Positions 1-64,000 of a stretch of DNA of 64,000 bases are shown piece by piece. The stretch is from Eubacteriales bacterium (GTDB lineage: Bacteria > Bacillota > Clostridia > Oscillospirales > Butyricicoccaceae). The stretch's first letter is position 1; each line of letters starts with the position of its first letter. The stretch lies in assembly GCA_030524205.1 (NCBI GenBank), contig JAUNGZ010000002.1:86776-150775 (forward strand), given 5' to 3'. A model generated the notes under the pieces. That model searched no databases. It was given only the letters and a program-made list of their open reading frames with translations, and was not told the DNA's origin. Both the position numbers and the translations under genes were made by a program.

Positions 1-830
1 GCGTCAGCGGCTACCGCAACGCGGCGATCGTATTCTCGCTTTTGGCCGTGCCCTTCTTCCTGATCACCATTCTGTCGACCAAGGAGGTCGTCACGGTGGA
101 CGACGCCAAGACGGAAAAGGTTTCCTTCATCCAGCAGTTCAAGGTGCTCAAGGGAAACTGGCCGGTTATCCAGCTCGCCGTCGCCTACCTCGGCTGGGGC
201 ATCATTCAGGGCGGCATGACCTTCCGCCTGTACTTCTGCACCTATAACGCGGGCAACGACCTGCTGTATGCAAACACGCAGACCCTGTGGTCGGTCATGG
301 GCATGCTCGGCGCGTTTTCGGTCAGCTATTTGGTCACCCGCGTCAAGAATAAGGGCACGCTCGGCGGCGTCGCGTTCACGCTGATCGCGGTCTGCTCCAT
401 TATTTCCAACTTCCTGCCGATCACCACGCCGGCCGGTCAGGCGGTTTACTATGTGATGAACGCGGGCGTGGGCTTCGGCTCCGGCATGATGCTGGGCAAC
501 GTGTTCGGCATGATGCCCGACACAGCCGAGTACACCTATCATAAATACGGCGTTTACTGCGCGGGCTTTTTGTCCACCTTCATCAACTTTATGCTCAAGG
601 TCGGTCAGGCCATCTCGATCGCGGGCGCCGCGGCGCTGCTCGACGCGCTGGGCTATGTCGCGGGCGCGGCGCAGAACTCCACGGTGCTGTTCGCCATGAA
701 CTTCGGCTCGCATATGTTCATCGGCCTGTGTTCGATCGTGTGCGCCGTCGCCATGTTCTCTTACAAGCTGGATAAGGCCGCCTACACGCGCATCGTATCC
801 GAGCTGCGCGACCGCGGCATGGCAAACTGA
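1..830 (+). CDS. GPH-family sugar:cation symporter, C-terminal part
   Basis: The gene is open at the left edge, so its N-terminus lies outside the window; the frame starts at base 3. The visible 276 residues hold several hydrophobic spans and end in a tail (KLDKAAYTRIVSELRDRG) typical of glycoside-pentoside-hexuronide:cation symporters, which import sugars or glycosides with Na+ or H+ across the membrane. The substrate cannot be told. A zinc dehydrogenase follows 47 bases downstream on the same strand and the pair ends at a strong terminator, so they are probably co-transcribed and the dehydrogenase may act on the imported compound. Family call is good; substrate unknown. Confidence 0.8.
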   Translation, partial: VSGYRNAAIVFSLLAVPFFLITILSTKEVVTVDDAKTEKVSFIQQFKVLKGNWPVIQLAVAYLGWGIIQGGMTFRLYFCTYNAGNDLLYANTQTLWSVMGMLGAFSVSYLVTRVKNKGTLGGVAFTLIAVCSIISNFLPITTPAGQAVYYVMNAGVGFGSGMMLGNVFGMMPDTAEYTYHKYGVYCAGFLSTFINFMLKVGQAISIAGAAALLDALGYVAGAAQNSTVLFAMNFGSHMFIGLCSIVCAVAMFSYKLDKAAYTRIVSELRDRGMAN

Positions 831-877
831 ACGCTTTTTGACCGTTCCCCGTTTACTACCGGAAAGGATGATTTATA

Positions 878-1897
878 ATGGCAAAGATGAAGCAGCTTTG
901 GTGGCTGGATCAAGATAAGATCGACCTGATCGACGTCGATATCCCCGCGGTGGGGCCGGGCGAGGTCAAGGTCAAAATCGCTTACGCCGCGCTCTGCGCG
1001 ACCGATGTGCATATGGTCACGATGGGCGTGATGGGCAGCAAGCCGCCCGCGCCGCTCGGCCACGAAGCGGCGGGCACCATCGTCGAGCTGAGCCCCGAAG
1101 CCGAGGCCGCGGGCTATAAGGTGGGCGATAAGGTGACGATGTTCCCCGTGTCCCACTGCGGCGAGTGCGAATGGTGCAAAAGGGGCATGACGCAGTACTG
1201 CATCAATTCCAAGCCGACCGGCGCGTTCGCGGAATATGTCGTTACCGACGTTAAAACCATCTATAAGCTGCCCGATAACGTCGAACTGCGCGATTACGCG
1301 ATCGTTGAGCCGACCAACTGCTGCCTGCGCGCGATGGACCTCGCGCCCATCCGCCACGGCGCGACCGTATGCGTCGCGGGCGTGGGCGGCATCGGCTCGA
1401 TTATGCTCAATCAGGTGCTGCTTTCGGGCGCGGCGCGCATCACGGTGATCGACCCGGTGCCTGAAAAGCGCGAGCTGGCGCTTTCGATGGGCGCGCAGTA
1501 CGCGATCGACCCGTTCGCGGAGGACGCGGTCGCGCGTGCGATGGAGATCACAGACGGTCTGGGCTTTGACTACGTGTTCGAGATGTCCGGCTCGCCCAAG
1601 GCGGCCGAGACCCCGCTCAAGATTTTAGCGCGCTGCGGCACCGCCGTTTATTTCGCGGTGTTCCCGCCCAAATTCGAGATGCCGCTCAACCTGCACGAGC
1701 TGTACATGAAGGAGGGCCGCATCCAAACGGTGTTTACCACCACCACGATCATGAACCGCTCGATCAACATGATCGAACGCATGCAGACCGATAAGATCAT
1801 CGGCAAAATCATGCCGCTTAGCGAAGCGGTCGAGAGCTTTGAGGTGTTCAAGACCGCCAAGTACCCCAAGATTCTGCTCGATTGCAGCAAGCCGTAA
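878..1897 (+). CDS. Zinc-dependent medium-chain alcohol/polyol dehydrogenase
   Basis: A 339-residue MDR-superfamily dehydrogenase, cytosolic, expected to oxidise a polyol or sugar alcohol with NAD(P)+. Visible features are the catalytic-zinc Cys in LCATDVHM (about residue 39), GHEAAG, the structural zinc cluster CGECEWCKRGMTQYC (about residues 89-103), and the Rossmann glycine motif VAGVGGIGS. Length fits the family. The start has GGAAAGGATG upstream. It lies 47 bases after a GPH symporter gene and is closed by a terminator at 1907-1941, so it belongs to that transporter unit rather than to the uronate operon beginning at 2200. Exact substrate (sorbitol, threonine, aldonate or other) cannot be decided. 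Confidence 0.82.
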   Translation: MAKMKQLWWLDQDKIDLIDVDIPAVGPGEVKVKIAYAALCATDVHMVTMGVMGSKPPAPLGHEAAGTIVELSPEAEAAGYKVGDKVTMFPVSHCGECEWCKRGMTQYCINSKPTGAFAEYVVTDVKTIYKLPDNVELRDYAIVEPTNCCLRAMDLAPIRHGATVCVAGVGGIGSIMLNQVLLSGAARITVIDPVPEKRELALSMGAQYAIDPFAEDAVARAMEITDGLGFDYVFEMSGSPKAAETPLKILARCGTAVYFAVFPPKFEMPLNLHELYMKEGRIQTVFTTTTIMNRSINMIERMQTDKIIGKIMPLSEAVESFEVFKTAKYPKILLDCSKP

Positions 1898-1906
1898 GAG
1901 ATTTAA

Positions 1907-1941
1907 AGAGCCTGCTTCCGAAAGGAAGCAGGCTCTTTTTT
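1907..1941 (+). terminator. Intrinsic terminator of the symporter-dehydrogenase unit
   Basis: A 13-bp perfect stem (AGAGCCTGCTTCC with its complement) and GAAA loop at 1907-1936, followed by a T tract. It lies 10 bases after the dehydrogenase stop. The rest of the gap to 2199 holds no convincing gene; a candidate promoter lies at its right end. Confidence 0.92.
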
Positions 1942-2141
1942 GCGCGCAGGGACAATGTACGCCTGATGTGGCAAATCAGACAAACCGCGCGCCGCAAAAA
2001 TAAAGAGATTGAACAGATATCGGACGAAAACGCAGGTTTTAGCATTTTATCCATCCGGCGGTTTGCCGCACGCGGAGTCAAAGATTCTCCTGCCCGGCGG
2101 CCGCGCGCCAATAAAATCCTAGTTGCGGCAACCAAACCATG

Positions 2142-2170
2142 TGGAGAGGCGCGCAAAAATGTTGTCTAAT
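2142..2170 (+). promoter_or_regulatory. Candidate promoter of the hexuronate operon
   Basis: TGGAGA (2142-2147) and TCTAAT (2165-2170) are spaced by 17 bases, 30 bases before the uxaE start, whose ribosome site is AAAAAAGGAGG. The match to consensus is moderate, as in an activator-dependent promoter. No clear operator was recognised beside it. Confidence 0.4.
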
Positions 2171-2199
2171 AGTAACATCAAAAAAGGAGGCGGGAAGAA

Positions 2200-3663
2200 A
2201 TGGGCCGGATCGGTACCTTTATCAACAAGCTGCAAGCGCACCCCAACGCGGAATATTATATTGTTTATCCGCGGTCTGTGCGAAACTGCGCGCACGGCGC
2301 GGTGTTTATGGCGCAGGATGAGCAGGGCGGCGACAAGCTTTACTTCTACGGAGAGCGCTGTCCGTTTGACGGCGTAAAAAAGACGGACGGAAACACCGTG
2401 TTTTACGAATGCGGGTTATCGCATGCCAACGCGCAGGTTCTGCGCGAGCTGTTTCCGTTTTGCGCGCCGCAAAAGGTGCTGACGCGGCCGTGCACGATCG
2501 GCACGGGCGACCGGCTGGGCATTGCGGCCGCGGGGCAGATCGGCGCGATCCGCAAATACGCGGCGGCGCCGGTGCTGGCGCAGCAGTCGATGCGGGAGCT
2601 GACGCTGACGGGACGCACGTTTCAAAGCGTAATGGACGACGTGACGTTTTCCGTATTTCGCGAAGGCTATACCGGCGGTTACGGGGCGGACGGCGATCAC
2701 CTGAAGACCATGGAGGAAATCGGAGAGGCGCTGGCCTGCGGCTACACGATGATCACGCTGGACCTGAGCGAGCAGATCCACGACCCGGCGGAAACGCGCG
2801 CCCCGGTGTGCGAAGAGCTGCGGGAATGCTATTTGGACCGCAGCTTCCGCTTGGACGACGGATATGAAATCCGCTTCAGCGAGGACGAGCTGCAAACCGC
2901 CGTTACGATTTACGGCGAGGCGATCGACTACGCGGAGCAGGTGGCGCGCAAATTCTTCAGCGAAGCAGACGGACAGGCGGATCTTGAGATCTCAATCGAC
3001 GAAACGTCGGTTCCGACCACGCCGCAGCAGCATTTCTTTGTAGCGAACGAGCTTCGGCGGAGAAAGGTCCGTTTTGCAACCATCGCGCCCCGCTTTACCG
3101 GAGAATTTCAAAAGGGCATTGATTATATCGGTGATATAAACCGCTTTGAACAGGAAATGAAAATTCACGCCGCCATTGCCCGTACACAGGGCTATAAGCT
3201 GTCGGTTCATTCGGGAAGCGATAAATTTTCGATCTTCCCGATCGTGGGCAAGCATACGAACGGCGTATTCCATTTGAAAACGTCGGGGACCAGCTGGCTG
3301 GAAGCGATGAAGCTGGCGGCGCTGCAAGCGCCGGAGCTGTACCGGCAGATTCATAAATACGCGCTGACCGTGTTTGAGCAGGCAAAAGCCAACTATCATG
3401 TCAGCGCAAAAACCGAGGCGATCCCGGATGTGGAGCGGGTGCCGGACGAGCTGCTGCCCCGGCTGTTCGAGGATGACAACGCGAGACAGCTGATCCATAT
3501 CACATACGGATATATCCTGCGCCATCCGGTGTTCGGCCCAATGCTGCGCGCTTTGTGGAAAAAGGAACAGCGCCGGTATGACGAGCTGGTTGAATACCAT
3601 ATCACCCGGCATTTGGAAGGACTCTCGGTACCGTATACGGGGGAGGAAAATGATGAAAAATGA
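2200..3663 (+). CDS. uxaE: D-tagaturonate epimerase (UxaE family)
   Basis: A 487-residue protein matching the tagaturonate epimerase family in length and in blocks such as EISIDETSVPTTPQQHFF, HSGSDKFSIFP and HLKTSGTSWLEA, whose His/Asp/Glu residues suit metal binding in an aldolase-like barrel. The family interconverts D-tagaturonate and D-fructuronate, letting galacturonate-derived carbon enter the fructuronate/mannonate branch without UxaB/UxaA. It is the first gene of a tight operon that also encodes a dehydrogenase, a TRAP transporter and tagaturonate reductase, which fits the assignment. Start chosen at ATG behind AAAAAAGGAGGCGG. Its 3' end overlaps the next gene by 11 bases. Family assignment from sequence memory, supported by context. 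Confidence 0.8.
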   Translation: MGRIGTFINKLQAHPNAEYYIVYPRSVRNCAHGAVFMAQDEQGGDKLYFYGERCPFDGVKKTDGNTVFYECGLSHANAQVLRELFPFCAPQKVLTRPCTIGTGDRLGIAAAGQIGAIRKYAAAPVLAQQSMRELTLTGRTFQSVMDDVTFSVFREGYTGGYGADGDHLKTMEEIGEALACGYTMITLDLSEQIHDPAETRAPVCEELRECYLDRSFRLDDGYEIRFSEDELQTAVTIYGEAIDYAEQVARKFFSEADGQADLEISIDETSVPTTPQQHFFVANELRRRKVRFATIAPRFTGEFQKGIDYIGDINRFEQEMKIHAAIARTQGYKLSVHSGSDKFSIFPIVGKHTNGVFHLKTSGTSWLEAMKLAALQAPELYRQIHKYALTVFEQAKANYHVSAKTEAIPDVERVPDELLPRLFEDDNARQLIHITYGYILRHPVFGPMLRALWKKEQRRYDELVEYHITRHLEGLSVPYTGEENDEK

Positions 3664-4675
3664 AAGCGTGGTTATGTCCGCGCCGGGCGAAATCAAAATC
3701 GCGGAAGCGCCGATGCCGGTCTGCGGACCGGGCGAAGCGCTACTGGAGCTTCTTTACGGCGGACTGTGCGGCAGCGATCTGGGCGCGTACCGCGGCACTT
3801 ACGCATACGCGCAGTATCCGAATGTTCCGGGGCATGAATTTTCCGCACGTATTGTAGAGGTGGCGGACAACCCGCAGGGGCTGAAGGCGGGCGATGTGGT
3901 GATCGGCAACCCCTATTTTAACTGCGGCGTCTGTTATTCCTGCCGCCGCGGCTTGGTCAACTGCTGCGTGAACAATCAAACGATGGGGGTGCAGCGCGAA
4001 GGCGCGTATTCCAGATTCATCACGATGCCGGTGGAGCGGCTGTATCCGGTGGATGGGCTGGATCCAAAGCTTGCGGCGCTGGTCGAACCGTTTGCCATCG
4101 GCTATCACGGCGTGCAGCAGGCGATGCTTTCCGAAGGCGACCGCGTTTTGGTGGTCGGCGCGGGAACCATCGGCATTTTCACCATGCTGGCGGCCAAGCA
4201 GAAGGGCGCGCGGGTCTACATAACCGACGTTGCGCCGCAAAAGCTGGAGTTTGCGGAAAAAATGGGTGCGGACGGCGTGCTGCTCAACGATTCCCCGGCG
4301 CATTTTGCGGAGCAGGCGCAGAGCATCACGCAGGGGGACGGCTTCGACGCGGCTCTGGAGGCGGTGGGCACGCCGGAAACCCTTCAGCTTTGTTTGGACA
4401 GCGCGGCGCACGGCGGGCATGTGGTGCTGATCGGCATTTCCAAGCGGCATTTGGATTTGGACTCCAACATCATCCAAAAGAAGGAGCTGATGCTCCGCGG
4501 CTCGCGCAACGCGGGCAGGCAGGATTTTCTCGATCTGATCGCGTGGATGAAGGAGCATGGCGCCGAGGCCGAGCGGATGATTACCGATTTGTATCCGTTT
4601 GAGCAGGCGGCGGCCGCGTTTCAGGCGTTTTCGGAAAACGCGGCGAGCAAGCTCAAGGTAATGTTAGCGTTTTAA
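3653..4675 (+). CDS. L-galactonate 5-dehydrogenase-like zinc dehydrogenase
   Basis: A 340-residue zinc MDR dehydrogenase with catalytic GLCGSDLGAYRG, PGHEFSA, structural zinc cluster CGVCYSCRRGLVNCC and dinucleotide motif VVGAGTIG. The segment KKELMLRGSRNA and the VEPFAIGYH block resemble E. coli LgoD (YjjN), which oxidises L-galactonate to D-tagaturonate. Tagaturonate is the substrate of both flanking enzymes, UxaE and UxaB, so this role fits the operon, although another sugar acid or alcohol remains possible. Start: two ATGs occur at 3650 and 3653. The ribosome site GGGGGAGG at 3639-3646 favours the second (6 bases away). It overlaps uxaE by 11 bases, so translation is probably coupled. Confidence 0.75.
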   Translation: MKNESVVMSAPGEIKIAEAPMPVCGPGEALLELLYGGLCGSDLGAYRGTYAYAQYPNVPGHEFSARIVEVADNPQGLKAGDVVIGNPYFNCGVCYSCRRGLVNCCVNNQTMGVQREGAYSRFITMPVERLYPVDGLDPKLAALVEPFAIGYHGVQQAMLSEGDRVLVVGAGTIGIFTMLAAKQKGARVYITDVAPQKLEFAEKMGADGVLLNDSPAHFAEQAQSITQGDGFDAALEAVGTPETLQLCLDSAAHGGHVVLIGISKRHLDLDSNIIQKKELMLRGSRNAGRQDFLDLIAWMKEHGAEAERMITDLYPFEQAAAAFQAFSENAASKLKVMLAF

Positions 4676-4708
4676 ATATGCGACCATAAAGAAAAAGGAG
4701 ATGTAAAA

Positions 4709-5758
4709 ATGAAGTACAAGAAAATGATAGCGGCGGGATTGACGGCGGCAATGGCGGTAGGCATGCTGACGGGCTGCGGGCAGGCTTCCCAGCCGAGCGA
4801 GGGCGGCACGGCCGGCAAAACGGCGGAGCCGGAAACGCAGCAGGTGGTCATTCAGCTCGGCTATGAAAACAATCCCGGCGAGTCCATCGACCTTGGCTGC
4901 AACGAATGGGCGCGGCTGGTAGAGGAAAAAAGCGGCGGCGATATCAAGATCGAAGTGTTTCCGTCCAGCCAGCTGGGCTCCAAGGTCGACCTGATCGATC
5001 AGATGCTCGCGGGCGCGCCGGTGATCACCCTTGCGGACGGCGCGTTTTACGCCGACCGGGGCGTGCCGGATTTCGGCATCCTGTTTGGGCCGTACCTGTT
5101 CAGCGATTGGGAAGAATGCTGGAATCTGACGGAAAGCCCGCTCTACAACCGCCTGTGCGGCGAGCTGGAGGAGCAGGGCATCAAAATCCTGACCTCCAAC
5201 TGGATCTACGGCGACCGGCACATCCTTTCCAAAAAGCCGATCCGCACCCTGTCCGACATGAAGGGCATGAAGATCCGCGTGCCCAGCAACGACATTCAGG
5301 TGCAGGGCATGCAGGTGCTGGGCGCAAACCCGACCCCGATGGCGCTGGGCGACGTGTACACCGCGCTGCAGCAGGGCACGATCGACGGCTTCGAGCAGCC
5401 GATCACCGTTATTTACGCGGGAAAATACTACGAAGCCGCCAAGTACCTGACGCTGTCTGAGCATGTGAAAAACAATACCACTTGGATCTGCGGCACGGAT
5501 TTCTTCAATTCGCTGACCGCCGAGCAGCAGAAGATCCTGATCGAGTGCGGCGAGGAAGCCGGCATCTACAACAACGAGCAGTATTTCGAGCAGGAGGAGC
5601 AGGCGCTGGAGGGCCTGAAGGCCGCCGGCGTGGAAGTGATCGAAGTGGACAAGGACGAGTTCCGCAAGGCCGCGGAGCAGTTCTACCAGCTCGATATGTT
5701 CACCTCCGTCTGGTCGGACGGCCTGTACGACGAGGTAAAGGCTTCCATGAAGGGCTGA
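4709..5758 (+). CDS. dctP: TRAP transporter solute-binding lipoprotein (DctP family)
   Basis: A 349-residue extracytoplasmic solute receptor. It opens with a lipoprotein signal (AVGMLTGCGQ, lipidated Cys near residue 22). The mature part carries typical DctP blocks: GMKIRVPSN with the Arg that clamps the carboxylate of the ligand, GANPTPMALGDVYTALQQG, and IDGFEQP. Such receptors deliver organic acids, often uronates or aldonates, to a TRAP permease driven by an ion gradient. The dctQ and dctM permease genes follow immediately, and the surrounding enzymes act on hexuronate, so a uronate or aldonate ligand is likely. Strong ribosome site AAAAAGGAGATG. The family is clear; the ligand is inferred. 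Confidence 0.9.
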   Translation: MKYKKMIAAGLTAAMAVGMLTGCGQASQPSEGGTAGKTAEPETQQVVIQLGYENNPGESIDLGCNEWARLVEEKSGGDIKIEVFPSSQLGSKVDLIDQMLAGAPVITLADGAFYADRGVPDFGILFGPYLFSDWEECWNLTESPLYNRLCGELEEQGIKILTSNWIYGDRHILSKKPIRTLSDMKGMKIRVPSNDIQVQGMQVLGANPTPMALGDVYTALQQGTIDGFEQPITVIYAGKYYEAAKYLTLSEHVKNNTTWICGTDFFNSLTAEQQKILIECGEEAGIYNNEQYFEQEEQALEGLKAAGVEVIEVDKDEFRKAAEQFYQLDMFTSVWSDGLYDEVKASMKG

Positions 5759-5780
5759 ACGGAGAGTGGAGGAAAAGCAG

Positions 5781-6290
5781 ATGAAAGATAAGCCGAAATT
5801 GCTGGTCCGTCTGCTGAATCTGGATTTTATTTTGAGCGGCGCGGCGTTTATCCTATTGGTCTTAGTAACCTTTATAGGCGTTATCATGCGGTACCTGTTC
5901 AATAATCCGCTGGTTTGGCAGGAAGAGATGCAGCTTTCTTTGGTGATTTGGGTGGTGTTTTTCGGCGCCAGCGCCGCGTTCCGCACGGGCGGGCACGTGG
6001 CCATTGAAATCATCGTGGATTCCATGCCGGCAAAAGTGCGCTATGTGGTGGAAATACTGGGGTATTTGGTCACCTGCGTGGTGCTGCTGTACCTGCTGAA
6101 AAGCAGTATGAATCTGGTGCTGCAAATGGTGACGACCGGACGCGCAACCAATATCCTGCGCGTTCCCTACGAGCTGATCTACGGAGCGTTTCCGGTAAGC
6201 TGCGTGCTCATGGTCGTCAACTATACATACAGCATTTACCATTCGCATATCAAACCCAAACCGGCGGAGGAGGCGGAAGATGAGCATTAA
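5781..6290 (+). CDS. dctQ: TRAP transporter small permease (DctQ family)
   Basis: About 169 residues with four hydrophobic spans, the layout of the TRAP small integral-membrane subunit that partners DctM. The motif WQEEMQLSLVIWVVFFGA is characteristic of DctQ. A GTG at 5766 is in frame, but it lies inside the region that serves as ribosome site (GGAGG at 5768-5772), so ATG 5781, eight bases beyond, is preferred. It overlaps dctM by 11 bases, showing coupled translation of the two permease subunits. Confidence 0.88.
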   Translation: MKDKPKLLVRLLNLDFILSGAAFILLVLVTFIGVIMRYLFNNPLVWQEEMQLSLVIWVVFFGASAAFRTGGHVAIEIIVDSMPAKVRYVVEILGYLVTCVVLLYLLKSSMNLVLQMVTTGRATNILRVPYELIYGAFPVSCVLMVVNYTYSIYHSHIKPKPAEEAEDEH

Positions 6291-7578
6291 TCCGGTAGCG
6301 GCCGCAACGATTGTCATGCTGGTGCTCCTGTTTCTGAAGGTGCCGGTATTCGCATCGGTTTTTGCCGCCGCGGCGACATATTTTTTCCTGATGCCCGCGC
6401 TGCCGCAGCAGATCGTGGTGCAGCGCATGCTGGCCGGCGCGGAAAGCATTCCCATGCTGGCCATCCCGTTCTTTGTCTGCGCGGGTACGTTTATGAACTA
6501 TTCGGGCGTAACCAAGCGGGTCATGCAGTTCTGCGAGGTGCTGACCGGGCGCATGACCGGCGGTCTGGCGCAGGTCAACGTCCTGCTGTCGACGCTGATG
6601 GGCGGCCTATCCGGCTCTAATCTGGCGGACGCCGCGATGGAGGCGAAAATGCTGGTGCCGGAAATGGAAAAGCGCGGCTTTTCCAAGGAGTTTTCCTCGG
6701 TTGTCACGGCATGCTCCGCCATGATCACGCCGCTGATCCCGCCCGGCATTGCAATGATCGTTTACGGCTCCATCGCGAACGTGTCGATCGGCAACCTGTT
6801 TATCGCGGGCATCGGTCCGGGCGTTCTGCTCTGCGTGAGCATGATGCTGCTGGTGTCGCTGATTTCCAAAAAACGCGGCTACAAGCCGATCCGCACCGAG
6901 CGGATGAGCTCTAAGGAGTTTTGGAGTGCGCTCAAGGCGGCCGCTCTGCCGCTGTGCCTGCCGGTCATCATTATCGGCGGCATCCGGCTCGGCGTTTTCA
7001 CGCCGACCGAGGCCGGCACGGTGGCCATCGTGTACTCGCTGACGCTGGGGCTGGTTTACCGCGAGCTGACGATGAAAGCCTTTATCAAGGGCATGAAGGA
7101 AACGATCGTCACCACGTCCGGCATTATGCTGATCATCTGCGCGGCCAATGCGTTCGCATGGGTATTAACCAAGGAGCGCGTGCCGCAGCTGATCACCGAG
7201 CTGATCGTCGGCCTGATCGACAACAAGTACCTGTTCCTGATCGCGGTCAACATTTTCCTGCTGTTCGTGGGCATGTTCATCGAGGGTACCGCGGCAATGA
7301 TCGTATTGGTTCCGCTGCTCGCGCCGATCGCGGCCGCGTACGGCATCCATGAGATCCAGTTCGCCATGACGGTCATCTTCAACATGGCGGTCGGCTGCAT
7401 CACGCCGCCGATGGGCACGCTGATGTTCGTTACCTGCGGCATCACAAAATGTAAGATCAAGAATTTCATTATCGAGGCGAGGCCGTTCTACATACTGCTG
7501 CTGGTCTGCCTAATGCTGCTGACCTTTGTGCCGGTGTTCTCGGTCGGCGTGCTGCAGCTGTTCGGTATAGGAGGGTAG
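6280..7578 (+). CDS. dctM: TRAP transporter large permease (DctM family)
   Basis: A 432-residue polytopic membrane protein, the translocating subunit of a TRAP transporter. It carries family blocks such as AIPFFVCAGTFMNYSGV, LSTLMGGLSGSNLADAAM, ITPLIPPGIAMIVYG and FTPTEAGTVAIVYSL, and has the usual length. It works with the upstream DctQ and DctP to import a carboxylated solute, here probably a hexuronate or aldonate. It starts within the dctQ end and is followed five bases later by uxaB, so all are one transcript. Confidence 0.93.
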   Translation: MSINPVAAATIVMLVLLFLKVPVFASVFAAAATYFFLMPALPQQIVVQRMLAGAESIPMLAIPFFVCAGTFMNYSGVTKRVMQFCEVLTGRMTGGLAQVNVLLSTLMGGLSGSNLADAAMEAKMLVPEMEKRGFSKEFSSVVTACSAMITPLIPPGIAMIVYGSIANVSIGNLFIAGIGPGVLLCVSMMLLVSLISKKRGYKPIRTERMSSKEFWSALKAAALPLCLPVIIIGGIRLGVFTPTEAGTVAIVYSLTLGLVYRELTMKAFIKGMKETIVTTSGIMLIICAANAFAWVLTKERVPQLITELIVGLIDNKYLFLIAVNIFLLFVGMFIEGTAAMIVLVPLLAPIAAAYGIHEIQFAMTVIFNMAVGCITPPMGTLMFVTCGITKCKIKNFIIEARPFYILLLVCLMLLTFVPVFSVGVLQLFGIGG

Positions 7579-7582
7579 GCCT

Positions 7583-9064
7583 ATGAACCCCTTGCGTTAT
7601 GACACGCTGCCCGAACAGGGGGCGTATGTGCTCCGACAAGGAACGGAGCGATTCCTGCAATTCGGCGAAGGGAATTTCCTGCGCGGCTTTGCAGACTGCT
7701 TTATTGACCAGATGAACGAGCGCCTCGGGCTGGACAGCAAGGTGATCGTGGTGCAGCCGATCGAAGCCGGCTTAGCGGATCAAATCAATGCGCAGCAAGG
7801 CTTGTACCATTTGTATCTGCGCGGCGGCGTTCCCGGAGACGAGCGGGTGGAAAAGCGGCTGATCAGCGCGATCAGCCGGGCGGTCGATCCCTATCGGGCG
7901 TTTGCAGAATTTCTCGCCTGCGCGCGGCAGCCCGACCTGCGCTTCCTCATCTCCAACACGACGGAAGCGGGGATTTCCTGCCGGACGGACGACCGCCTCG
8001 GCGACCGTCCGGCGGCGTCCTTCCCCGGCAAGCTGACGCAGCTACTGTGGGAGCGCTATCAGCATTACGGGGAACAGGCGGGAAAGGGCTTCGTCATCCT
8101 GTCGTGCGAGCTGATCGACCACAACGGCCGCGAACTGCGCGCCTGCGTGGAGACGTACGCCCGCCGCTGGGAGCTTCCGGACGGATTTTTTCAGTGGCTC
8201 GACCGCGAGAATCTTTTCTGCGACACGCTGGTGGACCGGATCATAACCGGCTATCCGCGGGCGGACGCGGAAGCGCTCAACCGGGAGAACGGCGTGGAGG
8301 ACGGCCTGCTGGACACCGGCGAGCCCTTCGCCTTCTGGGCGATCGAAGGGCCGGACTGGCTGAAAGAGGCGCTTCCGTTTGAAAAGGCGGGGCTGCCCGT
8401 GGCGGTGGTCTCCGATCAATCGTATTATAAAAAGCGGAAAGTGCGCATTTTAAACGGCGCGCAGACGGGAATCTCGCTGGCGGCCTACTTGATGGGCTGC
8501 GACATCAGCTTGGATTACATGGCGCGCCCGGACTGCGTTTCGTTTGTCCGACGCATTATTTATGACGAAGTTATCCCGTTTTTGCAGCTCGACGAGCAGG
8601 ATATGCTGCAATTTGCGGACGAGGTGATGGTGCGGCTGAACAATCCGTTTATCCGGCACAGCCTGCTGGCTATTTCGCTGAACTCTGTTTCCAAATGGAA
8701 AGCGCGGGTTTGGCCGAGTCTGCTGGCTTACTGGCAGGGCAAGGGGCAGGTGCCGCCGTGCATCGCGTTTTCGCTGGCGGCGCTGCTGGAATTCTACCGC
8801 ATCCGGCAAAAGGGACCGGACGGCTATTTCGGCCTGAGAAACGGGCAGCCCTATCGCATCCAAGACGACAACGACGTGCTTGAATTTTTCTGGAACCACC
8901 GCGCGGACGCGCCGCGGCAGCTGGTGCGCGTGTGCGCGCAGCAGATATTGCCGGAGATCGCCGCGATTCCGCCCTTGGCGGAGCAAACGGCGGAGCTGGT
9001 GCGGGCCATGCGCGAACACGGGATAAACGAGGTGTTCGCGTCCGTGACGGCCCCTTTGGATTGA
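7583..9064 (+). CDS. uxaB: Tagaturonate reductase (altronate dehydrogenase), mannitol dehydrogenase family
   Basis: A 493-residue long-chain dehydrogenase. It shows the N-terminal FGEGNFLRGF motif, VIVVQPIEAG, and the catalytic-region block KKRKVRILNGAQTG with the active Lys/Asn area of the mannitol dehydrogenase family. UxaB reduces D-tagaturonate to D-altronate with NADH. Sharing an operon with UxaE and a putative L-galactonate dehydrogenase, it sits at a branch where tagaturonate is either epimerised to fructuronate or reduced to altronate. UxaA (altronate dehydratase) and UxaC are not in the window. Ribosome site TAGGAGGG; the terminator at 9095-9130 closes the operon. Confidence 0.88.
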   Translation: MNPLRYDTLPEQGAYVLRQGTERFLQFGEGNFLRGFADCFIDQMNERLGLDSKVIVVQPIEAGLADQINAQQGLYHLYLRGGVPGDERVEKRLISAISRAVDPYRAFAEFLACARQPDLRFLISNTTEAGISCRTDDRLGDRPAASFPGKLTQLLWERYQHYGEQAGKGFVILSCELIDHNGRELRACVETYARRWELPDGFFQWLDRENLFCDTLVDRIITGYPRADAEALNRENGVEDGLLDTGEPFAFWAIEGPDWLKEALPFEKAGLPVAVVSDQSYYKKRKVRILNGAQTGISLAAYLMGCDISLDYMARPDCVSFVRRIIYDEVIPFLQLDEQDMLQFADEVMVRLNNPFIRHSLLAISLNSVSKWKARVWPSLLAYWQGKGQVPPCIAFSLAALLEFYRIRQKGPDGYFGLRNGQPYRIQDDNDVLEFFWNHRADAPRQLVRVCAQQILPEIAAIPPLAEQTAELVRAMREHGINEVFASVTAPLD

Positions 9065-9094
9065 CCCCTCTCTACTCTTTTCTTTCTTACTACC

Positions 9095-9130
9095 GCAAAA
9101 CGCCGCAGGATTTTTCCTGCGGCGTTTTGC
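9095..9130. terminator. Bidirectional terminator between uxaB and the regulator gene
   Basis: A perfect 15-bp stem (GCAAAACGCCGCAGG and complement) around a T-rich loop between two convergent genes. A/T runs in the arms suit termination in either direction. Confidence 0.85.
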
Positions 9131-9134
9131 CCGC

Positions 9135-10682
9135 TTACGGACGGGACGGCGCGTGCTCCTGATTGGTTTTATACTGCCGCGGCGTCTGGCCGGTGATGCG
9201 CTTGAAAATCTTGGTAAAGTAGTTTTGATCGGTAAAGCCGGTCATTTCCGCGATTTGGGCCATGGAGTAGCTGCTGGTCTGCATGTATTCGCATGCGTGG
9301 ACGATGCGCTGCCGGTTTAAAAAATCGTTGAAAGGAACGCCCATTTCCTTTTTGAACAGCTTGCTCAGATACGTGCGGTTCAGGAACACATGGGCCGCGA
9401 GCTGATCGAGAGAAAACTTTTCCATATAATGTTCGTCGATATATTGCAGGCACTTGAGGATGGAGGGCGACAGCTTTTTGCGGTTGAACACCGATAAGTC
9501 TAAAAAACAGCGCAGGAACGCGGCGGCGGCGTCCTCGAATTCCTCCTTTGTGGACAGATGGAGGCAGGCGGACAGCAGCCGGTCGAGCCGGTTGAAAATC
9601 GCGGTGTCGGTTTCGATCGCCGGGCAGGCGGCGATCAGGCGGTATCCCGCAATGGCGAAATACCGCTCGATTTCACTGGGCAGGCAGAGCAGCCGGTGAC
9701 TGGACGCAATATAGTCCCGCAGCGATTCGCAGGCGTCCTGAAACTGCTGGTAGGAGAGAAAGCCGGAAATATCTTTGAGAAGCTTGAGCGGCAGCCGCTG
9801 CTTTTGTGCGGAGTCGGATAACTGATCCGTCTGGATCATGGCGAGCGAGTAATACTGTTTAAAGCGCAGGGAATCGAGGGCTTTTGTAAGGCTGGCCTGC
9901 AGGTTGGACGCGTGCTGCATGTGCAGCGACGTCCAAACGTGCACCTTGATCGGGGAATGCTGTTCGATCAGCGAGGGGAGGGGCGCATCCGCCTCCCCGG
10001 CGCTGCGGTTTGGATGCGCGCCGTTGTAAAACACCGCTAAAATTTCCCGCGAATAGGCCAAACAGACGTTGATAATCTGCCGGTTGTCCAACAGCATATG
10101 CACGCACTGCAAAGCGTCGGCCACTCCGTTCGGGAAATCGAACGATATCTTGAGCAGAAGGATCGAAAGGTCGTGCTGCGACAGCTTTGGTTCGAGCTGA
10201 TACAGAAACGCGGGCGTATCGGCCTGCTGCTGCGAAAGGAATTCCTGCAGCAGCAGGGACTTGTCCATCAAACCGGTCGAATTGGCGCCCGATTTGGCAA
10301 GCGTTTGCTGCATTTTGAACTGCTCCGCCTTTTGCAGCGCATTGGCAATGTCGGCGGCGCTCATTTCCGCTTTCAAAATATAGTCTGTCGCGCCAAGCCG
10401 CAGGGCCTGCTTGACATAGGAAAAATCGTCGTAAGAACTGAGAATGACGATGCAGATGGCCGGATACAGCCGCTTGACGCATTCGCAAAGCTCCAGCCCG
10501 TCCATAAGGGGCATTTTGATATCTGTGATGATCAGGTCGAGGTCGGTGTTTTCCTGTACGGCCGCCAGCGCGTCCGCGCCGTTTTCCGCCTGAAGGATTT
10601 CCAAATTCTCCGCGGACTGCTCCAACAAAAGCGTCATCCACTTGCGGATGAGGAAATCATCGTCAACGACTAAAATTTTCAT
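9135..10682 (-). CDS. Response regulator with AraC-type DNA-binding domain (YesN-like)
   Basis: 515 residues. The N-terminal receiver (about 1-120) has the acidic pair at VDDD, the phospho-acceptor Asp in LIITDIKMPLMDG and Lys in YILKAE. The middle has no clear family. The C-terminal AraC helix-turn-helix pair (about 410-510) includes FLNRTYLSKLFKKEMGVPF and TGFTDQNYFTKIFKRITGQTPRQYK. It starts one base after the stop of the paired sensor kinase gene, with a GAGGAG ribosome site. Such regulators activate sugar-uptake or polysaccharide genes. Its target is probably the adjacent hexuronate operon or the divergent binding-protein gene, but no operator could be confirmed. Confidence 0.92.
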   Translation of the reverse strand: MKILVVDDDFLIRKWMTLLLEQSAENLEILQAENGADALAAVQENTDLDLIITDIKMPLMDGLELCECVKRLYPAICIVILSSYDDFSYVKQALRLGATDYILKAEMSAADIANALQKAEQFKMQQTLAKSGANSTGLMDKSLLLQEFLSQQQADTPAFLYQLEPKLSQHDLSILLLKISFDFPNGVADALQCVHMLLDNRQIINVCLAYSREILAVFYNGAHPNRSAGEADAPLPSLIEQHSPIKVHVWTSLHMQHASNLQASLTKALDSLRFKQYYSLAMIQTDQLSDSAQKQRLPLKLLKDISGFLSYQQFQDACESLRDYIASSHRLLCLPSEIERYFAIAGYRLIAACPAIETDTAIFNRLDRLLSACLHLSTKEEFEDAAAAFLRCFLDLSVFNRKKLSPSILKCLQYIDEHYMEKFSLDQLAAHVFLNRTYLSKLFKKEMGVPFNDFLNRQRIVHACEYMQTSSYSMAQIAEMTGFTDQNYFTKIFKRITGQTPRQYKTNQEHAPSRP

Positions 10683-10683
10683 T

Positions 10684-12453
10684 CTATAATAGCTCCTCTT
10701 GCTCCGAAATCAGCGGGATGCGGACGGAAACGGTGGTGCCGAAACCCTTTTTGCTGGCGAAGGTGACGCCGTAAGGATGGCCGAAATGCATGACGATGCG
10801 GCTGTGGATATTGATCAGCCCGACGCTGGAACGGAAATCCGACTGCGCCTCGTAAAACCGCAGGACCTTGTCCGTGCCGATCCCGTTGTCCGCAATTTCG
10901 ATCAGGATATCGTCCTTCTGCCGGCGCACGCGGATAGACAGCCGCTTTTCCCCCTTTTTGGCTTTCAGGCCGTGCAAGACGGCGTTTTCCACGATGGGCT
11001 GCAAAATAAGCTTTAAAATCCGGCAGTCCGTCAGCCCGGGCGCGACATCCCATACCACGTCGAACGGTTTTTCAAAGGAAATCTGCTGGATATCAATATA
11101 ACATTGCAGCATTTTCAGCTCGGTATGCATGGAACAGAATTCTGCGCTGCTGGAGATGGAGTGCTTCAAAAGCGTGATAAAGGAGCAAAGGGTGTGATCG
11201 ACCACCTCCTTTTGCTCGGCGTACACAAGAAACCGGATGGAGGTCAGCGTATTGTAAATAAAATGCGGGTTAATCTGCGCGTACAGCGACTGAAGCTCGG
11301 CTTTGCGCTTGCTTTTTTGCTCTTCCACGATATTGTGCATTAAGTATTCGATTTGATCCAGCATCTGATTGAATTCGCTGGCAAGCATCCCGATTTCGTC
11401 AGAGGAGCGAACGGTTGCGCGCTGGGAGAAGGGCGTTTGCTTGATCTGCCGCACCTCCTGCGTCAGCCGGTTGATCGGGGACACGAAGTGCTTGGATACG
11501 AGGCGGATAAATGCAAGCAGCGCCAGCAGAAACACCCCGATCAGCAAAACGAACAGCATGCGGAAGTTCAAATATTCGCCGAATAGGGTTTCATTGGGCA
11601 GATATGTGACCACTTTCCACTGCGGCTTGGATACGGTATTGTACGTGATATGATAATCTTTGCTATTTATACTATCTGTATATGTTCCGGCGTATTTTAT
11701 CTGCGCCTGCTGCGAAAGGGGGAATGTGTTCAAATCGTTGTGCGATACGGAGGAAATGATGTTGTTGTGCTGGTCGAATATCGCGGCGGCGCCATGCGAG
11801 GCAATGCTGGAGCCGTACAGCTTGACCAGATCGCTTTCCAAAAAGCTCATGATCAGTATGCCGTGATTGGACCAGCTTTCAAAATCCTTGAGCGCCCGGA
11901 TGCTGTATACGTATTTGTTGGAAGAATTGCCGTGCAGGCGGTCCAGATAATCGTCGCGCACCCAGAGCGTCTGCCATGAGTTCCGCTGTATGTCCTGATA
12001 CCACCAGCGCTTTTTAAGCTCTGTGATCGGAACGGTGCGGTCGTATACGCCGTTCCCGTAAATCCGTCCGTCGTTCGCGGCGATGGTAAGATGGATGTCG
12101 ACGTCCGGGATGGAGGTGTTGTATTTTTGCTGCAGGGCGATGATATTTTTCTGATCGGCCTGATATTGCAGCCGGTCGTAAATGATCCTGTCGCGCAGCA
12201 CCTCCTCCAGCGTGGCGTCCAGAAAATACAAATTGGAAATCGAGTCGATCTGATCGAAGATCGTGCCGAGATGCACCGCGGTCTGGTTGGACTGCTCCAT
12301 GCAGATATTGTCGATCGAGGTTCGGATGGTGTACCCCTGATACAGGATTAAAAGCGGCAGGAAAATCAGCAGGGGCAGAATAATAGTCAGAACAAGCCAA
12401 TAAATCAGCTTCTGGCGCAGGGATAACTGCTGCATGGAAAAGCGAATACGCAT
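10684..12453 (-). CDS. Sensor histidine kinase, YesM type
   Basis: About 589 residues. A membrane helix near residues 15-40 is followed by an extracellular sensing region, a second helix (FVLLIGVFLLALLAFIRLV), a HAMP linker, the His-kinase block QINPHFIYNTLTSIRFL with the phospho-acceptor His, and an ATPase domain with N-box PIVENAVLHGLKAKKG and G-box DNGIGTDK. It signals to the AraC-type regulator encoded directly downstream. A TTG at 12465 could extend it by four codons, but ATG 12453 behind GGGGGCC is simpler. A divergently transcribed lone binding-protein gene at 12586 may supply its ligand sensor. Confidence 0.92.
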   Translation of the reverse strand: MRIRFSMQQLSLRQKLIYWLVLTIILPLLIFLPLLILYQGYTIRTSIDNICMEQSNQTAVHLGTIFDQIDSISNLYFLDATLEEVLRDRIIYDRLQYQADQKNIIALQQKYNTSIPDVDIHLTIAANDGRIYGNGVYDRTVPITELKKRWWYQDIQRNSWQTLWVRDDYLDRLHGNSSNKYVYSIRALKDFESWSNHGILIMSFLESDLVKLYGSSIASHGAAAIFDQHNNIISSVSHNDLNTFPLSQQAQIKYAGTYTDSINSKDYHITYNTVSKPQWKVVTYLPNETLFGEYLNFRMLFVLLIGVFLLALLAFIRLVSKHFVSPINRLTQEVRQIKQTPFSQRATVRSSDEIGMLASEFNQMLDQIEYLMHNIVEEQKSKRKAELQSLYAQINPHFIYNTLTSIRFLVYAEQKEVVDHTLCSFITLLKHSISSSAEFCSMHTELKMLQCYIDIQQISFEKPFDVVWDVAPGLTDCRILKLILQPIVENAVLHGLKAKKGEKRLSIRVRRQKDDILIEIADNGIGTDKVLRFYEAQSDFRSSVGLINIHSRIVMHFGHPYGVTFASKKGFGTTVSVRIPLISEQEELL

Positions 12454-12482
12454 GACGGCCCCCAAAATGAAACATTTTCTCC

Positions 12483-12512
12483 ATTATAACAAGCGTGGCC
12501 GGCTGTTCGCAA
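12483..12512 (-). promoter_or_regulatory. Promoter of the sensor kinase-regulator operon
   Basis: Read on the minus strand, TTGCGA (12512-12507), an 18-base spacer and TATAAT (12488-12483) lie about 30 bases before the kinase start. It is a good housekeeping-type match in the divergent intergenic region. Confidence 0.6.
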
Positions 12513-12585
12513 AGGAAAAAGCAAAAACAAAAAATAGTGCTAATAAAGCAAAACAACCTGCTACATCCGAAAGGCGGATTCCCTT

Positions 12586-13854
12586 ATGATGAAAGTACAA
12601 CAGTTGCGGAAAAGAGAAAAGCAGGGTGGGCATATGATGCATGCGCAATTAAAAAGAGCCGCCGCGGTCTGCGTGCTGGCGCTGCTGCTTTTGATTCCTG
12701 CGGCGATCCGTCACACGCGGCAGCAGGCCGCGGGCAGACTGCCCACGGTTTCGGTCAGGCAGGCGCGGGAGGATACGCCGTATATCAAGATCGGCGTGTA
12801 CGCTTCCTTAACCGGGTATGCCTCCCAGCTTGGCGGCATGGGGCAGCAGGGCATTCGGCTGGCGGTGGAAGACGTCAACAGCAGCGGCGGGATCAAAGGG
12901 AAAGAAATCCGCCTGATCGAGTATGACGACCAGACGAGCGGGCAGGCCGCGGTCAGCGCGGTGCAAAAAATGATAGAAGAGGACCGGGTGGACGCGATTA
13001 TCGGTTCGCATACGAGCGGGAACATCATCCAGACCTCTCAACTGACCGAACAGGCCCATATCCTGCAAATTGGGCTGGGAACCAGCTACATTTGGACCGA
13101 CGTAGGGAAAAAGTACCTGTTCCGTGCGGTTGCCAACTCCAAATACTTTGATGAACTGCTGCTGAGCGCCATGGAACGGCAGGGGGGACGGCGCATCGGT
13201 ATTTTTTATTCCGATACGGAATACGCGGAAAGCGGCGCGGAGCATATGGTAAGCCTGATCGCCGAACAGCCGGAGATGGAGCTGGTTTGGATGAAAAGCC
13301 ACAAGATCGACCAAGTGGATTACACGCAGGTTTTCACCGGGCTGATGTACATGAACGTCGACTCGCTGGTTTTGTATACCAGCAGCGAAAACGCGGCGCT
13401 GCAGCTGCGCCAGCTGCGGCAGGCGGGCTTTCAGGGCGAGGTGTACGCGCCGGAGAGCTTCGCCAACAGCGAGGTGCGCAGAGCCGCCGGAACTGCGGCG
13501 GAGGGGCTGGTGTACGCCTGCGGCAATTCGATTCCGGATGCGCCGCTGGAGGCGGTAACGTCGGAGGAACGAAGCTTTCTGATCAAATTTATCCGGCGCT
13601 ACGGGACCATGCCCGTCGCGGAGACCGCGTACCGGGGCTACGACGCGCTTATGATCCTTGCGGAGGCCATGAACCGCGCCGACAGCTTGGAGAGCGACGA
13701 CGTCTTGGCCGCCCTGTTATCCATCGACAATTATAAGGGCATCGGCGGCACCTTCGATTTTACCGACGGAACGGGGGACGGCCTTCGCACCGCGCGGCTG
13801 TTCCGCGTCGTAAATGGAAAGCCGGCGCTTTTTACGGTGAAAAAACAGCGCTGA
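12586..13854 (+). CDS. LivJ-like type 1 periplasmic binding protein, membrane-anchored
   Basis: A 422-residue protein. A single N-terminal hydrophobic helix (near residues 24-40) has no usable lipobox. It is followed by a type 1 periplasmic-binding fold of the branched-chain amino-acid receptor kind (Peripla_BP_6): IKIGVYASLTGYASQLG, GQQGIRLAVEDVNSSGG, IIGSHTSGN, and a C-terminal FDFTDGTGDG. No permease or ATPase lies nearby. It diverges from a YesM/YesN pair, which suggests it serves as an extracytoplasmic ligand sensor for that kinase rather than as a transport receptor; this is inference. A second in-frame start, ATG 12634, lies after GGGTGG; ATG 12586 has AAAGGCGG upstream. Confidence 0.8.
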   Translation: MMKVQQLRKREKQGGHMMHAQLKRAAAVCVLALLLLIPAAIRHTRQQAAGRLPTVSVRQAREDTPYIKIGVYASLTGYASQLGGMGQQGIRLAVEDVNSSGGIKGKEIRLIEYDDQTSGQAAVSAVQKMIEEDRVDAIIGSHTSGNIIQTSQLTEQAHILQIGLGTSYIWTDVGKKYLFRAVANSKYFDELLLSAMERQGGRRIGIFYSDTEYAESGAEHMVSLIAEQPEMELVWMKSHKIDQVDYTQVFTGLMYMNVDSLVLYTSSENAALQLRQLRQAGFQGEVYAPESFANSEVRRAAGTAAEGLVYACGNSIPDAPLEAVTSEERSFLIKFIRRYGTMPVAETAYRGYDALMILAEAMNRADSLESDDVLAALLSIDNYKGIGGTFDFTDGTGDGLRTARLFRVVNGKPALFTVKKQR

Positions 13855-13932
13855 CGGTTGGCCGGGCCGCGCGCCTTCAAGCATGCCGGCGGTGCGTATG
13901 CCGAGAGGCGCGGGAAAGCCGCGCAGAAAAAT

Positions 13933-13970
13933 GCAAGAAGGCCGAATCCTTTTGGATTCGGCCTTCTTGC
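13933..13970. terminator. Bidirectional terminator
   Basis: A perfect 17-bp stem (13933-13949 with 13954-13970) and TTTT loop, between the convergent binding-protein gene and the membrane protein gene at 13977. Confidence 0.85.
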
Positions 13971-13976
13971 GGTGGG

Positions 13977-14684
13977 CTATGCGCGCTGCCGCACCGCCCG
14001 CTCGACCTGCCTTTGCCGCAGGGCGAAGGGCAGGTGGATGAGCAGGCTGGCGCCTGCCAGCAGCAGGAATGTGACGATCAGGTAAACCGGCCGGCCGAAG
14101 GTGCCAAACACCCAAACGAGCGGGGTGCCGGCGGGCGCTTCGTACAGGAACATATAGTTTTCCCCAAAAATCCGGTCGACCGTGCCGACGACCAGCGCGA
14201 CGGCAAAAAAAATGCACAGCACGCGGGGAAAGCGGTGCAGGCTGGGCAGGTGCTCGCCCGTGCGGATCAGCGCGAGCGGCACGAAAATCAGCAGCATGTG
14301 CAGCAGTACGGTCTGGATCGTCTGAAAAGACAGCACCGGATAATAGTCCGCCACGCCCGCCGGAAACAGGATGCCGAACACGCCGCCGAGCAGCGAGGTG
14401 GCGTAGACAAAGTCCTGAAAGCAGGTGCGGCGGGTGAACACCGCGAGCGGGATAAACAGGCTTTGGATGCCGCACAGGTGCAGCGGAAGAAGCTGCACCA
14501 AATGGCTGACGCCGGTCGCCCAGAGCCAGACCGAATGCGTCAGCTCGAGCGCCGGCACAAGCAGGGCCGCGGCGCAGACCGTCCGCCGCGCCCGCGCGGG
14601 CGGCAGAGCGTGCACAATGTGCAGTAAAAAAACAATGCCCAGCGCGGCGAGCAGAAGCAGCAGAATATGCGCCGCGCCGAGCAT
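13977..14684 (-). CDS. TIGR02206/YwaF-family multipass membrane protein
   Basis: A polytopic membrane protein with about six to seven hydrophobic spans. The N-terminal MLGAAHILLLLLAALG, the LLPLHLCGIQSLFIPLAVF block and the NYMFLYEAPAGTPLVW segment are hallmarks of the YwaF (TIGR02206) family, whose function is unknown. ATG 14684 gives 235 residues and is weakly supported by GGCGG. Family members usually begin about 15 residues earlier, exactly where GGGAGG sits 7 bases before an in-frame ACG at 14732 (FFERSAT would follow), so an ACG start is possible. A longer reading from 14846 is unlikely because the extended -10 promoter at 14786-14794 lies inside it. Confidence 0.72.
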   Translation of the reverse strand: MLGAAHILLLLLAALGIVFLLHIVHALPPARARRTVCAAALLVPALELTHSVWLWATGVSHLVQLLPLHLCGIQSLFIPLAVFTRRTCFQDFVYATSLLGGVFGILFPAGVADYYPVLSFQTIQTVLLHMLLIFVPLALIRTGEHLPSLHRFPRVLCIFFAVALVVGTVDRIFGENYMFLYEAPAGTPLVWVFGTFGRPVYLIVTFLLLAGASLLIHLPFALRQRQVERAVRQRA

Positions 14685-14785
14685 GGGGAATGCCGCCGGA
14701 TTCGGCGTGGCCGAGCGTTCAAAAAATCCCGTAGTAAAACCTCCCGGACGGCGGAAAGGGGGGAGCGCCGTCAAATAGTATTCCC

Positions 14786-14794
14786 AGTATACCA
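14786..14794 (-). promoter_or_regulatory. Extended -10 promoter element
   Basis: TGGTATACT on the minus strand has the TGn extension and no obvious -35. The predicted start near 14779 gives a leader of about 47 bases to the ACG codon or about 95 bases to ATG 14684. Confidence 0.45.
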
Positions 14795-14857
14795 CAGCTT
14801 GCCCCGCGCCGAAAGCCCCGGCTTTCGCAAAACGGGAAAACCCCAAGCCGCATGTGT

Positions 14858-14895
14858 AAAAAAGGCCTTCCGGCTGCTGCCGGAAGGCCTTTTTT
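14858..14895. terminator. Terminator after the mgl operon
   Basis: A 16-bp stem (AAAAAAGGCCTTCCGG and complement, 14858-14873 and 14880-14895) with a CTGCTG loop lies 20 bases beyond the mglC stop. The A/T ends supply U tracts in both directions. Confidence 0.88.
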
Positions 14896-14915
14896 CTATA
14901 TCCCCCGATATAAGC

Positions 14916-15995
14916 TTATTTACGGGCCAGATACTTGCGCATGTCGATTGCGCAGGCGATCAGGATGATCAGGCCCTTGATGATGTACTGCATGTTCGGA
15001 TTGATCGACAGGAACGTCAGGCCGACGAAGATGATGCGGAGCAGCAGCACGCCGACGATGATGCCGCTGATCGAGCCGATGCCGCCGACAAACGATACGC
15101 CGCCGATGACGCAGGCCGCGATGGCGTCCAGCTCATAGTTGGTGCCGGTCGCCGGGCTGTTGGAGCCGATGCGCGCCGCCTCGATAAAGCCGGTGATCGA
15201 GTACATAACGCCCGCGAGAATAAAGACCATCATCGTGTTTTTGGCGACGTTGACACCCGAAACATTGGCCGCCTCCGGGTTGGAGCCGCAGGCAAACATG
15301 TTTTTGCCGAAGCGGGTCTTGTTCCAGATGAACCACATGATAATCGCAATGACCAGCGCGTACCAGACGAAGTTCGGGATCGGCGTGTTCTTGATCTTGA
15401 GGATCGAGCCGTTGACGACCTGCTTATACGGCTCGGACAGGCCGGAGATCGGCGCGCCCGAGTTGCCGTTTAAATTGGTGAACAGCAGCACGCAGCCGTA
15501 TACGATGAGCTGGGTTGCCAGAGTGACGATGAACGGATGCAGGCCGAATTTTGCCACCGAAAAGCCGTTGACCAGACCGACCAGCGCGCCGACGAGCATG
15601 ACGAGCACCAGCGTGCCCAGAATCATCACGGCCGGATGGAACTGCGGCAGGTCGGGAAACATTTTGCTCGGGTAATCGGCGGCCTGCAGAAGCGCGGCCG
15701 AGATACAGGCCGTCAGGCCGACCACGCGGCCGGCCGACAGGTCGGTGCCGGTCAGCACGATCGTGCCGGCGATGCCCATTGCGATCGGCAGGTTGGCCGC
15801 CGTCAGCGAAAGCATGTTGACAACGGACGGAATGCCGAAGAAACGGTGGTTGTAGATGAAAATGCCGATCGCCGCTACGATCAGAAAAATATACAGCGAA
15901 TTGCTGATCAGCCATTCCTTCCAGAAGGTGCCTTTATCGGCGGCGCTGAGCGCTTTGTAATCGCCGTATTTTTGTTTGAAGTTCAGTTTGCCCAT
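14916..15995 (-). CDS. mglC: Galactose-type sugar ABC transporter permease (MglC)
   Basis: A 359-residue permease of the ribose/galactose ABC family (BPD_transp_2) with about ten hydrophobic spans. Blocks LAAGLP-like ANLPIAMGIAGTIVLTGTDLS, GRVVGLTACISAALL and ACVIGGVSFVGGIGSISG identify the MglC/RbsC group. The long N-terminal soluble extension (about 30 residues before the first helix) and the MglC-like length favour MglC. It forms the membrane channel with MglA and MglB. It follows mglA by 15 bases with ribosome site GGGGAGG. Substrate is inferred as galactose, methyl-galactoside or glucose because the gal operon adjoins. Confidence 0.88.
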   Translation of the reverse strand: MGKLNFKQKYGDYKALSAADKGTFWKEWLISNSLYIFLIVAAIGIFIYNHRFFGIPSVVNMLSLTAANLPIAMGIAGTIVLTGTDLSAGRVVGLTACISAALLQAADYPSKMFPDLPQFHPAVMILGTLVLVMLVGALVGLVNGFSVAKFGLHPFIVTLATQLIVYGCVLLFTNLNGNSGAPISGLSEPYKQVVNGSILKIKNTPIPNFVWYALVIAIIMWFIWNKTRFGKNMFACGSNPEAANVSGVNVAKNTMMVFILAGVMYSITGFIEAARIGSNSPATGTNYELDAIAACVIGGVSFVGGIGSISGIIVGVLLLRIIFVGLTFLSINPNMQYIIKGLIILIACAIDMRKYLARK

Positions 15996-16010
15996 ATTCT
16001 TTTCCTCCCC

Positions 16011-17507
16011 TTACGCATACTTGGCGGCAAGCGTCATAATTTCTTCCTGAGAGGCGGACTTCGCGTCCACTTCGCCCGCAAGCCGTCCGCCCGACATGAC
16101 CAGAATGCGGTCGCACACGCCGAGCAGCTCGGGCATTTCGGAGGAAACCATGATGACCGCCTTGCCGCGGTTGGCCAGATCAATAATCAGCTGATAAATC
16201 TCATATTTCGCGCCGACGTCGATGCCGCGGGTCGGCTCGTCGAGCAGAAGCACCTCGGGATCGGTCAGCAGCCAGCGGCCCAGAATCACCTTCTGCTGGT
16301 TGCCGCCGGACAGCGAGCGGATTTTGGTTTCCTGCGTCGGGGTTTTGATGCGCATGGCCTGAATCGACCAATCGGTGTCCTTTTTCATTTCCTTATCGTT
16401 CAGCACGCCGTGCTTCATGTACTTTTTCAGGCTGGAAATAACGGTGTTTTCACGGATGTTCAGAATGCCGAAGATGCCGGTCGCGCGGCGCTCCTCGGTC
16501 AGCAGCGCGAAGCCGTTTTTGATGGATTCGGTCGCGCGGCGGTTGGACACCTCTTTGCCGTCGAGCCGGATGGTGCCCGATTTGCGGGTTGCGATGCCGA
16601 AGATGTTTTCCAGCACCTCGGTGCGGCCCGAGCCGTCCAAGCCTGCGATGCCGAGAATCTCGCCCTTTTTCAGCTGGAAGGAAACGTCCTTGACGTGCGA
16701 ATACATTGCCGTCAGTCCCTCGACCTCAAGCGCGACCTCGCCGGGCTCGTTGGTTTTGGGCGGGAAACGGTTGGTCAGCTCGCGGCCGACCATCAGCTTG
16801 ATGATTTTATCCATGGTCAGCTCTGCGGCCGGCTCGGTCGCAATCCACTGGCCGTCGCGCATGATGGTGACGTCGTCCGAAATGCGGAGAATTTCCTCCA
16901 TCTTGTGCGAAATGTAAATGATGCCGCAGCCCTGATCGCGCAGCATATTGATGATGCGGAACAGGTGCTCGACCTCGGTTTCGGTCAGCGAGGAGGTCGG
17001 TTCGTCGAATACGATGACCTTGGCGTCGTACGAGACCGCCTTGGCGATCTCGACCATCTGGCGCTGCGAAACCGGCATTTTGCTCATGATCGTATAAGGA
17101 TTGACCTTGACGCCGAGCTTTTCAAACAGCGCCACCGAATCCTTGTACATTTTTTTGTCGTCGATCAGGTTTGCGAACTTCAGCGGATAGCGGCCCAGCC
17201 ACAGGTTTTCCATAACCGTGCGCTTGAGCGCTTGGTTCAGCTCCTGATGCACCATTGCCACGCCGTGCTCGAGCGCCTCCTTGGAGGTTTTAAAGTTGAT
17301 CTCCTTGCCTTCCAGCTCGATGGTGCCGCTGTTTTTCTCATAAATGCCGAACAGGCACTTCATCAGCGTGGATTTGCCCGCGCCGTTTTCACCCATCAGC
17401 GCGTGCACTGTGCCGCGCCGGAGGGTCAAGGAAACGCCGTCGAGCGCTTTGACGCCGGGAAATTGCTTGCAGATGCCTGTCATCTGCAGCAAAACGTCGT
17501 TTGCCAT
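16011..17507 (-). CDS. mglA: Galactose-type sugar ABC transporter ATP-binding protein (MglA)
   Basis: A 498-residue protein with two fused ABC ATPase domains. The first has Walker [13 protein letters not shown] (near residue 37), signature [12 protein letters not shown] and Walker [12 protein letters not shown]. The second has the degenerate [27 protein letters not shown] and [14 protein letters not shown]. This layout and length are typical of RbsA/MglA proteins that energise sugar uptake. It lies 102 bases after mglB, separated by a terminator-like hairpin, and 15 bases before mglC. Start behind GGGGGAGGAG. Confidence 0.92.
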
Positions 17508-17536
17508 ATATAAGCTCCTCCCCCTGTGTTTTTTCG

Positions 17537-17577
17537 GAAAAAACGGCCGCCGCCGCTTGTGCGCGGTAGCGGCCGTT
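17537..17577 (-). terminator. Leaky terminator between mglB and mglA
   Basis: On the minus strand a 9-bp stem (AACGGCCGC/GCGGCCGTT, 17542-17577), with an inner CCGC/GCGG pair, is followed by TTTTTT. It sits inside the operon, so partial termination would give more mglB than mglAC transcript, a common stoichiometry device. Confidence 0.65.
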
Positions 17578-17609
17578 GCTTGTGCGGATGCTTGCCTGAA
17601 CCGGCTGGA

Positions 17610-18725
17610 TTATTCGCCGAGGTAGATCTGGTAGGGGATACGAACCTTGTTAACGCCTTCGTCGACTCTGTACTTGTCGGCGATGCCGTCCATCATATCC
17701 TTGCCGGCCGCGACGTTCGAGGTCATGTCGGCGATGCACTGCGCCATGCCTTCGGCGTCCTGCTTGATGGTGCCGGCCATTTTCTTGTCGGCGATCAGAG
17801 AGACCGCGGCGGGGGTGGCGTCAACGCCGAATACCGGAACGGCCTTTTCGCCGCCGTCGTTGTAGCCCGAGGTGTTCAGCGCGGTGATCGCGCCTTCGGC
17901 CATGCCGTCGTTGTTGCAGATGACCAGCTCGACCATGTTGTTGTTGGCGTCGTTGTATTCGGACAGGATGGTGGTCATGTATTCCTGCGCCGCCGCGGAG
18001 GACCAAGCGCCCTTCTGGTCGACCAGATACTTGGCGTCGTTCTTCGCGTCGTAGAATTCAAGCTCCGGCTTGCCGGCGGCAACCAGCTTGGCGTTCGCGT
18101 CTTCCACCGCGTACTGGCTGCGGGCCTCGGCCTCGGCGTTGCCCTGCTCGCCCTTGAACAGGACGTAGGTGATTTTGCCGTCGCCGTTCAAATCGTACTT
18201 ATCGTAGTTTTCCAGCAGATAATCGCCGATCATTTCGCCCTGCATGTGGCCGGCCTCGGGGGCGTTGGTGCCGACGAAAGCAGCCTTGTCGTAGCCCTTG
18301 ACGACAGCGTCGGAAACCTCGCGGTTAAAGAACAGGATCGGCAGGTCGCCGGTCTTGGCCTTGTCGATGATGCCGTTGGCCGCGTCGTCGGACGCGGTGT
18401 TGACTAGATTGACGATCAGCATCTGCGTGCCCATGGTGACCGCGTTCTGCACCTGCTCGGTCTGGGTGGTCTGGTTGTTGTTGCCGTCCTGATCGTCGTG
18501 CTTGATGCCCAGCTCGTCGAGCTTGCTCGACAGCACGCCGCGCACGGTGGCGATGTAGGTATCCGCGTAGTTGTAATACATAACGCCGACAGCCAGATCG
18601 TTCTTCGCCGCGCCGCTGTCGCCGCCGTCACCGCCGGCCGCAGGCGTCTTGTCGCCGCCGCAGGCTGCCAGCGAGAATGCCATCGTGGTTGCCAAACCGG
18701 CTGCTAAAAATCTCTTCATGTTCAT
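17610..18725 (-). CDS. mglB: Galactose/glucose-binding lipoprotein (MglB-like)
   Basis: A 371-residue sugar receptor. It has a lipoprotein signal with lipobox SLAACGG (Cys near residue 22) and a type 1 periplasmic-binding fold of the ribose/galactose group: AVGVMYYNYADTYIATV, LIVNLVNTASDDAANGIIDKA, LPILFFNREV, FVGTNAPEAG and ICNNDGMAEGAI, the last two matching galactose-binding MglB. The asparagine/aspartate pattern DLNGDGKIT resembles the MglB calcium loop (EF-hand-like), a strong marker. It delivers galactose or glucose to MglAC. Strong AGGAGG ribosome site 9 bases upstream. An AraC-type direct repeat lies in its promoter region. Confidence 0.9.
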   Translation of the reverse strand: MNMKRFLAAGLATTMAFSLAACGGDKTPAAGGDGGDSGAAKNDLAVGVMYYNYADTYIATVRGVLSSKLDELGIKHDDQDGNNNQTTQTEQVQNAVTMGTQMLIVNLVNTASDDAANGIIDKAKTGDLPILFFNREVSDAVVKGYDKAAFVGTNAPEAGHMQGEMIGDYLLENYDKYDLNGDGKITYVLFKGEQGNAEAEARSQYAVEDANAKLVAAGKPELEFYDAKNDAKYLVDQKGAWSSAAAQEYMTTILSEYNDANNNMVELVICNNDGMAEGAITALNTSGYNDGGEKAVPVFGVDATPAAVSLIADKKMAGTIKQDAEGMAQCIADMTSNVAAGKDMMDGIADKYRVDEGVNKVRIPYQIYLGE

Positions 18726-18798
18726 GGAAAATTACCTCCTCATGATGCCTTCTTACTCTTCTCTTCTCGATTGGCCTCTTGGCCTTTGCTATGGTCTT

Positions 18799-18864
18799 AT
18801 TATATAAGTAAAAAGGGGTAAATAAAATAGAATCGTTTACTGATAAAGTTAGGATTTTTACTGA
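18799..18864 (-). promoter_or_regulatory. mglB promoter with 21-bp-phased activator repeats
   Basis: On the minus strand a TATAAT -10 (18804-18799) has no good -35. Upstream, TCAGTAAA occurs twice, at 18864-18857 and 18843-18836, exactly 21 bp apart. Two same-face direct repeats next to a poor -35 are typical of AraC-family activators. The regulator encoded at 21602-23200 is the obvious candidate. Confidence 0.6.
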
Positions 18865-18872
18865 AAAAGAAC

Positions 18873-18901
18873 AAAGGACGTTATAAAATACAACGTCCTT
18901 T
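18873..18901. terminator. Terminator after the second binding-protein gene
   Basis: A 10-bp stem (AAAGGACGTT/AACGTCCTTT) with a 9-base A/T loop is followed on the minus strand by GTTCTTTTT. It lies 20 bases after the stop of the 18923 gene and before the mglB promoter. Confidence 0.75.
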
Positions 18902-18922
18902 GCGCAAAGTATACAATTCAAA

Positions 18923-19897
18923 CTATTGGTTTTCTGTAAAGCTGAATAAAAACTTCTGGTTTTGCTCGGTGTACATGGCCGCTTGATCGATCGCGCGCAC
19001 CTCCGTGTCGATACGGTCGGAGGCGGGCGCTTTGCCGCCGAGCATCTGCGCGGCGGTTTCCAAACCGAGATAGCCCATGGCGAACGGGTTCTGCACGATC
19101 AGCGCGTCGATTTCGCCCGTTTCCAGCATGCCGACGGACACCACGTTGTTGTCGAAGCCGACAACGCGCACGCTGTCCTTGCGTTCCAGCTCCTCGATCG
19201 CGTGGCCGACGCCCAGCGTGGTCAGCTCGTTAAAGGTGACGATGGCGTTGATTTCCGGATGGCGGCGCAGCAGCTTGCGGGTCTCGGCCTGCACGGTTTC
19301 GGATTTGGAGGCGCAGTTGATCTTTTCGACGATTTCGGCCCGCGCGTCCTCGGCGGCGGCGTTCTCGAAGCCGCGCTCGCGCGCCTGCCCGTTTTCGCTG
19401 TGCACGTCGAAGCCGACCATGCCGATATAAAAATGCGTCTCGTCGGCGTCGAGCAGCGCGTACGCGGACTGTCGGCCGGCATTGTAGTTGTCCGTGCCGA
19501 TGCGCACGGCGACCCGCTCGGAGTCGATATCGGAGTCGATCACGATGATGACAATACCCTGCTCTGCCGCTCGATCGACGATTTCGGACGAGGCCGTATA
19601 GTCGATCGCGGACAGCACAATGGCCTTCGCGCCGTTTTGGATTGCGTTTTCAACAAGCACGTTCTGCGCCTCCCAATCCTCCTCGCTCGCGGGGCCTTCA
19701 AACGTGAAGTCGAGGTTGTATTCGCTTGCGGCGGCGTTCGCGCCGGCCTCAACCGATTTCCAGAAGGAGGAGCTGGTCGATTTGGTGATGACGGCGACAT
19801 AGGGCTTGGTCGTCTGCATGCTGCCGCCCGTGAGGGCGCAGCCGGAGAGCAGCACAAGCGGCGCGAGCGCGCCGCACAACAGGTTACGAAGCTTCAT
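18923..19897 (-). CDS. Sugar-binding type 1 periplasmic protein, lipoprotein, linked to sensor kinase
   Basis: A 324-residue protein. It has a lipoprotein signal (VLLSGCALTG) and a Peripla_BP_4 fold of the RbsB/MglB kind: YVAVITKSTSSSFWKSVEAGA, AIVLSAIDYTASSEIVDRA, VIVIDSDIDSERVAVRIGTDN and VVGFDNN. It is the third gene of a regulator-kinase-receptor operon and overlaps the kinase gene by 14 bases; it is separated by a terminator from the mgl transporter genes. This suggests it presents sugar to the kinase as an extracytoplasmic sensor, as an accessory to transport by MglBAC. A longer in-frame reading upstream to 19987 lies wholly inside the kinase gene and is rejected, because the signal peptide begins at 19897. 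Confidence 0.85.
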   Translation of the reverse strand: MKLRNLLCGALAPLVLLSGCALTGGSMQTTKPYVAVITKSTSSSFWKSVEAGANAAASEYNLDFTFEGPASEEDWEAQNVLVENAIQNGAKAIVLSAIDYTASSEIVDRAAEQGIVIIVIDSDIDSERVAVRIGTDNYNAGRQSAYALLDADETHFYIGMVGFDVHSENGQARERGFENAAAEDARAEIVEKINCASKSETVQAETRKLLRRHPEINAIVTFNELTTLGVGHAIEELERKDSVRVVGFDNNVVSVGMLETGEIDALIVQNPFAMGYLGLETAAQMLGGKAPASDRIDTEVRAIDQAAMYTEQNQKFLFSFTENQ

Positions 19898-21605
19898 GGC
19901 TGTTCCCTCCAGACTGCGGCAGGCGGATGACGACGCGCGTGCCCTGATCGGGCTCGCTTTCGATGGACAGGCCGTACGGCGCGCCAAAGTAAATGCGGAT
20001 GCGGTCGTTCACGTTTTTGATGCCGATGCCGCCCGGCTCCGCCTTGTCGTGCGACAGGATGGCGCGGCACTGGCCCTCGTCCATGCCGACGCCGTTGTCG
20101 GTCACGGTCAGCACAACGTCGCCGCCGTCCGGCTTGGCCGAAATGACGATTTTGCCGTCGTCGACAAACTCCCCGAAGCCGTGCAGGATCGCGTTCTCGA
20201 TGATGGGCTGCAGGGTGATTTTGCTGCACGGGCAGTCAAGAATGGAATCGTCGATCTCGAACCGGTAGGAGAACTGGTCTTTGTACCGGAATTTCTGGAT
20301 GATCAGATAGCATTCGGCGTGTTCCAGCTCTTTGCGGATGGGGATCAGGTCCTCGCCGCGCGAAATGCTGATGCGGAACAGCCGCGCGAGCGCGCTGACC
20401 ATTTTGACCGCGTCGTCCGTGCGGCCGACCTCGCACATCCACTGGATCGAGTCGAGCGTGTTGTACAGGAAATGCGGGTTGATCTGCGCCTGCAGGGCCT
20501 TCAGCTCGGTTTTCCGCAGCGTTTCCTCCTCGTTTTTCACCTCGTCCATCAGCGTCTGAATGCGGCCGACCATGTGCCCGAACGAGTCGGACAGCACGCT
20601 GATCTCGCTGATGCCGGCGACCGGGGTGTAGACGAAATCGGCGGCGGCGTCCTCAAAGCCGTGCATTTCGTCGACCAAACGGTGGATGGGCCGGGAAACC
20701 AGCCGGGCGATCAGCACCGCCACGGCAAGCAGGACGAGCAGCGCGGCCGGTATGGCGGCAAGCAGCGTGAGCAGGGCGGCCCGCTGGGGCTGGCGGACCA
20801 GCTCGTCCAGAAAGCTCACGCCGACGATGCGCCAGCCGCCCTGCGGCAGGGATTTGATCACCCGGAGGATGTCGTCCTCCGCGTGCACCCCGTCGGCAAG
20901 CGCGGCGAGCGGGGCGGTGTCCTCGCTTTTCAGGCCCGCGTAGATCAGCTGCTGCTGCGGGTGGTAGATCAGCCGGCCCTCGCTGTCGATGATAAAGCTG
21001 TATCCGTGCTGGCCGATGCCGACCGCGTCCATATAGCCGGCGATGGACGAGAACTGCAGGTCGATCGACACATAGACCTCGCGGCCGTACCGCTCGAGCG
21101 GTACGGGCCGCGCAACTGTGACGACCCACGGGTAATAGTCGGTATAAAGGTTCTGCACGTGGGGCGGGGTGTAGTACAGGCCGGACGAGTCGGATTCGAC
21201 CCCGTCGAGCGGCAGTCTGCCCGCCTGCGGCTTGCGGGTGCGCCCGGTGGTCCAGCAGGTGAGCGGCGCGCCGTCGAGTGTATATACGCAGATGCTGGTC
21301 AGGTCGTCGCGCATCTGCACCATGGTGGAAAAGGTGTCGGAAAGCGTGTCCGCGCCGGCGGGGCTTTGCAGCTCGATGATGATGCGGCGGATCAGCGCGC
21401 CGGTGTCGGCGGTGTAGTCGGCGATCGCGCCCGCGGCCTGCGAGACGGACTGCTCCGAGCTGGTCGCCGCGTTCGAGCGCAGCGCGTTTGCGTACAGCGT
21501 GGTGTAAATCAGCGTGGACAGCGCGACAATGACGACGGCCACGCCGCTGACCAGCAGCACCATCAGGCTGGACAGTGAAAGCGGGGCGGCTTTATTTTTA
21601 TTCAT
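19884..21605 (-). CDS. Sensor histidine kinase, YesM type (sugar sensing)
   Basis: 573 residues. It begins MNKNKAAPLSLSSLMV with a membrane helix, followed by a large extracellular sensor region of dCache type (TDYYPWVVTVARPV, GYSFIIDSEGRLIYHP), a second helix (LAAIPAALLVLLAVAVLIARL), HAMP, the block QINPHFLYNTLDSIQWM with the phospho-acceptor His, and ATPase motifs PIIENAILHGFGE and DNGVGMDEG. The cache-like motif (Y, D and R residues around VARPV) suggests direct small-ligand sensing in addition to any input from the binding protein encoded downstream. ATG 21605 overlaps the regulator stop as ATGA. The upstream reading to 21953 is regulator sequence in another frame and is rejected. Confidence 0.92.
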   Translation of the reverse strand: MNKNKAAPLSLSSLMVLLVSGVAVVIVALSTLIYTTLYANALRSNAATSSEQSVSQAAGAIADYTADTGALIRRIIIELQSPAGADTLSDTFSTMVQMRDDLTSICVYTLDGAPLTCWTTGRTRKPQAGRLPLDGVESDSSGLYYTPPHVQNLYTDYYPWVVTVARPVPLERYGREVYVSIDLQFSSIAGYMDAVGIGQHGYSFIIDSEGRLIYHPQQQLIYAGLKSEDTAPLAALADGVHAEDDILRVIKSLPQGGWRIVGVSFLDELVRQPQRAALLTLLAAIPAALLVLLAVAVLIARLVSRPIHRLVDEMHGFEDAAADFVYTPVAGISEISVLSDSFGHMVGRIQTLMDEVKNEEETLRKTELKALQAQINPHFLYNTLDSIQWMCEVGRTDDAVKMVSALARLFRISISRGEDLIPIRKELEHAECYLIIQKFRYKDQFSYRFEIDDSILDCPCSKITLQPIIENAILHGFGEFVDDGKIVISAKPDGGDVVLTVTDNGVGMDEGQCRAILSHDKAEPGGIGIKNVNDRIRIYFGAPYGLSIESEPDQGTRVVIRLPQSGGNSHEAS

Positions 21606-23200
21606 GCGCCGTCCTCCGCGCTTTGCTGCCGCCGCAGGGCGAGCGGCGAAACGCCGAACCGTTTTTTGAAGCAGTAGCTGAAATAGTGCTGGTCGGAATA
21701 GCCGCATTTGGAAGCAATCTCCATCACCTTGAGCGAGGTGCACTGCAAAAGCTCCTTGGCGGAGTCCAGCCGCTGGGCGGTGAGCAGGTTGATGAACGTG
21801 TCGCCCGTATTCTTGCGGATGAGCGCGGACAGGTAATTGGGGCTGATGTGCAGCGCTTCGCTGATCGAGGCGAGCGACAGGCTTTCGTCTCCGTACTGGG
21901 TGCGGACCATGCCGAGCGCTTGGTCGCACAGCATTTCGCCGCTTTCGCGGCATTGCAGGGAGATAGCCTCGTGCACCCGCAGGCAGAAATCGGTCATTCG
22001 GCCGCGCAGCTCGTCAAGCGAGCGGTAGGAGAAGGACAGGCTGGCGAGCGGGGAAGCGCGCCACAATTCATCCGCCGTTTCGGGGTTGACCACCGCGCCC
22101 GCCGAGCGGCAGATCGCGCCGAGCAGCTGCACCATCATCAGATCGGTTTCGAGCGACGAGCGGGGGTCGGTGCGCAGGCGGTCGAACAGCCCATGCAGGT
22201 ATTCCTCCACCTGACGGCGGCTGCCGCCCTTGATCACGCTTTCGAGCTGCACGGCGGTATCCGAATAATCCGAACGAATGGTGCGGCCGGTTTCCAGATC
22301 GGCGATAAAGCGCGTTTCGTCCGCGCCCTGCGCGGCCGTGTAGGCGAGTGCGCCGACCGCCTCCCGGTAGGCCGTGTGGCAGGCCGAAAGCGCGTCCGTT
22401 TCGCGGCTGACGCCGACCGTGCATTTCGCGCCGATGACGCGCTCGATCGACTGGACGATCTCGCTGACGGCGATGTGCAGGTATTTGACAAGCTCAGCTT
22501 CGCTCGCCGCGGCGAGCGCGACGACGCGCGAGCCGATAAAGCAGCAGGAAGCGCGCAGGTACTTTTCCAGAACCAGCTCGACCGCGCGCACCTGCGCGCG
22601 GGTGGTGACGGGCGCGCCGCTTTGGTCGGTGATCACCGTGGCCAGCACGACATACTGCGGACGGTCGTCCTCGTCTTTGAGCAGGCCGCATTCGACGGCC
22701 TGCGCGTGCAGGTCCCGCTCAAGCGCTTCGCCCGCCAGCGGGGAATCCGCGCCGAGCAGCAGCGGCATCAAAAAATCGTGCGGACGCAGCCGCCCGGTGC
22801 GTCCCTGCGCTATCTCCTGATAGCGCAGGGAAATTTTGTCTCTAATCACACAAAGCTCTTTTTTCAGCTCGTCCGACGAAATGGGCTTGAGCATATAGCT
22901 GATGATATTGTATTGGATCGCCTGCTGGGCGTAGGTGAAATCGTCGTATCCGCTGAGAAACGCAATGTGCGTGGCCGGGCGGATCTCGCGCACGGCGCGC
23001 GCCAGTGCGATGCCGGATAAAAAGGGCATGCGGATATCGGTCAGCAGCAGGTCGGGTTCGAGCTTTTCCACCAGATCGAGCGCCTCCGCGCCGTTTTCCG
23101 CCTCGCCCGCCACCCGAAAGCCGCATTCCTCCCAAGGCGTGCGCTCGATCAGCGAGCGGCGCAGCTCGGGCTCGTCGTCGGCAACGACCACAGTGTACAT
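21602..23200 (-). CDS. Response regulator with AraC-type DNA-binding domain
   Basis: 532 residues. The receiver (MYTVVVADDEPELR; phospho-acceptor Asp in LLLTDIRMPFLSG; Lys in YMLKPI) is joined through a middle region of about 280 residues to a C-terminal AraC helix-turn-helix pair (ISEALHISPNYLSALIRKNTGDTF, ASKCGYSDQHYFSYCFKKRFGVSP). It is first in an operon with the kinase and the binding protein. Its likely target is the mglB promoter, which carries a 21-bp direct repeat upstream of -10. The start ATG has AAGGGGGCATTATC upstream; earlier in-frame codons run into the galM terminator. Confidence 0.93.
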   Translation of the reverse strand: MYTVVVADDEPELRRSLIERTPWEECGFRVAGEAENGAEALDLVEKLEPDLLLTDIRMPFLSGIALARAVREIRPATHIAFLSGYDDFTYAQQAIQYNIISYMLKPISSDELKKELCVIRDKISLRYQEIAQGRTGRLRPHDFLMPLLLGADSPLAGEALERDLHAQAVECGLLKDEDDRPQYVVLATVITDQSGAPVTTRAQVRAVELVLEKYLRASCCFIGSRVVALAAASEAELVKYLHIAVSEIVQSIERVIGAKCTVGVSRETDALSACHTAYREAVGALAYTAAQGADETRFIADLETGRTIRSDYSDTAVQLESVIKGGSRRQVEEYLHGLFDRLRTDPRSSLETDLMMVQLLGAICRSAGAVVNPETADELWRASPLASLSFSYRSLDELRGRMTDFCLRVHEAISLQCRESGEMLCDQALGMVRTQYGDESLSLASISEALHISPNYLSALIRKNTGDTFINLLTAQRLDSAKELLQCTSLKVMEIASKCGYSDQHYFSYCFKKRFGVSPLALRRQQSAEDGA

Positions 23201-23265
23201 GATAATGCCCCCTTGCGTTTCTGTCTGTTTCCAGTGTAACGATTTTGCTCGGATTTGTCCATAGG

Positions 23266-23307
23266 AAAACCGCCGGGAAGCGGGCAAAGCCCCTGTCCCG
23301 GCGGTTT
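23266..23307 (-). terminator. Terminator of the gal operon
   Basis: A 12-bp stem (AAACCGCCGGGA and complement) with an inner GGGC-AAA-GCCC hairpin follows the galM stop by 11 bases. A TTTT tail on the minus strand completes it. Confidence 0.8.
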
Positions 23308-23317
23308 CCGCCCGCGG

Positions 23318-24361
23318 TTATGGATGGAGAGAGAAATGGAAGTTGGTAAAGTGACGGCAGCTTTCGCCCGCGCGCAGCACGGGCTGCGGAAAGTGGGGAA
23401 AAGCAGGCGCGTTCGGCCAGAACTGCGTTTCCAGACAGAAGCCGTGCCGCCGCCCGTATTGGACGCCGCCCTTGCCGCGCGGCAGGTTCGCGTCCAAATA
23501 GTTGCCCGAGTAAAGCTGCATGCCCGGCATATCGGACTCGACCGACAGCGTGATGCCGGTTTGGGCGCATTCGGCCAGCGCGAAGGGCCGCAGGCCGTCG
23601 CCGCCGATGATATAGTTGTGGTCGTAGCCGCCCGCGCGGCGGAGCTGGGGGAATTTATCGTCCCAATGCGCGCCGAGCGGCGTAAAACGGCGCAGGTCGA
23701 GCGGCGTGCCCTCGACCGAGGCGACCTCGCCCGTCGGCGCGCTGTTTTTGCCGATCGGCGTGAAGTGGTCGGCGGGGATGCAGACCGTCTGCTCGCCGAC
23801 CTCGCCCGAGGCATGCCCGCCGAGGTTGAAATAGGCGTGGTTTGACAGGTTGCACAGCGTATCCGCGTCGGTCTCCGCCCGGTATTCGAGGGACAGCGCG
23901 CCGTCCTCCAGCCGGTAGGTGACGGACGCGCGCAGATTGCCGGGGTAGTGCTCCTCGCCCGCGGGGCTGTCGTAGCGCAGGGTCAGGCCGCCGTTTGCGA
24001 CCGAGGCCGACCAGATACGCTTGTCAAAGCCGGTCTCGCCGCCGTGCAGGTGACACGCGCCGTGGTCGTTGCACGCAAGGCGGATCTCCCGCCCGCCCAG
24101 CGCGACCCGCCCGCCCGCGATGCGGTTGGCGCACCGGCCAAGCAGCGCGCCGATATAGCAGGTCTGCGACTCGTAGGCGGCGACCGTGTCGAAGCCGAGC
24201 ACGATATCGGTCGGCCTGCCGTTCCGGTCGGGCACGATAAGCGACTGGATGATGCCGCCCAGCGTCAGGATGGAGGCCGAGCAGCGGCCGTCCGTAAGGG
24301 TGTAGCGGTCGACCGGCCGCCCGTCCGCCGTTTTGCCGAAGGGGGTGCAAACGATGTTCAT
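23318..24361 (-). CDS. galM: Galactose mutarotase (aldose 1-epimerase)
   Basis: A 347-residue mutarotase that interconverts alpha and beta anomers of galactose at the entry of the Leloir pathway. Visible are NDHGACHLHGGETGFDKRIW with the substrate-binding His, LSNHAYFNLGGH with the catalytic His, GYDHNYII, and the C-terminal LETQFWPNAPAFPHFPQPVL followed by RAGE, whose Glu is the catalytic base. The ATG start follows galT by 4 bases, so the two are coupled. Upstream in-frame codons to 24523 lie inside galT and are rejected. Confidence 0.93.
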   Translation of the reverse strand: MNIVCTPFGKTADGRPVDRYTLTDGRCSASILTLGGIIQSLIVPDRNGRPTDIVLGFDTVAAYESQTCYIGALLGRCANRIAGGRVALGGREIRLACNDHGACHLHGGETGFDKRIWSASVANGGLTLRYDSPAGEEHYPGNLRASVTYRLEDGALSLEYRAETDADTLCNLSNHAYFNLGGHASGEVGEQTVCIPADHFTPIGKNSAPTGEVASVEGTPLDLRRFTPLGAHWDDKFPQLRRAGGYDHNYIIGGDGLRPFALAECAQTGITLSVESDMPGMQLYSGNYLDANLPRGKGGVQYGRRHGFCLETQFWPNAPAFPHFPQPVLRAGESCRHFTNFHFSLHP

Positions 24362-24365
24362 GCCG

Positions 24366-25859
24366 TCACCCAACGCTTTCCGTAAACCGCAGCAGGGCGG
24401 CCTTGCCGTCCTCAGTGCGCTCAAACACGCCCGCGTGCTCCAAAACCATGGCGAACACGAGGCCGACCTCTTTTTGAAGGACGTCCATGACGTTTTCCGC
24501 CGTGATCGTATAGCGCGGGGCAAAGCCCTCCGCCCAGTCCGCGTGGGAGGCGGTAAGCTCGTCGGCGCGCAGGTCGCGCCCTGTAACGAGCGCGTCCGCC
24601 ACGGCGGCCAGCTCGGTTTTCAGCCGCGCGGGCAGCACGGCAAGACCCATGACCTCGATCAGGCCGATGTTCTCCTTCTTGATGTGGTGCAGCTCGGCGT
24701 GCGGGTGGTACAGGCCGAGCGGGTGCTCGGGCGTGGTCAGGTTGTTGCGCAGCACAAGGTCGAGCTCGAAATCTTCCCCGCGCCGCCGGGCGATCGGCGT
24801 GATGGTGTTGTGCGGCACGCCGTCGGTCTCGGCGAAAATCATCGCAGCCTCGTCCGTATAGCCGCGCCATGCGGTCAGGATTTTGTCCGCCAGCGCGACA
24901 AGGCGTTCCTTGTCCGCGCCCGTCAGCCGGAGAACCGACATCGGCCACTTGACGACGCCCGCGCGGATATCGTCAAAGCCGGGGAAGGCGAGCGGCGTTT
25001 CGACCGGGGCCTTGGCCATCGCAAATTCGTAATGCCCGCCCTGAAAATGGTCGTGCGCCAGAATCGACCCGCCGACGATGGGCAGGTCGGCGTTCGAGCC
25101 GACGAAATAATGCGGGAACTGCGAAATGAAGTCCAAAAGCTTGCGGAAGCACGCGCGGTCGATCTTCATCGGCGTGTGCGCGGCGTTAAAAACGATGCAG
25201 TGCTCGTTATAGTAGACATAGGGCGAATACTGCAAAAACCACGGCTTGCCGTCCACCGTGACGGGAACGACGCGGTGGTTCTGCCGCGCGGGGTGGTTCA
25301 AGCGCCCGGCGTAGCCCTCGTTTTCGCGGCAGAGCTGGCACTTCGGATAGGCCGAGGCGGGCAGGTCTCGCGCGGCGGCGATGGCCTTGGGGTCCTTTTC
25401 CGGCTTGGACAGGTTGATCGTGATATCCAGCTCGCCGTACTTGGTCGGCGCCTTCCACTGCATGTCCTTGGCGATGCGGTCTCGGCGGATGTAGTTGGTA
25501 TCCTGACTGAATTTGTAGTACCAGTCGGTCGCCTTGCGCGGGTATTCGGCGTACAGCGCGCGGAACTTTGCAATTACCTCACGCGGCGGCGGGGTCAGCC
25601 GGCCCATCAGCGCGGTGTCGAACAGGTCGCGGTAGACGACCGAGTCGTTTGCGAGCACGCCGCGCGCGTGCGCGTCGTCCATCAGCTCGGTCAGCACGGC
25701 GGGCAGGTCGATGGGGGAGCCGTCCAGCGGCTGCTCCTCGTAGGAGTCGAGCCGCAGCGCGTCCAGCAGGGTGTTGACCGCCCAGACGTGATCCTCGGGC
25801 TGAATCAGCCCCTTTTCCTCCGCGTAGCGGACGAGCTTGGCGACAGCGTTGTCGATCAT
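24366..25859 (-). CDS. galT: UDP-glucose--hexose-1-phosphate uridylyltransferase, class II
   Basis: A 497-residue GalT of the Firmicutes class II type, which exchanges galactose-1-phosphate for the glucose-1-phosphate moiety of UDP-glucose. Recognisable blocks are NTLLDALRLDSYEE, ATDWYYKFSQDTNYIRRDRIAKD (split across about residues 118-140), SILAHDHFQGGHYEFAMA with the nucleophilic His region, and NTITPIARRR. It lies 12 bases after galE and 4 before galM on one transcript. Class II GalT lacks the classic zinc sites of E. coli GalT. Confidence 0.95.
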   Translation of the reverse strand: MIDNAVAKLVRYAEEKGLIQPEDHVWAVNTLLDALRLDSYEEQPLDGSPIDLPAVLTELMDDAHARGVLANDSVVYRDLFDTALMGRLTPPPREVIAKFRALYAEYPRKATDWYYKFSQDTNYIRRDRIAKDMQWKAPTKYGELDITINLSKPEKDPKAIAAARDLPASAYPKCQLCRENEGYAGRLNHPARQNHRVVPVTVDGKPWFLQYSPYVYYNEHCIVFNAAHTPMKIDRACFRKLLDFISQFPHYFVGSNADLPIVGGSILAHDHFQGGHYEFAMAKAPVETPLAFPGFDDIRAGVVKWPMSVLRLTGADKERLVALADKILTAWRGYTDEAAMIFAETDGVPHNTITPIARRRGEDFELDLVLRNNLTTPEHPLGLYHPHAELHHIKKENIGLIEVMGLAVLPARLKTELAAVADALVTGRDLRADELTASHADWAEGFAPRYTITAENVMDVLQKEVGLVFAMVLEHAGVFERTEDGKAALLRFTESVG

Positions 25860-25871
25860 AGCGCCGCCTCC

Positions 25872-26861
25872 TTACGCTTCAAAGCCGTGCGGGTGGCTTT
25901 TGTGCCAGTCCCACGCGGTCTGGATGATGGTGTGCAGGTCGTCGTATTCGGGCTTCCAGCCGAGCACGGTTTTAGCCTTGTCGCTCGACGCAATGAGCTG
26001 GGCGGGGTCGCCCGCGCGGCGCGCCTCAATCTTGGCGGGGATCGGGTGGCCGGTCACGCGGCGCGTTTCCTCGACCACTTCCTTGACCGAGAAGCCCACG
26101 CCGTTGCCCAGATTGAACACGTTGTTTTCGCCGCCCGCCAGCAGGTAGTCGAGCGCGAGGATGTGCGCCTGCGCCAGATCGCACACGTGGATGTAGTCGC
26201 GGATGCAGGTGCCGTCGGGCGTGGGATAATCGTCGCCAAAAATCGAGATGGCTTCGCGCTGGCCGTTCGGCACTTGCAGGATGAGCGGGATCAGATGGGT
26301 TTCGGGGTTGTGCGCCTCGCCGATCGAGCCGTCGGGCATTGCGCCGCAGGCGTTGAAGTAGCGCAGGGCGACAAAGCGCAGCCCGTGCGCGCAGGACACC
26401 CACTTCATCATCTTCTCCATCGAAAGCTTGGTCTCGCCATAGCAGTTGGTCGGCTCGGTCCGGTCGGTCTCCATGATCGGCACGCGCTCCGGCTCGCCGT
26501 AGGTCGCGGCGGTCGAGGAGAACACGATCTTGAGCACATCGTGCGCCACCATGCTCTCAAGCAGCGTTTTGGTGCCGCACAGGTTGTTGTCGTAATATTT
26601 CAGGGGGGTTACCATGCTCTCGCCGACCTGACTGTTGGCGGCGAAGTGGATAACGCCCTCGATCTGCTCGGAATCGAACACCTTGTCGCAGAACGCGCGG
26701 TCGCGGATGTCGCCCTCGTAAAAGCGCGCTTTCGCGGGCACCGCCGCGCGGAAGCCGGTTTCCAGATTGTCGGCCACGACCACGTCGCGTCCCGCCGCGA
26801 CCAGCGCGTGCGCCGTGTGCGAGCCGATGTAGCCCGCCCCGCCCAGTACCAAAATTGCCAT
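25872..26861 (-). CDS. galE: UDP-glucose 4-epimerase
   Basis: A 329-residue short-chain dehydrogenase-like epimerase that converts UDP-galactose to UDP-glucose with bound NAD. It has the Rossmann motif GGAGYIGSH, the FAANSQVGESM segment, catalytic Ser region FSSTAATYG and YxxxK as NCYGETKLSMEKMM, all at expected places. The start ATG follows AGGAGGTTCTGCA. The upstream 414-base gap to galK is filled by a series of hairpins, so galE may be expressed either by readthrough from galK or from an unseen promoter. Frame-compatible codons upstream to 27017 fall in that hairpin zone and are rejected. Confidence 0.95.
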   Translation of the reverse strand: MAILVLGGAGYIGSHTAHALVAAGRDVVVADNLETGFRAAVPAKARFYEGDIRDRAFCDKVFDSEQIEGVIHFAANSQVGESMVTPLKYYDNNLCGTKTLLESMVAHDVLKIVFSSTAATYGEPERVPIMETDRTEPTNCYGETKLSMEKMMKWVSCAHGLRFVALRYFNACGAMPDGSIGEAHNPETHLIPLILQVPNGQREAISIFGDDYPTPDGTCIRDYIHVCDLAQAHILALDYLLAGGENNVFNLGNGVGFSVKEVVEETRRVTGHPIPAKIEARRAGDPAQLIASSDKAKTVLGWKPEYDDLHTIIQTAWDWHKSHPHGFEA

Positions 26862-26884
26862 TGCAGAACCTCCTAAAAGACATC

Positions 26885-27280
26885 TCGATTGGAACCACGG
26901 TTCCAATCGAAGGTTTCCGGCTTCTGCGCACGCCCTGCGGGCACACTTGAAGCCGGTTTGAATCAAAAGCACGGGCAAAGCTCGCACTTTTGATGGGAAT
27001 GGCGGTATTACCGCCATTCCCTATTAAAATCGCGCGCTTTGCGCGCGCTCCGCAAAGCAGCCGCGCGTTCAGTGCGGCGAGCTTTTGGCCCGCCCGCAGG
27101 CGACGCGCGCTTCGCGCGCATATAATTGGAAACGGCTCTGCCGTTTCCATCGAAAAGCCCAGCTTCGCCGGGCTTTTCGATACCCCGACTCCAGCGGCCT
27201 TGGGCCGCGTCCGGGGGTATCGCCGTAAAGCGCCGGCGGCGCCTTACGGCGTATATAGGGGGCATGGATGCCCCCCTATA
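26885..27280. repeat. Array of consecutive unrelated hairpins between galK and galE
   Basis: The 414 bases between galE and galK contain no credible gene. They are nearly all inverted repeats placed end to end, each with different arms: 26885-26910 (11-bp stem), 26917-26956, 26962-26994, 26995-27021 (12-bp stem, ATT loop), 27031-27047, 27060-27078, 27105-27119, 27127-27149 (10-bp stem, TCT loop), 27150-27180 (11-bp stem), 27180-27220 (two-part stem), 27221-27251 (8-bp outer and 5-bp inner stems) and 27254-27280, which overlaps the galK stop codon. Arms are not copies of each other, so this is not a tandem repeat of one unit. None carries a convincing U tract, so they look unlike ordinary terminators. 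Confidence 0.85.
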
Positions 27281-28571
27281 CGATCACCGCTCCCCCCTCC
27301 GGACGGATCCGCAGGAAGTGGCAGCAGCCCTCGCCCAGAATGGCCTCCATGCCCGCGCGGAAGGCGTCGATCCTGCCGTTCGGCACATAGGCCTGCACCG
27401 TGCCCGCGAAGCCGCCGCCGTGGACGCGCGCCGCGCCGTCGCCCGCCAGCAGATGCTGCGCCGCGGTCAGCGCGATGTTGACCGCCTGCGCCTGCGGCTG
27501 CGCGGTGCAGTACAGGTTTTGCAGCAGCGTGGAGGACGAGCGGCCGGATTTGTCCGCCATTGTGAGGAAACCGGTGAAGTTGTCCTTTTCCAGCGCCTGC
27601 GCTTCCTTCTGCGCGTAATAGTTGTCGATGAAAAAATGGACGGCGCGCAGCACCGCGCGGTCGCCCGCCGCAGCGCGCACCTTGGGGATGCCGTCCCAAA
27701 ATTCGTGGTAGTCCACATCGCGCAGCACCTCTTTGCCGAAGCAGCGGGCGGCCGCGCCCATTTCGGCGGGAATGGCGGCGTATTCAGCGGTCAGATCGGC
27801 GTGGTCGGCGCCCGAGTCGATGATGCACAGGGCGTAACCCGAGCCGGACAGGTCATAATCGAGCTTGTGCACGGCTGGCTCGTCGGGGTTTTGAAAGTCG
27901 ATCGACACAATGCCGCCGACCGCGCTGGCGAGCTGGTCCATCAGCCCGCAGGGCTTGCCGAAATAGACGTTTTCGGCGTACTGGCCGATCTGGGCGATCT
28001 GCACCAGCGTGACCTCGTCGCCGCAGAACAGGTGGTTGATGATTATACCGATCAGCACCTCGTAAGCCGCCGAGGAGGACAGGCCCGAGCCGCCGAGCAC
28101 AGTGGAGTCGACGCAGGCGTTGAAGCCGCCCACCGGATAGCCGAGCTCGGCAAACCGCGCCGCGATGCCGCGCACCAGCGCGGCGGAGGTCTCTTTTTCC
28201 GCCTCGACCGGGGCGCGGCCGGATAAGTCGACCGCGATGTCCGGATAGCCCGCGGACAGGATGCGCACGGTGTTCGAGCCGTTCGGGCCGGCGCAGGCCA
28301 GCGCGTCCAGATCAATCGCGGCGGCGAGCACGCAGCCGTGCTGGTGGTCAGTGTGGTTGCCGCCCATTTCCGTGCGGCCCGGGCCGGAAAACAGGCCGGC
28401 CGCGCCGCCCGTTCCGAAGGCGGCGCCGTAGGCTTCGAGCAGGCGGAACAGCCGGCCGCGCTTTTCGGCAAGCGCCGCGCCGGTACAGCCGCAGAGCGCG
28501 GTCAGCCGCGCGTCAAGTGCGCCGCTTTCCAGATCGCGGCGCAGCGTCGTTTGATCTTTCAACCGTTTCAT
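27276..28571 (-). CDS. galK: Galactokinase
   Basis: A GHMP-superfamily kinase of about 431 residues that phosphorylates galactose at C1. It carries the signature GRTEMGGNHTDHQHG (the GGNHTDHQHG variant common in Clostridia rather than GEHTDYNxG), the ATP loop VLGGSGLSSSAAYEVLIG and the C-terminal VHGGGFAGTVQAYV. The leader is short. TTG 28580, ATG 28571 and TTG 28562 are possible starts around a GAGGGAG ribosome site at 28579-28572; ATG 28571 is chosen. Transcription probably starts near 28615 from a promoter whose spacer is filled by a LacI-type operator. Confidence 0.93.
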   Translation of the reverse strand: MKRLKDQTTLRRDLESGALDARLTALCGCTGAALAEKRGRLFRLLEAYGAAFGTGGAAGLFSGPGRTEMGGNHTDHQHGCVLAAAIDLDALACAGPNGSNTVRILSAGYPDIAVDLSGRAPVEAEKETSAALVRGIAARFAELGYPVGGFNACVDSTVLGGSGLSSSAAYEVLIGIIINHLFCGDEVTLVQIAQIGQYAENVYFGKPCGLMDQLASAVGGIVSIDFQNPDEPAVHKLDYDLSGSGYALCIIDSGADHADLTAEYAAIPAEMGAAARCFGKEVLRDVDYHEFWDGIPKVRAAAGDRAVLRAVHFFIDNYYAQKEAQALEKDNFTGFLTMADKSGRSSSTLLQNLYCTAQPQAQAVNIALTAAQHLLAGDGAARVHGGGFAGTVQAYVPNGRIDAFRAGMEAILGEGCCHFLRIRPEGGAVIV

Positions 28572-28621
28572 CTCCCTCAAATATCATGCGGGACGGCAGA
28601 CGCATCCCGTTTGTTTCTTTT

Positions 28622-28668
28622 AGTATATCGCGGTTTTAGTAAAACTTCAAGCGTAGTTTTACTAAAAA
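28622..28668 (-). promoter_or_regulatory. galK promoter with two LacI-type operators
   Basis: On the minus strand TTGAAG (28650-28645), 17 bases, and TATACT (28627-28622). The spacer is occupied by the palindrome GTTTTAGTAAAAC (28633-28645). A second copy, GTTTTACTAAAAA (28656-28668), lies just upstream, centre to centre 23 bp away. Repressor bound to the first would block polymerase directly. Confidence 0.75.
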
Positions 28669-28736
28669 TATATACAAAATACGAAAGGCTTCTTTGTCAA
28701 AAAAAGGCGGCCGGTCGTTTGACCGGCCGCCTTGGT

Positions 28737-29759
28737 TCAGCGGATGGGGGCGTAGACGCTTTCGCGCTCGCTCAGCGTGGGAGGGACGACGATTTTGAGC
28801 GGCACCGTATTGGGCGCGCCGACGCGCCGCGCGAGCAGCTCGACCGCCGTCGCGCTCATGGATTCCACATGCGTGCTGACGCTGGTCAGCGGCGGATCGG
28901 TCAGTGTGGAGAGCGGCGTGTCGTTAAAGCTGATGATCGACATGTCCTCCGGCACGCGCAGGCCGTTTTCGCGCAGCGCGCCGACCGCGCCGATCGCGGC
29001 TTCCTCGTTGGCGGCCAGCAGCGCGGTGGGCAGCGGGCCGCCCGCGCGGATGCGCTCGGTGAGTGCGGCGCGCGCCAGCGGCGCGCTCATTTTGACGTCG
29101 AACAGCAGCGCGGGATCGAACAGGCCCTTTTGCTCCAGATACCGGATGAAGCACTGGCGCCGTACCTCGGGCGCGGGGCGCTTTTTCTGATCGAGCTTGC
29201 GGTCGGGGCCAAGGAAGCCGATGTGCCGGTGGCCGCGGGCGAGCAGATACTCGAGCGCCTGCTCGACGCCCAGCCGGAAATTCAGCACGATCGAATCGTA
29301 CCGCAGCTCGTCCGGCGCGGAATCGAGAAACACCAGATTGCGGGAAAGCTTGGACAGCGCGTCGATCTGCGCTTCGGAAAAGATGCCGATGGCAAGCACG
29401 CCGTCGATCGGTTCGGAGGTGGGCGCGCGGTACGCGCCCGCTTGCTCGGACAAGTGCACCACGCTGTATCCGCGGTCGTAGCAGCGCTGCTCGGCGTAGT
29501 TGTTCAAATACAGGTAGTAGGGATCGGCAAGCTGCTCGGCGGGCGACAGCATTTCCGCGATGGCAATGCGCACGGCGGAGCGGCCCGCCCGCGCGCGCCG
29601 CGCGCGGAAGGTGGTTTTGTAGTGCAGCTTGCCCGCGGCTTCGAGGATAGCGGTGCGCGTCGCGTCGCTGACGCTCATCGTGGGGTCGTTATTGAGGACG
29701 CGCGAAATCGTTGCGATGGAGAAGCCGGTGTATTCGGCAAGTTCTTTTAAAGTTGCCAT
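28737..29759 (-). CDS. LacI/GalR-family transcriptional regulator of gal genes
   Basis: A 340-residue regulator. The N-terminal LacI helix-turn-helix (ATLKELAEYTGFSIATISRV, then LNNDPTMSVS) is followed by a hinge and a type 1 periplasmic-binding effector domain (VRIAIAEMLSPAEQL, GFLGPDRKLDQ, ALLAANEEAAIGAVGALRE, ISFNDTPLSTLTDPPLTSVS). It probably represses galKETM and its own gene through GTTTTASTAAAAM palindromes and is released by galactose or a derivative; the effector is inferred. It sits upstream of galK on the same strand, with an independent promoter for galK between. Ribosome site AAGGGG. Confidence 0.92.
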   Translation of the reverse strand: MATLKELAEYTGFSIATISRVLNNDPTMSVSDATRTAILEAAGKLHYKTTFRARRARAGRSAVRIAIAEMLSPAEQLADPYYLYLNNYAEQRCYDRGYSVVHLSEQAGAYRAPTSEPIDGVLAIGIFSEAQIDALSKLSRNLVFLDSAPDELRYDSIVLNFRLGVEQALEYLLARGHRHIGFLGPDRKLDQKKRPAPEVRRQCFIRYLEQKGLFDPALLFDVKMSAPLARAALTERIRAGGPLPTALLAANEEAAIGAVGALRENGLRVPEDMSIISFNDTPLSTLTDPPLTSVSTHVESMSATAVELLARRVGAPNTVPLKIVVPPTLSERESVYAPIR

Positions 29760-29778
29760 ATTGATCCCCTTGCCTTCT

Positions 29779-29834
29779 GTTTTACTAAAACATTATAATA
29801 TATTCATTATACCGAAGGAAGGCGGCGCGCGCAA
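29779..29834 (-). promoter_or_regulatory. Autoregulated promoter of the LacI-family gene
   Basis: On the minus strand TTGCGC (29834-29829), 17 bases, TATAAT (29811-29806), with a further TATAAT at 29797-29792. The operator GTTTTACTAAAAC (29779-29791) lies about +8 to +20, where a repressor would block initiation or elongation. Confidence 0.7.
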
Positions 29835-29921
29835 GCCCTCATTTCGCGCAGAAACGGCAAAAAACATGCTTTTTTATGCGATTTTGGTATAGTATGGAAA
29901 ATATCTGCCGCAAAAGGTCTA

Positions 29922-29950
29922 TTGCGCCTGCCGCGGCGCGGTGTTATACT
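29922..29950 (+). promoter_or_regulatory. Promoter of the flavodoxin/ferredoxin gene
   Basis: TTGCGC (29922-29927), a 17-base spacer and TATACT (29945-29950), about 35 bases before the start codon. No operator copy is seen here. Confidence 0.55.
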
Positions 29951-29985
29951 GCGGGTAAGGGACGTCGGGAAAGGATGCGTTTGCA

Positions 29986-30744
29986 ATGTATGACAAAATA
30001 ACGGTTGTTCATTTCAGCCCTACCGGAGGCACGCGGCGCGCGGCGCTGCTGCTGGCCGAAAGCATTGCGGCCGAGGTGCGGGAGATCGACTTGGCGCTGC
30101 CGCGGGCGGAAACGCATGCGTTCGGTGCGGAAGAGCTTGTGCTGTTTGCAGGCCCTGTGTACGGCGGGCGGCTGCCCGGGCTGATGGCCGAGCGGCTGGA
30201 ACTGTGCCGGGGCGGCGGCGCGCGCGCGGTAACCGCCGTGGTTTATGGCGGCCGCGCGTTTGAGGACGCGCTGGCCGAACTGAACGACATTGTGCAGGCG
30301 CGGGGATTTTGCGTGCAGGCGTCCGCCGCGCTGCTTGCCGAGCATTCGATCGTGCGCAGGCTGGCGGCGGGCCGGCCGGACGCGCGGGACGCGGTGCAGC
30401 TGCGGGCGTTCGGCGGGCGGATCGCCGCCAAGCTCGCGGATGGCGGCGGGCCGGTGACCGTGCCGGGGAACAGGCCTTATAAGGAATGGGGCGGCATGCC
30501 CGCCGTCCCGCAGGCGTCCGAGGCTTGTACGGCATGCGGCTTGTGCGCGCGGGACTGTCCGGCGCGGGCCATCGACAAGGACAAGCCGCGGGAGACCGAT
30601 CCGGCGCGCTGTATTTTGTGCATGCGGTGCGTCGCGGTTTGTCCGCAGCACGCCCGTGCGCTGCCCGCGCCGCTGATCGGCATGCTGGAGCAGAAGCTGC
30701 TGCCGCTTGCCGGGCAGCGTCTGGAAAACGAGCTGTTTTTGTAA
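29986..30744 (+). CDS. EFR1-type flavodoxin-ferredoxin fusion protein
   Basis: 252 residues. The N-terminal flavodoxin-like domain (about 1-160) has the FMN phosphate loop FSPTGGTRRAA and FAGPVYGGRLPG. The C-terminal di-cluster ferredoxin has CTACGLCARDCPARAID and CILCMRCVAVCPQHARALP, that is two 4Fe-4S binding sets. This is the EFR1 arrangement, a small cytosolic electron carrier common in anaerobic Clostridia; its partner is unknown. It has its own promoter and is monocistronic, closed by the terminator at 30749. The C-terminal helix is slightly extended. Confidence 0.88.
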   Translation: MYDKITVVHFSPTGGTRRAALLLAESIAAEVREIDLALPRAETHAFGAEELVLFAGPVYGGRLPGLMAERLELCRGGGARAVTAVVYGGRAFEDALAELNDIVQARGFCVQASAALLAEHSIVRRLAAGRPDARDAVQLRAFGGRIAAKLADGGGPVTVPGNRPYKEWGGMPAVPQASEACTACGLCARDCPARAIDKDKPRETDPARCILCMRCVAVCPQHARALPAPLIGMLEQKLLPLAGQRLENELFL

Positions 30745-30748
30745 AAGT

Positions 30749-30794
30749 CAAAAGGGAGAGGCTGATTCGCAAGGGAATCAGCCTCTCCCTTTTG
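30749..30794. terminator. Bidirectional terminator
   Basis: A 20-bp perfect stem (30749-30768 with 30775-30794) and a 6-base loop lie between two convergent genes. The arm ends CAAAAG/CTTTTG supply short U runs. Confidence 0.85.
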
Positions 30795-31031
30795 TCATCG
30801 TTTTCCCTCGACAAACCAGCGGTCCTCCTCAAGGAACAGAAAGCTCTGCGTCCGTCCGATCCGGACGGTGTACCGCGTGCCCGCGCCGCCCACATGCTGC
30901 GCCGCCGCCGGACGCACGTCCAATATACTGTCGATCGGGAACTTGGAGCCGTCCGCCCACTTGACGACCTTGGGCACGATCCGCCCCTCCTTGGTCCATG
31001 CGGCCAGTACGTCGACATATATTTTGCGCAT
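30795..31031 (-). CDS. Small conserved-looking protein of unknown function
   Basis: A 78-residue protein beginning MRKIYVDVLAAWTKEG, with no cysteine cluster, signal or membrane span. It is rich in beta-forming residues (IVPKVVKWADGSKFPIDSIL, TRYTVRIGRTQSFLFLEEDR), suggesting a small SH3-like or OB-like barrel. The start is fixed by AAGGAGGTGGATA directly upstream; a longer reading to 31061 includes the ribosome site and is rejected. No family was recognised. It is followed by a terminator and probably transcribed alone. An A/T-rich upstream area near 31070-31090 may hold its promoter. Confidence 0.7.
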   Translation of the reverse strand: MRKIYVDVLAAWTKEGRIVPKVVKWADGSKFPIDSILDVRPAAAQHVGGAGTRYTVRIGRTQSFLFLEEDRWFVEGKR

Positions 31032-31170
31032 TCCATTATCCACCTCCTTAACGGGGAACATGACAGATCCATATCTATAATATAGAACAAATGTTCGATT
31101 TCGTCAAGAGGGAGCCGCATGGAAAATCGCGGATAAAACCGCCGCGCGGCGGAAAAGAACACAGGCAGAA

Positions 31171-31203
31171 GAAAAGGCTGATTTCAATAAGAAATCAGCC
31201 TTT
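31171..31203. terminator. Terminator between the SLH gene and the small gene
   Basis: A 13-bp stem (AAAAGGCTGATTT/AAATCAGCCTTTT) with loop CAATAAG has T tracts on both sides. It lies about 88 bases after the SLH gene stop. Confidence 0.8.
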
Positions 31204-31290
31204 TTAATGGTTTTGGCAGCCCTGTTTTTCAAAGGCCGTTCGGGCGTCGCTGTCATAAGGCGGAATGGCTCCCGCCTTTTGGAGTGCTGC

Positions 31291-33096
31291 TTACTGCAAT
31301 TTTTCAAAGGTGCGGTAGACAAGCAGCACGGACTGCTCGACCGTGCAGGAATCCGCGGGCGAGAGCTGTGTGGCGCTCGTGCCCTTCATGACGCCGTTGT
31401 GCGCGAGAGCGGAAACCGCGTCCTTGGCCCACGAGGAGACCTTGTTCGCGTCCGAAAAGCCGGACAGGTCGCCGCCGGACGCGAGCGCGCTTTTGCCGGT
31501 TTCCTTCTGCACGTACGAGACCGCGCGCCAGAGCATAGTGGCGAGCTGCTCGCGGGTCAGACTGTTATAGGGGCTGAACGCCGTGTCCGAAGTGCCGTTG
31601 ACGATGCCCGCCTGATAGGCCTTGAGCACGGCCACGCTCTTAGTGTCCGCAAATGTGGAGGACGGCGCGGGAGACAGGGTTTTGCCCGTCGCCTGCTCGG
31701 CCAGCTGCACGGCAAGCTCGGCGAACTGCAGGCGCGTGGCGCTGTCCTGCCAGCCCGGGTCGCCGGTCAGGGCGGGGACGAGGCCTGCGGCCTGCGCCGC
31801 TTCAACCTCGGCCTTGGCCCAGCTGCTCGGCTGGACGAAGGCGGCCAGCTCGGCGGCAGTGGGGGTGTAGTTTTTGGGATAAAGGCGCAGCAACGTCCAT
31901 GTGCCGTCGGCGTTCTTTTTTACGACGGCGGTGTAGGCCCCTGTGTATTCGCCGGCTGCATGGTCCTGCTCCATCGCGTACCAGTGCTTATAGGAAGCCA
32001 TGTATTTGTTTCCGCCAAGCAGGTACAGATGCTGCGCATCGTAGCGGTCATATCCCACATATCCGGCTTGCGGCTGCATCAGATAGAACTTGCCCTGATA
32101 TAGAAAACTTTTCATCTCGTTTATATCAGGCAGCACTGTGCGCGTGTACTTGCTGTAATCAATGGTGCGGTTGAAAAGCTGGTTTGTCAGCTTGGTGAAA
32201 TCCGCTTGGCTGAAAACGGTATGACCGCTCCAGCCGTCTGTATCTCCGCCGTAATCTGCAAAGGAGAAAGACGAATTAAGATGAAACCACTCCAGCGCAG
32301 AAATAATATCCGCATCGGAAGTGGTTTGATAATCGTAAGGGGTAGACATCATCATGGAATTTTCAATCGAGCCGAGCAGATCGGTAAACAGCGCCTGCTT
32401 CTCGCTCGCGGACAGGCTGGAAAGCACATCCTCGTATCCATCCGTCGAGGTATCGACGGCGTTTGCAAGCTGGGTGCGGACGGAGTGCGAGACCAACTGG
32501 CCGTTTTCCATCATTTCCTGCTTAATGCTGTATGCAGAATATGCGTTTGCAAAGGTGGTCTCGTCGACATCTTGACCGTTTATGCTGCTGCTGGGATCGC
32601 CCGTGAACGCCCACATGGACTTGTAAAAAGTATCTGTAAGACTCCATTGGCCATTGCGGACGGTGTATGTTCTAATGTGATTTCCGCTATCTCGCTCGCC
32701 CACGTCTTCAATAAAGAACAGTTGATTACCCTTTGTCGCAAGAGAACAATGTGCCAAACTTATTCCGTCTCCCGGCGTCTCCGCTGAACCCGCATAGTAC
32801 TTCTCTGCCATATCATCCACTTGGACGAGCTTTTTGCTTCCTTGCCAAACAGAATACCCAAAATAACGGGAATCGCGGTCGCTTTTGTCATAGTCTTGCC
32901 AAATGAGCAGCAACTCGTCGTTCCCATCTCCGTTAAAGTCAATGAGAAAGGAATTTGCGCTTGACTTCGCGTTATCCAGCGCTTTTAAGTAGCTTTTCGC
33001 ATTGTCGCTCGACACCGCCGCGCCCGCGCCCGGCAGCAGCCCCACTGTCAGCGCCGCCGTGATCAGCCACGCCCCCGCTCGTTTCATTTTCCCCAT
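31291..33096 (-). CDS. Secreted SLH-domain surface protein with a calcium-loop-like repeat
   Basis: 601 residues. It has a signal peptide (ITAALTVGLLPGAGAAVS), then DFNGDGNDELLLIW, an FG-GAP or dockerin-like Asp/Asn loop, a central region of unknown fold, and about three C-terminal S-layer homology segments (FVQPSSWAKAEVEAAQAAGLVP, FADTKSVAVLKAYQAGIVNG, FSDANKVSSWAKDAVSALAHNG) with TREQLA-type motifs. SLH repeats bind pyruvylated secondary cell-wall polymer, so the protein is surface attached. The substrate or role of the N-terminal part is unknown. Ribosome site AAAGGGCGG. It is the last chromosomal gene before the truncated tRNA. Confidence 0.85.
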   Translation of the reverse strand: MGKMKRAGAWLITAALTVGLLPGAGAAVSSDNAKSYLKALDNAKSSANSFLIDFNGDGNDELLLIWQDYDKSDRDSRYFGYSVWQGSKKLVQVDDMAEKYYAGSAETPGDGISLAHCSLATKGNQLFFIEDVGERDSGNHIRTYTVRNGQWSLTDTFYKSMWAFTGDPSSSINGQDVDETTFANAYSAYSIKQEMMENGQLVSHSVRTQLANAVDTSTDGYEDVLSSLSASEKQALFTDLLGSIENSMMMSTPYDYQTTSDADIISALEWFHLNSSFSFADYGGDTDGWSGHTVFSQADFTKLTNQLFNRTIDYSKYTRTVLPDINEMKSFLYQGKFYLMQPQAGYVGYDRYDAQHLYLLGGNKYMASYKHWYAMEQDHAAGEYTGAYTAVVKKNADGTWTLLRLYPKNYTPTAAELAAFVQPSSWAKAEVEAAQAAGLVPALTGDPGWQDSATRLQFAELAVQLAEQATGKTLSPAPSSTFADTKSVAVLKAYQAGIVNGTSDTAFSPYNSLTREQLATMLWRAVSYVQKETGKSALASGGDLSGFSDANKVSSWAKDAVSALAHNGVMKGTSATQLSPADSCTVEQSVLLVYRTFEKLQ

Positions 33097-33170
33097 ATGT
33101 ATCCGCCCTTTCTGCGTTTATGTTACCTAAAGTATACCAGCCGCTGTGCGGCCCGGCAAGACGCAGGGCG

Positions 33171-33202
33171 AAAAAAGCGGCCGTCTTTTCAAAGACGGCC
33201 GC
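33171..33202 (-). terminator. Minus-strand terminator next to the tRNA scar
   Basis: An 11-bp stem (GCGGCCGTCTT/AAGACGGCCGC) with a T6 tract on the minus strand. With the next hairpin it forms a double stop for transcripts leaving the integrated element or the former tRNA gene. Confidence 0.75.
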
Positions 33203-33226
33203 GCTGACAGCTTAGGCGCATGGCAT

Positions 33227-33257
33227 GAAAAAGCTCCGACTTAAATAAGTCGGAGCT
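33227..33257 (-). terminator. Native terminator of the interrupted tRNA gene
   Basis: An 11-bp stem (AGCTCCGACTT/AAGTCGGAGCT) with loop AAAT ends in TTTTT on the minus strand and lies 9 bases after the tRNA CCA end. Confidence 0.8.
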
Positions 33258-33265
33258 ATTCTGAA

Positions 33266-33310
33266 TGGTTGCGGGGACAGGACTTGAACCTGCGGCCTCC
33301 GGGTTATGAG
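33266..33310 (-). tRNA. 3' fragment of initiator tRNA-fMet (CAT), element attachment site
   Basis: On the minus strand the 45 bases read anticodon loop CTCATAA, 3' anticodon stem CCCGG, variable loop, T stem GCAGG/CCTGT with loop TTCAAGT, acceptor CCCCGCA, A and encoded CCA. C39-C41 and A72 mark the initiator tRNA. The 5' half (acceptor 5' strand, D arm, 5' anticodon stem) is missing: bases beyond 33310 do not complete the cloverleaf. This is the displaced 3' end left by site-specific insertion into a tRNA gene, so the integrated element begins here and runs rightward; an intact tRNA should lie at its far end. Confidence 0.85.
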
Positions 33311-33341
33311 GCAGTTGGGAAAACATTTCTCTAATTTTTTC

Positions 33342-33497
33342 TGTCCATAGTTTCCGTCTTGTCCACAATATTTGTCCATTCAATCCACTCTGTATCCCCC
33401 AGTCCACCCCGTCTAAAAGCAGAACGTGGGACACTTGGTGGGAACAATACGTGGGACAGGTGGGACAAAAAAAATCAGCCCTAAAACAGGTGGGACA
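33342..33497. repeat. Clustered TGTCCA and GTGGGACA repeats beside the attachment site
   Basis: TGTCCA occurs at 33342-33347, 33360-33365 and 33373-33378. GTGGGACA occurs at 33426-33433, 33451-33458, 33460-33467 and 33490-33497, with a partial GTGGGA at 33438. Repeats this close to a tRNA attachment site resemble the arm-type binding sites of a tyrosine integrase or excisionase. No gene is supported from 33311 to 33830; this cluster and the long hairpin at 33661-33725 are the only structure seen there. Confidence 0.6.
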
Positions 33498-33660
33498 GAC
33501 CCACAACACATCACGAACGATGCCCTGCCCTTACACAACCAGGTGATCAGAACAAATCCTGACCTCCGCGCATCCATATGTAGGATGCCTGTTTCAGTAT
33601 AATGGAAACTGGTCAAATATGCAAGAAGGAATCTTATCTCGGCCCAGCCACGGACCTTAT

Positions 33661-33725
33661 AAAATAAATGCGAAAGAACAGACACCACATCGAACGACAG
33701 GTGCAGGTTCTATCGCATTTATTTT
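33661..33725. repeat. Long nested inverted repeat in the gene-free left end of the element
   Basis: Arms AAAATAAATGCG (33661-33672) and CGCATTTATTTT (33714-33725) pair perfectly, with inner GAAC/GTTC and CACC/GGTG pairs. Read on the plus strand the right arm runs into further T residues. It could be a terminator-like or structured RNA element downstream of abiEii, or a remnant of a small mobile repeat. Confidence 0.55.
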
Positions 33726-33830
33726 TGCCGAAAAAACAGGAGAGAGATACTGGGCATACACCCAAACAACGCACATTATAATTTTCTTTGTGAAGACAGT
33801 ACATAAGCTCTATGTGAAAGAGCTAAGGAG

Positions 33831-34766
33831 TCAAAGGGAATTTTCGTGTGTTCCTTCATGTTTTCTCCATGCCTTCACCTTAGTATTTGCATTCATCCAC
33901 CAGCCAATGAAATCTTCTTCATTTATGATAGACACCCAAACAGGTTCCAGAAATTCTTGAATTCCATCTAAAATCACTTGGAAAGGCACATCTGGTTTAT
34001 TAAGCGTTCGTAAGAAGTAACGCCACTTGGTCTGCATATCTTCTTCATCAGCGAGAGCCACAATACGGTCAAAGCTGTCTTTTTCATAGGCAGTACCACG
34101 GTTCTGGAGCGTTTCGTAAATCGCCGTCTGCAACTTTAGCCCATCGAAGTCGAAGGTGCGGGACAGGTAGTAGATATCGTAGAAGTCCTTCATACGGCCG
34201 GTTAGTTCAAAACGCTGCAGGATGGCATCGAACTTTTCGGCAATAGTGCTCTCCAGAGAATAGGTCAGGATCTCTGGCTTTTCGTAGCCGTCCAGCTGAG
34301 TTTGAATGGTGCGGTGCTCTGGGTGTGGAACAATAACATCACCAACACCAATGTCCACATTAAAAGGAACTCGTACATTCTTTATGTAGCCGATGATCTG
34401 AGTGCTTAGGCCATGATACTTACGCTGCACAGCAATAGGCTCGCTTTTGGAGGCTTTGAATGAGACAAAGTCATTTCCGGTGGGAATAGCCAAAATCTCC
34501 GCGATAATTTCGTCCATACGGGCAAGGTCGTTATTCAGGCCTCGCATAAGAAAGTCCACATCTACAGTGGCTCGGCTCTCAAAGTTGGTCAGGGTATAAA
34601 TGAAGAGGCCACCCTTCAGCACAAAGTTTTCGGCATATCGGGATGCTGCCAGCTTGCGCAAAAACTCCTCTTGGAAGAAAAGCTGTAGACACTGCTGATA
34701 GCTGATACCCACAGCCTTGGCCTTATTTTTCAATTTTGCAAGAACAGATGCAGCGATATCAGCCAT
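33831..34766 (-). CDS. abiEii: AbiEii/AbiGii-type nucleotidyltransferase toxin
   Basis: A 311-residue toxin of the AbiE type IV toxin-antitoxin system. The nucleotidyltransferase-like fold shows FVLKGGLFIYTL and the Asp pair in RATVDVDFLMRG, with later conserved ESTIAEKFDAIL and RMKDFYDIYYLSRTF. AbiEii proteins transfer nucleotides to tRNA or a similar target and arrest growth, giving phage defence and element stabilisation. ATG 34766 shares its A with the antitoxin stop codon (TGATG), so translation is coupled; GTG 34775 is an alternative. The gene is carried near the left end of the element, a usual place for cargo. Confidence 0.9.
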   Translation of the reverse strand: MADIAASVLAKLKNKAKAVGISYQQCLQLFFQEEFLRKLAASRYAENFVLKGGLFIYTLTNFESRATVDVDFLMRGLNNDLARMDEIIAEILAIPTGNDFVSFKASKSEPIAVQRKYHGLSTQIIGYIKNVRVPFNVDIGVGDVIVPHPEHRTIQTQLDGYEKPEILTYSLESTIAEKFDAILQRFELTGRMKDFYDIYYLSRTFDFDGLKLQTAIYETLQNRGTAYEKDSFDRIVALADEEDMQTKWRYFLRTLNKPDVPFQVILDGIQEFLEPVWVSIINEEDFIGWWMNANTKVKAWRKHEGTHENSL

Positions 34767-35365
34767 CACAGCCACACTCCTATCAAATCTTTTGCGATTT
34801 TTCTTATCCTCAGCGGCCCAGCATATTCCAGTAGCTTCGGTACACTTTTACCTGGATCGTTGACATAGCTTTGGATTGCTTTGTTAAAAATCTCTTTGTC
34901 CATTTTATTGCGGTAGCGCAGGCAGTCACAGATAACACGGTCTTTATCATAAATCCGAACACTGTGTCCATCTATCTCTCCAAAGGTCAGGCCAAGTTCC
35001 AATACAGCAGGTTCCATATAATACGGTTTCACAAATGGGTAGTCAATTTTAAAGCGTGATTTGCCTGAGTCCTTGCTGACAGCCAGATGCCAATTACCAG
35101 GGGTACGGTCACTGTATCCGTAATAGCGCAGAGCGGTATCCATACAGAGAATGGCATCAGGAAAGAGTTGACCAATGGTAACGACCTCACTGAAATTTTC
35201 ATGGTCTACCCATTGATAGCAGCCGGGATGGATTTTCTCTATATACCCATCATCTATGAGCTGTTGGCGGCGGACATAAAAAACCTTTTCAGCTTCGAGT
35301 TGAGCTGTACGCATCATACCGCCATACTGATCAAATATTTTTTTATAATGCTCAATGTCATACAT
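34766..35365 (-). CDS. abiEi: AbiEi-family antitoxin and autorepressor
   Basis: 199 residues. An N-terminal winged-helix domain (about 1-60: YKKIFDQYGGMMRTAQLEAE, VFYVRRQQLIDDGYIEKIHPGCY) is followed by the AbiEi C-terminal domain (ILCMDTALRYYGYSD, DKDRVICDCLRYRNKMDKEIFNKAIQSY). The antitoxin neutralises the AbiEii toxin and represses the operon by binding repeats in its promoter. Here two 22-bp direct repeats flank a consensus-like promoter upstream. Start at ATG behind GAGG, 9 bases away. The toxin gene follows with a 1-base overlap. Confidence 0.88.
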   Translation of the reverse strand: MYDIEHYKKIFDQYGGMMRTAQLEAEKVFYVRRQQLIDDGYIEKIHPGCYQWVDHENFSEVVTIGQLFPDAILCMDTALRYYGYSDRTPGNWHLAVSKDSGKSRFKIDYPFVKPYYMEPAVLELGLTFGEIDGHSVRIYDKDRVICDCLRYRNKMDKEIFNKAIQSYVNDPGKSVPKLLEYAGPLRIRKIAKDLIGVWL

Positions 35366-35401
35366 GCAAGCGTCCTCATTACTAAAAATAATCTATTCAT
35401 T

Positions 35402-35503
35402 TCTTGGAGCGGATAAATTACTACATTTATATTATATGTCCAATACTTTACCGCGTCAATATAATTTTTGCATCACTCGACTCTTGGAGCGGATAAATTA
35501 CTA
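35402..35503 (-). promoter_or_regulatory. abiE promoter flanked by two 22-bp repeats
   Basis: On the minus strand TTGACG (35459-35454), 17 bases, TATAAT (35436-35431). A 22-bp sequence beginning TCTTGGAGCGGATAAATTA (plus strand) occurs at 35402-35423, just downstream of -10, and again at 35482-35503, upstream of -35. Paired repeats bound by AbiEi are known in other AbiE systems, usually as inverted repeats; here they are direct and 80 bp apart. Confidence 0.75.
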
Positions 35504-35808
35504 ATTTCGAGATATTAAAATTCACACACAAGGAAAGAGAATGTGTGCGTGCGAATTTTCAGGATATTTTACTGAGATGATAACTCCAATTTACCAGCAA
35601 AACGGATATTCGAAGTCGACAAACCGACCGTAGCGATACCCGCTTTGACAGCGGTGATCGCTACAGAGGCATTCACGGCGGCACTATCACAGAGGTATGG
35701 CTTAATAGGCAATAGCTCCGAACTAAATCAAATCGAGCGGCTAAGGGCGGTTTTGGGACGGCCTCATACTGGATGCCATTCTAATCCTGCAAGTACAGAT
35801 CCAGTTAG
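35504..35808. other. Gene-free stretch with one inverted repeat
   Basis: No supported gene. An inverted repeat GTAGCGAT/ATCGCTAC with inner CCGCT/AGCGG and loop TTGAC lies at 35630-35664. The minus strand has an open stretch of about 45 codons ending near 35571, without a start or ribosome site, which could be a decayed gene end. Confidence 0.4.
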
Positions 35809-35973
35809 TCAGTCCGTCTTTTCAACCCAAACATTCTCATTGGAATACAGCTTAAACTCCGTCTGCTCTTCCGGAGTTGCCGGACGGATATCTTTTTTCC
35901 CACAATCAGGACAGGCTTCCGGGGTGGATGAATCAGAAAACAGGAAATGACAGTTATCACATGCGTAAATCAT
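35809..35973 (-). CDS. 54-residue zinc-ribbon protein
   Basis: A short gene, MIYACDNCHFLFSD onward, with two cysteine pairs (CDNC at residues 5-8 and CPDC at 21-24), giving a CxxC-X12-CxxC zinc ribbon of rubredoxin-like type. The C-terminal half is acidic and ends EFKLYSNENVWVEKTD. The ribosome site GCGAGG lies 9 bases before ATG 35973. Codon use is coherent throughout. Small zinc-ribbon proteins of this kind often occur in Firmicutes mobile elements, but the function is unknown. It diverges from the secretion-region genes that start at 36054. Confidence 0.72.
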   Translation of the reverse strand: MIYACDNCHFLFSDSSTPEACPDCGKKDIRPATPEEQTEFKLYSNENVWVEKTD

Positions 35974-35980
35974 CAAGATC

Positions 35981-36025
35981 AGCCTCGCTTTCGTGACTCA
36001 GTGTAGCACAGGGCGAGGCTTTTTT
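35981..36025 (+). terminator. Hairpin with T tract before the element's regulatory genes
   Basis: AGCCTCGC (35981-35988) pairs with GCGAGGCT (36013-36020) over a 24-base loop and is followed by TTTTTT. It lies between the divergent zinc-ribbon gene and the 36054 gene and may act as terminator or leader attenuator; the long loop makes this uncertain. Confidence 0.45.
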
Positions 36026-36053
36026 CAATCTATTTAGGAAGGAGGCCGCCGCA

Positions 36054-37139
36054 ATGAAATGTCTGCTGAAATATCAGTGGGTCAAACTCCCGCGTAATCA
36101 TCTTCCGCCTGGTAAGGGCATTATGGGCGCATGGGCACGGCTGGCCTCGCGGTCTGCTTTCCGAAATGGAACCGCCGTCTACTGTGGCTATACTAATGAA
36201 GTCACCATCGGAACATGGGCCGGTGGTATCGTCGGCCTCAAGAGCATTCTGGGTCTCAAGCGGCGTCAGCAGGCCTTGGAAATGATGGACAGGCTTGCAG
36301 AGCTTGACTATATCGACTACGCTCTGGCCAAAACAAAGAAACTGACCTATCAGGTAAAAGACTGGGTCGTGAAGTGCTCTGGTGAACCCTGTATGGGCCG
36401 CGGAGCCGTTTATGCAACGGAGGGGTATGGTTTTCTGTGCCTGCCTCGAAATATCACACAGCGCCTTTTGGAGCGCAATTATCAGTTCGATGAGGCGGAC
36501 GCATGGCTGGATCTCTGGTGCCACACAGTTTGGCAGGAACCCAGCAATGTGTTTTCTCATATGGCGCCTGCTGTTCAGCTGGGACGGTATGGCTCCATTT
36601 TAACTTTGGAGTCCCTTGGCCGTCGCTGGGGATGGGAAAAGACGAAAGTCTGGCGCTTTTTCAAAAAACATGCGGATGCCTTCCCGCTGTACAAGCTACC
36701 AGGTTCTTTCGGCTGTCTGGTCCTCAACGCCGCCTATCCTACAGGTGAACCTTTTGTCGTACCATCTCTCGCCCAAGTCGTAAGTATTTTGGAAAAAATA
36801 CGCATTCAGGGCAAAAATGCGTCCAGTGAACTGGCTAGCAATCATGAGCGCATTTGCAAACTGGTCGCGTGGTACAGCCATGCCGTTCAGTTGTCGGATT
36901 GGGAAAGCTCTTCTCTTCCAGAAAACGGAGAAAACCGTGTTGCACATCCGGACCTTAATATTACGCGGGCGTATTTTTCTCTGTGTGAGATTTTAGAGTA
37001 TGTAAGAGAGGACTGCCAAGGTATTAGTTCATCCAGCCAGCAAATCAAAACCAACCATGGCGTCCTGTCAAGAGCAGGACCCGTGGATCACTATGGAGGA
37101 ATCGAATATGACGGATTTGAAGGCACCCTCTTGTGGTGA
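36054..37139 (+). CDS. Element protein with two winged-helix-like segments, possible replication or regulatory protein
   Basis: 361 residues, no signal or membrane span. An N-terminal segment (about 45-105: TIGTWAGGIVGLKSIL, RRQQALEMMDRLAELDYIDYA) and a central one (about 180-220: LTLESLGRRWGWEKTKVWRFFKK) look like winged helix-turn-helix DNA-binding units, as in replication initiators of Firmicutes plasmids and conjugative elements. No family was firmly recognised. Ribosome site GGAAGGAGG. Its last codons overlap the start of the next gene by 32 bases, so the two form a pair. It is the first gene of the rightward element transcript and could initiate replication or control transfer; this is inference. 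Confidence 0.6.
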   Translation: MKCLLKYQWVKLPRNHLPPGKGIMGAWARLASRSAFRNGTAVYCGYTNEVTIGTWAGGIVGLKSILGLKRRQQALEMMDRLAELDYIDYALAKTKKLTYQVKDWVVKCSGEPCMGRGAVYATEGYGFLCLPRNITQRLLERNYQFDEADAWLDLWCHTVWQEPSNVFSHMAPAVQLGRYGSILTLESLGRRWGWEKTKVWRFFKKHADAFPLYKLPGSFGCLVLNAAYPTGEPFVVPSLAQVVSILEKIRIQGKNASSELASNHERICKLVAWYSHAVQLSDWESSSLPENGENRVAHPDLNITRAYFSLCEILEYVREDCQGISSSSQQIKTNHGVLSRAGPVDHYGGIEYDGFEGTLLW

Positions 37140-37734
37140 GTTAAGTAACCAGGGTTGTTCTGCACAGACTGAACAGTTGCTTTCTCTGCTGGAGCGCAGA
37201 GGGCTCGTGGAAGACTCAAGCATCCGAAACGATAAAGCACGGGCCGCAGAACAGGAAATGCGCCGCAATATGTATCACAACACACAGATCATGCTCAAGC
37301 ACTACCGGGATATTGTCTGGGCGCTGGAGTGCTTCCCCAGCGAGATCGCAGAGGAACTTGAGACCCCTCTGAAGGATCTGGATGCGCTGCTCAGTGTGGT
37401 GGACACCCAGGTCGCCCTTGGCAACGCCAAACTGGAGCACCGGCTGCTCAGTGTCAGGAAATCCCGGTTGCTGTTGGACCGAATTAACGATGCGCTGACG
37501 GTCCTGCGAAATAAGCCCGGCAATGGCGAACTGATGTATAACATCATTTTTCAGACCTTTATCACACCGGACAAGCTGACCCATTCAGACATTCTGTACC
37601 GCCTGGACATCTCAGAGCGGCATTATTACCGGCTGCGCCAGCAAGCAGTCAACATCCTCTCTATCCGCCTGTGGACAGCGCCCGTGGGATGCCTAGACGC
37701 CTGGCTGGAGATTCTAACTCTGCTGGAGGGGTGA
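37108..37734 (+). CDS. Sigma region 4-like/ArpU-like regulator
   Basis: About 208 residues, mostly helical. The middle is coiled-coil-like (EELETPLKDLDALLSVVDTQ, LLSVRKSRLLLDRINDAL). The C-terminus, THSDILYRLDISERHYYRLR followed by QQAVNILSIRL, is a sigma-70 region 4-like helix-turn-helix as in ArpU/RinA-type activators of phages and conjugative elements. ATG 37108 sits 8 bases after GGAGG; codons upstream to 37057 are in the preceding gene. Directly after its stop lie phased ATGGCAG repeats and a promoter for the secretion operon, so this protein is the best candidate to bind them. Confidence 0.65.
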   Translation: MTDLKAPSCGELSNQGCSAQTEQLLSLLERRGLVEDSSIRNDKARAAEQEMRRNMYHNTQIMLKHYRDIVWALECFPSEIAEELETPLKDLDALLSVVDTQVALGNAKLEHRLLSVRKSRLLLDRINDALTVLRNKPGNGELMYNIIFQTFITPDKLTHSDILYRLDISERHYYRLRQQAVNILSIRLWTAPVGCLDAWLEILTLLEG

Positions 37735-37815
37735 TGGCAGGGTTTATGGCAGAAAAATGGCAGAAAATTGGCAAGGTCTGTGCGGATGACAAGGAAACTG
37801 TAAATGTGGTATCCT
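37734..37815 (+). promoter_or_regulatory. Phased ATGGCAG repeats and extended -10 promoter of the secretion operon
   Basis: ATGGCAG begins at 37734, 37746 and 37757, with a degenerate TTGGCAA at 37768, a spacing of 12, 11 and 11 bases, so all face one side of the helix. They precede ATGACA (37786-37791), 18 bases, and TATCCT (37810-37815) with a TGG extension. This has the look of an activator array. Confidence 0.6.
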
Positions 37816-37847
37816 GATATCGTCCAAAACTGGACCCGGCAGTAAAG

Positions 37848-37891
37848 GCCGCCACGAAGCGATTACCTCTGGTCGCTTTGGGGCGGCTTTT
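37848..37891 (+). terminator. Leader terminator/attenuator before the VirB2-like gene
   Basis: A long stem (GCCGCC/GGCGGC outer, CGAAGCGA/TCGCTTTG inner with one G-U pair) spans 37848-37887 and is followed by TTTT. It lies downstream of the candidate promoter and 35 bases before the VirB2-like start, so transcripts from that promoter must read through it. Confidence 0.7.
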
Positions 37892-37925
37892 CTGCTACCC
37901 ATATCACAAGAGAGGAGGTAGTCAA

Positions 37926-38306
37926 ATGGCACAGGAGCAGAAAAAACTGGATGATGGAGGGAAATCATCCGCCCGGCTGCAGCGGCGGATTCAAGCTGTA
38001 GCAATCACCTGCTACATGGCCGTTCTGTTTATTCAGCCGGCAGCGGCAGCAGATACCATGTGGACGAGGTTTTCCAGCATCATGGCAGATGTCTATGGCG
38101 AACTGGTAGGGATATCCACTATTGTCGCAGTGACGGCATCGGCAGTTGCCCTACTGGTGCGGATGATCTCACGCAATGAAAGGGCAGTCGCTGAAGCCAC
38201 AAGCTGGCTGAAGCGAATTGTCGTCACCTGGCTCGTTTTGAACACCCTGGGTTTTGCGGTCGCATACCTGCAACCTTTGATCCAAGGCGGACAGTACACG
38301 CCATAA
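37926..38306 (+). CDS. VirB2/TrbC-like small membrane protein
   Basis: 126 residues. A short basic cytosolic N-terminus is followed by a signal-like helix (VAITCYMAVLFIQPAAAADT, possible cleavage after AAA) and two hydrophobic spans (LVGISTIVAVTASAVALLV, IVVTWLVLNTLGFAVAYL) separated by a basic loop (RMISRNERAVAEATSWLKR). This is the layout of VirB2/TrbC pilins and the Maff2-type proteins of clostridial conjugative elements. Position before VirB6-, PrgI- and VirB4-like genes supports a role in the mating channel. ATG behind GAGAGGAGG. Assigned on topology and context, not on a strong motif. Confidence 0.62.
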   Translation: MAQEQKKLDDGGKSSARLQRRIQAVAITCYMAVLFIQPAAAADTMWTRFSSIMADVYGELVGISTIVAVTASAVALLVRMISRNERAVAEATSWLKRIVVTWLVLNTLGFAVAYLQPLIQGGQYTP

Positions 38307-38326
38307 TCTGAAGGAGGAAGTTTACC

Positions 38327-39307
38327 GTGAGAAAAAAACTCGCATTTATTTCGACCACACTGCTGGTACTGTCTATTCTGGCAGTACCTGCCAGTGCGGC
38401 GAACACCCCCGCTCTGTCAGAACCCGATGCGATGCTGCCAGTGGATATCGTTGTTGACACTCAGGCGAATGAAATTCGAAAAGTCTATGACCTCCCTCCT
38501 AATACGGACCCTTCCACATTGCCTATGGAAGCATTTGAACGGGACGAGATGCTGTATGAATGCACCGACATCCTCCGGGAAGTCATCATTGGCAATGAGA
38601 CGCAGGTGATCACCCAAAGTGAAACAGTAGAAAGCGAGAAGAAGGATTTGGAGACGCTTCTGGAGCTGTTGCCTCAGGAAAAGGAAGTCACCACGGAGGA
38701 CGGTTATACTGGTACTTTGATGCTGGACCTGGATTCCATCAAGAGCGAGGTATCCGGATACGGTACCAGCAGTAAGGCAGTCACAGCTACACGCAGTTAC
38801 CCAAACTTATCGGATGCCGATACGAACCATATCCCTAAAACGGTCGAGGATGGGGGGCGGACCCTCACTCTACAGGATGTCCAATGGCAGACCGATAACA
38901 CTTACAACGCGGATGACTACGAGATCGGAGATCGGTACACTGCGATCTGCACCTACGGCGGTACCAAGTCCACCAGTTATGTCAAGGGATACACCACCAC
39001 CGCAGACTACACCGGCGAAGTTTTCCGTACCGGCGTATCGGTCATCCGATATACGGTCATCTTCAGCGGAACGCCCGTTGAACCTGTAGAACCAGAGCAA
39101 ACATCAGATGCCGGAGCTGTTCCGGTATGGCTGTTTACTGTGTTCCCCGCACTGGCCGCCCTCGGTGCCGGTGTCGGCGGGACCTATTATCTTATGAGAC
39201 GAAAGGAGCGCAAGGGCTATGAAGAGATGGAAAACCACGGTGGCTGCTACACTGATAACGCTCATGGCGATGATGACACCGGCTCTGGCGGCGGAGTATC
39301 AAATTGA
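38327..39307 (+). CDS. Secreted, C-terminally anchored surface protein of the secretion cluster
   Basis: 326 residues. It has a signal peptide (LVLSILAVPASA), an extracellular part of about 240 residues with no recognised domain but many Thr/Tyr/Asp residues, a C-terminal membrane helix (VPVWLFTVFPALAALGAGVG) and a short tail (RRKERKG then an acidic/glycine stretch). Start is GTG 38327 behind AAGGAGGAAG. The last 89 bases, encoding the cytosolic tail, are read in a second frame as the signal peptide of the sortase gene. It probably forms part of the cell-surface side of the transfer apparatus; function unknown. Confidence 0.65.
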   Translation: MRKKLAFISTTLLVLSILAVPASAANTPALSEPDAMLPVDIVVDTQANEIRKVYDLPPNTDPSTLPMEAFERDEMLYECTDILREVIIGNETQVITQSETVESEKKDLETLLELLPQEKEVTTEDGYTGTLMLDLDSIKSEVSGYGTSSKAVTATRSYPNLSDADTNHIPKTVEDGGRTLTLQDVQWQTDNTYNADDYEIGDRYTAICTYGGTKSTSYVKGYTTTADYTGEVFRTGVSVIRYTVIFSGTPVEPVEPEQTSDAGAVPVWLFTVFPALAALGAGVGGTYYLMRRKERKGYEEMENHGGCYTDNAHGDDDTGSGGGVSN

Positions 39308-40010
39308 CGCACCGGAGGGCAGTATGTACGCACCGTCCACTACCGTCGATCAGGTGACCGTTGTGGGTGGCGGAATTACTGAGAGCAGCAATGTGGACCG
39401 GAGCAAAAATACCGCTGTGATTGCGCCCCCTTTCGGCAGCAACGAATCCTACCTGCCTGGAAGCGGGACGGTACTCATCCCGCAGTATTCATCCGATGCG
39501 GGCGGAGAGACCTCTGCTTCAGGTACAGTGTATTACCCTCCTGCTGAGGGGACGGTAGACGGATCTGCCAATGTGACGACCAACAACAGTCAGACCCAGT
39601 TCACTCTGCCGGACGGACTTTATTATTCTGATGGCAGTTTGGGAACCTTGAAGATTCCCACTCTCGGGCTCAAGGTGAAAGTTTATGAGAGTGAGAGTCT
39701 GGAGAGTCTTGCCAAGGGCGCAGGACATTTCAAGTCCACCTCCTGCTGGGACGGAAATATTGGTCTTGCAGCGCATAACAGAGGCGTCGCCAATCATTTC
39801 GGCAAGATCCATACACTGGATGAAGGCGACGAAATCACCTATACAACGAAGTTGGGCACCAGAACATATGAGGTGTTCTATGTCGGTCAAATTAAAGAGA
39901 CAGACTTCTCCAGACTGGGGCGGTCCAGTGAAAATATGATCACACTGATCACCTGCGTCCGCAATGTCCCTGAGATGCGCTGGTGTGTTCAGGCCCGGGA
40001 AATCAGCTGA
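39219..40010 (+). CDS. Sortase with N-terminal signal peptide
   Basis: 263 residues. The signal peptide (VAATLITLMAMMTPALAAEY) has an apparent AXA-type cleavage site and there is no C-terminal helix. A Ser/Thr/Gly-rich linker leads to the sortase barrel (about 140-260), with IPTLGLKVKVYE, catalytic His in GLAAHNRGVANHFG (about residue 186), catalytic Cys in MITLITCVRN (about 245, TLxTC type) and Arg near the C-terminus. Sortases cleave LPxTG between Thr and Gly and join the protein to the wall or to other proteins. The giant repeat protein two genes downstream ends in LPRTGY and is the evident substrate. Overlaps the previous gene by 89 bases; AAAGGAG upstream. Confidence 0.82.
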   Translation: MKRWKTTVAATLITLMAMMTPALAAEYQIDAPEGSMYAPSTTVDQVTVVGGGITESSNVDRSKNTAVIAPPFGSNESYLPGSGTVLIPQYSSDAGGETSASGTVYYPPAEGTVDGSANVTTNNSQTQFTLPDGLYYSDGSLGTLKIPTLGLKVKVYESESLESLAKGAGHFKSTSCWDGNIGLAAHNRGVANHFGKIHTLDEGDEITYTTKLGTRTYEVFYVGQIKETDFSRLGRSSENMITLITCVRNVPEMRWCVQAREIS

Positions 40011-40087
40011 GTATAGGAATTCTTGTTGCAAAAACCGCCTCTCTATGGTGTAATTTGAACAAGAGGACATCATAGGAGGTAGCAAAC

Positions 40088-41485
40088 ATGAAAAAGCTGA
40101 GTTCTATACTGCTATGCGCTATACTGACCCTGGCAACGGCGTGTCCTGCACTTGCCGTCGAATCTCAGACTGAACTAAATACTGCCGCAGTTCACCTCAA
40201 GGAACAGGGTATTATGGTCGGAGATCAAAGCGGAGATCTGAAACTGGACAGTGGGCTGACCCGGGCGGAACTGGCTGCGTTGCTGACCCGGCTACACGGA
40301 GGGGCGGAGACGGATCCCACCCACTACACATGGGCCTGTTATTTCACAGATGTGCCGGACTGGGCCAAGCCCTATGTGGGTTACTGTACCGCCAATCTGC
40401 TGGTGACTGGCTATGGCAATTCCATGTATGGCCCTTATGATTCCGTAACGCCGCAGATGGCCTGTACCGTAATCCTTCGTGCTTTTGAATACACAGATGG
40501 CTGGAGCTATACAACGGCCTGCCCCTACGCGGTGCAGCAGGGCCTGATCGACTACTCCGCTACCCAAGAGGAAGAGATCTCCCGTGGGGATATGGCGGTG
40601 CTGATCTACCGGGCCATGCAGAAGCAGAGCGGAGAGCTGGATGTCCCCACGGCACCTGTGACTCAAGCAGATGGCATCGTCACCGCATCGGATGGAACGA
40701 TTACCAGCAAGACCATCACGCAGGGAGACTGGAGTCGGGAGGATTTCAGCCAGCAGGCAAACCCGGACATTTTTACTGGTTACTACACGCGGGGTTGGTA
40801 CAACGCTATCCGCCAGAGTATCCTGGACCGAGATACCATTTTAGCTGGGAATAACGAGGATGACCTGAACCTCCAGTATCTCTACGCACATACCCTTGTA
40901 CCTGACGATCCGAATGAGCTTTTCTACGCATTTTCTGATGTCTTAGGCCGATTGACCAGTTCCTATATCTATCAGTTAGGAGCTGAATCCTACACCAAAA
41001 ACCAATATGAATACCCAGGTTATACGATCATCAAAGTCTGTCGGACTGAGCCGCTTACAGAGGCGATTGCCTATGCTCAAACTGTGGCGAAGCGCTTGGA
41101 TGGGAAGAGCGATGCAGAAAAGGTAATGTTTCTTAACGATTATCTATGCAATAGGATTGACTATGGCGAGGGAGAATCCATCTCTTACACAGACATCTTT
41201 TCTGAACAGGGTCCCGTTGTGTTGGGACAGTGCGGAGTCTATACCACGGCTTTTAAATATCTGTGCTCTGTGGCAGAAATCCCCTGTATTTCAGTTTTGT
41301 CCGAGAACCATAGTTGGAACGAGGTATATGTGGACGGTCGGTGGCTGACCGTAGATGTTACCTATAATGACGCCAGCGCAGGACGGGACTACTACCTGCT
41401 GACCACACAGGCGGCCCAGACGGATCGAAATCCTGAGGGTACCCGATTCGCACGGGAACTTTTAGTTCCTGGTTCTACAAAATAA
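40088..41485 (+). CDS. SLH-domain protein with transglutaminase-like cysteine protease domain
   Basis: 465 residues. A signal peptide (CAILTLATACPALA) is followed by two to three SLH-like segments (about 25-190: LDSGLTRAELAALLTRL, YFTDVPDWAKPYVGYCTA, GDMAVLIYRAMQ) and a C-terminal transglutaminase-like fold (about 340-450). The Cys-His-Asp triad appears as VLGQCGVYTTAFKYL, ENHSWNEVYVDGRW and VDVTYND. Such domains cleave or cross-link proteins or peptidoglycan peptides. Being held at the wall by SLH units beside a sortase and an adhesin, it may open or modify the envelope during mating or process surface proteins. It is closed by a terminator at 41525. Strong AGGAGG upstream. Confidence 0.82.
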   Translation: MKKLSSILLCAILTLATACPALAVESQTELNTAAVHLKEQGIMVGDQSGDLKLDSGLTRAELAALLTRLHGGAETDPTHYTWACYFTDVPDWAKPYVGYCTANLLVTGYGNSMYGPYDSVTPQMACTVILRAFEYTDGWSYTTACPYAVQQGLIDYSATQEEEISRGDMAVLIYRAMQKQSGELDVPTAPVTQADGIVTASDGTITSKTITQGDWSREDFSQQANPDIFTGYYTRGWYNAIRQSILDRDTILAGNNEDDLNLQYLYAHTLVPDDPNELFYAFSDVLGRLTSSYIYQLGAESYTKNQYEYPGYTIIKVCRTEPLTEAIAYAQTVAKRLDGKSDAEKVMFLNDYLCNRIDYGEGESISYTDIFSEQGPVVLGQCGVYTTAFKYLCSVAEIPCISVLSENHSWNEVYVDGRWLTVDVTYNDASAGRDYYLLTTQAAQTDRNPEGTRFARELLVPGSTK

Positions 41486-41524
41486 ATCGATCCATAGGGC
41501 TTTGCCACATGGGTCACCCTCTCT

Positions 41525-41556
41525 AAGAGGACCATCTTCAAAGGTGGTCCTCTTTT
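41525..41556 (+). terminator. Intrinsic terminator before the giant adhesin gene
   Basis: A 10-bp stem (AAGAGGACCA/TGGTCCTCTT) with a 10-base loop and T5 tract. It separates the transglutaminase gene from the adhesin, which must use readthrough or its own promoter. Confidence 0.82.
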
Positions 41557-41599
41557 TCTATGCCCATTTTGAACTTTCAAACTGGAAAGGAGACCTATC

Positions 41600-44500
41600 A
41601 TGCAATCAACTTGCTGGAAAAATCGAATTATGTCGCTTTTGCTGGCTCTGGTGACCATGTTCTCTCTGATGGCCACACCGGCTATGGCGGCAGTCGCACC
41701 GGACAACAGCGGCTCCCTAGCCGATGGTAGTTCCTCGGTTACCATCAAACAGGGAAATTATGTTCGTATTTTGAGCAAATCCACCGGCGGGACAATTGGT
41801 GGAATGGCTTGGTCCTATACCTCGGATAAAAATTTGACCGGGCCGGCCTACTGTGTCAACTGGGGACTAGATGCGGTCAGCTCCACCAAACGGCTGGAGA
41901 TTACTGGGCGGTACGACCGAAATCCCCAGACCATGGGCGCTTTTGCCAATGGGTATCCGCAGCGCACGCTGGAGCAGTTCAAGGAACTGCATTCTGATAT
42001 CAACGGTATCGCCAACTTGACTCAAACAGAGTATGCCTATGCTACGCAGTTGGCCATCTGGGCTACCTGTGGCCAACTGGCAGTACCAGGGACTTCGTTT
42101 GCGACTGGCCGGGCCTCTCTGGTTAAGCCCACCTCTGATGCTCAAAAAATTCGGGTTTATGAATCTGTAGTGGAAATTCTGAACTTGGCCGCTGGCTGGT
42201 CGAAGCAACTCTACACCGGCCTATATTTCCATATGGAAAAGGACAAGCTTGGAAATTCCATTAGTATTTACAATGAAGACGGATTAGAGGGTGCGGCAAG
42301 AGATAATCAAAACGGACTCAAAAAAGAAACCATCAATGGTGTGGAATACTACACCCGCCTAATGTATATCGACAGCGCCACCTCCACCTACCCCAATGAC
42401 TATCAGATCCTCGTCTACGCTATGGATGCCCCATCTGGGACTATCATGGTCAATACAAATAATCAAGTGTTCCCCTCCCGCGAGCAGTGGGGGGCCACTA
42501 TGTATGAAGTACCCACGCCTAAAGCGGAAACCACAAGTCTGAACGCTAATGGCTCCGCCTATACCGGGGCATTCAAAATTTGTATCCCCTGCAATAATGT
42601 GACCGACTCCGGCAGTATTAAAGTAGAGGCCTATGCCGTCATCACTCAGTTCAATCTCTACTTAGCCTATAACCCCGTGGCTACGGAGCAAAGTTACATT
42701 ATCGCGGATCCCGCCTATGTGGGTCGCTTTGCCGAAGCAAATATTAAATGGGATAAAACAGCCGAAGAACCTGAAACCGCCAGTCTTCAGGTTCAGAAGG
42801 TGGATGGCGGTGCCATGCCTCTGGAGGGCGCCGAATTCGAGCTGATCGGCAGTAAAGGCACCACCCGCACAGGAACCTCCGACCAGAACGGTCTTGTAGA
42901 ATGGACGGACCTGCCCGCAGATGAGAGCTATACGCTCTCGGAAACCAAGGCACCAGCTGGCTTCACCATCGTTGCCCCCCGCAATGTTTCCCTGACTGCC
43001 GGCCAGACCGCCTATATCACCATCCAGGACGATACCTCCAAGCATTTCACCATTAAGAAAATTGACGCCCAAAACGGCTCTACCCTTGAGGGGGCAGTGT
43101 TCCGCTTTGAGCAGATTGATGGAGACTATACCACCACCGCCACCACTGGGTTTGACGGCATGATCGACTTTGCCGGTGATGAACTGCCCTTTGGCAGCTA
43201 CCGGGTTTCTGAGGAGCGCAGTCCAACCGGGTACGAGAAGGACACCAGTGTTCAGACGGTCAAATGGGACGGCACCGAGGATGTACTGCTGACTTTCCAG
43301 AATGTGCGGCAGCCCACTATCATCGTATCCAAGGTAGATGGGGTCACCGGCATCTCCTTGCCCGGTGCAACCTTTAACATCTACAAGGACGGAGAGCTGA
43401 TTGGTTCTGCCACTACCAATGACGCGGGCGAGCTCCGCTTCCCCATCGTGGCTGGTGAGGGCTATTTTGAATTTGAGGAGACCGTTGCCCCGGCCGGATA
43501 CCAGCTGGACCGTACCCGTCACGGCATCTATATCGACCCCTACGACCCCAAGACGGAAGATGATCCGGTCTTGACCATTGAAAATTTCAACAATCCATCC
43601 CTGCGGATCATCAAATACGATCAGCAGAGTGGTGACCGGTTGTCCGGCATTACCTTCGAGATCTACCACGATGGAGAGCTGTATGATACCCTGACCACCG
43701 ACGACCAGGGTGAGATCAACCTCTATAATATCCCGGCTGGCACTTGGCTGGTTAAGGAAGTGTCGACGGATGACGAGCATGTGGTCAACTCAACCCCTCA
43801 GCAAATTGAGCTAAAGGAAGGACAACAGGAGACACAGACACTGGTGTTCTTCAATCAGTTAAAGCCAGGCATCCACTTAGTCAAGGTGGACAGCCAGACC
43901 ATGAAGCCGCTCCCCAATGTGCGCTTCGAGTTCAAGAAAGTAGGCGGCAGCTACCAGCAGGAATTCCTTACAGATATCAACGGCGAGATCGACCTGTCTA
44001 AGCTGGAGCCCGGCGCCTATGAAGTCCGGGAGCTGGCGGGACCGGAAGGCTATCTTATGGATGACAGCGTGCGCATCGTCCAGATCAACCCTGATGAAAA
44101 CGCCAATTTCGTTTTCACGAATACGCCTAAACCATCCCTCGTCATCGTCAAGTATGATCCGAACACTGGCAAATATCTGCCCGGCGCCACCTTCCGTATC
44201 GCCAAGGTAGAGGACGGTTCCCATTACCTTGACCGGGTGACCGGGACGGACGGCCGCATCGTGCTCCATGATTTGGAGCCAGGGGTATACTCCGTCCAGG
44301 AACTGGAAGCCCCGTCCGGCTATGTCCGCAATGACACGGAATATCATGTAGAGTTGTTTGCCGGTAAGGAATCTCAGCTGGTGGTGAATAACGAGGCCAA
44401 ACCGGACTTAAAGATCATCAAGACAGATGCGGTGACCGGAGATCCGGTGGAAGGCGTCACCTTCACCATCAAAAAGGCGGATAGTTCCACCCTGCTCACT

Positions 44501-47212
44501 GCTACCAGCGATGAAAAGGGTGAAGTATTTTTGGAGGACCTGGATCCCGGCGTGTATGAGATATGGGAACAGTCGGTCCCGGACAATTACCTCATCAGCG
44601 ATAAGCATGAGATGATCACACTGGAGCCTAATAAACTGGGTGTTGTTCAGTTCCAGAATTATCCTAAGCCGGGATTGACCGTCAACAAGGTCGACAGTAT
44701 TACCGGCGATCCCATCAAGGGCGCCAAGTTCCATGTGACCTACGCCAGCAATGACACTTTCAGCGGTGAGATCAACGACCTGGGCTACTACTACTCTGAC
44801 GAAAACGGGCAGTTCAGCATCAGCAAACTTCAGGACGGCTGGTACCGGGTCGAAGAAGTAGAGCCGGCCTCCGGCTATGCCATCAAGGATCCTGCTATTC
44901 AGGAGTGCTATATCAAGGCCGGCACTCAGAAAACCCTGACCTTTGAGAACACCCCTCTGAGCGCCATCGTCATCAAGAAGGTGGACGCAGACACCGGGGC
45001 CCCCTTGGAGGGGGCCTGGTTCCGCATCCGGTATCTGGATGGCAACTCTGGAACAGGCGGAACCACCATCGGCGAGTACCAGACCTCCAGCAACGGCACT
45101 ATCGTTGTGACCCAGCTAAAAGCCGGTACATATATCTGCGAAGAGATCGCTGCACCGGATGGCTATGTGATTAACGACAGCGCAAAGACGGTCTACCTCT
45201 CCGGCAAGGACCAAGATGTTGTTACTGTGGTCTTTGGCAACGACAAGATGGGCAGCCTGCTCATCTTGAAAAAAGATGCCTCCACCGGAGAACCGCTGTC
45301 TGATGTAGAATTTTTAGTCACCAGCAGTGACGGCGGTGTGATCGGAAACGCCAACGGAAAGTATGTCACGGACAGTGCAGGCACCATCCGCATCGACGGC
45401 CTGGAGCCGGGCATGACGGTCGTTGTTAAGGAAACCCGAACCCGCGAGGGCTATCTCTTGGATGATACCCCGCAAACGATCAAGATCAAAGCGAATGAGA
45501 CGATGACTCTGGAGTTCCGGAACGCACCTAAAGGCAACTTGATTATCACCAAGTTGGACAGTGTGACCAAGGAACCTTTGAAGGGCGTCACCTTTGAGAT
45601 CGTCTACTCTGACGGCTCCTATGTGGACGCTGAAAACGGTACGCTCTCCAGTAAGGGTATCTACACCACTGACACCAACGGCCAAATCATTCTCTCCGGT
45701 ATCAACGGCACCGTGGTCGTCACTGAAACTAAAACTCTGGATGGCTATACCATCGACGAGGACACCCGTTCACAGACTGTGGTGGTCAATCCCAACGACA
45801 CTCAGACCATCACCGTCTATAATACGCCAAACGGTGGTGTGGAACTAATCAAAGTCAACGCTGCCAAAAAGAGTGAGCGGATCCCAAATACCACATTTGA
45901 GATCCGCCGTATGGATGGCGGCCTGGTAGACACCGTGACCACCGACCGGAACGGTCGCGTGTTCCTCGCACTGGAGGACGGCGACTACTACGCCGTTGAG
46001 ATCGAGGCCGGCAAGGGCTTCCGTGTAGATTCTACCCCGCATTATTTTACGGTATCCGGTGGAAAGACGACCAAACTGACCATTACCAATGAAGCTTTTA
46101 CCGGCGTACTGATTCACAAGGTGGACTCTGTCAGCGGTCGGGGCATCCCAGATGTCACGTTCCTGGTCTACGACAGCAAAATGAACCCCATCGACCAAGT
46201 GACTACTGATCAGAACGGCTACGCTTATATTGATGATCTGGGCTTCTCCGGAAAGCTCTATCTCCGTGAGTTGGAGGCAGAAGGCTATATTGTGGACACC
46301 GCACTGAAGACGGTCTATGCAAAGGCCGGCGAAACGGTGGAGGTCACTTGGGAGAACACCCCGATCACCGCTCAGATTCAGATTTGGAAAAAGTCTGCCG
46401 ACGATAATACGATCAACGGGTTCCCGGCCGGTACCCCGCTGGAAGGCGCGGTATTCGAGGTCTATGATAAGTCCAATCGGCTGGTGGAGACCATCAAGAG
46501 TGACAAGCGCGGGCTGGCGGTATCCAGTCCTCTGCCTTTAGGCCGGTATACTGTTAAAGAAGTGCAATCCCCCTCCTATTATGCGGTAAACAGTGAGGCA
46601 GTCACCGTCTACCTGGAGCATTCTGGGCAAATCGTCCAAATCGAGATGCTGAACGAGAGCGTCTACACAAATGTCTCCATCGACAAGACCGGCTATGCCC
46701 AAGTGGTGCCGGGTCAGTCTATCCGCTACACCTTCAAGGAGATCGGCAATAACTCCTCCGTAGCGATTGATAGCTTCTACTGGAGGGACACCTTACCGAC
46801 CGATGCGGTTCGGCTGGATAAGATCATCACTGGGACTTGGTCCGCAAGGCTAAACTATAAAGTTGTGTTCCAGACTAATCTGAATAATACCCAGCGTGTG
46901 CTTGCCGATAACCTGAATACACAGAAAAACTACACGCTGGACGCCTCGGCCGCAGCGCTTGGGCTGGCCTCCAATGAATATGTAACGCAAGTCACATTTT
47001 TGTTTGGCCAGGTCCCTGCCGGCTTTAAGCAGGTCGAGACGCCCTATATCTATTGTAATGTCCTGTCCAATCTGACCCACGAGTATCGCTTCACCAATAA
47101 ATGTGATGTGGGCGGGCTTTGGAAGAACCAGTGGCTCCAGGCCACAGACCGGTGGGTGACTATCGTCTACCGCGGCGGTCCGACTCCCACGCTGCCACGG
47201 ACAGGCTACTAA
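41600..47212 (+). CDS. Giant surface adhesin: thioester domain, 14 Cna_B/SpaA repeats, terminal LPRTGY
   Basis: 1870 residues. A signal peptide (LLALVTMFSLMATPAMA) leads to a thioester domain with Cys85 in AYCVNWG and Gln150 in ATQLAIW, which would form an internal thioester able to bond covalently to a target surface. About 14 Cna_B/SpaA isopeptide domains follow (residues about 394-1687, roughly 92 each), each with a Lys near IVKVD-like starts and an E-box such as YSVQELEAPSGY. A distinct C-terminal domain (about 1690-1860) ends in LPRTGY and stop. The hydrophobic helix and charged tail normally needed after LPxTG are missing in this frame; the +1 frame reads ISVLIGAAFGPSLSLY then RGKR. It is the likely mating adhesin. 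Confidence 0.88.
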   Translation: MQSTCWKNRIMSLLLALVTMFSLMATPAMAAVAPDNSGSLADGSSSVTIKQGNYVRILSKSTGGTIGGMAWSYTSDKNLTGPAYCVNWGLDAVSSTKRLEITGRYDRNPQTMGAFANGYPQRTLEQFKELHSDINGIANLTQTEYAYATQLAIWATCGQLAVPGTSFATGRASLVKPTSDAQKIRVYESVVEILNLAAGWSKQLYTGLYFHMEKDKLGNSISIYNEDGLEGAARDNQNGLKKETINGVEYYTRLMYIDSATSTYPNDYQILVYAMDAPSGTIMVNTNNQVFPSREQWGATMYEVPTPKAETTSLNANGSAYTGAFKICIPCNNVTDSGSIKVEAYAVITQFNLYLAYNPVATEQSYIIADPAYVGRFAEANIKWDKTAEEPETASLQVQKVDGGAMPLEGAEFELIGSKGTTRTGTSDQNGLVEWTDLPADESYTLSETKAPAGFTIVAPRNVSLTAGQTAYITIQDDTSKHFTIKKIDAQNGSTLEGAVFRFEQIDGDYTTTATTGFDGMIDFAGDELPFGSYRVSEERSPTGYEKDTSVQTVKWDGTEDVLLTFQNVRQPTIIVSKVDGVTGISLPGATFNIYKDGELIGSATTNDAGELRFPIVAGEGYFEFEETVAPAGYQLDRTRHGIYIDPYDPKTEDDPVLTIENFNNPSLRIIKYDQQSGDRLSGITFEIYHDGELYDTLTTDDQGEINLYNIPAGTWLVKEVSTDDEHVVNSTPQQIELKEGQQETQTLVFFNQLKPGIHLVKVDSQTMKPLPNVRFEFKKVGGSYQQEFLTDINGEIDLSKLEPGAYEVRELAGPEGYLMDDSVRIVQINPDENANFVFTNTPKPSLVIVKYDPNTGKYLPGATFRIAKVEDGSHYLDRVTGTDGRIVLHDLEPGVYSVQELEAPSGYVRNDTEYHVELFAGKESQLVVNNEAKPDLKIIKTDAVTGDPVEGVTFTIKKADSSTLLTATSDEKGEVFLEDLDPGVYEIWEQSVPDNYLISDKHEMITLEPNKLGVVQFQNYPKPGLTVNKVDSITGDPIKGAKFHVTYASNDTFSGEINDLGYYYSDENGQFSISKLQDGWYRVEEVEPASGYAIKDPAIQECYIKAGTQKTLTFENTPLSAIVIKKVDADTGAPLEGAWFRIRYLDGNSGTGGTTIGEYQTSSNGTIVVTQLKAGTYICEEIAAPDGYVINDSAKTVYLSGKDQDVVTVVFGNDKMGSLLILKKDASTGEPLSDVEFLVTSSDGGVIGNANGKYVTDSAGTIRIDGLEPGMTVVVKETRTREGYLLDDTPQTIKIKANETMTLEFRNAPKGNLIITKLDSVTKEPLKGVTFEIVYSDGSYVDAENGTLSSKGIYTTDTNGQIILSGINGTVVVTETKTLDGYTIDEDTRSQTVVVNPNDTQTITVYNTPNGGVELIKVNAAKKSERIPNTTFEIRRMDGGLVDTVTTDRNGRVFLALEDGDYYAVEIEAGKGFRVDSTPHYFTVSGGKTTKLTITNEAFTGVLIHKVDSVSGRGIPDVTFLVYDSKMNPIDQVTTDQNGYAYIDDLGFSGKLYLRELEAEGYIVDTALKTVYAKAGETVEVTWENTPITAQIQIWKKSADDNTINGFPAGTPLEGAVFEVYDKSNRLVETIKSDKRGLAVSSPLPLGRYTVKEVQSPSYYAVNSEAVTVYLEHSGQIVQIEMLNESVYTNVSIDKTGYAQVVPGQSIRYTFKEIGNNSSVAIDSFYWRDTLPTDAVRLDKIITGTWSARLNYKVVFQTNLNNTQRVLADNLNTQKNYTLDASAAALGLASNEYVTQVTFLFGQVPAGFKQVETPYIYCNVLSNLTHEYRFTNKCDVGGLWKNQWLQATDRWVTIVYRGGPTPTLPRTGY

Positions 47213-47227
47213 TCGCATAAGCGTTCT

Positions 47228-47257
47228 GATAGGGGCGGCCTTCGGGCCGTCCCTATC
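47228..47257 (+). terminator. UUCG-loop hairpin after the adhesin gene
   Basis: A 13-bp stem with one G-U pair (GATAGGGGCGGCC/GGCCGTCCCTATC) and a TTCG loop lies 15 bases after the stop. No T tract follows, so it may stabilise the mRNA end or cause pausing rather than terminate. Confidence 0.5.
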
Positions 47258-47278
47258 ACTTTATCGAGGTAAAAGACC

Positions 47279-49444
47279 ATGTTAGATTGGATATTTGAAG
47301 GCATAGTGAACTGGGTGGCCAGCATTATGACCCAGATCATGGATGCCATATCCGGAGTATTCCTCGGTGCGTTGGGTACGGATATGACCGCAATGGAGGA
47401 GTATTTTCCGTTTGCAGTCAGCGCCTATGTCATTATCCAATACACCGCCTGGGCGCTGCTCTTCCTGATCGTAGTGTGGCAGACCTTTCGCGCCTTCAGC
47501 GGCCCACTGGCAGAAACGGAGAATCCGCTTGCTCTGCTGGCCCGCAGTGCCATCTTTGCGGTGCTGATCGGCTATGCGAAACCTGTATTCAACATCGCCT
47601 TGGATATTGCACGAGCGCCATACACCGCTTTGATGGATTCAACCCTCGACCCGGGCGATTTTACATTCGCTGGAATCGAACAGGCGCTTACCAATGGCCT
47701 TGCGACATTGATCTCCATGGCAACTGTAGTGGGTCTAATCTTACTAATCATCCTTATGATAGCACTTGCCTGGAATTATTTCAAACTCCTTTTGGAGACG
47801 GTGGAACGGTATGTACTGGTTGGTGTGCTCTGCTACACCTCGCCGCTGGCCTATGCTATGGGTGTTTCCAAGGCGACCTCTCGTGTATTTCAGAGCTGGT
47901 GCCGTATGGTGGGCTCCCAACTTCTGCTACTGGTGCTCAATGTATGGTTCCTGAGGGCCTTTAACTCGTCTGTGGGCCAGTTCATCGCAAATGGCGGTGC
48001 CCTTACCAGCGGCAAAGGGAACATCTTTCTCTGGATATTCTGTGCCTTAGCATTGCTGAAGATTGCCCAGAGGTGCGACAGTTATCTGGCAGCGATGGGG
48101 CTGTCCGTAGCGCAGACTGGCAGCAGTATGGGCGTGGAGATGCTGATGGCCGCCCGTGCGCTCACCGGCTTTTCCAAGGGTGGAGGAAATGCCGCCTCGG
48201 TATTTGGCGGAGCCTCTAAGGGAACAGCCGGGGCTGCGTCCGCCGGAGCTGCGGCAGGCGGAAGATTTTCCGGATTTGTCAACCGCATCAAGCCCAATAG
48301 TTTTGTGCGCGACGCTGTAGTAGACGGCGGAAGCCGCATGGGTGCCGGTGGCAGTGTCGGCTTTGTGGGCCGGGTATTCGGCGGGATGGCCGCGCGCAAT
48401 GGCGCCACTCTGACTCCCAATTCGATCTCTTCAGTGGCAACCCGACTGCCCAACATCTCCGGCACCATCGGCGGCGATATTGCCGACCGGAGTCTCACCG
48501 GTTATATGCCCCAGTTGGCAAGCGGTGCGATGGGTAATATGACCTATTCCAACACTCAAATTACCGGCGGCCACATCAGTACCACCGCCACTGGCCCGGA
48601 TGGGCGGCAGGCTCAGGTTGAGCTGTACAATACAGCCCAGCATGATAAACCCATGACGCCGCACACAGTGGTTCAAGCCGCAGACGGGAGTCAGTGGTAT
48701 CAAGTGGCCTCCGGCGATGGGATGGGGGCCTTCTATTCCACCCCTGCGTTTACCGGTGATCTCTCTGAGGCCGCACAGGTCAAGGGAATGTTCCCCAACG
48801 CGCCGGAAGGCACATTGTTGCGGCAGGTGGATGAAGGAACCATGGAGGCCAGTTATCCGGATGGCGGCAATTCCCTTTGGTACAACAGCGCCTTTTATCA
48901 GGAGCCGGATGCCCCTCATGAAACGATCCAGGGCGCAGACGGCTTGGCCTGGTATGCGATGACGCCTGCGGCCTCTGTGCCGCACTTCGAGTCTGTACCT
49001 GCGGACGCTGGCGGCCACAGTAGCACCCCGGGCGTCTTCGGGCCGGTGGCGGAATACAATCAAGCCCTCTTTGGCCAGTTCATGCCAGGCTTCGACCAGC
49101 CGGTGGTTTCTGTGGACGGTTCCAGAGCCAGCGATGGTATCCTGGAGGTACGGCACGAGGACGGCTCTGGGACGGCATTTTATGATCAGGCGGTCTACCA
49201 AGCACCCCGGGGCGATTACCATGTATATGAGGACAGCCGCGGCAGCCAGTGGTACGCCATCTCTGGCACACCTGCAGTGGAACGCCGGCCGGTCTATGAG
49301 GATGGACAGCCAGTCTACGACGGTGATAAGTTGCAGACTTTCAATGTGGAGACCGTACGCTACAAGACGACGCCCACACGCCACTCAGGGCCACAAAAAC
49401 GCTCCGCTGGAGATCGGAAGCCGCCTAACAGAAAAAAGCCATGA
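47279..49444 (+). CDS. VirB6/TrbL-like conjugal transfer membrane protein
   Basis: 721 residues. About six to seven hydrophobic spans lie in the first 300 residues (YVIIQYTAWALLFLIVVW, VVGLILLIILMIALAWNYF, VLCYTSPLAYAMGVSKATS, MVGSQLLLLVLNVWFLRAF). A long Gly/Ala/Ser-rich and acidic soluble tail follows (AASAGAAAGGRFSGF, then blocks around SQWYQVASGDGMGAFY, LWYNSAFY and SQWYAISG that recur). The YTSPLAYAMG segment and this layout are typical of VirB6/TrbL proteins of Gram-positive elements, which form the inner-membrane channel. The tail carries a repeated W/Y-rich unit of about 50-60 residues. Neighbouring PrgI and VirB4 genes support the assignment. Confidence 0.8.
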   Translation: MLDWIFEGIVNWVASIMTQIMDAISGVFLGALGTDMTAMEEYFPFAVSAYVIIQYTAWALLFLIVVWQTFRAFSGPLAETENPLALLARSAIFAVLIGYAKPVFNIALDIARAPYTALMDSTLDPGDFTFAGIEQALTNGLATLISMATVVGLILLIILMIALAWNYFKLLLETVERYVLVGVLCYTSPLAYAMGVSKATSRVFQSWCRMVGSQLLLLVLNVWFLRAFNSSVGQFIANGGALTSGKGNIFLWIFCALALLKIAQRCDSYLAAMGLSVAQTGSSMGVEMLMAARALTGFSKGGGNAASVFGGASKGTAGAASAGAAAGGRFSGFVNRIKPNSFVRDAVVDGGSRMGAGGSVGFVGRVFGGMAARNGATLTPNSISSVATRLPNISGTIGGDIADRSLTGYMPQLASGAMGNMTYSNTQITGGHISTTATGPDGRQAQVELYNTAQHDKPMTPHTVVQAADGSQWYQVASGDGMGAFYSTPAFTGDLSEAAQVKGMFPNAPEGTLLRQVDEGTMEASYPDGGNSLWYNSAFYQEPDAPHETIQGADGLAWYAMTPAASVPHFESVPADAGGHSSTPGVFGPVAEYNQALFGQFMPGFDQPVVSVDGSRASDGILEVRHEDGSGTAFYDQAVYQAPRGDYHVYEDSRGSQWYAISGTPAVERRPVYEDGQPVYDGDKLQTFNVETVRYKTTPTRHSGPQKRSAGDRKPPNRKKP

Positions 49445-49516
49445 CTATGGGGCCGGCACATCTAAACGCAGATGTGCCGGTCCTCTTATTTCATACACAG
49501 AGAAGGAGATGAGCCC

Positions 49517-51022
49517 GTGTATGATGAGCAGCGATTCGGTGACGGCCAGGACAACTATTTACAAGGCGCACAAAAAGCGGCCGAAGCTGCGCAAAAGGTT
49601 GGATCAGCCGCTGGAGCAGCTGGCTCCACAGCGACCGCGGCGGGCGAAGCAACAGCCAATGCGGCAGCCGCCACGGTGCAGGCAAGTGCTCAAACCGGGA
49701 AAGCGGCGGCCCAAATCGCAGCAGGAACAGCGGCCGGAGGTCCATGGGGGGCCATCCTGTCCGCAGCGTGGTCGCTTCGCCATACACTATTCAAGATTCT
49801 CATTTTTATCTGCCTGTTTTTGCTTTTCATCATAGTGGCGGTGGTCTCACTGCCCTCAATCGTGTTCAACAACATTTTTCGCACCGATCCGGCCAGTGTC
49901 GATCCCAACGGCCCTACAGAGGTCGTGGCAAACTTTGATGATCTGTCCGTAACCGTTTCAGACTGCATCCAAAACGGCTATGACGCTGCCTTGGCAAGAG
50001 TGGAACGAATCATCGCAGACGGTGGTTACGACTACGAATTATCCATGGAAGCTCTGGTCAACAACGGGCTGATCTCCAGTGAGTATGATACCTGCTATAC
50101 CTTGGCGGCATATTCCGCCTCCATGGTGCAGCGGGGTACAACTAAAGCAGACCTGCAGAGCAAGCTGGACGCGGTGGCAGACCAGATGTACGCCGTGACT
50201 TATGAAACCAGAGAGACGCAGGTCGCTGTCGGAGGGGATGGCAAAGATGGCGAGTCCGCTGCGCCGGAGATGCAGACGGTACAGTATGTTGCCTGCACCA
50301 TCCATCCTTTCGACCAGTCGGTCATTCTGACGGCATTCGGCGTAGACACCAGCGCCCAATATGACCAGTTCAGCGTCACCTATGGGGAAGCGATCCTCAA
50401 TATGTCAAACGCCTTAAAGATGACCATGTACGGTTCTGTCGGAGAAGGCAGCGTTCCGCCTATCAGCGATGCGGAGCTCAAATTGTTTTTGGCTAACCTG
50501 GACTGTAGTGGGAAACGGAAAGAGCTGATGCGCTGTGCCCTGTCGCTGGTAGGAAGGGTCCCGTACTTCTGGGGCGGGAAAAGCGCCCCAGGCTGGAACG
50601 AGGATTGGAATACGCCCAGGCTGGTGACTTCGGCAGGCTCCAGCAGTACGGGCACAATTCGTCCTTATGGACTCGATTGCTCCGGATTCACAGACTGGGT
50701 CTATCAAACAGCGCTTGGCATCAGCCTCTATGCCGGCACATGGAACCAGTGGGATGCGACCCATGCTATCTCGGAAGACGAGTTGCTCCCTGGCGACCTT
50801 GGCTTCATGGCTGCGCCCGGCACTGTTCCGGTCAATCATGTACTGCTCTATGCCGGGGAAGACTCTGACGGCACCAAACTCTGGGTCCACTGCGCCAGCG
50901 GCACCGGAGTGGTTCTGAACTCCCCGGATTATGTGACTCAGTTCCGGCGCAGGAACGATGTTGACTTAGAAGGTGAGTTCATACCGGCAGACGCAGCAGA
51001 GGGGGCCAATTATGACGGATGA
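49517..51022 (+). CDS. Membrane-anchored NlpC/P60 peptidoglycan hydrolase (VirB1-like)
   Basis: 501 residues. A cytosolic Ala-rich N-terminus (about 100 residues) and one membrane helix (ILIFICLFLLFIIVAVVSL) precede an extracellular middle region and a C-terminal NlpC/P60 cysteine peptidase domain (about 345-490). The triad is visible as YGLDCSGFTDWVY (Cys near 387), VNHVLLYAGE and WVHCASGTGV. Such enzymes cut cell-wall peptides to let the conjugation channel pass. Start GTG 49517 has AAGGAG upstream; in-frame codons back to 49472 lack a ribosome site. Ends inside the prgI start (overlap 11 bases). Confidence 0.87.
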   Translation: MYDEQRFGDGQDNYLQGAQKAAEAAQKVGSAAGAAGSTATAAGEATANAAAATVQASAQTGKAAAQIAAGTAAGGPWGAILSAAWSLRHTLFKILIFICLFLLFIIVAVVSLPSIVFNNIFRTDPASVDPNGPTEVVANFDDLSVTVSDCIQNGYDAALARVERIIADGGYDYELSMEALVNNGLISSEYDTCYTLAAYSASMVQRGTTKADLQSKLDAVADQMYAVTYETRETQVAVGGDGKDGESAAPEMQTVQYVACTIHPFDQSVILTAFGVDTSAQYDQFSVTYGEAILNMSNALKMTMYGSVGEGSVPPISDAELKLFLANLDCSGKRKELMRCALSLVGRVPYFWGGKSAPGWNEDWNTPRLVTSAGSSSTGTIRPYGLDCSGFTDWVYQTALGISLYAGTWNQWDATHAISEDELLPGDLGFMAAPGTVPVNHVLLYAGEDSDGTKLWVHCASGTGVVLNSPDYVTQFRRRNDVDLEGEFIPADAAEGANYDG

Positions 51023-51464
51023 CAGAGAATTCAGCAATGTCTACACCATCCCACCCAACTATACCGATTCCGGGAAATTGCTGGGCGGAATGCTGGAGAC
51101 CCGTAACACCGTAGAGGCTGGCGCCCTGCTATTGCTTATCGGCTACCCAGAACTGATGTGGCTGCACCTGCCGGTAACCGCAAAGATCGTGGTAATGACG
51201 ATGACCCTGCTACCGCTTGGCGTATTCGCCCTCATGGGTATTGGAGGCGACTCACTGCTCCAGTTTATCTGCCACATGATTTCGTACTGGGTGCGGCGGC
51301 GGCAGCTGCATTTCAGGAGGATAGGATATCGCTATGGCACAACAGACAAATACAAGAGAGCTCCGGCCGCGAAACGGGCGGGGCAAACGGCGCAAAAAGG
51401 CCGCCCAACCGGAGTTCGTCCAGGACTACATTCCAATCAAAGAAATTCGCAACGGCATCGTTGA
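51012..51464 (+). CDS. PrgI-family conjugation membrane protein
   Basis: 150 residues. MTDDREFSNVYTIPPNYTDSG opens it, followed by two hydrophobic spans (VEAGALLLLIGYPELMWL, IVVMTMTLLPLGVFALMGIG) and a basic tail. This two-helix PrgI/VirB3-like protein always sits directly before VirB4 in Gram-positive type IV secretion loci, as here. ATG 51012 lies inside the end of the hydrolase gene. Its last 131 bases are also read in another frame as the N-terminus of virB4, an unusually long overlap; that part of PrgI (KRAPAAKRAGQTAQKGRPTG) is low-complexity and basic, so it may be under weak constraint. Confidence 0.82.
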   Translation: MTDDREFSNVYTIPPNYTDSGKLLGGMLETRNTVEAGALLLLIGYPELMWLHLPVTAKIVVMTMTLLPLGVFALMGIGGDSLLQFICHMISYWVRRRQLHFRRIGYRYGTTDKYKRAPAAKRAGQTAQKGRPTGVRPGLHSNQRNSQRHR

Positions 51465-53940
51465 AACGACGGATAGCCGCTATATCAAAATACTGGAGAT
51501 TGAGCCCATCAACTTTTTGCTCCGGTCGGAAGAAGAGCAGTGGGGCATCATCTCCACCTTTGCCAGTTGGCTGAAGATCTCGCCTATGCGTCTGCAGTTT
51601 AAGTCCGTCACCCGTAAGGCCGATTCCGATCAATATGTAGCGGGACTGGAGGCGGACATAGAAAAGGACGATGTGCCCGCCTGCCGGGAGTTGGGCCACG
51701 GCACCATCCGTTTCATCCGCGAGGAGGGCAGCCGTGAGGCTCTGTCACGCCGATTTCTTCTTATCTTTCAATATGAGGCGCTCCGTCGCCGGTCGGATAG
51801 CGATTACGGCGAAGTATACGCTGCGCTTCAGACAGCGGCGCAGAACGCCCGCACCTACTTTGCCCAGTGCGGCAACAACATCGTACAGCCCAAGGATGAG
51901 GATGCCTTTGTGGCGGAGATCCTATATACCTACTTTAATCGCCGGTCCTGTGTGGACGACCCGTTCCACAGCAGACTCAACCGGGTGGTGGTGGATGCTA
52001 TGACAGCCAAGAACAAGGTTGTGGGCATCGATCCTGTACCAAAGATTCGTGCGGTCAACTTTATCGCCCCGCGCGGCCTTGACCTGACTCATGCCGGCTA
52101 CATCGTTATGGACGGGACCTACTATACCTACCTCTACATCCGAAAAAACGGTTTCCCCCAACAGGTGCGAGGCGGCTGGATGTCCTCTCTGATCAACGCC
52201 GGTGAGGGCGTGGATGTGGATCTGCATCTGCGCCGTGAAATACGGGGCAAGACCATTGACCGGGTAGCACAGCGCATCCGGCTCAACCGCACCAAGCTGA
52301 GAGAATTGCAAGATACCTCCACCGACTACGAAGAACTGGCCGGTTCTATCCAAGCCGGATATTACATCAAGCAAGGGCTGTCCAGCCGTAATGAAGATCT
52401 GTTCTACATGTCGGTGCTGATTACGATTTCTGCCCATACATATGAAGAGCTGCAATGGCGCAAGCAGCAGATGAGCGACCTGATGAAGTCCATGGACATC
52501 CAGGTGGGCGACTGCCTCTTCCAACAGGAAGCGGCCCTGCGCTCCACCATGCCGTTTCTGTATATTGACCCCAGTCTTGAGCGCAAGGCTAAACGAAATG
52601 TACTCACATCCGGCGCAGCTTCCACCTATATGTTCACCAGCTTCGAATTATCGGATGACAATGGCATCCTGCTGGGGTTGAATCGGCATAACAACTCCCT
52701 GTGTATCGTCGATCCCTTTAACAGCAAGGTCAACAAGAACGCCAACTTTACCATCTGCGGCACCTCCGGTGCTGGTAAGACCTTTACTATGCAGGTCATG
52801 GCACTGCGGATGCGGATGCGCGGCATCCAGTGCTACATTTTGGCTCCTTTGAAAGGCCATGAGTTTAAACGGGCCTGTCACAAGATCGGCGGGACCTATA
52901 TCAAACTGGCGCCCGGTTCCAGCGCCTGTATCAATGTTATGGAGATACGGCCCACGCTTACCCCGGAGATGGAATTGATTGACGAGCTGGACTATACCGA
53001 TGTGGACTCCATGCTGGCTAAAAAGATTCAACAGCTTATGATTTTCTTCTCCCTCTTGATTCCCGACATGAGCAATGAGGAGGAGCAGATGTTGGACGAG
53101 GCGTTGGTCAAAACCTATGCCAAGTTTGGGATCACCCACGATAACAGCTCGATCTATTCCGACACGGAGAAGGGTACGGTCAAGACCATGCCGATCCTGG
53201 GTGACCTCTATGAGAATCTGATCGAAAATCCGCTGACCAGCCGGCTGTCCACCATCGTAAGCCGGTTTGTCACGGGCAGCGCCCAGAGCTTCAATCGTCA
53301 GACCAATGTGAACCTCGACAACAAATACATCGTCTTGGATATCTCTGAATTAAAAGGCAAGCTGTTGCCAGTGGGGATGATGATTGCCCTGGACTATGTT
53401 TGGGACCAGGTAAAAGCAGATCGCACCAAGCGAAAGATGGTGTTTATCGACGAAATTTGGAAACTCATCGGTGGATCTGCCAACAAGCAGGCGGCGGAAT
53501 TCTGTCTGGAGATATTCAAAATCATACGCGGCTACGGCGGCGGGGCGCTGGCAGCGACGCAAGACCTTTCCGACTTCTTCGGTTTGGAGGACGGGCGCTA
53601 TGGCAGAGCCATCCTCAACAATTCCAAAACCAAGATCATTCTCAATCTGGAGCCGGACGAGGCCGAATATGTCAAGGATGTGCTCAAGCTCACCCGCACA
53701 GAGATTCGCAGTATCACACAGTTTGAACGCGGAGAGGCCCTGATCACCAGCAACAGTAATAAAGTACCAGTTATCATTAAAGCATCCCGCGAGGAACAGC
53801 AGATGATCACCACCGACCGGGCCGAATTGGAAGCCATGCTCAACGAATTGAAAGCGGTAGCCGATGCCGCGGATACGGCAGTAGTGCCGGAACAGGAGGT
53901 GTGTGGTTCAGATGAAGCCAATTCAGCTCTACCCACATAA
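51334..53940 (+). CDS. virB4: VirB4-like conjugation ATPase
   Basis: 868 residues. The N-terminal VirB4 domain is followed by the motor domain with Walker A FTICGTSGAGKTFTMQ (about residue 478), Walker B KMVFIDEIWKLIG (about 705) and a RAATQDLSD-like sensor (ALAATQDLSDFFG). VirB4 powers assembly of and substrate movement through type IV secretion channels and contacts PrgI and VirB6. Ribosome site AGGAGGATAGG. It overlaps prgI by 131 bases and the downstream helicase gene by about 30, showing a tightly packed operon. It is the most certain marker that the element encodes conjugation. Confidence 0.95.
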   Translation: MAQQTNTRELRPRNGRGKRRKKAAQPEFVQDYIPIKEIRNGIVETTDSRYIKILEIEPINFLLRSEEEQWGIISTFASWLKISPMRLQFKSVTRKADSDQYVAGLEADIEKDDVPACRELGHGTIRFIREEGSREALSRRFLLIFQYEALRRRSDSDYGEVYAALQTAAQNARTYFAQCGNNIVQPKDEDAFVAEILYTYFNRRSCVDDPFHSRLNRVVVDAMTAKNKVVGIDPVPKIRAVNFIAPRGLDLTHAGYIVMDGTYYTYLYIRKNGFPQQVRGGWMSSLINAGEGVDVDLHLRREIRGKTIDRVAQRIRLNRTKLRELQDTSTDYEELAGSIQAGYYIKQGLSSRNEDLFYMSVLITISAHTYEELQWRKQQMSDLMKSMDIQVGDCLFQQEAALRSTMPFLYIDPSLERKAKRNVLTSGAASTYMFTSFELSDDNGILLGLNRHNNSLCIVDPFNSKVNKNANFTICGTSGAGKTFTMQVMALRMRMRGIQCYILAPLKGHEFKRACHKIGGTYIKLAPGSSACINVMEIRPTLTPEMELIDELDYTDVDSMLAKKIQQLMIFFSLLIPDMSNEEEQMLDEALVKTYAKFGITHDNSSIYSDTEKGTVKTMPILGDLYENLIENPLTSRLSTIVSRFVTGSAQSFNRQTNVNLDNKYIVLDISELKGKLLPVGMMIALDYVWDQVKADRTKRKMVFIDEIWKLIGGSANKQAAEFCLEIFKIIRGYGGGALAATQDLSDFFGLEDGRYGRAILNNSKTKIILNLEPDEAEYVKDVLKLTRTEIRSITQFERGEALITSNSNKVPVIIKASREEQQMITTDRAELEAMLNELKAVADAADTAVVPEQEVCGSDEANSALPT

Positions 53941-56086
53941 TCAAAGCGCATATGAAAATCTAATCTCCATGTTGGAACGCGAAAACCGCGGCGCTGTCAT
54001 CCAGCCCACAGGTACAGGGAAGAGTTTTATTGCCCTAAAATTGATACAAGAGAATCCAAAATCCACATTCCTCTACCTCGCACCATCTGTTTATATTTTC
54101 CAACAACTCCGTCATCATGCGGACGACCCTCTGGATGGTACATATATGCTGACTTATCAACGGCTGTGCCGTATGGGTGCGGACGAAATTATGGAGCTAA
54201 AAGCTGATTATATCATTCTCGATGAATTTCACCGCTGCGGTGCCGATGAATGGGGTGACGCTGTCCGTATCCTGCTATCCAATAGCGAACAAGCGGTACT
54301 TGTGGGCTTTACCGCAACGCCCATCCGTTATCTGGATCAGGCCGGTGTACGGGACATGGCGGAAGAACTTTTTGGCGCGTGTATCGCCAATTATTACTCA
54401 CTTCGCCAAGCAATAGCAGACGGGGTTTTGCCTGCCCCGCAATATGTTCTCTGTGACATCCTGATGAGTACGAAGTTGGAAGTGCGAACGGCTATGTACC
54501 ATCAGCATATCAACAACGGGCAAGTTTATGAGGCTGAGCGATTGCTGGAAGATATGCGACGAAATTTAGCTCAGGCTATTGGGGTGGAGGCTATTTTCGC
54601 ACAATACCTCCCAAGCGCACATGCAAAGCTGATTGTATTCTGCCGAAATCTTGACCACATCAGCCAAGCGCAGGCTGACTTGCTCCACTGGCTCCGGGCG
54701 TTTGGGCCGGCCCGATGTTACAGTTGCCGCTCGGATGATATTGAAGCTAACACAGAGCTGCTTGCCTTTATTCATGATACCAAGGAGGATGCGATCCGGC
54801 TGTTATTCTGTGTGGATATGCTCAATGAGGGACTTCATATCCGTGATGTGGATGGTGTGGTTATGCTACGGCCAACTGTGAGTCCCACCGTTTATCTCCA
54901 GCAAATAGGGCGCTGTCTCTCCTCCAGCCCTAACAGCAACACCCATCCAGTCATATTCGATCTGGTCAACAATCATCGTTCTGCTAAAGTCGAGGGCAGT
55001 GATGATATCCTTTTCCATGCAAATATGGGCTCTATCTCAAAGCGCGTCCGAAAAATGCGTGATTCCCGGCCGTTTGTGTTGGATAGCCGGTTAGAAGAGT
55101 TTGATATGCTGTTGGGAAAGTTTGACCATATGTTTGAACGCAATGGACGATGGACTTATCTTTTCAGCACTCTTCAGGACTATGTACAGCAATATGGGGT
55201 ATATCCGAAGCACAGGGAGTATTATCGCGGCATTGCAATAGGTGGTTGGCTCACGCATCAAATCAGGTTCCTCGAATCAGGGATATTGCCCGTAGAGAGA
55301 GCGTCCGCACTTGCGCAGCTTCCTGGCTGGGAAGACTATTTGGTAGTGCGCCCGACTAATCGGGGCACCCAAATAAGAGAACGGCGGCGTTGGTTTGCAT
55401 CACTGGCGCGTTTGAAAAATTATCTTCAGGAGCATGATGGGCAATATCCCGATGCCAATGCAGGCAAAGACCTTGTGATCTATTATTGGTGCCACTACTA
55501 TGGTCGGCGCTACCAAAGAAATGCTATTCCACAGGAAATGAAAGCTGCACTTGATGAATTGCCGGGTTGGGCTGACTATATAGAGAAAAAGCGGCGAATT
55601 CAGCGTCATACGCTTCGAGGCCACACCCCGCCACAATCACTTCTTGCTGTTGCTGAAATGCTCACAAAATATACCGCGGAGCACAATGGGCAGAACCCGC
55701 CGCAAAACACGGTCATCGACGGCGTTCGCCTCGGCAAACGAATCGACCGGTATAGGCAGGCAAAAAAGAAAGGAAAACTTCCGCTGGAATCGCAACAGAT
55801 TTTAGAGGCGGCAGGAATCATATGGGTCCTGAGACAGAAAGCAAAACCCAGATCCTTTGACTGTTATTATGAAGAACTGTGCCGTTATAAAGCGAGGGAG
55901 GGGCATCTTCTGGTACCACAGTCCTATATCAATCCAGAAACACAGTGTAAATTAGGCCTATTCGTTCATCGAATGCGCTTAGCCAGAAAAGGGAAACACG
56001 GCTATTACATCACGCCGGAGCAAATTCAAAAGCTTGATGCTTTAGGGATGGTCTGGAATGTCGTCACCCGCCGCAAAACCGAATAA
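53912..56086 (+). CDS. DEAD/DEAH-box helicase with four helicase-associated (HA) repeats
   Basis: About 724 residues. The superfamily 2 helicase core shows VIQPTGTGKSFIALKL (Walker A), IILDEFHRCGADEW (DEFH), VGFTATPIR and a second RecA lobe with MLNEGLHI and YLQQIGRCLSS. The C-terminal half contains four HA repeats, each about 65 residues with a Leu-rich start and GW or GMVW end (starting near residues 410, 490, 570 and 650). HA repeats occur mainly in helicases of mobile elements and are thought to bind DNA. The start is uncertain: GTG 53903 is 3 bases from AGGAGG and ATG 53912 is 12 bases away. It overlaps the end of virB4 and could act in DNA processing or as a defence protein. Confidence 0.85.
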   Translation: MKPIQLYPHNQSAYENLISMLERENRGAVIQPTGTGKSFIALKLIQENPKSTFLYLAPSVYIFQQLRHHADDPLDGTYMLTYQRLCRMGADEIMELKADYIILDEFHRCGADEWGDAVRILLSNSEQAVLVGFTATPIRYLDQAGVRDMAEELFGACIANYYSLRQAIADGVLPAPQYVLCDILMSTKLEVRTAMYHQHINNGQVYEAERLLEDMRRNLAQAIGVEAIFAQYLPSAHAKLIVFCRNLDHISQAQADLLHWLRAFGPARCYSCRSDDIEANTELLAFIHDTKEDAIRLLFCVDMLNEGLHIRDVDGVVMLRPTVSPTVYLQQIGRCLSSSPNSNTHPVIFDLVNNHRSAKVEGSDDILFHANMGSISKRVRKMRDSRPFVLDSRLEEFDMLLGKFDHMFERNGRWTYLFSTLQDYVQQYGVYPKHREYYRGIAIGGWLTHQIRFLESGILPVERASALAQLPGWEDYLVVRPTNRGTQIRERRRWFASLARLKNYLQEHDGQYPDANAGKDLVIYYWCHYYGRRYQRNAIPQEMKAALDELPGWADYIEKKRRIQRHTLRGHTPPQSLLAVAEMLTKYTAEHNGQNPPQNTVIDGVRLGKRIDRYRQAKKKGKLPLESQQILEAAGIIWVLRQKAKPRSFDCYYEELCRYKAREGHLLVPQSYINPETQCKLGLFVHRMRLARKGKHGYYITPEQIQKLDALGMVWNVVTRRKTE

Positions 56087-56099
56087 GGAGAAATAGACT

Positions 56100-56753
56100 A
56101 TGAACTTCCCATTACCTCTTCATCCTGATGAATTGGCGCATTGCCGCCGTACCGCTGCACTCTCCAAGCTGTTGGCCGAGTTTGCTGGCTACTCTGAAGA
56201 AGCCGTCAGGACAATCACCCAGTCTGCACTCGTCCATGATATCGGGAAAGCAGCCATCCCGGAAGCCATCCTCCATAAGCCTGGTCCTCTGTCCAGCAGT
56301 GATTATGCAATCATCAGAACCCACACCACAATCGGGGCTCAGACGCTGGTCCATACACGCGCCACTATGAACACCGCCGCCATCGTTGCCTTACAGCATC
56401 ATGAGCGGCTGGATGGCAGCGGATACTTTGGTCTGCGCGGTGCCGAGATCCATCCCCACGCCAGGCTGGTCGCCGTAGCGGATGTGTTTGATGCGCTGGT
56501 TACTTCGCGTCCATATAAAAAACCCTGGCCCCTTTCCCATGTATGCACCTATCTGAAAGAGCGTTCGGGAAAACAATTCGACGCCGAGATCGTAGCTCTG
56601 CTTTTGAACAATATAGACCGGGCCATGGTGTTCTATTCCAACGAGAAAGCGTATATTGGCCCAAATACGCATTTTTCCCGTTTATACGCACAGCGAGAGA
56701 GGGGGAAACAGGAATGCTGCTACAAGAAGAACAGTATATCGTCCATTGGTTGA
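56100..56753 (+). CDS. HD-GYP-like phosphodiesterase domain protein
   Basis: 217 residues, almost only the domain. The HD pair in ALVHDIGKAAIPEAILHKPG, a downstream THTTIGAQTL and HHERLDGSGYFG match HD-GYP metal-dependent phosphodiesterases that degrade cyclic di-GMP or related cyclic dinucleotides. The GYP signature reads GYF, so substrate range may differ. There is no receiver or sensor domain. Its 3' end overlaps the next gene by 40 bases. Carriage within a conjugative cluster suggests control of surface or adhesion behaviour, or degradation of a defence second messenger; both are inference. AAGGAG lies 10 bases upstream. Confidence 0.82.
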   Translation: MNFPLPLHPDELAHCRRTAALSKLLAEFAGYSEEAVRTITQSALVHDIGKAAIPEAILHKPGPLSSSDYAIIRTHTTIGAQTLVHTRATMNTAAIVALQHHERLDGSGYFGLRGAEIHPHARLVAVADVFDALVTSRPYKKPWPLSHVCTYLKERSGKQFDAEIVALLLNNIDRAMVFYSNEKAYIGPNTHFSRLYAQRERGKQECCYKKNSISSIG

Positions 56754-57256
56754 CAGAGTATGGGCCGCTGCCGAAAGCGCAAATTGTCCGAATGTTGAAG
56801 GACAAGCCGCCCAAGACGGTGGAAAAGATTATTCGTGCGCTCAAGCACGAGGTCATGCTCCACGATATTTCCGGCGGGTACTATCTGGGGGTGGACCCCA
56901 TGTGCCAGCCGGATCAGCGGATCATTCTCGCAGTCTGGGTACTGCTTCAATTTATCGACAAGGTAGACCCTATGGCCCATTATCCGGCTACCTACCCCTC
57001 GCAGATATTTTTCCTCAAAGAGGACATGGGGTATGAGATCGTGGTGCTCTATGATGGGGAGCAGCACTTGGCCCGGCTGCTCCAACCCCAGGAAGATCTG
57101 CGGTACATCTTTGTCCTGCCCCACATTCAGATGGCCCAGGAACTGGTGCTGCCGTCAGTTCCCTGCCTGTTTGCGACAGTAGACTACAACGGCCAGGAGG
57201 TACCGGATGTGCGATTTTTCACAGAAAGTGAGGGTGGGCAGAATGCCGCAGTCTGA
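56714..57256 (+). CDS. Winged-helix protein of conjugative elements (DUF5697-like)
   Basis: 180 residues. The N-terminal half, MLLQEEQYIVHWLTEYGPL to LHDISGGYYLGVDP, is a compact winged helix-turn-helix, followed by a region rich in aromatic residues (IFFLKEDMGYEIVVLYDGEQ). It resembles proteins annotated DUF5697 in clostridial conjugative elements, remembered rather than searched. It is likely a DNA-binding regulator or replication accessory. ATG 56714 lies behind GAGAGGGGGAAACAGGA and within the HD-GYP gene end. Upstream codons to 56543 are HD-GYP sequence in another frame. Overlaps the next gene by 14 bases. Confidence 0.65.
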   Translation: MLLQEEQYIVHWLTEYGPLPKAQIVRMLKDKPPKTVEKIIRALKHEVMLHDISGGYYLGVDPMCQPDQRIILAVWVLLQFIDKVDPMAHYPATYPSQIFFLKEDMGYEIVVLYDGEQHLARLLQPQEDLRYIFVLPHIQMAQELVLPSVPCLFATVDYNGQEVPDVRFFTESEGGQNAAV

Positions 57257-57932
57257 TTTTTCCCGCGCCCTGGCCAGTTCCAAGCGAAGGTTGGAGCGAG
57301 CGAAGGAGGAGCTGGAGCGCACTGGCCGCTTGCTGGAGAAAAACGATATGGCCGGTGCTTTTGGCTCGGCCTTTGCCTTTTCTGCCGAAGTGGAGAAGCT
57401 GGCGCTGCTGGCACGAGTGCTTCCAGCCTATACGGGACATCCCAAGGCGACGGAGCTGACTGAGCAGATGCTGCTGGATACCATTCCCATAGAGATGGGC
57501 TATGCAGAACGAGGTTGGTTTCTCCTGCGGCTTCCGGCCCTGCTCCCCAAGAAAGAAGCTGGCTCACCTGTCTATATCCAGCAGTATCTCTACCCGGCCC
57601 TGCGGCGCTATTTTAGCGGAAAGCCGCCTGCTTTGTACCAAAGCTGCGTCTTGGCCTACCGGCATATCTACAACAGAGAGCGGCCGGAGCGTGCCTATCG
57701 AGACCATGACAATATCGAACTGAACATGGTCACCGATATCGTTACATTGTACCTACTCCCGGATGACGCCCCTAAGCGTTGCTCCCACTACTATTGCAGC
57801 ACTGCCGGTACAGAAGACAGCACTGAAGTCTATGTGATTCCCACCAGCCGTTTCCCCATCTGGTTGGCGGCAGCACAAAGTGATGATTTGGAGGAGAACA
57901 CACTGTATGAAACGAGCAAAATTTGGAGCTAA
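57243..57932 (+). CDS. DUF6100-like element protein
   Basis: 229 residues, starting MPQSDFSRALASSKRRLERA. The first 50 residues form a charged helix or coiled coil (KRRLERAKEELERTGRLLEK); the rest is mixed, with no signal, membrane span or catalytic motif. It resembles DUF6100 proteins found beside DUF5697-like genes in Firmicutes conjugative elements (from memory). Function unknown. GAGGGTGGG precedes ATG 57243, which overlaps the previous gene by 14 bases. The order winged-helix protein, this protein, small basic protein and a relaxation-like protein looks like one functional block. Confidence 0.62.
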   Translation: MPQSDFSRALASSKRRLERAKEELERTGRLLEKNDMAGAFGSAFAFSAEVEKLALLARVLPAYTGHPKATELTEQMLLDTIPIEMGYAERGWFLLRLPALLPKKEAGSPVYIQQYLYPALRRYFSGKPPALYQSCVLAYRHIYNRERPERAYRDHDNIELNMVTDIVTLYLLPDDAPKRCSHYYCSTAGTEDSTEVYVIPTSRFPIWLAAAQSDDLEENTLYETSKIWS

Positions 57933-58101
57933 AAAAGTACGGAATTTTAAGGGGGTTTCGAGCCCGCATTTCCACGTAAATCCCAAACGACGGAAAATCC
58001 CTGAAAAATCAGGCGTTCCCCGCCCTGACCGGGAGCCTGTTTGCGGCAAAGAGAGGAGCTGCCATGCCTTAAAATCAGACGAGGCCGGGCAGTCCGAATG
58101 A
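57907..58101 (+). CDS. 64-residue basic protein coupled to the next gene
   Basis: A short gene, MKRAKFGAKKVRNFKGVSS onward, rich in Lys/Arg (KRRKIPEKSG, RPDREP) with two Cys. GGAGG lies at about 57892, 12 or so bases before ATG 57907. Its stop overlaps the start of the following gene as ATGA (58098-58101), a classic translational-coupling arrangement, which is the main support. It fills what would otherwise be a 165-base gap in a tightly packed operon. No family recognised; a small nucleic-acid-binding protein is possible. Confidence 0.5.
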   Translation: MKRAKFGAKKVRNFKGVSSPHFHVNPKRRKIPEKSGVPRPDREPVCGKERSCHALKSDEAGQSE

Positions 58102-59159
58102 TTACGCTGCGTCCGGGCAGCCACACATACCGGCTACTGCTTCTGCTGGCCATTGCCGGAGAATATCCCATGCAGTCCCTGCACCTTCTGGGCAGTCCCC
58201 GCACACTGGATGATCTGGTGCGGAAACTGGAATCAACGCAACAATTTCGCTCCCCCGCCGGGGCAGACCTCGGCTCATGTAAAATGCTCACAATCAGTGG
58301 TCGAGGTGGCAGGCGGACGATCCGCCTGTTCAAAAGCGCCTTGCCCCTCCTGCAGTCCCTCCACCCGGCAGCCCTCGCACACTATATGGCCATCACTGGC
58401 GGACACCGATTTTCTGGAAGTGCAGGTCATGTAGAGCGAAACCACCGGGTTGCCGAATCCGTGGCGGTGTGCCTTGCGGCGGGGATCGAGGTGCGTCCAT
58501 TCTTGTTGCCATCGCTCCAGAAGCAGGAGATCTGCCGAATTATACCGGACAGCGCCAGCTTTTACACTGCAAAATCGGTCAAGCGGCTGGACCATACCGA
58601 GATGAACAAAACTATTTTTACCAGACTGACTGGGGCGCTGTTTAGTCCCGGTTATTGCTATGCCGTCTACAACACACGAGGTGCTGTCATGAAATGGAGC
58701 GGCATGGGCGAGTTCAAGACCGCCCGCCATTTGGAAGAGCTGGCACGCATGAATGCCGGCCCCACCCCGGCAGGCCATGCGCTCCTGCTTGGGGAGCGCA
58801 TGGATTTGGCATTACAGACCCTGCTGGAATCAGATAAGACCAAGCGCATGGAACTACGCTTTGACCGCATCTATCCTCATGTGCATTTTATCCCAATGAC
58901 GGAATATGGTATCCGCCTGCTGCGGATATTGACGCTCCCAGACTGGAATGAACGAATTCTGTCTACGGTATTTCCCGCACAGCTGCGGGCAAAGTCGCCG
59001 GGCGTAATGGAATACGACGCCCAAGACGGGAATATGTTCATCCTCTCCCACCTAGACGGAGATATCGCCAGACTGGTACGGGTACGCCAAGCGTTGGATC
59101 ACTGTAACATCCCGTATGGGAAGCGCCAAATAGGAAAACGAACTGCCGGTATGGGATAG
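58098..59159 (+). CDS. Replication-relaxation-like protein of conjugative element
   Basis: 353 residues. The N-terminal winged helix (HTYRLLLLLAIAGEYPMQSL, LGSPRTLDDLVRKLES) is followed by TISGRGGRRTIRLFKSAL and LHPAALAHYMAITGGHRFSG, then a domain with HVERNHRVAESVAVCLAAG. This order resembles Replic_Relax proteins, which help process origins in Firmicutes plasmids and conjugative elements; the match is moderate. Translation is probably coupled to the 64-residue protein through ATGA. It ends 7 bases from the stop of the convergent serine recombinase, with no terminator between. No relaxase with HUH motifs is visible near it. Confidence 0.55.
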   Translation: MITLRPGSHTYRLLLLLAIAGEYPMQSLHLLGSPRTLDDLVRKLESTQQFRSPAGADLGSCKMLTISGRGGRRTIRLFKSALPLLQSLHPAALAHYMAITGGHRFSGSAGHVERNHRVAESVAVCLAAGIEVRPFLLPSLQKQEICRIIPDSASFYTAKSVKRLDHTEMNKTIFTRLTGALFSPGYCYAVYNTRGAVMKWSGMGEFKTARHLEELARMNAGPTPAGHALLLGERMDLALQTLLESDKTKRMELRFDRIYPHVHFIPMTEYGIRLLRILTLPDWNERILSTVFPAQLRAKSPGVMEYDAQDGNMFILSHLDGDIARLVRVRQALDHCNIPYGKRQIGKRTAGMG

Positions 59160-59166
59160 AAGTCAC

Positions 59167-60861
59167 TCAAACAACCTTTGCTGGAGTATCGGTGTTGAGT
59201 TCGATATACTCAAGGATTTTGCGGAACTCGTCGGCAAACTTGAAGCGGATGCTGATATTGCCGTTTTCGTAGACCTTGATATAGTCCACAAGCTCCACAA
59301 GAATATCACGGGTCAAACGGTCGATGTTCTGATACCTCATAAACGCTACCAACGCCGGATGCTCCTTATCCACGCCGTTTGCCAGTTCCGCCCGTTCCAC
59401 CGTCAGATTTTTCAGTACAGTGGTCAGTTGGGCCGCTTGGCTCTCATAATCGGCTTTCATATAGTGGTAGTCGTCACGGGTGATCTCGCCGTCTTTCCAG
59501 TCTTGATAAAGCGATTGTTTATAACGAGCGATTTTTGCAAGTTCCCGTTCCTTGGCCGCGATCAGGTCATCCAGCCGTTTGGACTGGCATTTCTTGACCG
59601 GGGCCGCATTGATTGCCTGAATGATTTCCGCGTAGGATACCGCCAGATGCACCTGCTGCTGAACGGCAAACAAGACGGCGGCCTCAAGCCGGTTGTGCTT
59701 GATAGAGTGCATGGTACAGGCCGTCCGGGAGCGGTTCTTGTAGGTGGAGCAGGCGTAGTACACATGGCAGCCGCTCACACTCCGGGTCAGAGCCTTTCCG
59801 CAGTCCGGGCAGCGGAGGAAGCCGCTGAAGATATGGACCTGCCGTCCCTTGGGGGATGTGCGGGTGTCCCGCTTCAACAGGTTCTGCACCTTTTCAAAGG
59901 TCGCCCGGTCAATGATGGCCTCGTGGGTGTTCGGAACCCGAACCCAATCCTCCTCCGGCACCGCCTCGATCTGGTGAACCTTGTAGCTCTTGACACGGTG
60001 GCGGCCCTGAACCAGATCGCCGGTGTAAACCTCATTCGTAAGGATTTCATGGATCATCCGGGCGCTCCACATGGGATTGTCATTCACGGTGGAGGCAACC
60101 GGCAGCCCTTTTATGCGGCGGTAGGCCGAGGGGCTGGGGATGCCGTGCTCATTCAGGTACATCGAAATACCATTTTTGGAGGTCCCCTCCAGAAACATCC
60201 TGTAAATGAGCCGGATGATCTCCGCCGCGTCAGGATCAACAATGAGATGGTGCTTATCCTTGGGGTCTTTGAGATACCCAAAGGGAGCAAAGGCGCCGAT
60301 GTACTGTCCATTGCGCCGCTTGAAGTCAAACACCTGCCGGATCTTCTTGGAGGTCTGAAAGCAGTAGTTGTCGTTCATCACATTGGTGATGGGGACCTTA
60401 ATATCGGACACGCTGTCCGGGTCAAGGTAGCTGTCCACATTCTCCGCAAGAGAGATAAAGCGGACTCCCATCTGGACAAACAGGTTGTCGATCAGGCTCC
60501 CGGCGTCGCTGTAATTGCGGGCCAGACGGGAGAGGTCTTTCACCACCACGCAGTTGATTTTACCGCTCATAATATCGGACAGCATTTCCTGAAAGTGTTC
60601 CCGGTCGGTGTCCGTTCCGGTGTGGCCGTCATCCACATATTCCCGGATGCTTTCAAATTCCTCCGCGTGGGTTTCATAAAAGTAATTGAGAATATCCCGC
60701 TGGTTCTTGACGCTGTTGCTGCAATCAAGGCCCTTTTTGATCTTTTGCAGATCCTCCTTGGAGAGCCGGATATAGCTTGCCATTTTCCAGCGCCGGGTGC
60801 GGGTCGGGGCTTGGTATGTAGGGAGAAATAGTTGTTGGCCCCTGTTCTTTTGCCGTGGCAT
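59167..60861 (-). CDS. Large serine recombinase (TndX/TnpX type)
   Basis: 564 residues. The resolvase catalytic domain (about 27-180) has ASYIRLSKED with the nucleophilic Ser, VVVKDLSRLARNYSDAG and the YVDDGHTGTDTDREHF motif. A recombinase domain follows (about 190-310: GAFAPFGYLKDPKDKHHL, NGISMYLNEHGIPSP), then a zinc ribbon (GFLRCPDCGKALTR, HVYYACSTYKNRSRTAC) and a coiled coil to the C-terminus. Such enzymes excise and insert conjugative or mobilisable elements between short sites. Start ATG 60861 behind AAAGGAGG. It may move the element or a nested one; insertion at the tRNA scar is more typical of a tyrosine integrase, not seen here. Confidence 0.93.
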   Translation of the reverse strand: MPRQKNRGQQLFLPTYQAPTRTRRWKMASYIRLSKEDLQKIKKGLDCSNSVKNQRDILNYFYETHAEEFESIREYVDDGHTGTDTDREHFQEMLSDIMSGKINCVVVKDLSRLARNYSDAGSLIDNLFVQMGVRFISLAENVDSYLDPDSVSDIKVPITNVMNDNYCFQTSKKIRQVFDFKRRNGQYIGAFAPFGYLKDPKDKHHLIVDPDAAEIIRLIYRMFLEGTSKNGISMYLNEHGIPSPSAYRRIKGLPVASTVNDNPMWSARMIHEILTNEVYTGDLVQGRHRVKSYKVHQIEAVPEEDWVRVPNTHEAIIDRATFEKVQNLLKRDTRTSPKGRQVHIFSGFLRCPDCGKALTRSVSGCHVYYACSTYKNRSRTACTMHSIKHNRLEAAVLFAVQQQVHLAVSYAEIIQAINAAPVKKCQSKRLDDLIAAKERELAKIARYKQSLYQDWKDGEITRDDYHYMKADYESQAAQLTTVLKNLTVERAELANGVDKEHPALVAFMRYQNIDRLTRDILVELVDYIKVYENGNISIRFKFADEFRKILEYIELNTDTPAKVV

Positions 60862-60894
60862 TGGTCCTCCTTTCCCCTACCACATTACACCTAT

Positions 60895-60953
60895 ATTATA
60901 CCTCTGGCCCAGAGGACCGGCAAGGATGCCTCGGCCTTGGGACACTTTGTCTC
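60895..60953 (-). promoter_or_regulatory. Recombinase promoter with palindromic spacer and upstream GAGACA site
   Basis: On the minus strand TTGCCG (60923-60918), 17 bases, TATAAT (60900-60895). The spacer contains the perfect palindrome CCTCTGGGCCAGAGG (60901-60915). Upstream, GAGACAAAGTGTCCC (60953-60939) is one of three such sites in this module, at a position typical of activators. Confidence 0.65.
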
Positions 60954-60981
60954 AAAGCCGAAACAGGCTGCGGTGTAAGGG

Positions 60982-61248
60982 TTACAGGCCGCTGTACTGC
61001 CGCAGGAGGAACGCGCACAGCGCGTCCTGGAGGGTGGGGCCATCCTCGGCAAACTCGATTTTCACACCCACGCCGCCCACGCGGAAGCAATAGGGGTTGG
61101 CGGCTTGACGGAGGAAAGCGGACATCCGCTCTTTGCGGTCCATGCGGTGGTCAAACGCCATGCCGCTCAAATCGGGCAGCAGGTCCGCGCTCACCGCGCC
61201 GATATTGACGCTTTTCATTTTTATAACTTCCTGTGCTGTCAGCTTCAT
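60982..61248 (-). CDS. DUF6870-like small element protein
   Basis: 88 residues. The core KERMSAFLRQAANPYCFRVG followed by VKIEFAEDGPTLQDALCAFL matches the small DUF6870-type proteins that accompany large serine recombinases in Firmicutes conjugative elements (from memory). No signal, membrane span or catalytic motif. ATG 61248 lies 8 bases after AAGGAGG. It precedes the recombinase on the same strand with a promoter between, so it may be an accessory or directionality factor; that is inference. Confidence 0.7.
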   Translation of the reverse strand: MKLTAQEVIKMKSVNIGAVSADLLPDLSGMAFDHRMDRKERMSAFLRQAANPYCFRVGGVGVKIEFAEDGPTLQDALCAFLLRQYSGL

Positions 61249-61305
61249 TGGGAAAGCCTCCTTATCGTTGGTGAATGATCGGCCCCTTTCTCTCTATCTA
61301 TTGGG

Positions 61306-61365
61306 AAAAGCACAGCGGACGGCGTTTGCCGTCCGCTGCTTTGCTGGTTTGGGACAAAGTGTCTC
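61306..61365 (-). promoter_or_regulatory. GAGACA-type site and hairpin upstream of the DUF6870-like gene
   Basis: GAGACACTTTGTCCC (minus, 61365-61351) starts 5 bases after the stop of the 61370 gene. Next on the minus strand is a perfect 10-bp stem AGCGGACGGC/GCCGTCCGCT (61337-61314) with loop AAAC and a weak GTGCTTTT tail, probably a terminator. Confidence 0.55.
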
Positions 61366-61369
61366 GTAG

Positions 61370-61570
61370 TCAGTAGGGGCTCCGCTCATAGAGGGCTTTG
61401 GCCTCCTCCAAGGTGATGAAGTTGAATACTTCATGCAGCTCCCGCATGACGCGCTCAATGGCGGCGGGCTTGCAGCCGCACCGCTCCATCGCGGAGATCA
61501 CATAGCCCCGGCAGGCCCCCTCGCTCCACGGCTGGGAGAGCAGGGCGGCCAGTTCAGGCTCACAGCGCAT
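61370..61570 (-). CDS. Small helical element protein of unknown function
   Basis: 66 residues starting MRCEPELAALLSQPWSEGAC, with two further Cys (AMERCGCKPA) and a helix-rich end (IERVMRELHEVFNFITLEEA). ATG 61570 has GGGAGGCGG upstream; longer readings to 61615 overlap the resolvase gene and lack a ribosome site. It overlaps that gene by 11 bases. Small proteins like this recur in recombinase modules of clostridial elements. No function can be given. Confidence 0.6.
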   Translation of the reverse strand: MRCEPELAALLSQPWSEGACRGYVISAMERCGCKPAAIERVMRELHEVFNFITLEEAKALYERSPY

Positions 61571-61898
61571 GGTCCGCCTCCCGTTCCCGGTGCTGCCCTT
61601 TGGGACCGGTCTCAACGACGGGGAGATTTTGCAGATCTTCCAGATATATGCCTTTGTTCAGGCGGTCCCGGTCCGTCACAAGGATCGTGTCCGCTTTTCC
61701 CTCCCGAATGGCCCGCAGAACAGCCTGCACGCCGGGATTGTCCAAGGTGGAGCCAAGACAGCCGACATCCGAATAAATCCCGGCAATCTCAATCCCGTTT
61801 TCCTTTGCGTAGTCGAGCAGTTGAGCCTGCTGGCCCCGGATCATATCCAGCGAAAAGGCGCCGGATGTGGAAACACGGCAGTATAAAACAGCTCTCAT
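61560..61898 (-). CDS. Stand-alone resolvase catalytic-domain protein
   Basis: 112 residues beginning MRAVLYCRVSTSGAFSLDMI, with the nucleophilic Ser in CRVST, GQQAQLLDYAKENG, IYSDVGCLGSTLDN and ILVTDRDRLNKG, all from the serine resolvase N-terminal domain. The DNA-binding part is absent and the arginine-rich end of the catalytic domain is shortened. A strong ribosome site (AAAGGAGGTCACAAA) shows it is a real gene rather than debris. It may regulate or partner the large recombinase, or be an inactive derivative; neither can be decided. Longer upstream readings to 62015 lie in untranslated sequence. Confidence 0.78.
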   Translation of the reverse strand: MRAVLYCRVSTSGAFSLDMIRGQQAQLLDYAKENGIEIAGIYSDVGCLGSTLDNPGVQAVLRAIREGKADTILVTDRDRLNKGIYLEDLQNLPVVETGPKGQHREREADHAL

Positions 61899-62026
61899 TT
61901 TGTGACCTCCTTTGTGTAATCCGGCACGGCAGCCGGGCCGAACCCGGCTGCCATGCGCGTATAAATTTCCCTCTATATACCCAGGGAGGAAAACCCTCAT
62001 TTCCGGACAGGTCAAGCGAAATTTTT

Positions 62027-62437
62027 TCAGAAAATTTTTCTCATGCGATCAAGGCCGCGCTCAATGGCTTTCCGCACAGCATCCTCGCGCACGCCCTCGG
62101 CCAGCGCGATCTCCTGATGGCTCATGCCCATGAGATAATAGGCATCCACCCTCCGGCCCTGAACGGGCGGCAGAGCGTTGAGTGCGCGGCACAGCCGCGT
62201 GTAGGTGTGCGCCAGCGCCACCCACTCCTCCGGGGAGGGTTCATGCTCACAGATGGAGTGCTCAATGCCGTCCCCGGCGTCCAAGGAGTAGTTGGATTTA
62301 TTGCGTTTCATGCGCCGCCAGTGGTTGACGTCCTCCATCTTGGCAGCCCGAAGCTCCCGGGCCACCTCGTCCGTGACCTCAATGAACTCGTCCACCCTGT
62401 ACCAATAGAAAAAGTCCCGCAGGTTGATGGTCGTCAT
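62027..62437 (-). CDS. Sigma-70-like regulatory factor of the element
   Basis: 136 residues. The N-terminus MTTINLRDFFYWYRVDEFIE and middle region are shared by sigma-like proteins of clostridial conjugative elements. The C-terminal half (LNALPPVQGRRVDAYYLMGM, SHQEIALAEGVREDAVRKAI) is a region 4 helix-turn-helix. It probably drives transcription of excision or transfer genes. ATG 62437 behind AAAGGCGG. A GAGACA-type site lies about 90 bases upstream. It is the first gene of the minus-strand recombinase module. Confidence 0.75.
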   Translation of the reverse strand: MTTINLRDFFYWYRVDEFIEVTDEVARELRAAKMEDVNHWRRMKRNKSNYSLDAGDGIEHSICEHEPSPEEWVALAHTYTRLCRALNALPPVQGRRVDAYYLMGMSHQEIALAEGVREDAVRKAIERGLDRMRKIF

Positions 62438-62528
62438 TATGTATTCCGCCTTTCATTTTCATTTGTAGATGCGCTCTTGCGCGGGAAAATGGAAACGGCG
62501 GATCTGGCGGGGAGCGGCAGCGGACTTT

Positions 62529-62543
62529 GGGACACTTTGTCTC
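62529..62543 (-). promoter_or_regulatory. GAGACA-type site upstream of the sigma-like gene
   Basis: GAGACAAAGTGTCCC on the minus strand, with 24 bases identical in sequence and orientation to the site before the large recombinase. No good promoter hexamers were recognised between it and the gene. From 62544 to 62680 nothing else is seen. Confidence 0.5.
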
Positions 62544-62680
62544 AAAGCCGGGGGGATAGTCGGAACGGCGCGGGGTGAAAAGAGAAACGCGAGACAGGAA
62601 AAGCCTTGGGGGGAAGAATATCGGGGAAAAGATGCAAAATGCGGGAGCGTTCCCAAAACTTCTCCATAACCCGACATAGC

Positions 62681-62719
62681 AAAAGCCCGCAAAGACCTGA
62701 ATGGCCTTTACGGACTTTT
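62681..62719 (-). terminator. Terminator for the SLH gene at the right edge
   Basis: On the minus strand a 17-position stem (62719-62703 with 62697-62681) closes through G-U pairs and ends in TTTT. It lies about 230 bases after the SLH stop. Confidence 0.6.
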
Positions 62720-62855
62720 GGAAAAACGCTATGCACTTGTGAGAAGCTAATCTAACGCGGTTGTCATGGGCATCCCCCGCTCCGGCACAATTTGGCGGGC
62801 GCTCACCCCACCGTGTTCAGAACGAGCAGTGCTCCTTTTTCTATTATTTTCTGAA

Positions 62856-62914
62856 CTTCTCCAAACCCTCCCCCGAAGCGGAGGGCTTGGAGAAGCCGGG
62901 GGCCAATGGCCCCC
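62856..62914. repeat. Two adjacent hairpins downstream of the SLH gene
   Basis: CTTCTCCAAACCCTCC (62856-62871) pairs with 62880-62895 (one mismatch), and GGGGGCC (62898-62904) with GGCCCCC (62908-62914), loop AAT. No T tract. This recalls the hairpin array between galK and galE on a smaller scale. No gene is supported between 62438 and 62950. Confidence 0.6.
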
Positions 62915-62950
62915 AGACTTCCCGCTGGAATATAGGGGTCGCTTTGAAAA

Positions 62951-64000
62951 TCAGGCCGCGTCGCGGTAGAGGAAGGTCACGATCTGCCCACGGGTGCAGT
63001 CGGCATCCGGACTGAACGTATTGTCCCCGGTACCGTTGGTAATCGCCTCTGCAACCGCCCACGCAACCGCGTCTGCGTAGTAGGAATCGGCGGAGACATC
63101 GGCAAAGGAATTGCCGGAGGCCGCCGGGGAGCCGTTGGCCCGGTAGAGGAAGGTCACGGTCTGCCCACGGGTTACAGTAGCGTCCGGGCTGAACGTGGTG
63201 GCCGAGGTGCCGTTGGTAACGCCGTTTTCGATGGCCCACAGCACCGCGTCATAGTAGTAGGCGCTGGAGTCCAGATCGGTGAACGGATTATTGCCAGTGG
63301 CCTTGGGAGAACCAGCGGCCCGCCAGAGGAACGTCACCATCTGGGCGCGGGTGCAGCTCATGTTGGGGCTGAATGTGGTGGCGGAGGTACCGTTGGTAAT
63401 GTCGTTCTCCACGGCCCATGCTACGGCGTCGGCAAAGTAGGCGTCGGCGGGAACGTCAACGAAAGTGGGAACTGTTATGGGAGCTTCCTCCTCCACGAAG
63501 GTAACCTCAACCGTTACCTTGGACGCGGGCATGGTGAAGGTGTACTTGCCGTTGCCCTTGTCGGTCAGCTTCAATTCGCTGCCCTTGCTGTCGGTGACGG
63601 TGAGGGCGTCCAGCTCATAGCCGCTGTCTGGCTTGACCGTGATGGTCACGGTGGAGCCTCTGCTGGCGTTCTTGGGAGATACGGTAACGGAGCCGTTCTT
63701 GGCGCTGTCCACGCTCACGGCGTAGGTGGACGTGCCGCCGCCACCGGTCAGCGCGGGGATGGTTTCCGTCTTCGTCTCTCCGCAGATGGTGCAGGCGTAG
63801 GTCCGGGTTCCGGTACTGCTGTAGCTGGGAGCGGTCGTGACCACGCCTGCATCCCAAGTGTGTTCATTGTGGCTGGTCAGGTCAAGGTTAGTTTCTTCGG
63901 TCACGGTGTAGGTCGTGCCGTTCGGCAGGGTGACGACGGCCCCCGCAGGGAGCGTCACCGTTCCGTCGTCCTTGACGGTAGGCAGCGTTTCTCCCTTGCC
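62951..64000 (-). CDS. SLH-domain surface protein, C-terminal part
   Basis: The gene is open at the right edge; about 349 C-terminal residues are visible. A GTG at 63958 is internal, as the frame continues to 64000 without a stop. The visible part has a CxxC-containing segment (RTYACTICGETKTETIPAL) of the kind found in repetitive surface proteins, a bacterial repeat of InlB B-repeat type (VDSAKNGSVTVSPKNASRGS, PDSGYELDALTVTD, GKYTFTMPASKVTVEVTF) and three SLH domains (FVDVPADAYFADAVAWAVEN, FTDLDSSAYYYDAVLWAIEN, FADVSADSYYADAVAWAVAE) with NGTSATTFSPN-type ends. It is wall-bound through the SLH units. Whether it belongs to the element or to a neighbouring region cannot be told. Confidence 0.88.
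   Translation of the reverse strand, partial: GKGETLPTVKDDGTVTLPAGAVVTLPNGTTYTVTEETNLDLTSHNEHTWDAGVVTTAPSYSSTGTRTYACTICGETKTETIPALTGGGGTSTYAVSVDSAKNGSVTVSPKNASRGSTVTITVKPDSGYELDALTVTDSKGSELKLTDKGNGKYTFTMPASKVTVEVTFVEEEAPITVPTFVDVPADAYFADAVAWAVENDITNGTSATTFSPNMSCTRAQMVTFLWRAAGSPKATGNNPFTDLDSSAYYYDAVLWAIENGVTNGTSATTFSPDATVTRGQTVTFLYRANGSPAASGNSFADVSADSYYADAVAWAVAEAITNGTGDNTFSPDADCTRGQIVTFLYRDAA

Follow-up and report, generated by a model that had tools for sequence, protein, structure and literature searches.

How Gram-positive donors hold their recipients is poorly known, and the mode of attachment of a conjugation thioester adhesin is explicitly called an open question in the available part of the pLS20 study (PMC8092201). 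The locus described here, in which a sortase and a giant adhesin are encoded between type IV secretion system (T4SS) genes, raises the same question: what holds such an adhesin at the surface, and does it serve mating? We analysed a window of 64,000 nucleotides, the whole stretch of DNA under study, in which all of the genes considered lie on the + strand.

The order of open frames agrees with that given by the first-pass annotation. A VirB2/TrbC-like small membrane protein (37926–38306; PF04956, E 0.0042, below the cut-off), which adjoins VirB6 in relatives, comes first; its frame is listed as 37878–38306 from a TTG at 37878, and the internal ATG at 37926 is an equally likely start. It is followed by orf326 (38327–39307), a protein of no named family with a signal peptide, an ectodomain, a C-terminal membrane segment and a basic tail, then by a sortase with a signal peptide (39219–40010), a secreted protein of transglutaminase type with a single SLH match (40088–41485; Pfam Transglut_core and SLH) and the adhesin of 1,870 residues (41600–47212). 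The first T4SS gene past this cassette is VirB6/TrbL-like (47279–49444; 18.7 bits in Pfam, below the cut-off of 27). Next come an NlpC/P60 wall hydrolase of the T4SS cluster (49472–51022; Pfam NlpC_P60), a PrgI-like small membrane protein (50973–51464) and a VirB4-like conjugation ATPase (51334–53940). The PrgI-like protein has no family match in Pfam or NCBIfam and is labelled by its position before VirB4, which is conserved in relatives. The top NCBIfam model for the ATPase is that of the CD1110 family (NF045971; 293 bits over residues 29–814, below the cut-off of 325). The window contains no tRNA, and nothing in it matches Rfam at gathering score. Up to the contig end, which is also the window end, neither VirD4 nor a relaxase gene is present in this copy; the same genome has strong VirD4 and relaxase matches on another contig and a short VirD4 fragment on a third, and in the related element of G274 (locus L057) orf372 is followed by VirD4.

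At the core of the cassette are orf326, the sortase and a giant adhesin whose sequence closes with LPxTG and, in nearly all cases, a single aromatic residue. Two exchangeable parts complete it, the tip domain and a secreted protein of transglutaminase, CAP or CHAP type. That clostridial conjugative elements exchange the whole horizontally as an optional module for surface attachment, with split anchoring and a role in mating, is an explanation for which we judge the case evenly balanced.

The tailless end of the adhesin

In canonical cell-wall sorting, a membrane-bound sortase acts on a signal made of LPxTG, a membrane segment and a charged tail. The adhesin ends exactly with LPRTGY and a stop codon (47192–47212), the stop lying one codon past LPRTG; LPxTG is thus near the C-terminus as in canonical signals, and the hydrophobic segment and charged tail are absent. 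Textbook anchoring is therefore impossible for this adhesin, because its signal has no membrane part. The first-pass annotation had foreseen three covalent routes (thioester, isopeptide and sortase), and the sortase motif is indeed there, but with the tail missing the sortase route is not the ordinary one. A control from the same genome, a surface protein about 5 kb from a second sortase (contig C32), ends in LPQTGG followed by a membrane segment and a basic tail.

We searched genome contigs with the conserved C-terminal domain of the adhesin (190 residues, 46640–47209), which serves as the family marker and has no convincing solved relative, and kept the best 80 of 212 relatives. LPxTG followed by Tyr or His and a stop closes 79 of these best 80 (71 LPRTGY, 5 LPKTGY, 2 LPTTGY and 1 LPRTGH), a rate that holds for this adhesin family and not for all SpaA adhesins, since the 80 loci were picked by the adhesin C-terminus. 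The single miss, locus L131, was excluded from the frame test described below. A survey of 394 genomes returned 30 loci for 44 places, with the window itself counted and genomes partly common to the 80-locus set; 27 of the 30 end in LPxTG or MPxTG plus Tyr, Trp or Phe.

Two trivial origins of the ending were considered and rejected. Because relatives share the ending, it is not put down to an isolated truncated copy or to an error in sequencing. A hidden C-terminal anchor, reached by readthrough or frameshift, is rejected by a test of the frames after 81 tailless ends: a hydrophobic stretch follows within 50 codons, in some frame, in 17. By eye, 16 of these belong to the signal peptide encoded by the following gene, and the remaining one (locus L092) is borderline.

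Variants also occur. Locus L050 has a SpaA protein with an ordinary tail, and at locus L054 a relative carries LPQTG followed by a non-hydrophobic tail of 24 residues.

The LPRTGY end could be a relic, with the adhesin holding to the surface non-covalently, as the pLS20 adhesin might. We regard this as very improbable: pLS20 TIE does function without the host sortases tested, according to the available part of its description (PMC8092201), but here the motif is exactly terminal in nearly all of the best 80 relatives and a sortase gene shares the locus in 42 of 43 full-length cases.

The sortase, orf326 and their co-inheritance

The sortase, reported at this place by the first-pass annotation, is borne out by PF04203 (76.1 bits; cut-off 26.6) and TIGR01076 (52.1 bits, above the cut-off of 39.35). 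Its scores against the NCBIfam class C, D and E models (54.8, 42.7 and 55.9 bits) all fall below the cut-offs of 160, 165 and 160. The fold is that of a sortase by sequence, and 5hu4, 2kw8 and 4d70 are among the solved chains closest to it by profile. Among 43 full-length sortases (the window included, with one duplicate, locus L030), the catalytic residues H186 and C246 are present in all and R254 in 42; none of the 43 has a second hydrophobic segment. The second sortase encoded in this genome carries a membrane segment at its N-terminus. Cleavage of the signal peptide in the cassette sortase is predicted: Ala24 occupies the predicted cleavage site in 43 of 43, although two class C control sortases also satisfy the site rule, which does not tell cleaved signals from uncleaved ones.

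The membrane-anchored protein without a family that had been noted beside the sortase, orf326, is present, and its membrane segment (about 39122–39196) is the only membrane anchor in the core trio. That segment is found in 38 of 38 full-length members and is followed by at least two Lys or Arg residues in 37 (the window included, with one duplicate, locus L030). We found no convincing family or solved relative for orf326. Weak profile matches were seen to PF14283 (CD1107-like) in 2 of 35 members and to LPXTG_anchor models in 3 of 35.

We next compared the distribution and descent of the trio. Loci L030 and L064 are one element recorded twice; L030 counts among the 43 sortases, 38 orf326 proteins and 81 tailless ends. 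The 43 adhesins, the 38-locus matrices and the 67 orf326 sequences used below exclude it. Across 394 genomes, a sample that overlaps in part with the contigs, orf326 occurs in 30, the sortase family in 30 and both in 29; the adhesin C-terminus occurs in 28, of which 24 also have the sortase. Hypergeometric significance of this co-occurrence is overstated because the genomes are related. At the loci of the 43 full-length adhesins, where the sortase is missing once, orf326 is present in 39; of the 47 loci whose upstream flank is 9 kb or longer, 42 carry the sortase and 41 carry orf326. Identity matrices over 38 loci gave a rho of 0.89 between sortase and orf326 and of 0.90 between sortase and adhesin C-terminus; for sortase and adhesin tip, rho was 0.19. 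We conclude that the sortase, orf326 and the adhesin C-terminus are co-inherited and that the tip is swapped.

These data bear on how the adhesin is anchored. Ordinary wall anchoring with a short signal is somewhat unlikely, if still a serious possibility: the sortase would be held by an uncleaved signal peptide, catch the adhesin during export and join it to a peptidoglycan precursor, and orf326 would be an unrelated helper. The catalytic residues of the sortase and its relation to solved sortases fit such a scheme, LPxTG is the part of the signal on which sortases act in the available account of PMC8092201, and an uncleaved signal peptide could anchor the enzyme through its hydrophobic core. 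Against it, the invariant Ala at the predicted cleavage position would be needless for an uncleaved anchor, and the link of orf326 to the sortase is as tight as that of the adhesin.

A split sorting system, in which the motif (LPxTG-aromatic-COOH) sits on a freely secreted adhesin, the membrane segment and basic tail on orf326, and a soluble secreted sortase joins the two proteins outside the membrane, would make the cassette a plug-in covalent mating fibre with exchangeable tips, used with several T4SS types. We put this forward tentatively, as unlikely but possible. In the wider explanation given above, for which the case is evenly balanced, adhesin and sortase would both be exported by Sec, neither being membrane-held on its own. 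Outside the membrane, the sortase would cut LPRTGY between Thr and Gly and join the adhesin C-terminus to an amine. Perhaps orf326 supplies the membrane anchor that a substrate usually has and docks sortase and adhesin; it might also act as the acceptor, for which the alternative is a peptidoglycan peptide. Conservation of candidate acceptor lysines in orf326 does not settle the choice: of 67 sequences, 64 have Lys at K52 and 57 at K171, which is lost in 9 of 30 distant members. The lysine of an IPKT motif in orf326, which we liken to a pilin motif, is a candidate acceptor. SpaA domains, which are of a type that forms isopeptide bonds, would stiffen the fibre; close to the transfer channel its tip, here a thioester domain, would be presented to matrix or to a recipient cell, aiding mating-pair formation.

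The absence of an evident membrane anchor on either sortase or adhesin would also suit tagging in trans, in which both are released, the adhesin is coupled to amines on other cells or matrix and the donor marks or bridges recipients. This is improbable, since a membrane protein, orf326, is nearly always in the cassette (41 of the 47 loci with long upstream flanks), which points to retention at the donor.

Tip, variable slot and transfer-gene context

The adhesin consists of a signal peptide, a thioester domain, 14 SpaA stretches, the conserved C-terminal domain and the terminal motif. The thioester domain, its variable tip (41843–42076), matches PF08341 at residues 82–159 (35.2 bits; cut-off 22). 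It has Cys85 and Gln150, 65 residues apart, and on these grounds we class the adhesin as one of thioester-domain type, the bond itself being predicted. By motif, Cys and Gln are paired in 25 of the 43 full-length adhesins, Lys replaces Gln in 13 and 5 have neither. The Cys85–Gln150 thioester proposed by the first-pass annotation thus has its residues and its domain, but the pair is not universal.

The wall-bound Cys-His-Asp enzyme of that annotation likewise has its triad by motif (C382, H408 and D423) but not constant membership, since the slot holds a transglutaminase, a CAP protein, a CHAP protein, an unassigned protein or nothing in relatives. We rejected the transglutaminase as a core part: it was found at 12 of 80 loci at E 1e-5, a count in which many loci are without upstream flank. 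The trio of orf326, sortase and adhesin recurs in many relatives.

The association of the surface module with transfer genes stands. T4SS genes of several types are in view at 73 of the best 80 of 212 adhesin loci, 302 of the 303 T4SS matches being on the adhesin strand, and at 71 when the count is restricted to the 77 loci that have 1.5 kb or more of downstream sequence. Among separate regions around orf326 or sortase matches, T4SS genes were found in 18 of 20 of at least 18 kb and in 2 of 13 of 3–16 kb. Four of the seven loci without a match to the T4SS queries carry element-type genes by eye, and the other three (L107, L109 and L131) have little downstream sequence. Cassette genes apart from secretion genes, which had been named as evidence against the link, are therefore not the general pattern in the longer regions, but region L249 has the cassette and no T4SS in 20 kb. 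Region L263 is bordered by housekeeping-type genes and, at its opposite side, by a contig end (the labels ParB-like, methylase/helicase-like and housekeeping-type were assigned by eye). A phylum-wide sample gave two further matches, both near T4SS-type genes; at L273 the T4SS-type genes visible are limited to VirB2-like and orf225-like ones. The adhesin C-terminal domain had no match in plasmid and phage collections, and orf326 and the sortase had none in plasmid collections. When viral contigs were scanned with the sortase, two loci were found, and the adhesin at each ends in LPRTGY.

In seven clusters with a VirB4 70–73% identical, the cassette is absent and the VirB2–VirB6 gap is about 19–83 bp; two clusters at a similar VirB4 distance carry it. 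The cassette is thus an optional plug-in, not built into the transfer machine as first suggested, and transfer does not require it, because T4SS clusters without it exist. Such clusters also fit a colonisation cargo, a cassette that binds host mucus or matrix and rides the element for the benefit of the host cell, with no part in DNA transfer. The available accounts point the same way in two cases: Clostridioides difficile elements with a sortase and collagen-type substrates are discussed as colonisation cargo (PMC6814731), and knockout of the pCS1-1 sortase of Clostridium sordellii barely altered conjugation (PMC5770547). We nevertheless find this reading rather doubtful, as the cassette lies inside or beside T4SS genes of several types, almost always on their strand, and the pLS20 precedent indicates that such an adhesin can serve mating: there, as far as its partial account goes, a thioester adhesin with its reactive Cys is needed for efficient conjugation (PMC8092201). 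Between mating and host attachment, sequence alone cannot decide.

Comparison with known systems

A sortase and a Cna-type adhesin beside a T4SS are already known, and the expectation that sortase-bearing clostridial elements are partly known is confirmed by pCP13 (pcpD/cnaB; PMC8941779), pCS1-1 (srtB/CnaB; PMC5770547) and C. difficile 023_CTn (PMC6814731), which, in the portions available, combine a sortase, a Cna-type protein and conjugation genes on one element. Those portions mention no tailless end, secreted sortase or orf326-type partner, and we found no account of the tailless version in the literature on sortases and conjugation. If sortase and substrate both act without membrane anchors of their own, this would depart from the textbook sorting signal, and an anchor-free sortase could provide a natural enzyme that ligates free C-termini. 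A covalent mating fibre would matter for the spread of genes in the gut. Attachment is directly testable with three proteins, because an adhesin of a kind related to the pLS20 one is accompanied here by a sortase, a motif and a membrane partner of its own, and the set is conserved in many gut Clostridia.

The TIE adhesin (p34) of Bacillus subtilis pLS20 is similar, in the part of its description available, in being a large exported thioester and Cna-type adhesin that belongs to a conjugation operon and has no sorting signal of the usual LPxTG-plus-membrane kind (PMC8092201). Unlike the present adhesin it has no LPxTG and no plasmid sortase, and it has three structural domains as against 14 SpaA stretches here; its widely spaced Cys68–Gln256 pair (class II) contrasts with a spacing of 65 residues, which places the present domain outside class II (PMC8092201).

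With canonical sorting the locus shares the LPxTG motif and, by sequence, a sortase fold with His, Cys and Arg, but its substrate has no membrane segment or charged tail and its sortase no clear membrane anchor. It also differs from a sortase-assembled pilus operon in having one adhesin, tailless, and a sortase below the class C cut-off. Vescimonas fastidiosa pMM35_02 (NZ_AP023417.1) likewise joins a surface module to the same T4SS family (VirB4 48% identical), but its module is a sortase-pilus operon placed after VirD4, with ordinary pilins that bear complete sorting signals and with sortases that are annotated as class C and have hydrophobic N-termini.

Gene order of the transfer region

The contig is 150,775 bases long and belongs to a 2.2 Mb genome that is 82% complete; the window is the contig's final 64 kb. 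From about 32 kb onward, GC content drops from ~0.6 to ~0.5. An AbiEii nucleotidyltransferase gene of the type IV toxin–antitoxin family (33831–35365, minus strand) and an adjoining 199-aa gene lie at the low-GC edge, ahead of the transfer region. The genes that the first-pass annotation had listed were found as open frames in one direction and in the order it gave: VirB2-like, orf326 (38327–39307, plus strand), sortase (39219–40010, plus strand), SLH-transglutaminase, adhesin (41600–47212, plus strand; 1870 aa), VirB6-like, NlpC/P60, PrgI-like and VirB4-like. Downstream of the VirB4-like gene follow a helicase, an HD protein, DUF5697, DUF6100 and orf372; the next gene, on the opposite strand, encodes a large serine recombinase. 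No VirD4-like match was detected within the window, and the strong VirD4 and relaxase matches of this genome sit on a different contig. In genome G274 a related element, with VirB4 90% identical, has VirD4 (L057:503–2233) after orf372, so the window copy may have lost VirD4 or carry it past the contig end. The recombinase gene (59167–60861, minus strand) abuts orf372 directly, at the position of VirD4 in the G274 element; with the contig ending at 64000, insertion of a second element and a deletion at this site are indistinguishable. The helicase with HA domains (53903–56086), between VirB4 and the HD protein, has no counterpart at this position in L030, the G274 element, and has relatives in loci L061 and L062; it therefore looks like a second optional insert.

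Adhesin terminus, sortase and orf326

The surprise in this module is its combination of a conserved tailless sorting motif, a seemingly secreted sortase and a separate predicted membrane partner. The window adhesin gene has its stop one codon past LPRTG, giving the terminus LPRTGY. We aligned its last 190 residues with two relatives and searched genome_contigs, which yielded 212 relatives, the best 80 of which were retained. Among these best 80 of 212, 79 end exactly in LPxTGY or LPxTGH (71 LPRTGY, 5 LPKTGY, 2 LPTTGY and 1 LPRTGH), with L131 as the exception. Across 394 surveyed genomes from the order, 44 places matched the adhesin C-terminus, and 30 were retrieved as loci, taking in the window and the G274 element. 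LPxTG or MPxTG followed by Tyr, Trp or Phe terminates 27 of the 30; two have adhesin frames broken earlier (L226 and L228), and L203, the gene of locus L054, carries LPQTG and a short non-hydrophobic tail. This L054 adhesin (L054:11391–16097, minus strand), with a 24-residue tail, may show the tailless signal in an intermediate form.

An ordinary sorting signal might be hidden behind the stop and reached by readthrough or frameshifting. We followed readthrough and both shifted frames for up to 50 codons behind 81 tailless ends (stop codons, 34 TAA and 47 TGA). A hydrophobic stretch lay behind 17 of the 81. By eye, 16 of these belong to the signal peptide that the following gene encodes, and the last is borderline; we rejected this explanation. 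Neither a hidden nor an open ordinary sorting signal was thus seen.

All 43 full-length sortases (including that of the window and one duplicate) start with a short signal peptide and have Ala24 at the predicted cleavage site, and none has a second hydrophobic segment sufficient for a membrane span. Cleavage was judged by eye and by conservation; a rule-based test could not tell the cleaved from the uncleaved form. Of the catalytic residues, His and Cys occur in 43/43 and Arg in 42/43, and the window sortase scores above the general sortase model and below the models of classes C, D and E. A second sortase of the same genome, on contig C32 (L264/L266), carries a membrane segment at its N-terminus, and ~5 kb from it lies a surface protein that ends in LPQTGG, a membrane segment and an RRK tail. 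Judged by sequence, this pair is a fair control for the window pair being different.

For orf326 we found no convincing family or solved relative. Its 38 full-length members share one layout: signal peptide, conserved ectodomain and, at the C-terminus, a membrane segment, which in 37 precedes at least two basic residues; an LPxTG-like string, LPDSG, occurs in one (L116). Among 67 aligned members, K52 is Lys in 64 and K171 in 57, so an acceptor lysine on orf326 is possible.

Co-inheritance and transfer context

In the 394-genome survey, orf326 and the sortase family each occur in 30 genomes, both together in 29, and the adhesin C-terminus occurs in 28, 24 of them also with the sortase. The first-pass annotation had proposed to survey the gene order of sortase, transglutaminase, adhesin and virB4. 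The sortase is at the locus of 42 of 43 full-length adhesins (orf326, 39/43), and a transglutaminase fills the sortase–adhesin slot in 12 of 80 loci (E 1e-5), although many of the 80 end before the upstream flank. Other occupants are CAP proteins (L072, L101 and L138), a CHAP protein (L077) and a protein without assignment (L083); the slot is empty in L119. Among 47 contig loci with 9 kb or more upstream, the sortase is present in 42 and orf326 in 41. Where the sortase is missing (five loci), the adhesin frame either is short (473–983 aa, four loci) or runs off the locus edge (one). Sortase, orf326 and adhesin C-terminus correlate closely in their pairwise identities across 38 loci (rho 0.88–0.90), whereas adhesin tip and sortase give only 0.19. 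We conclude from these sequence comparisons that sortase, orf326 and adhesin base are a co-inherited unit and that the tip is exchanged. Judged by motif, the thioester proposed for the tip fits 25 of 43 adhesins, which have Cys and Gln, but in 13 Lys replaces Gln and five have neither. Lys-type tips (L083:5360–6500, L119:5360–6500 and 11 other full-length adhesins) resemble thioester domains and keep the Cys, with YATKMALW versus YATQLAIW. In Flintibacter muris DSM 110149 the adhesin family occurs on five contigs (L110, L121, L123, L125 and L140), which suggests several elements in a single strain.

Type IV secretion system (T4SS) genes are in view at 73 of the 80 best adhesin loci (of 212), and at 71 of 77 with at least 1.5 kb downstream; 302 of 303 T4SS hits share the adhesin strand, the exception being a relaxase in L136. 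Among the seven loci without a match, L092, L124, L130 and L137 carry a giant methylase/helicase-like gene, with a ParB-like gene too in three (by eye), and L107, L109 and L131 have short downstream sequence. A further 33 regions (L231–L263) were hand-picked from 46 orf326 and 42 sortase survey places. Twenty of them span 18 kb or more; 19 of these have the sortase, and one, L262, has only orf326. T4SS genes occur in 18 of the 20. The other two are L249, which shows no T4SS genes and whose adhesin is broken, and L263, which is bounded by housekeeping-type genes on one side and the contig end on the other. Of the 13 shorter regions, 2 have T4SS genes. A phylum-wide sample of 398 genomes has the sortase family in three, including the genome of the window; L274 shows VirB4, a relaxase and an adhesin ending in LPRTGY, and L273 VirB2-like and orf225-like genes before the contig end.

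In the window type the cassette lies between VirB2 and VirB6; a second type has it ahead of a small VirB2-like gene and VirB6, and a third ahead of VirD4, while in others it follows VirD4. In seven cassette-free clusters (L031–L037; VirB4 70–73% identical) the VirB2–VirB6 gap is about 19–83 bp, compared with about 9 kb in G274, and L037 has the block in inverted orientation with respect to VirB4. The cassette is present in L072 and L074 (VirB4 69% and 73% identical), and 11 of 25 genomes with window-type VirB4 have the sortase family somewhere. The surface module thus accompanies the T4SS, as first proposed, but is optional: gene content indicates that the T4SS can do without it. On Vescimonas fastidiosa plasmid NZ_AP023417.1, of the same T4SS family, an ordinary SpaA/SpaH pilus operon (L270:23452–28949), in which two sortases are annotated as class C, follows VirD4, as if that slot had taken a different surface module.

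A possible attachment fibre and known systems

Given the parts, predicted topology, linkage and context read from the sequences, the best reading is that the cassette may be an optional attachment fibre for conjugation. Any effect on transfer, like cleavage, docking and the acceptor, is inferred. Adhesin and sortase, both exported, would meet outside the membrane, where the sortase would cut LPRT|GY and join the adhesin to an amine that either orf326 or the wall would offer. The tip would be held at a distance from the cell, near the transfer channel, by the SpaA stalk.

Searches of a literature collection with few subscription journals turned up no description of tailless LPxTG adhesins paired with a secreted sortase. 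Sortase and Cna-type proteins are described on clostridial elements with transfer loci (PMC6814731, PMC5770547 and PMC8941779), and in one of these a sortase knockout had little effect on conjugation (PMC5770547). A review states that Gram-positive systems often depend on wall-anchored adhesins (PMC12857230). According to PMC8092201, efficient conjugation depends on the thioester adhesin of pLS20; this adhesin lacks a sorting signal and needs neither tested host sortase, and the authors term its mode of attachment open.
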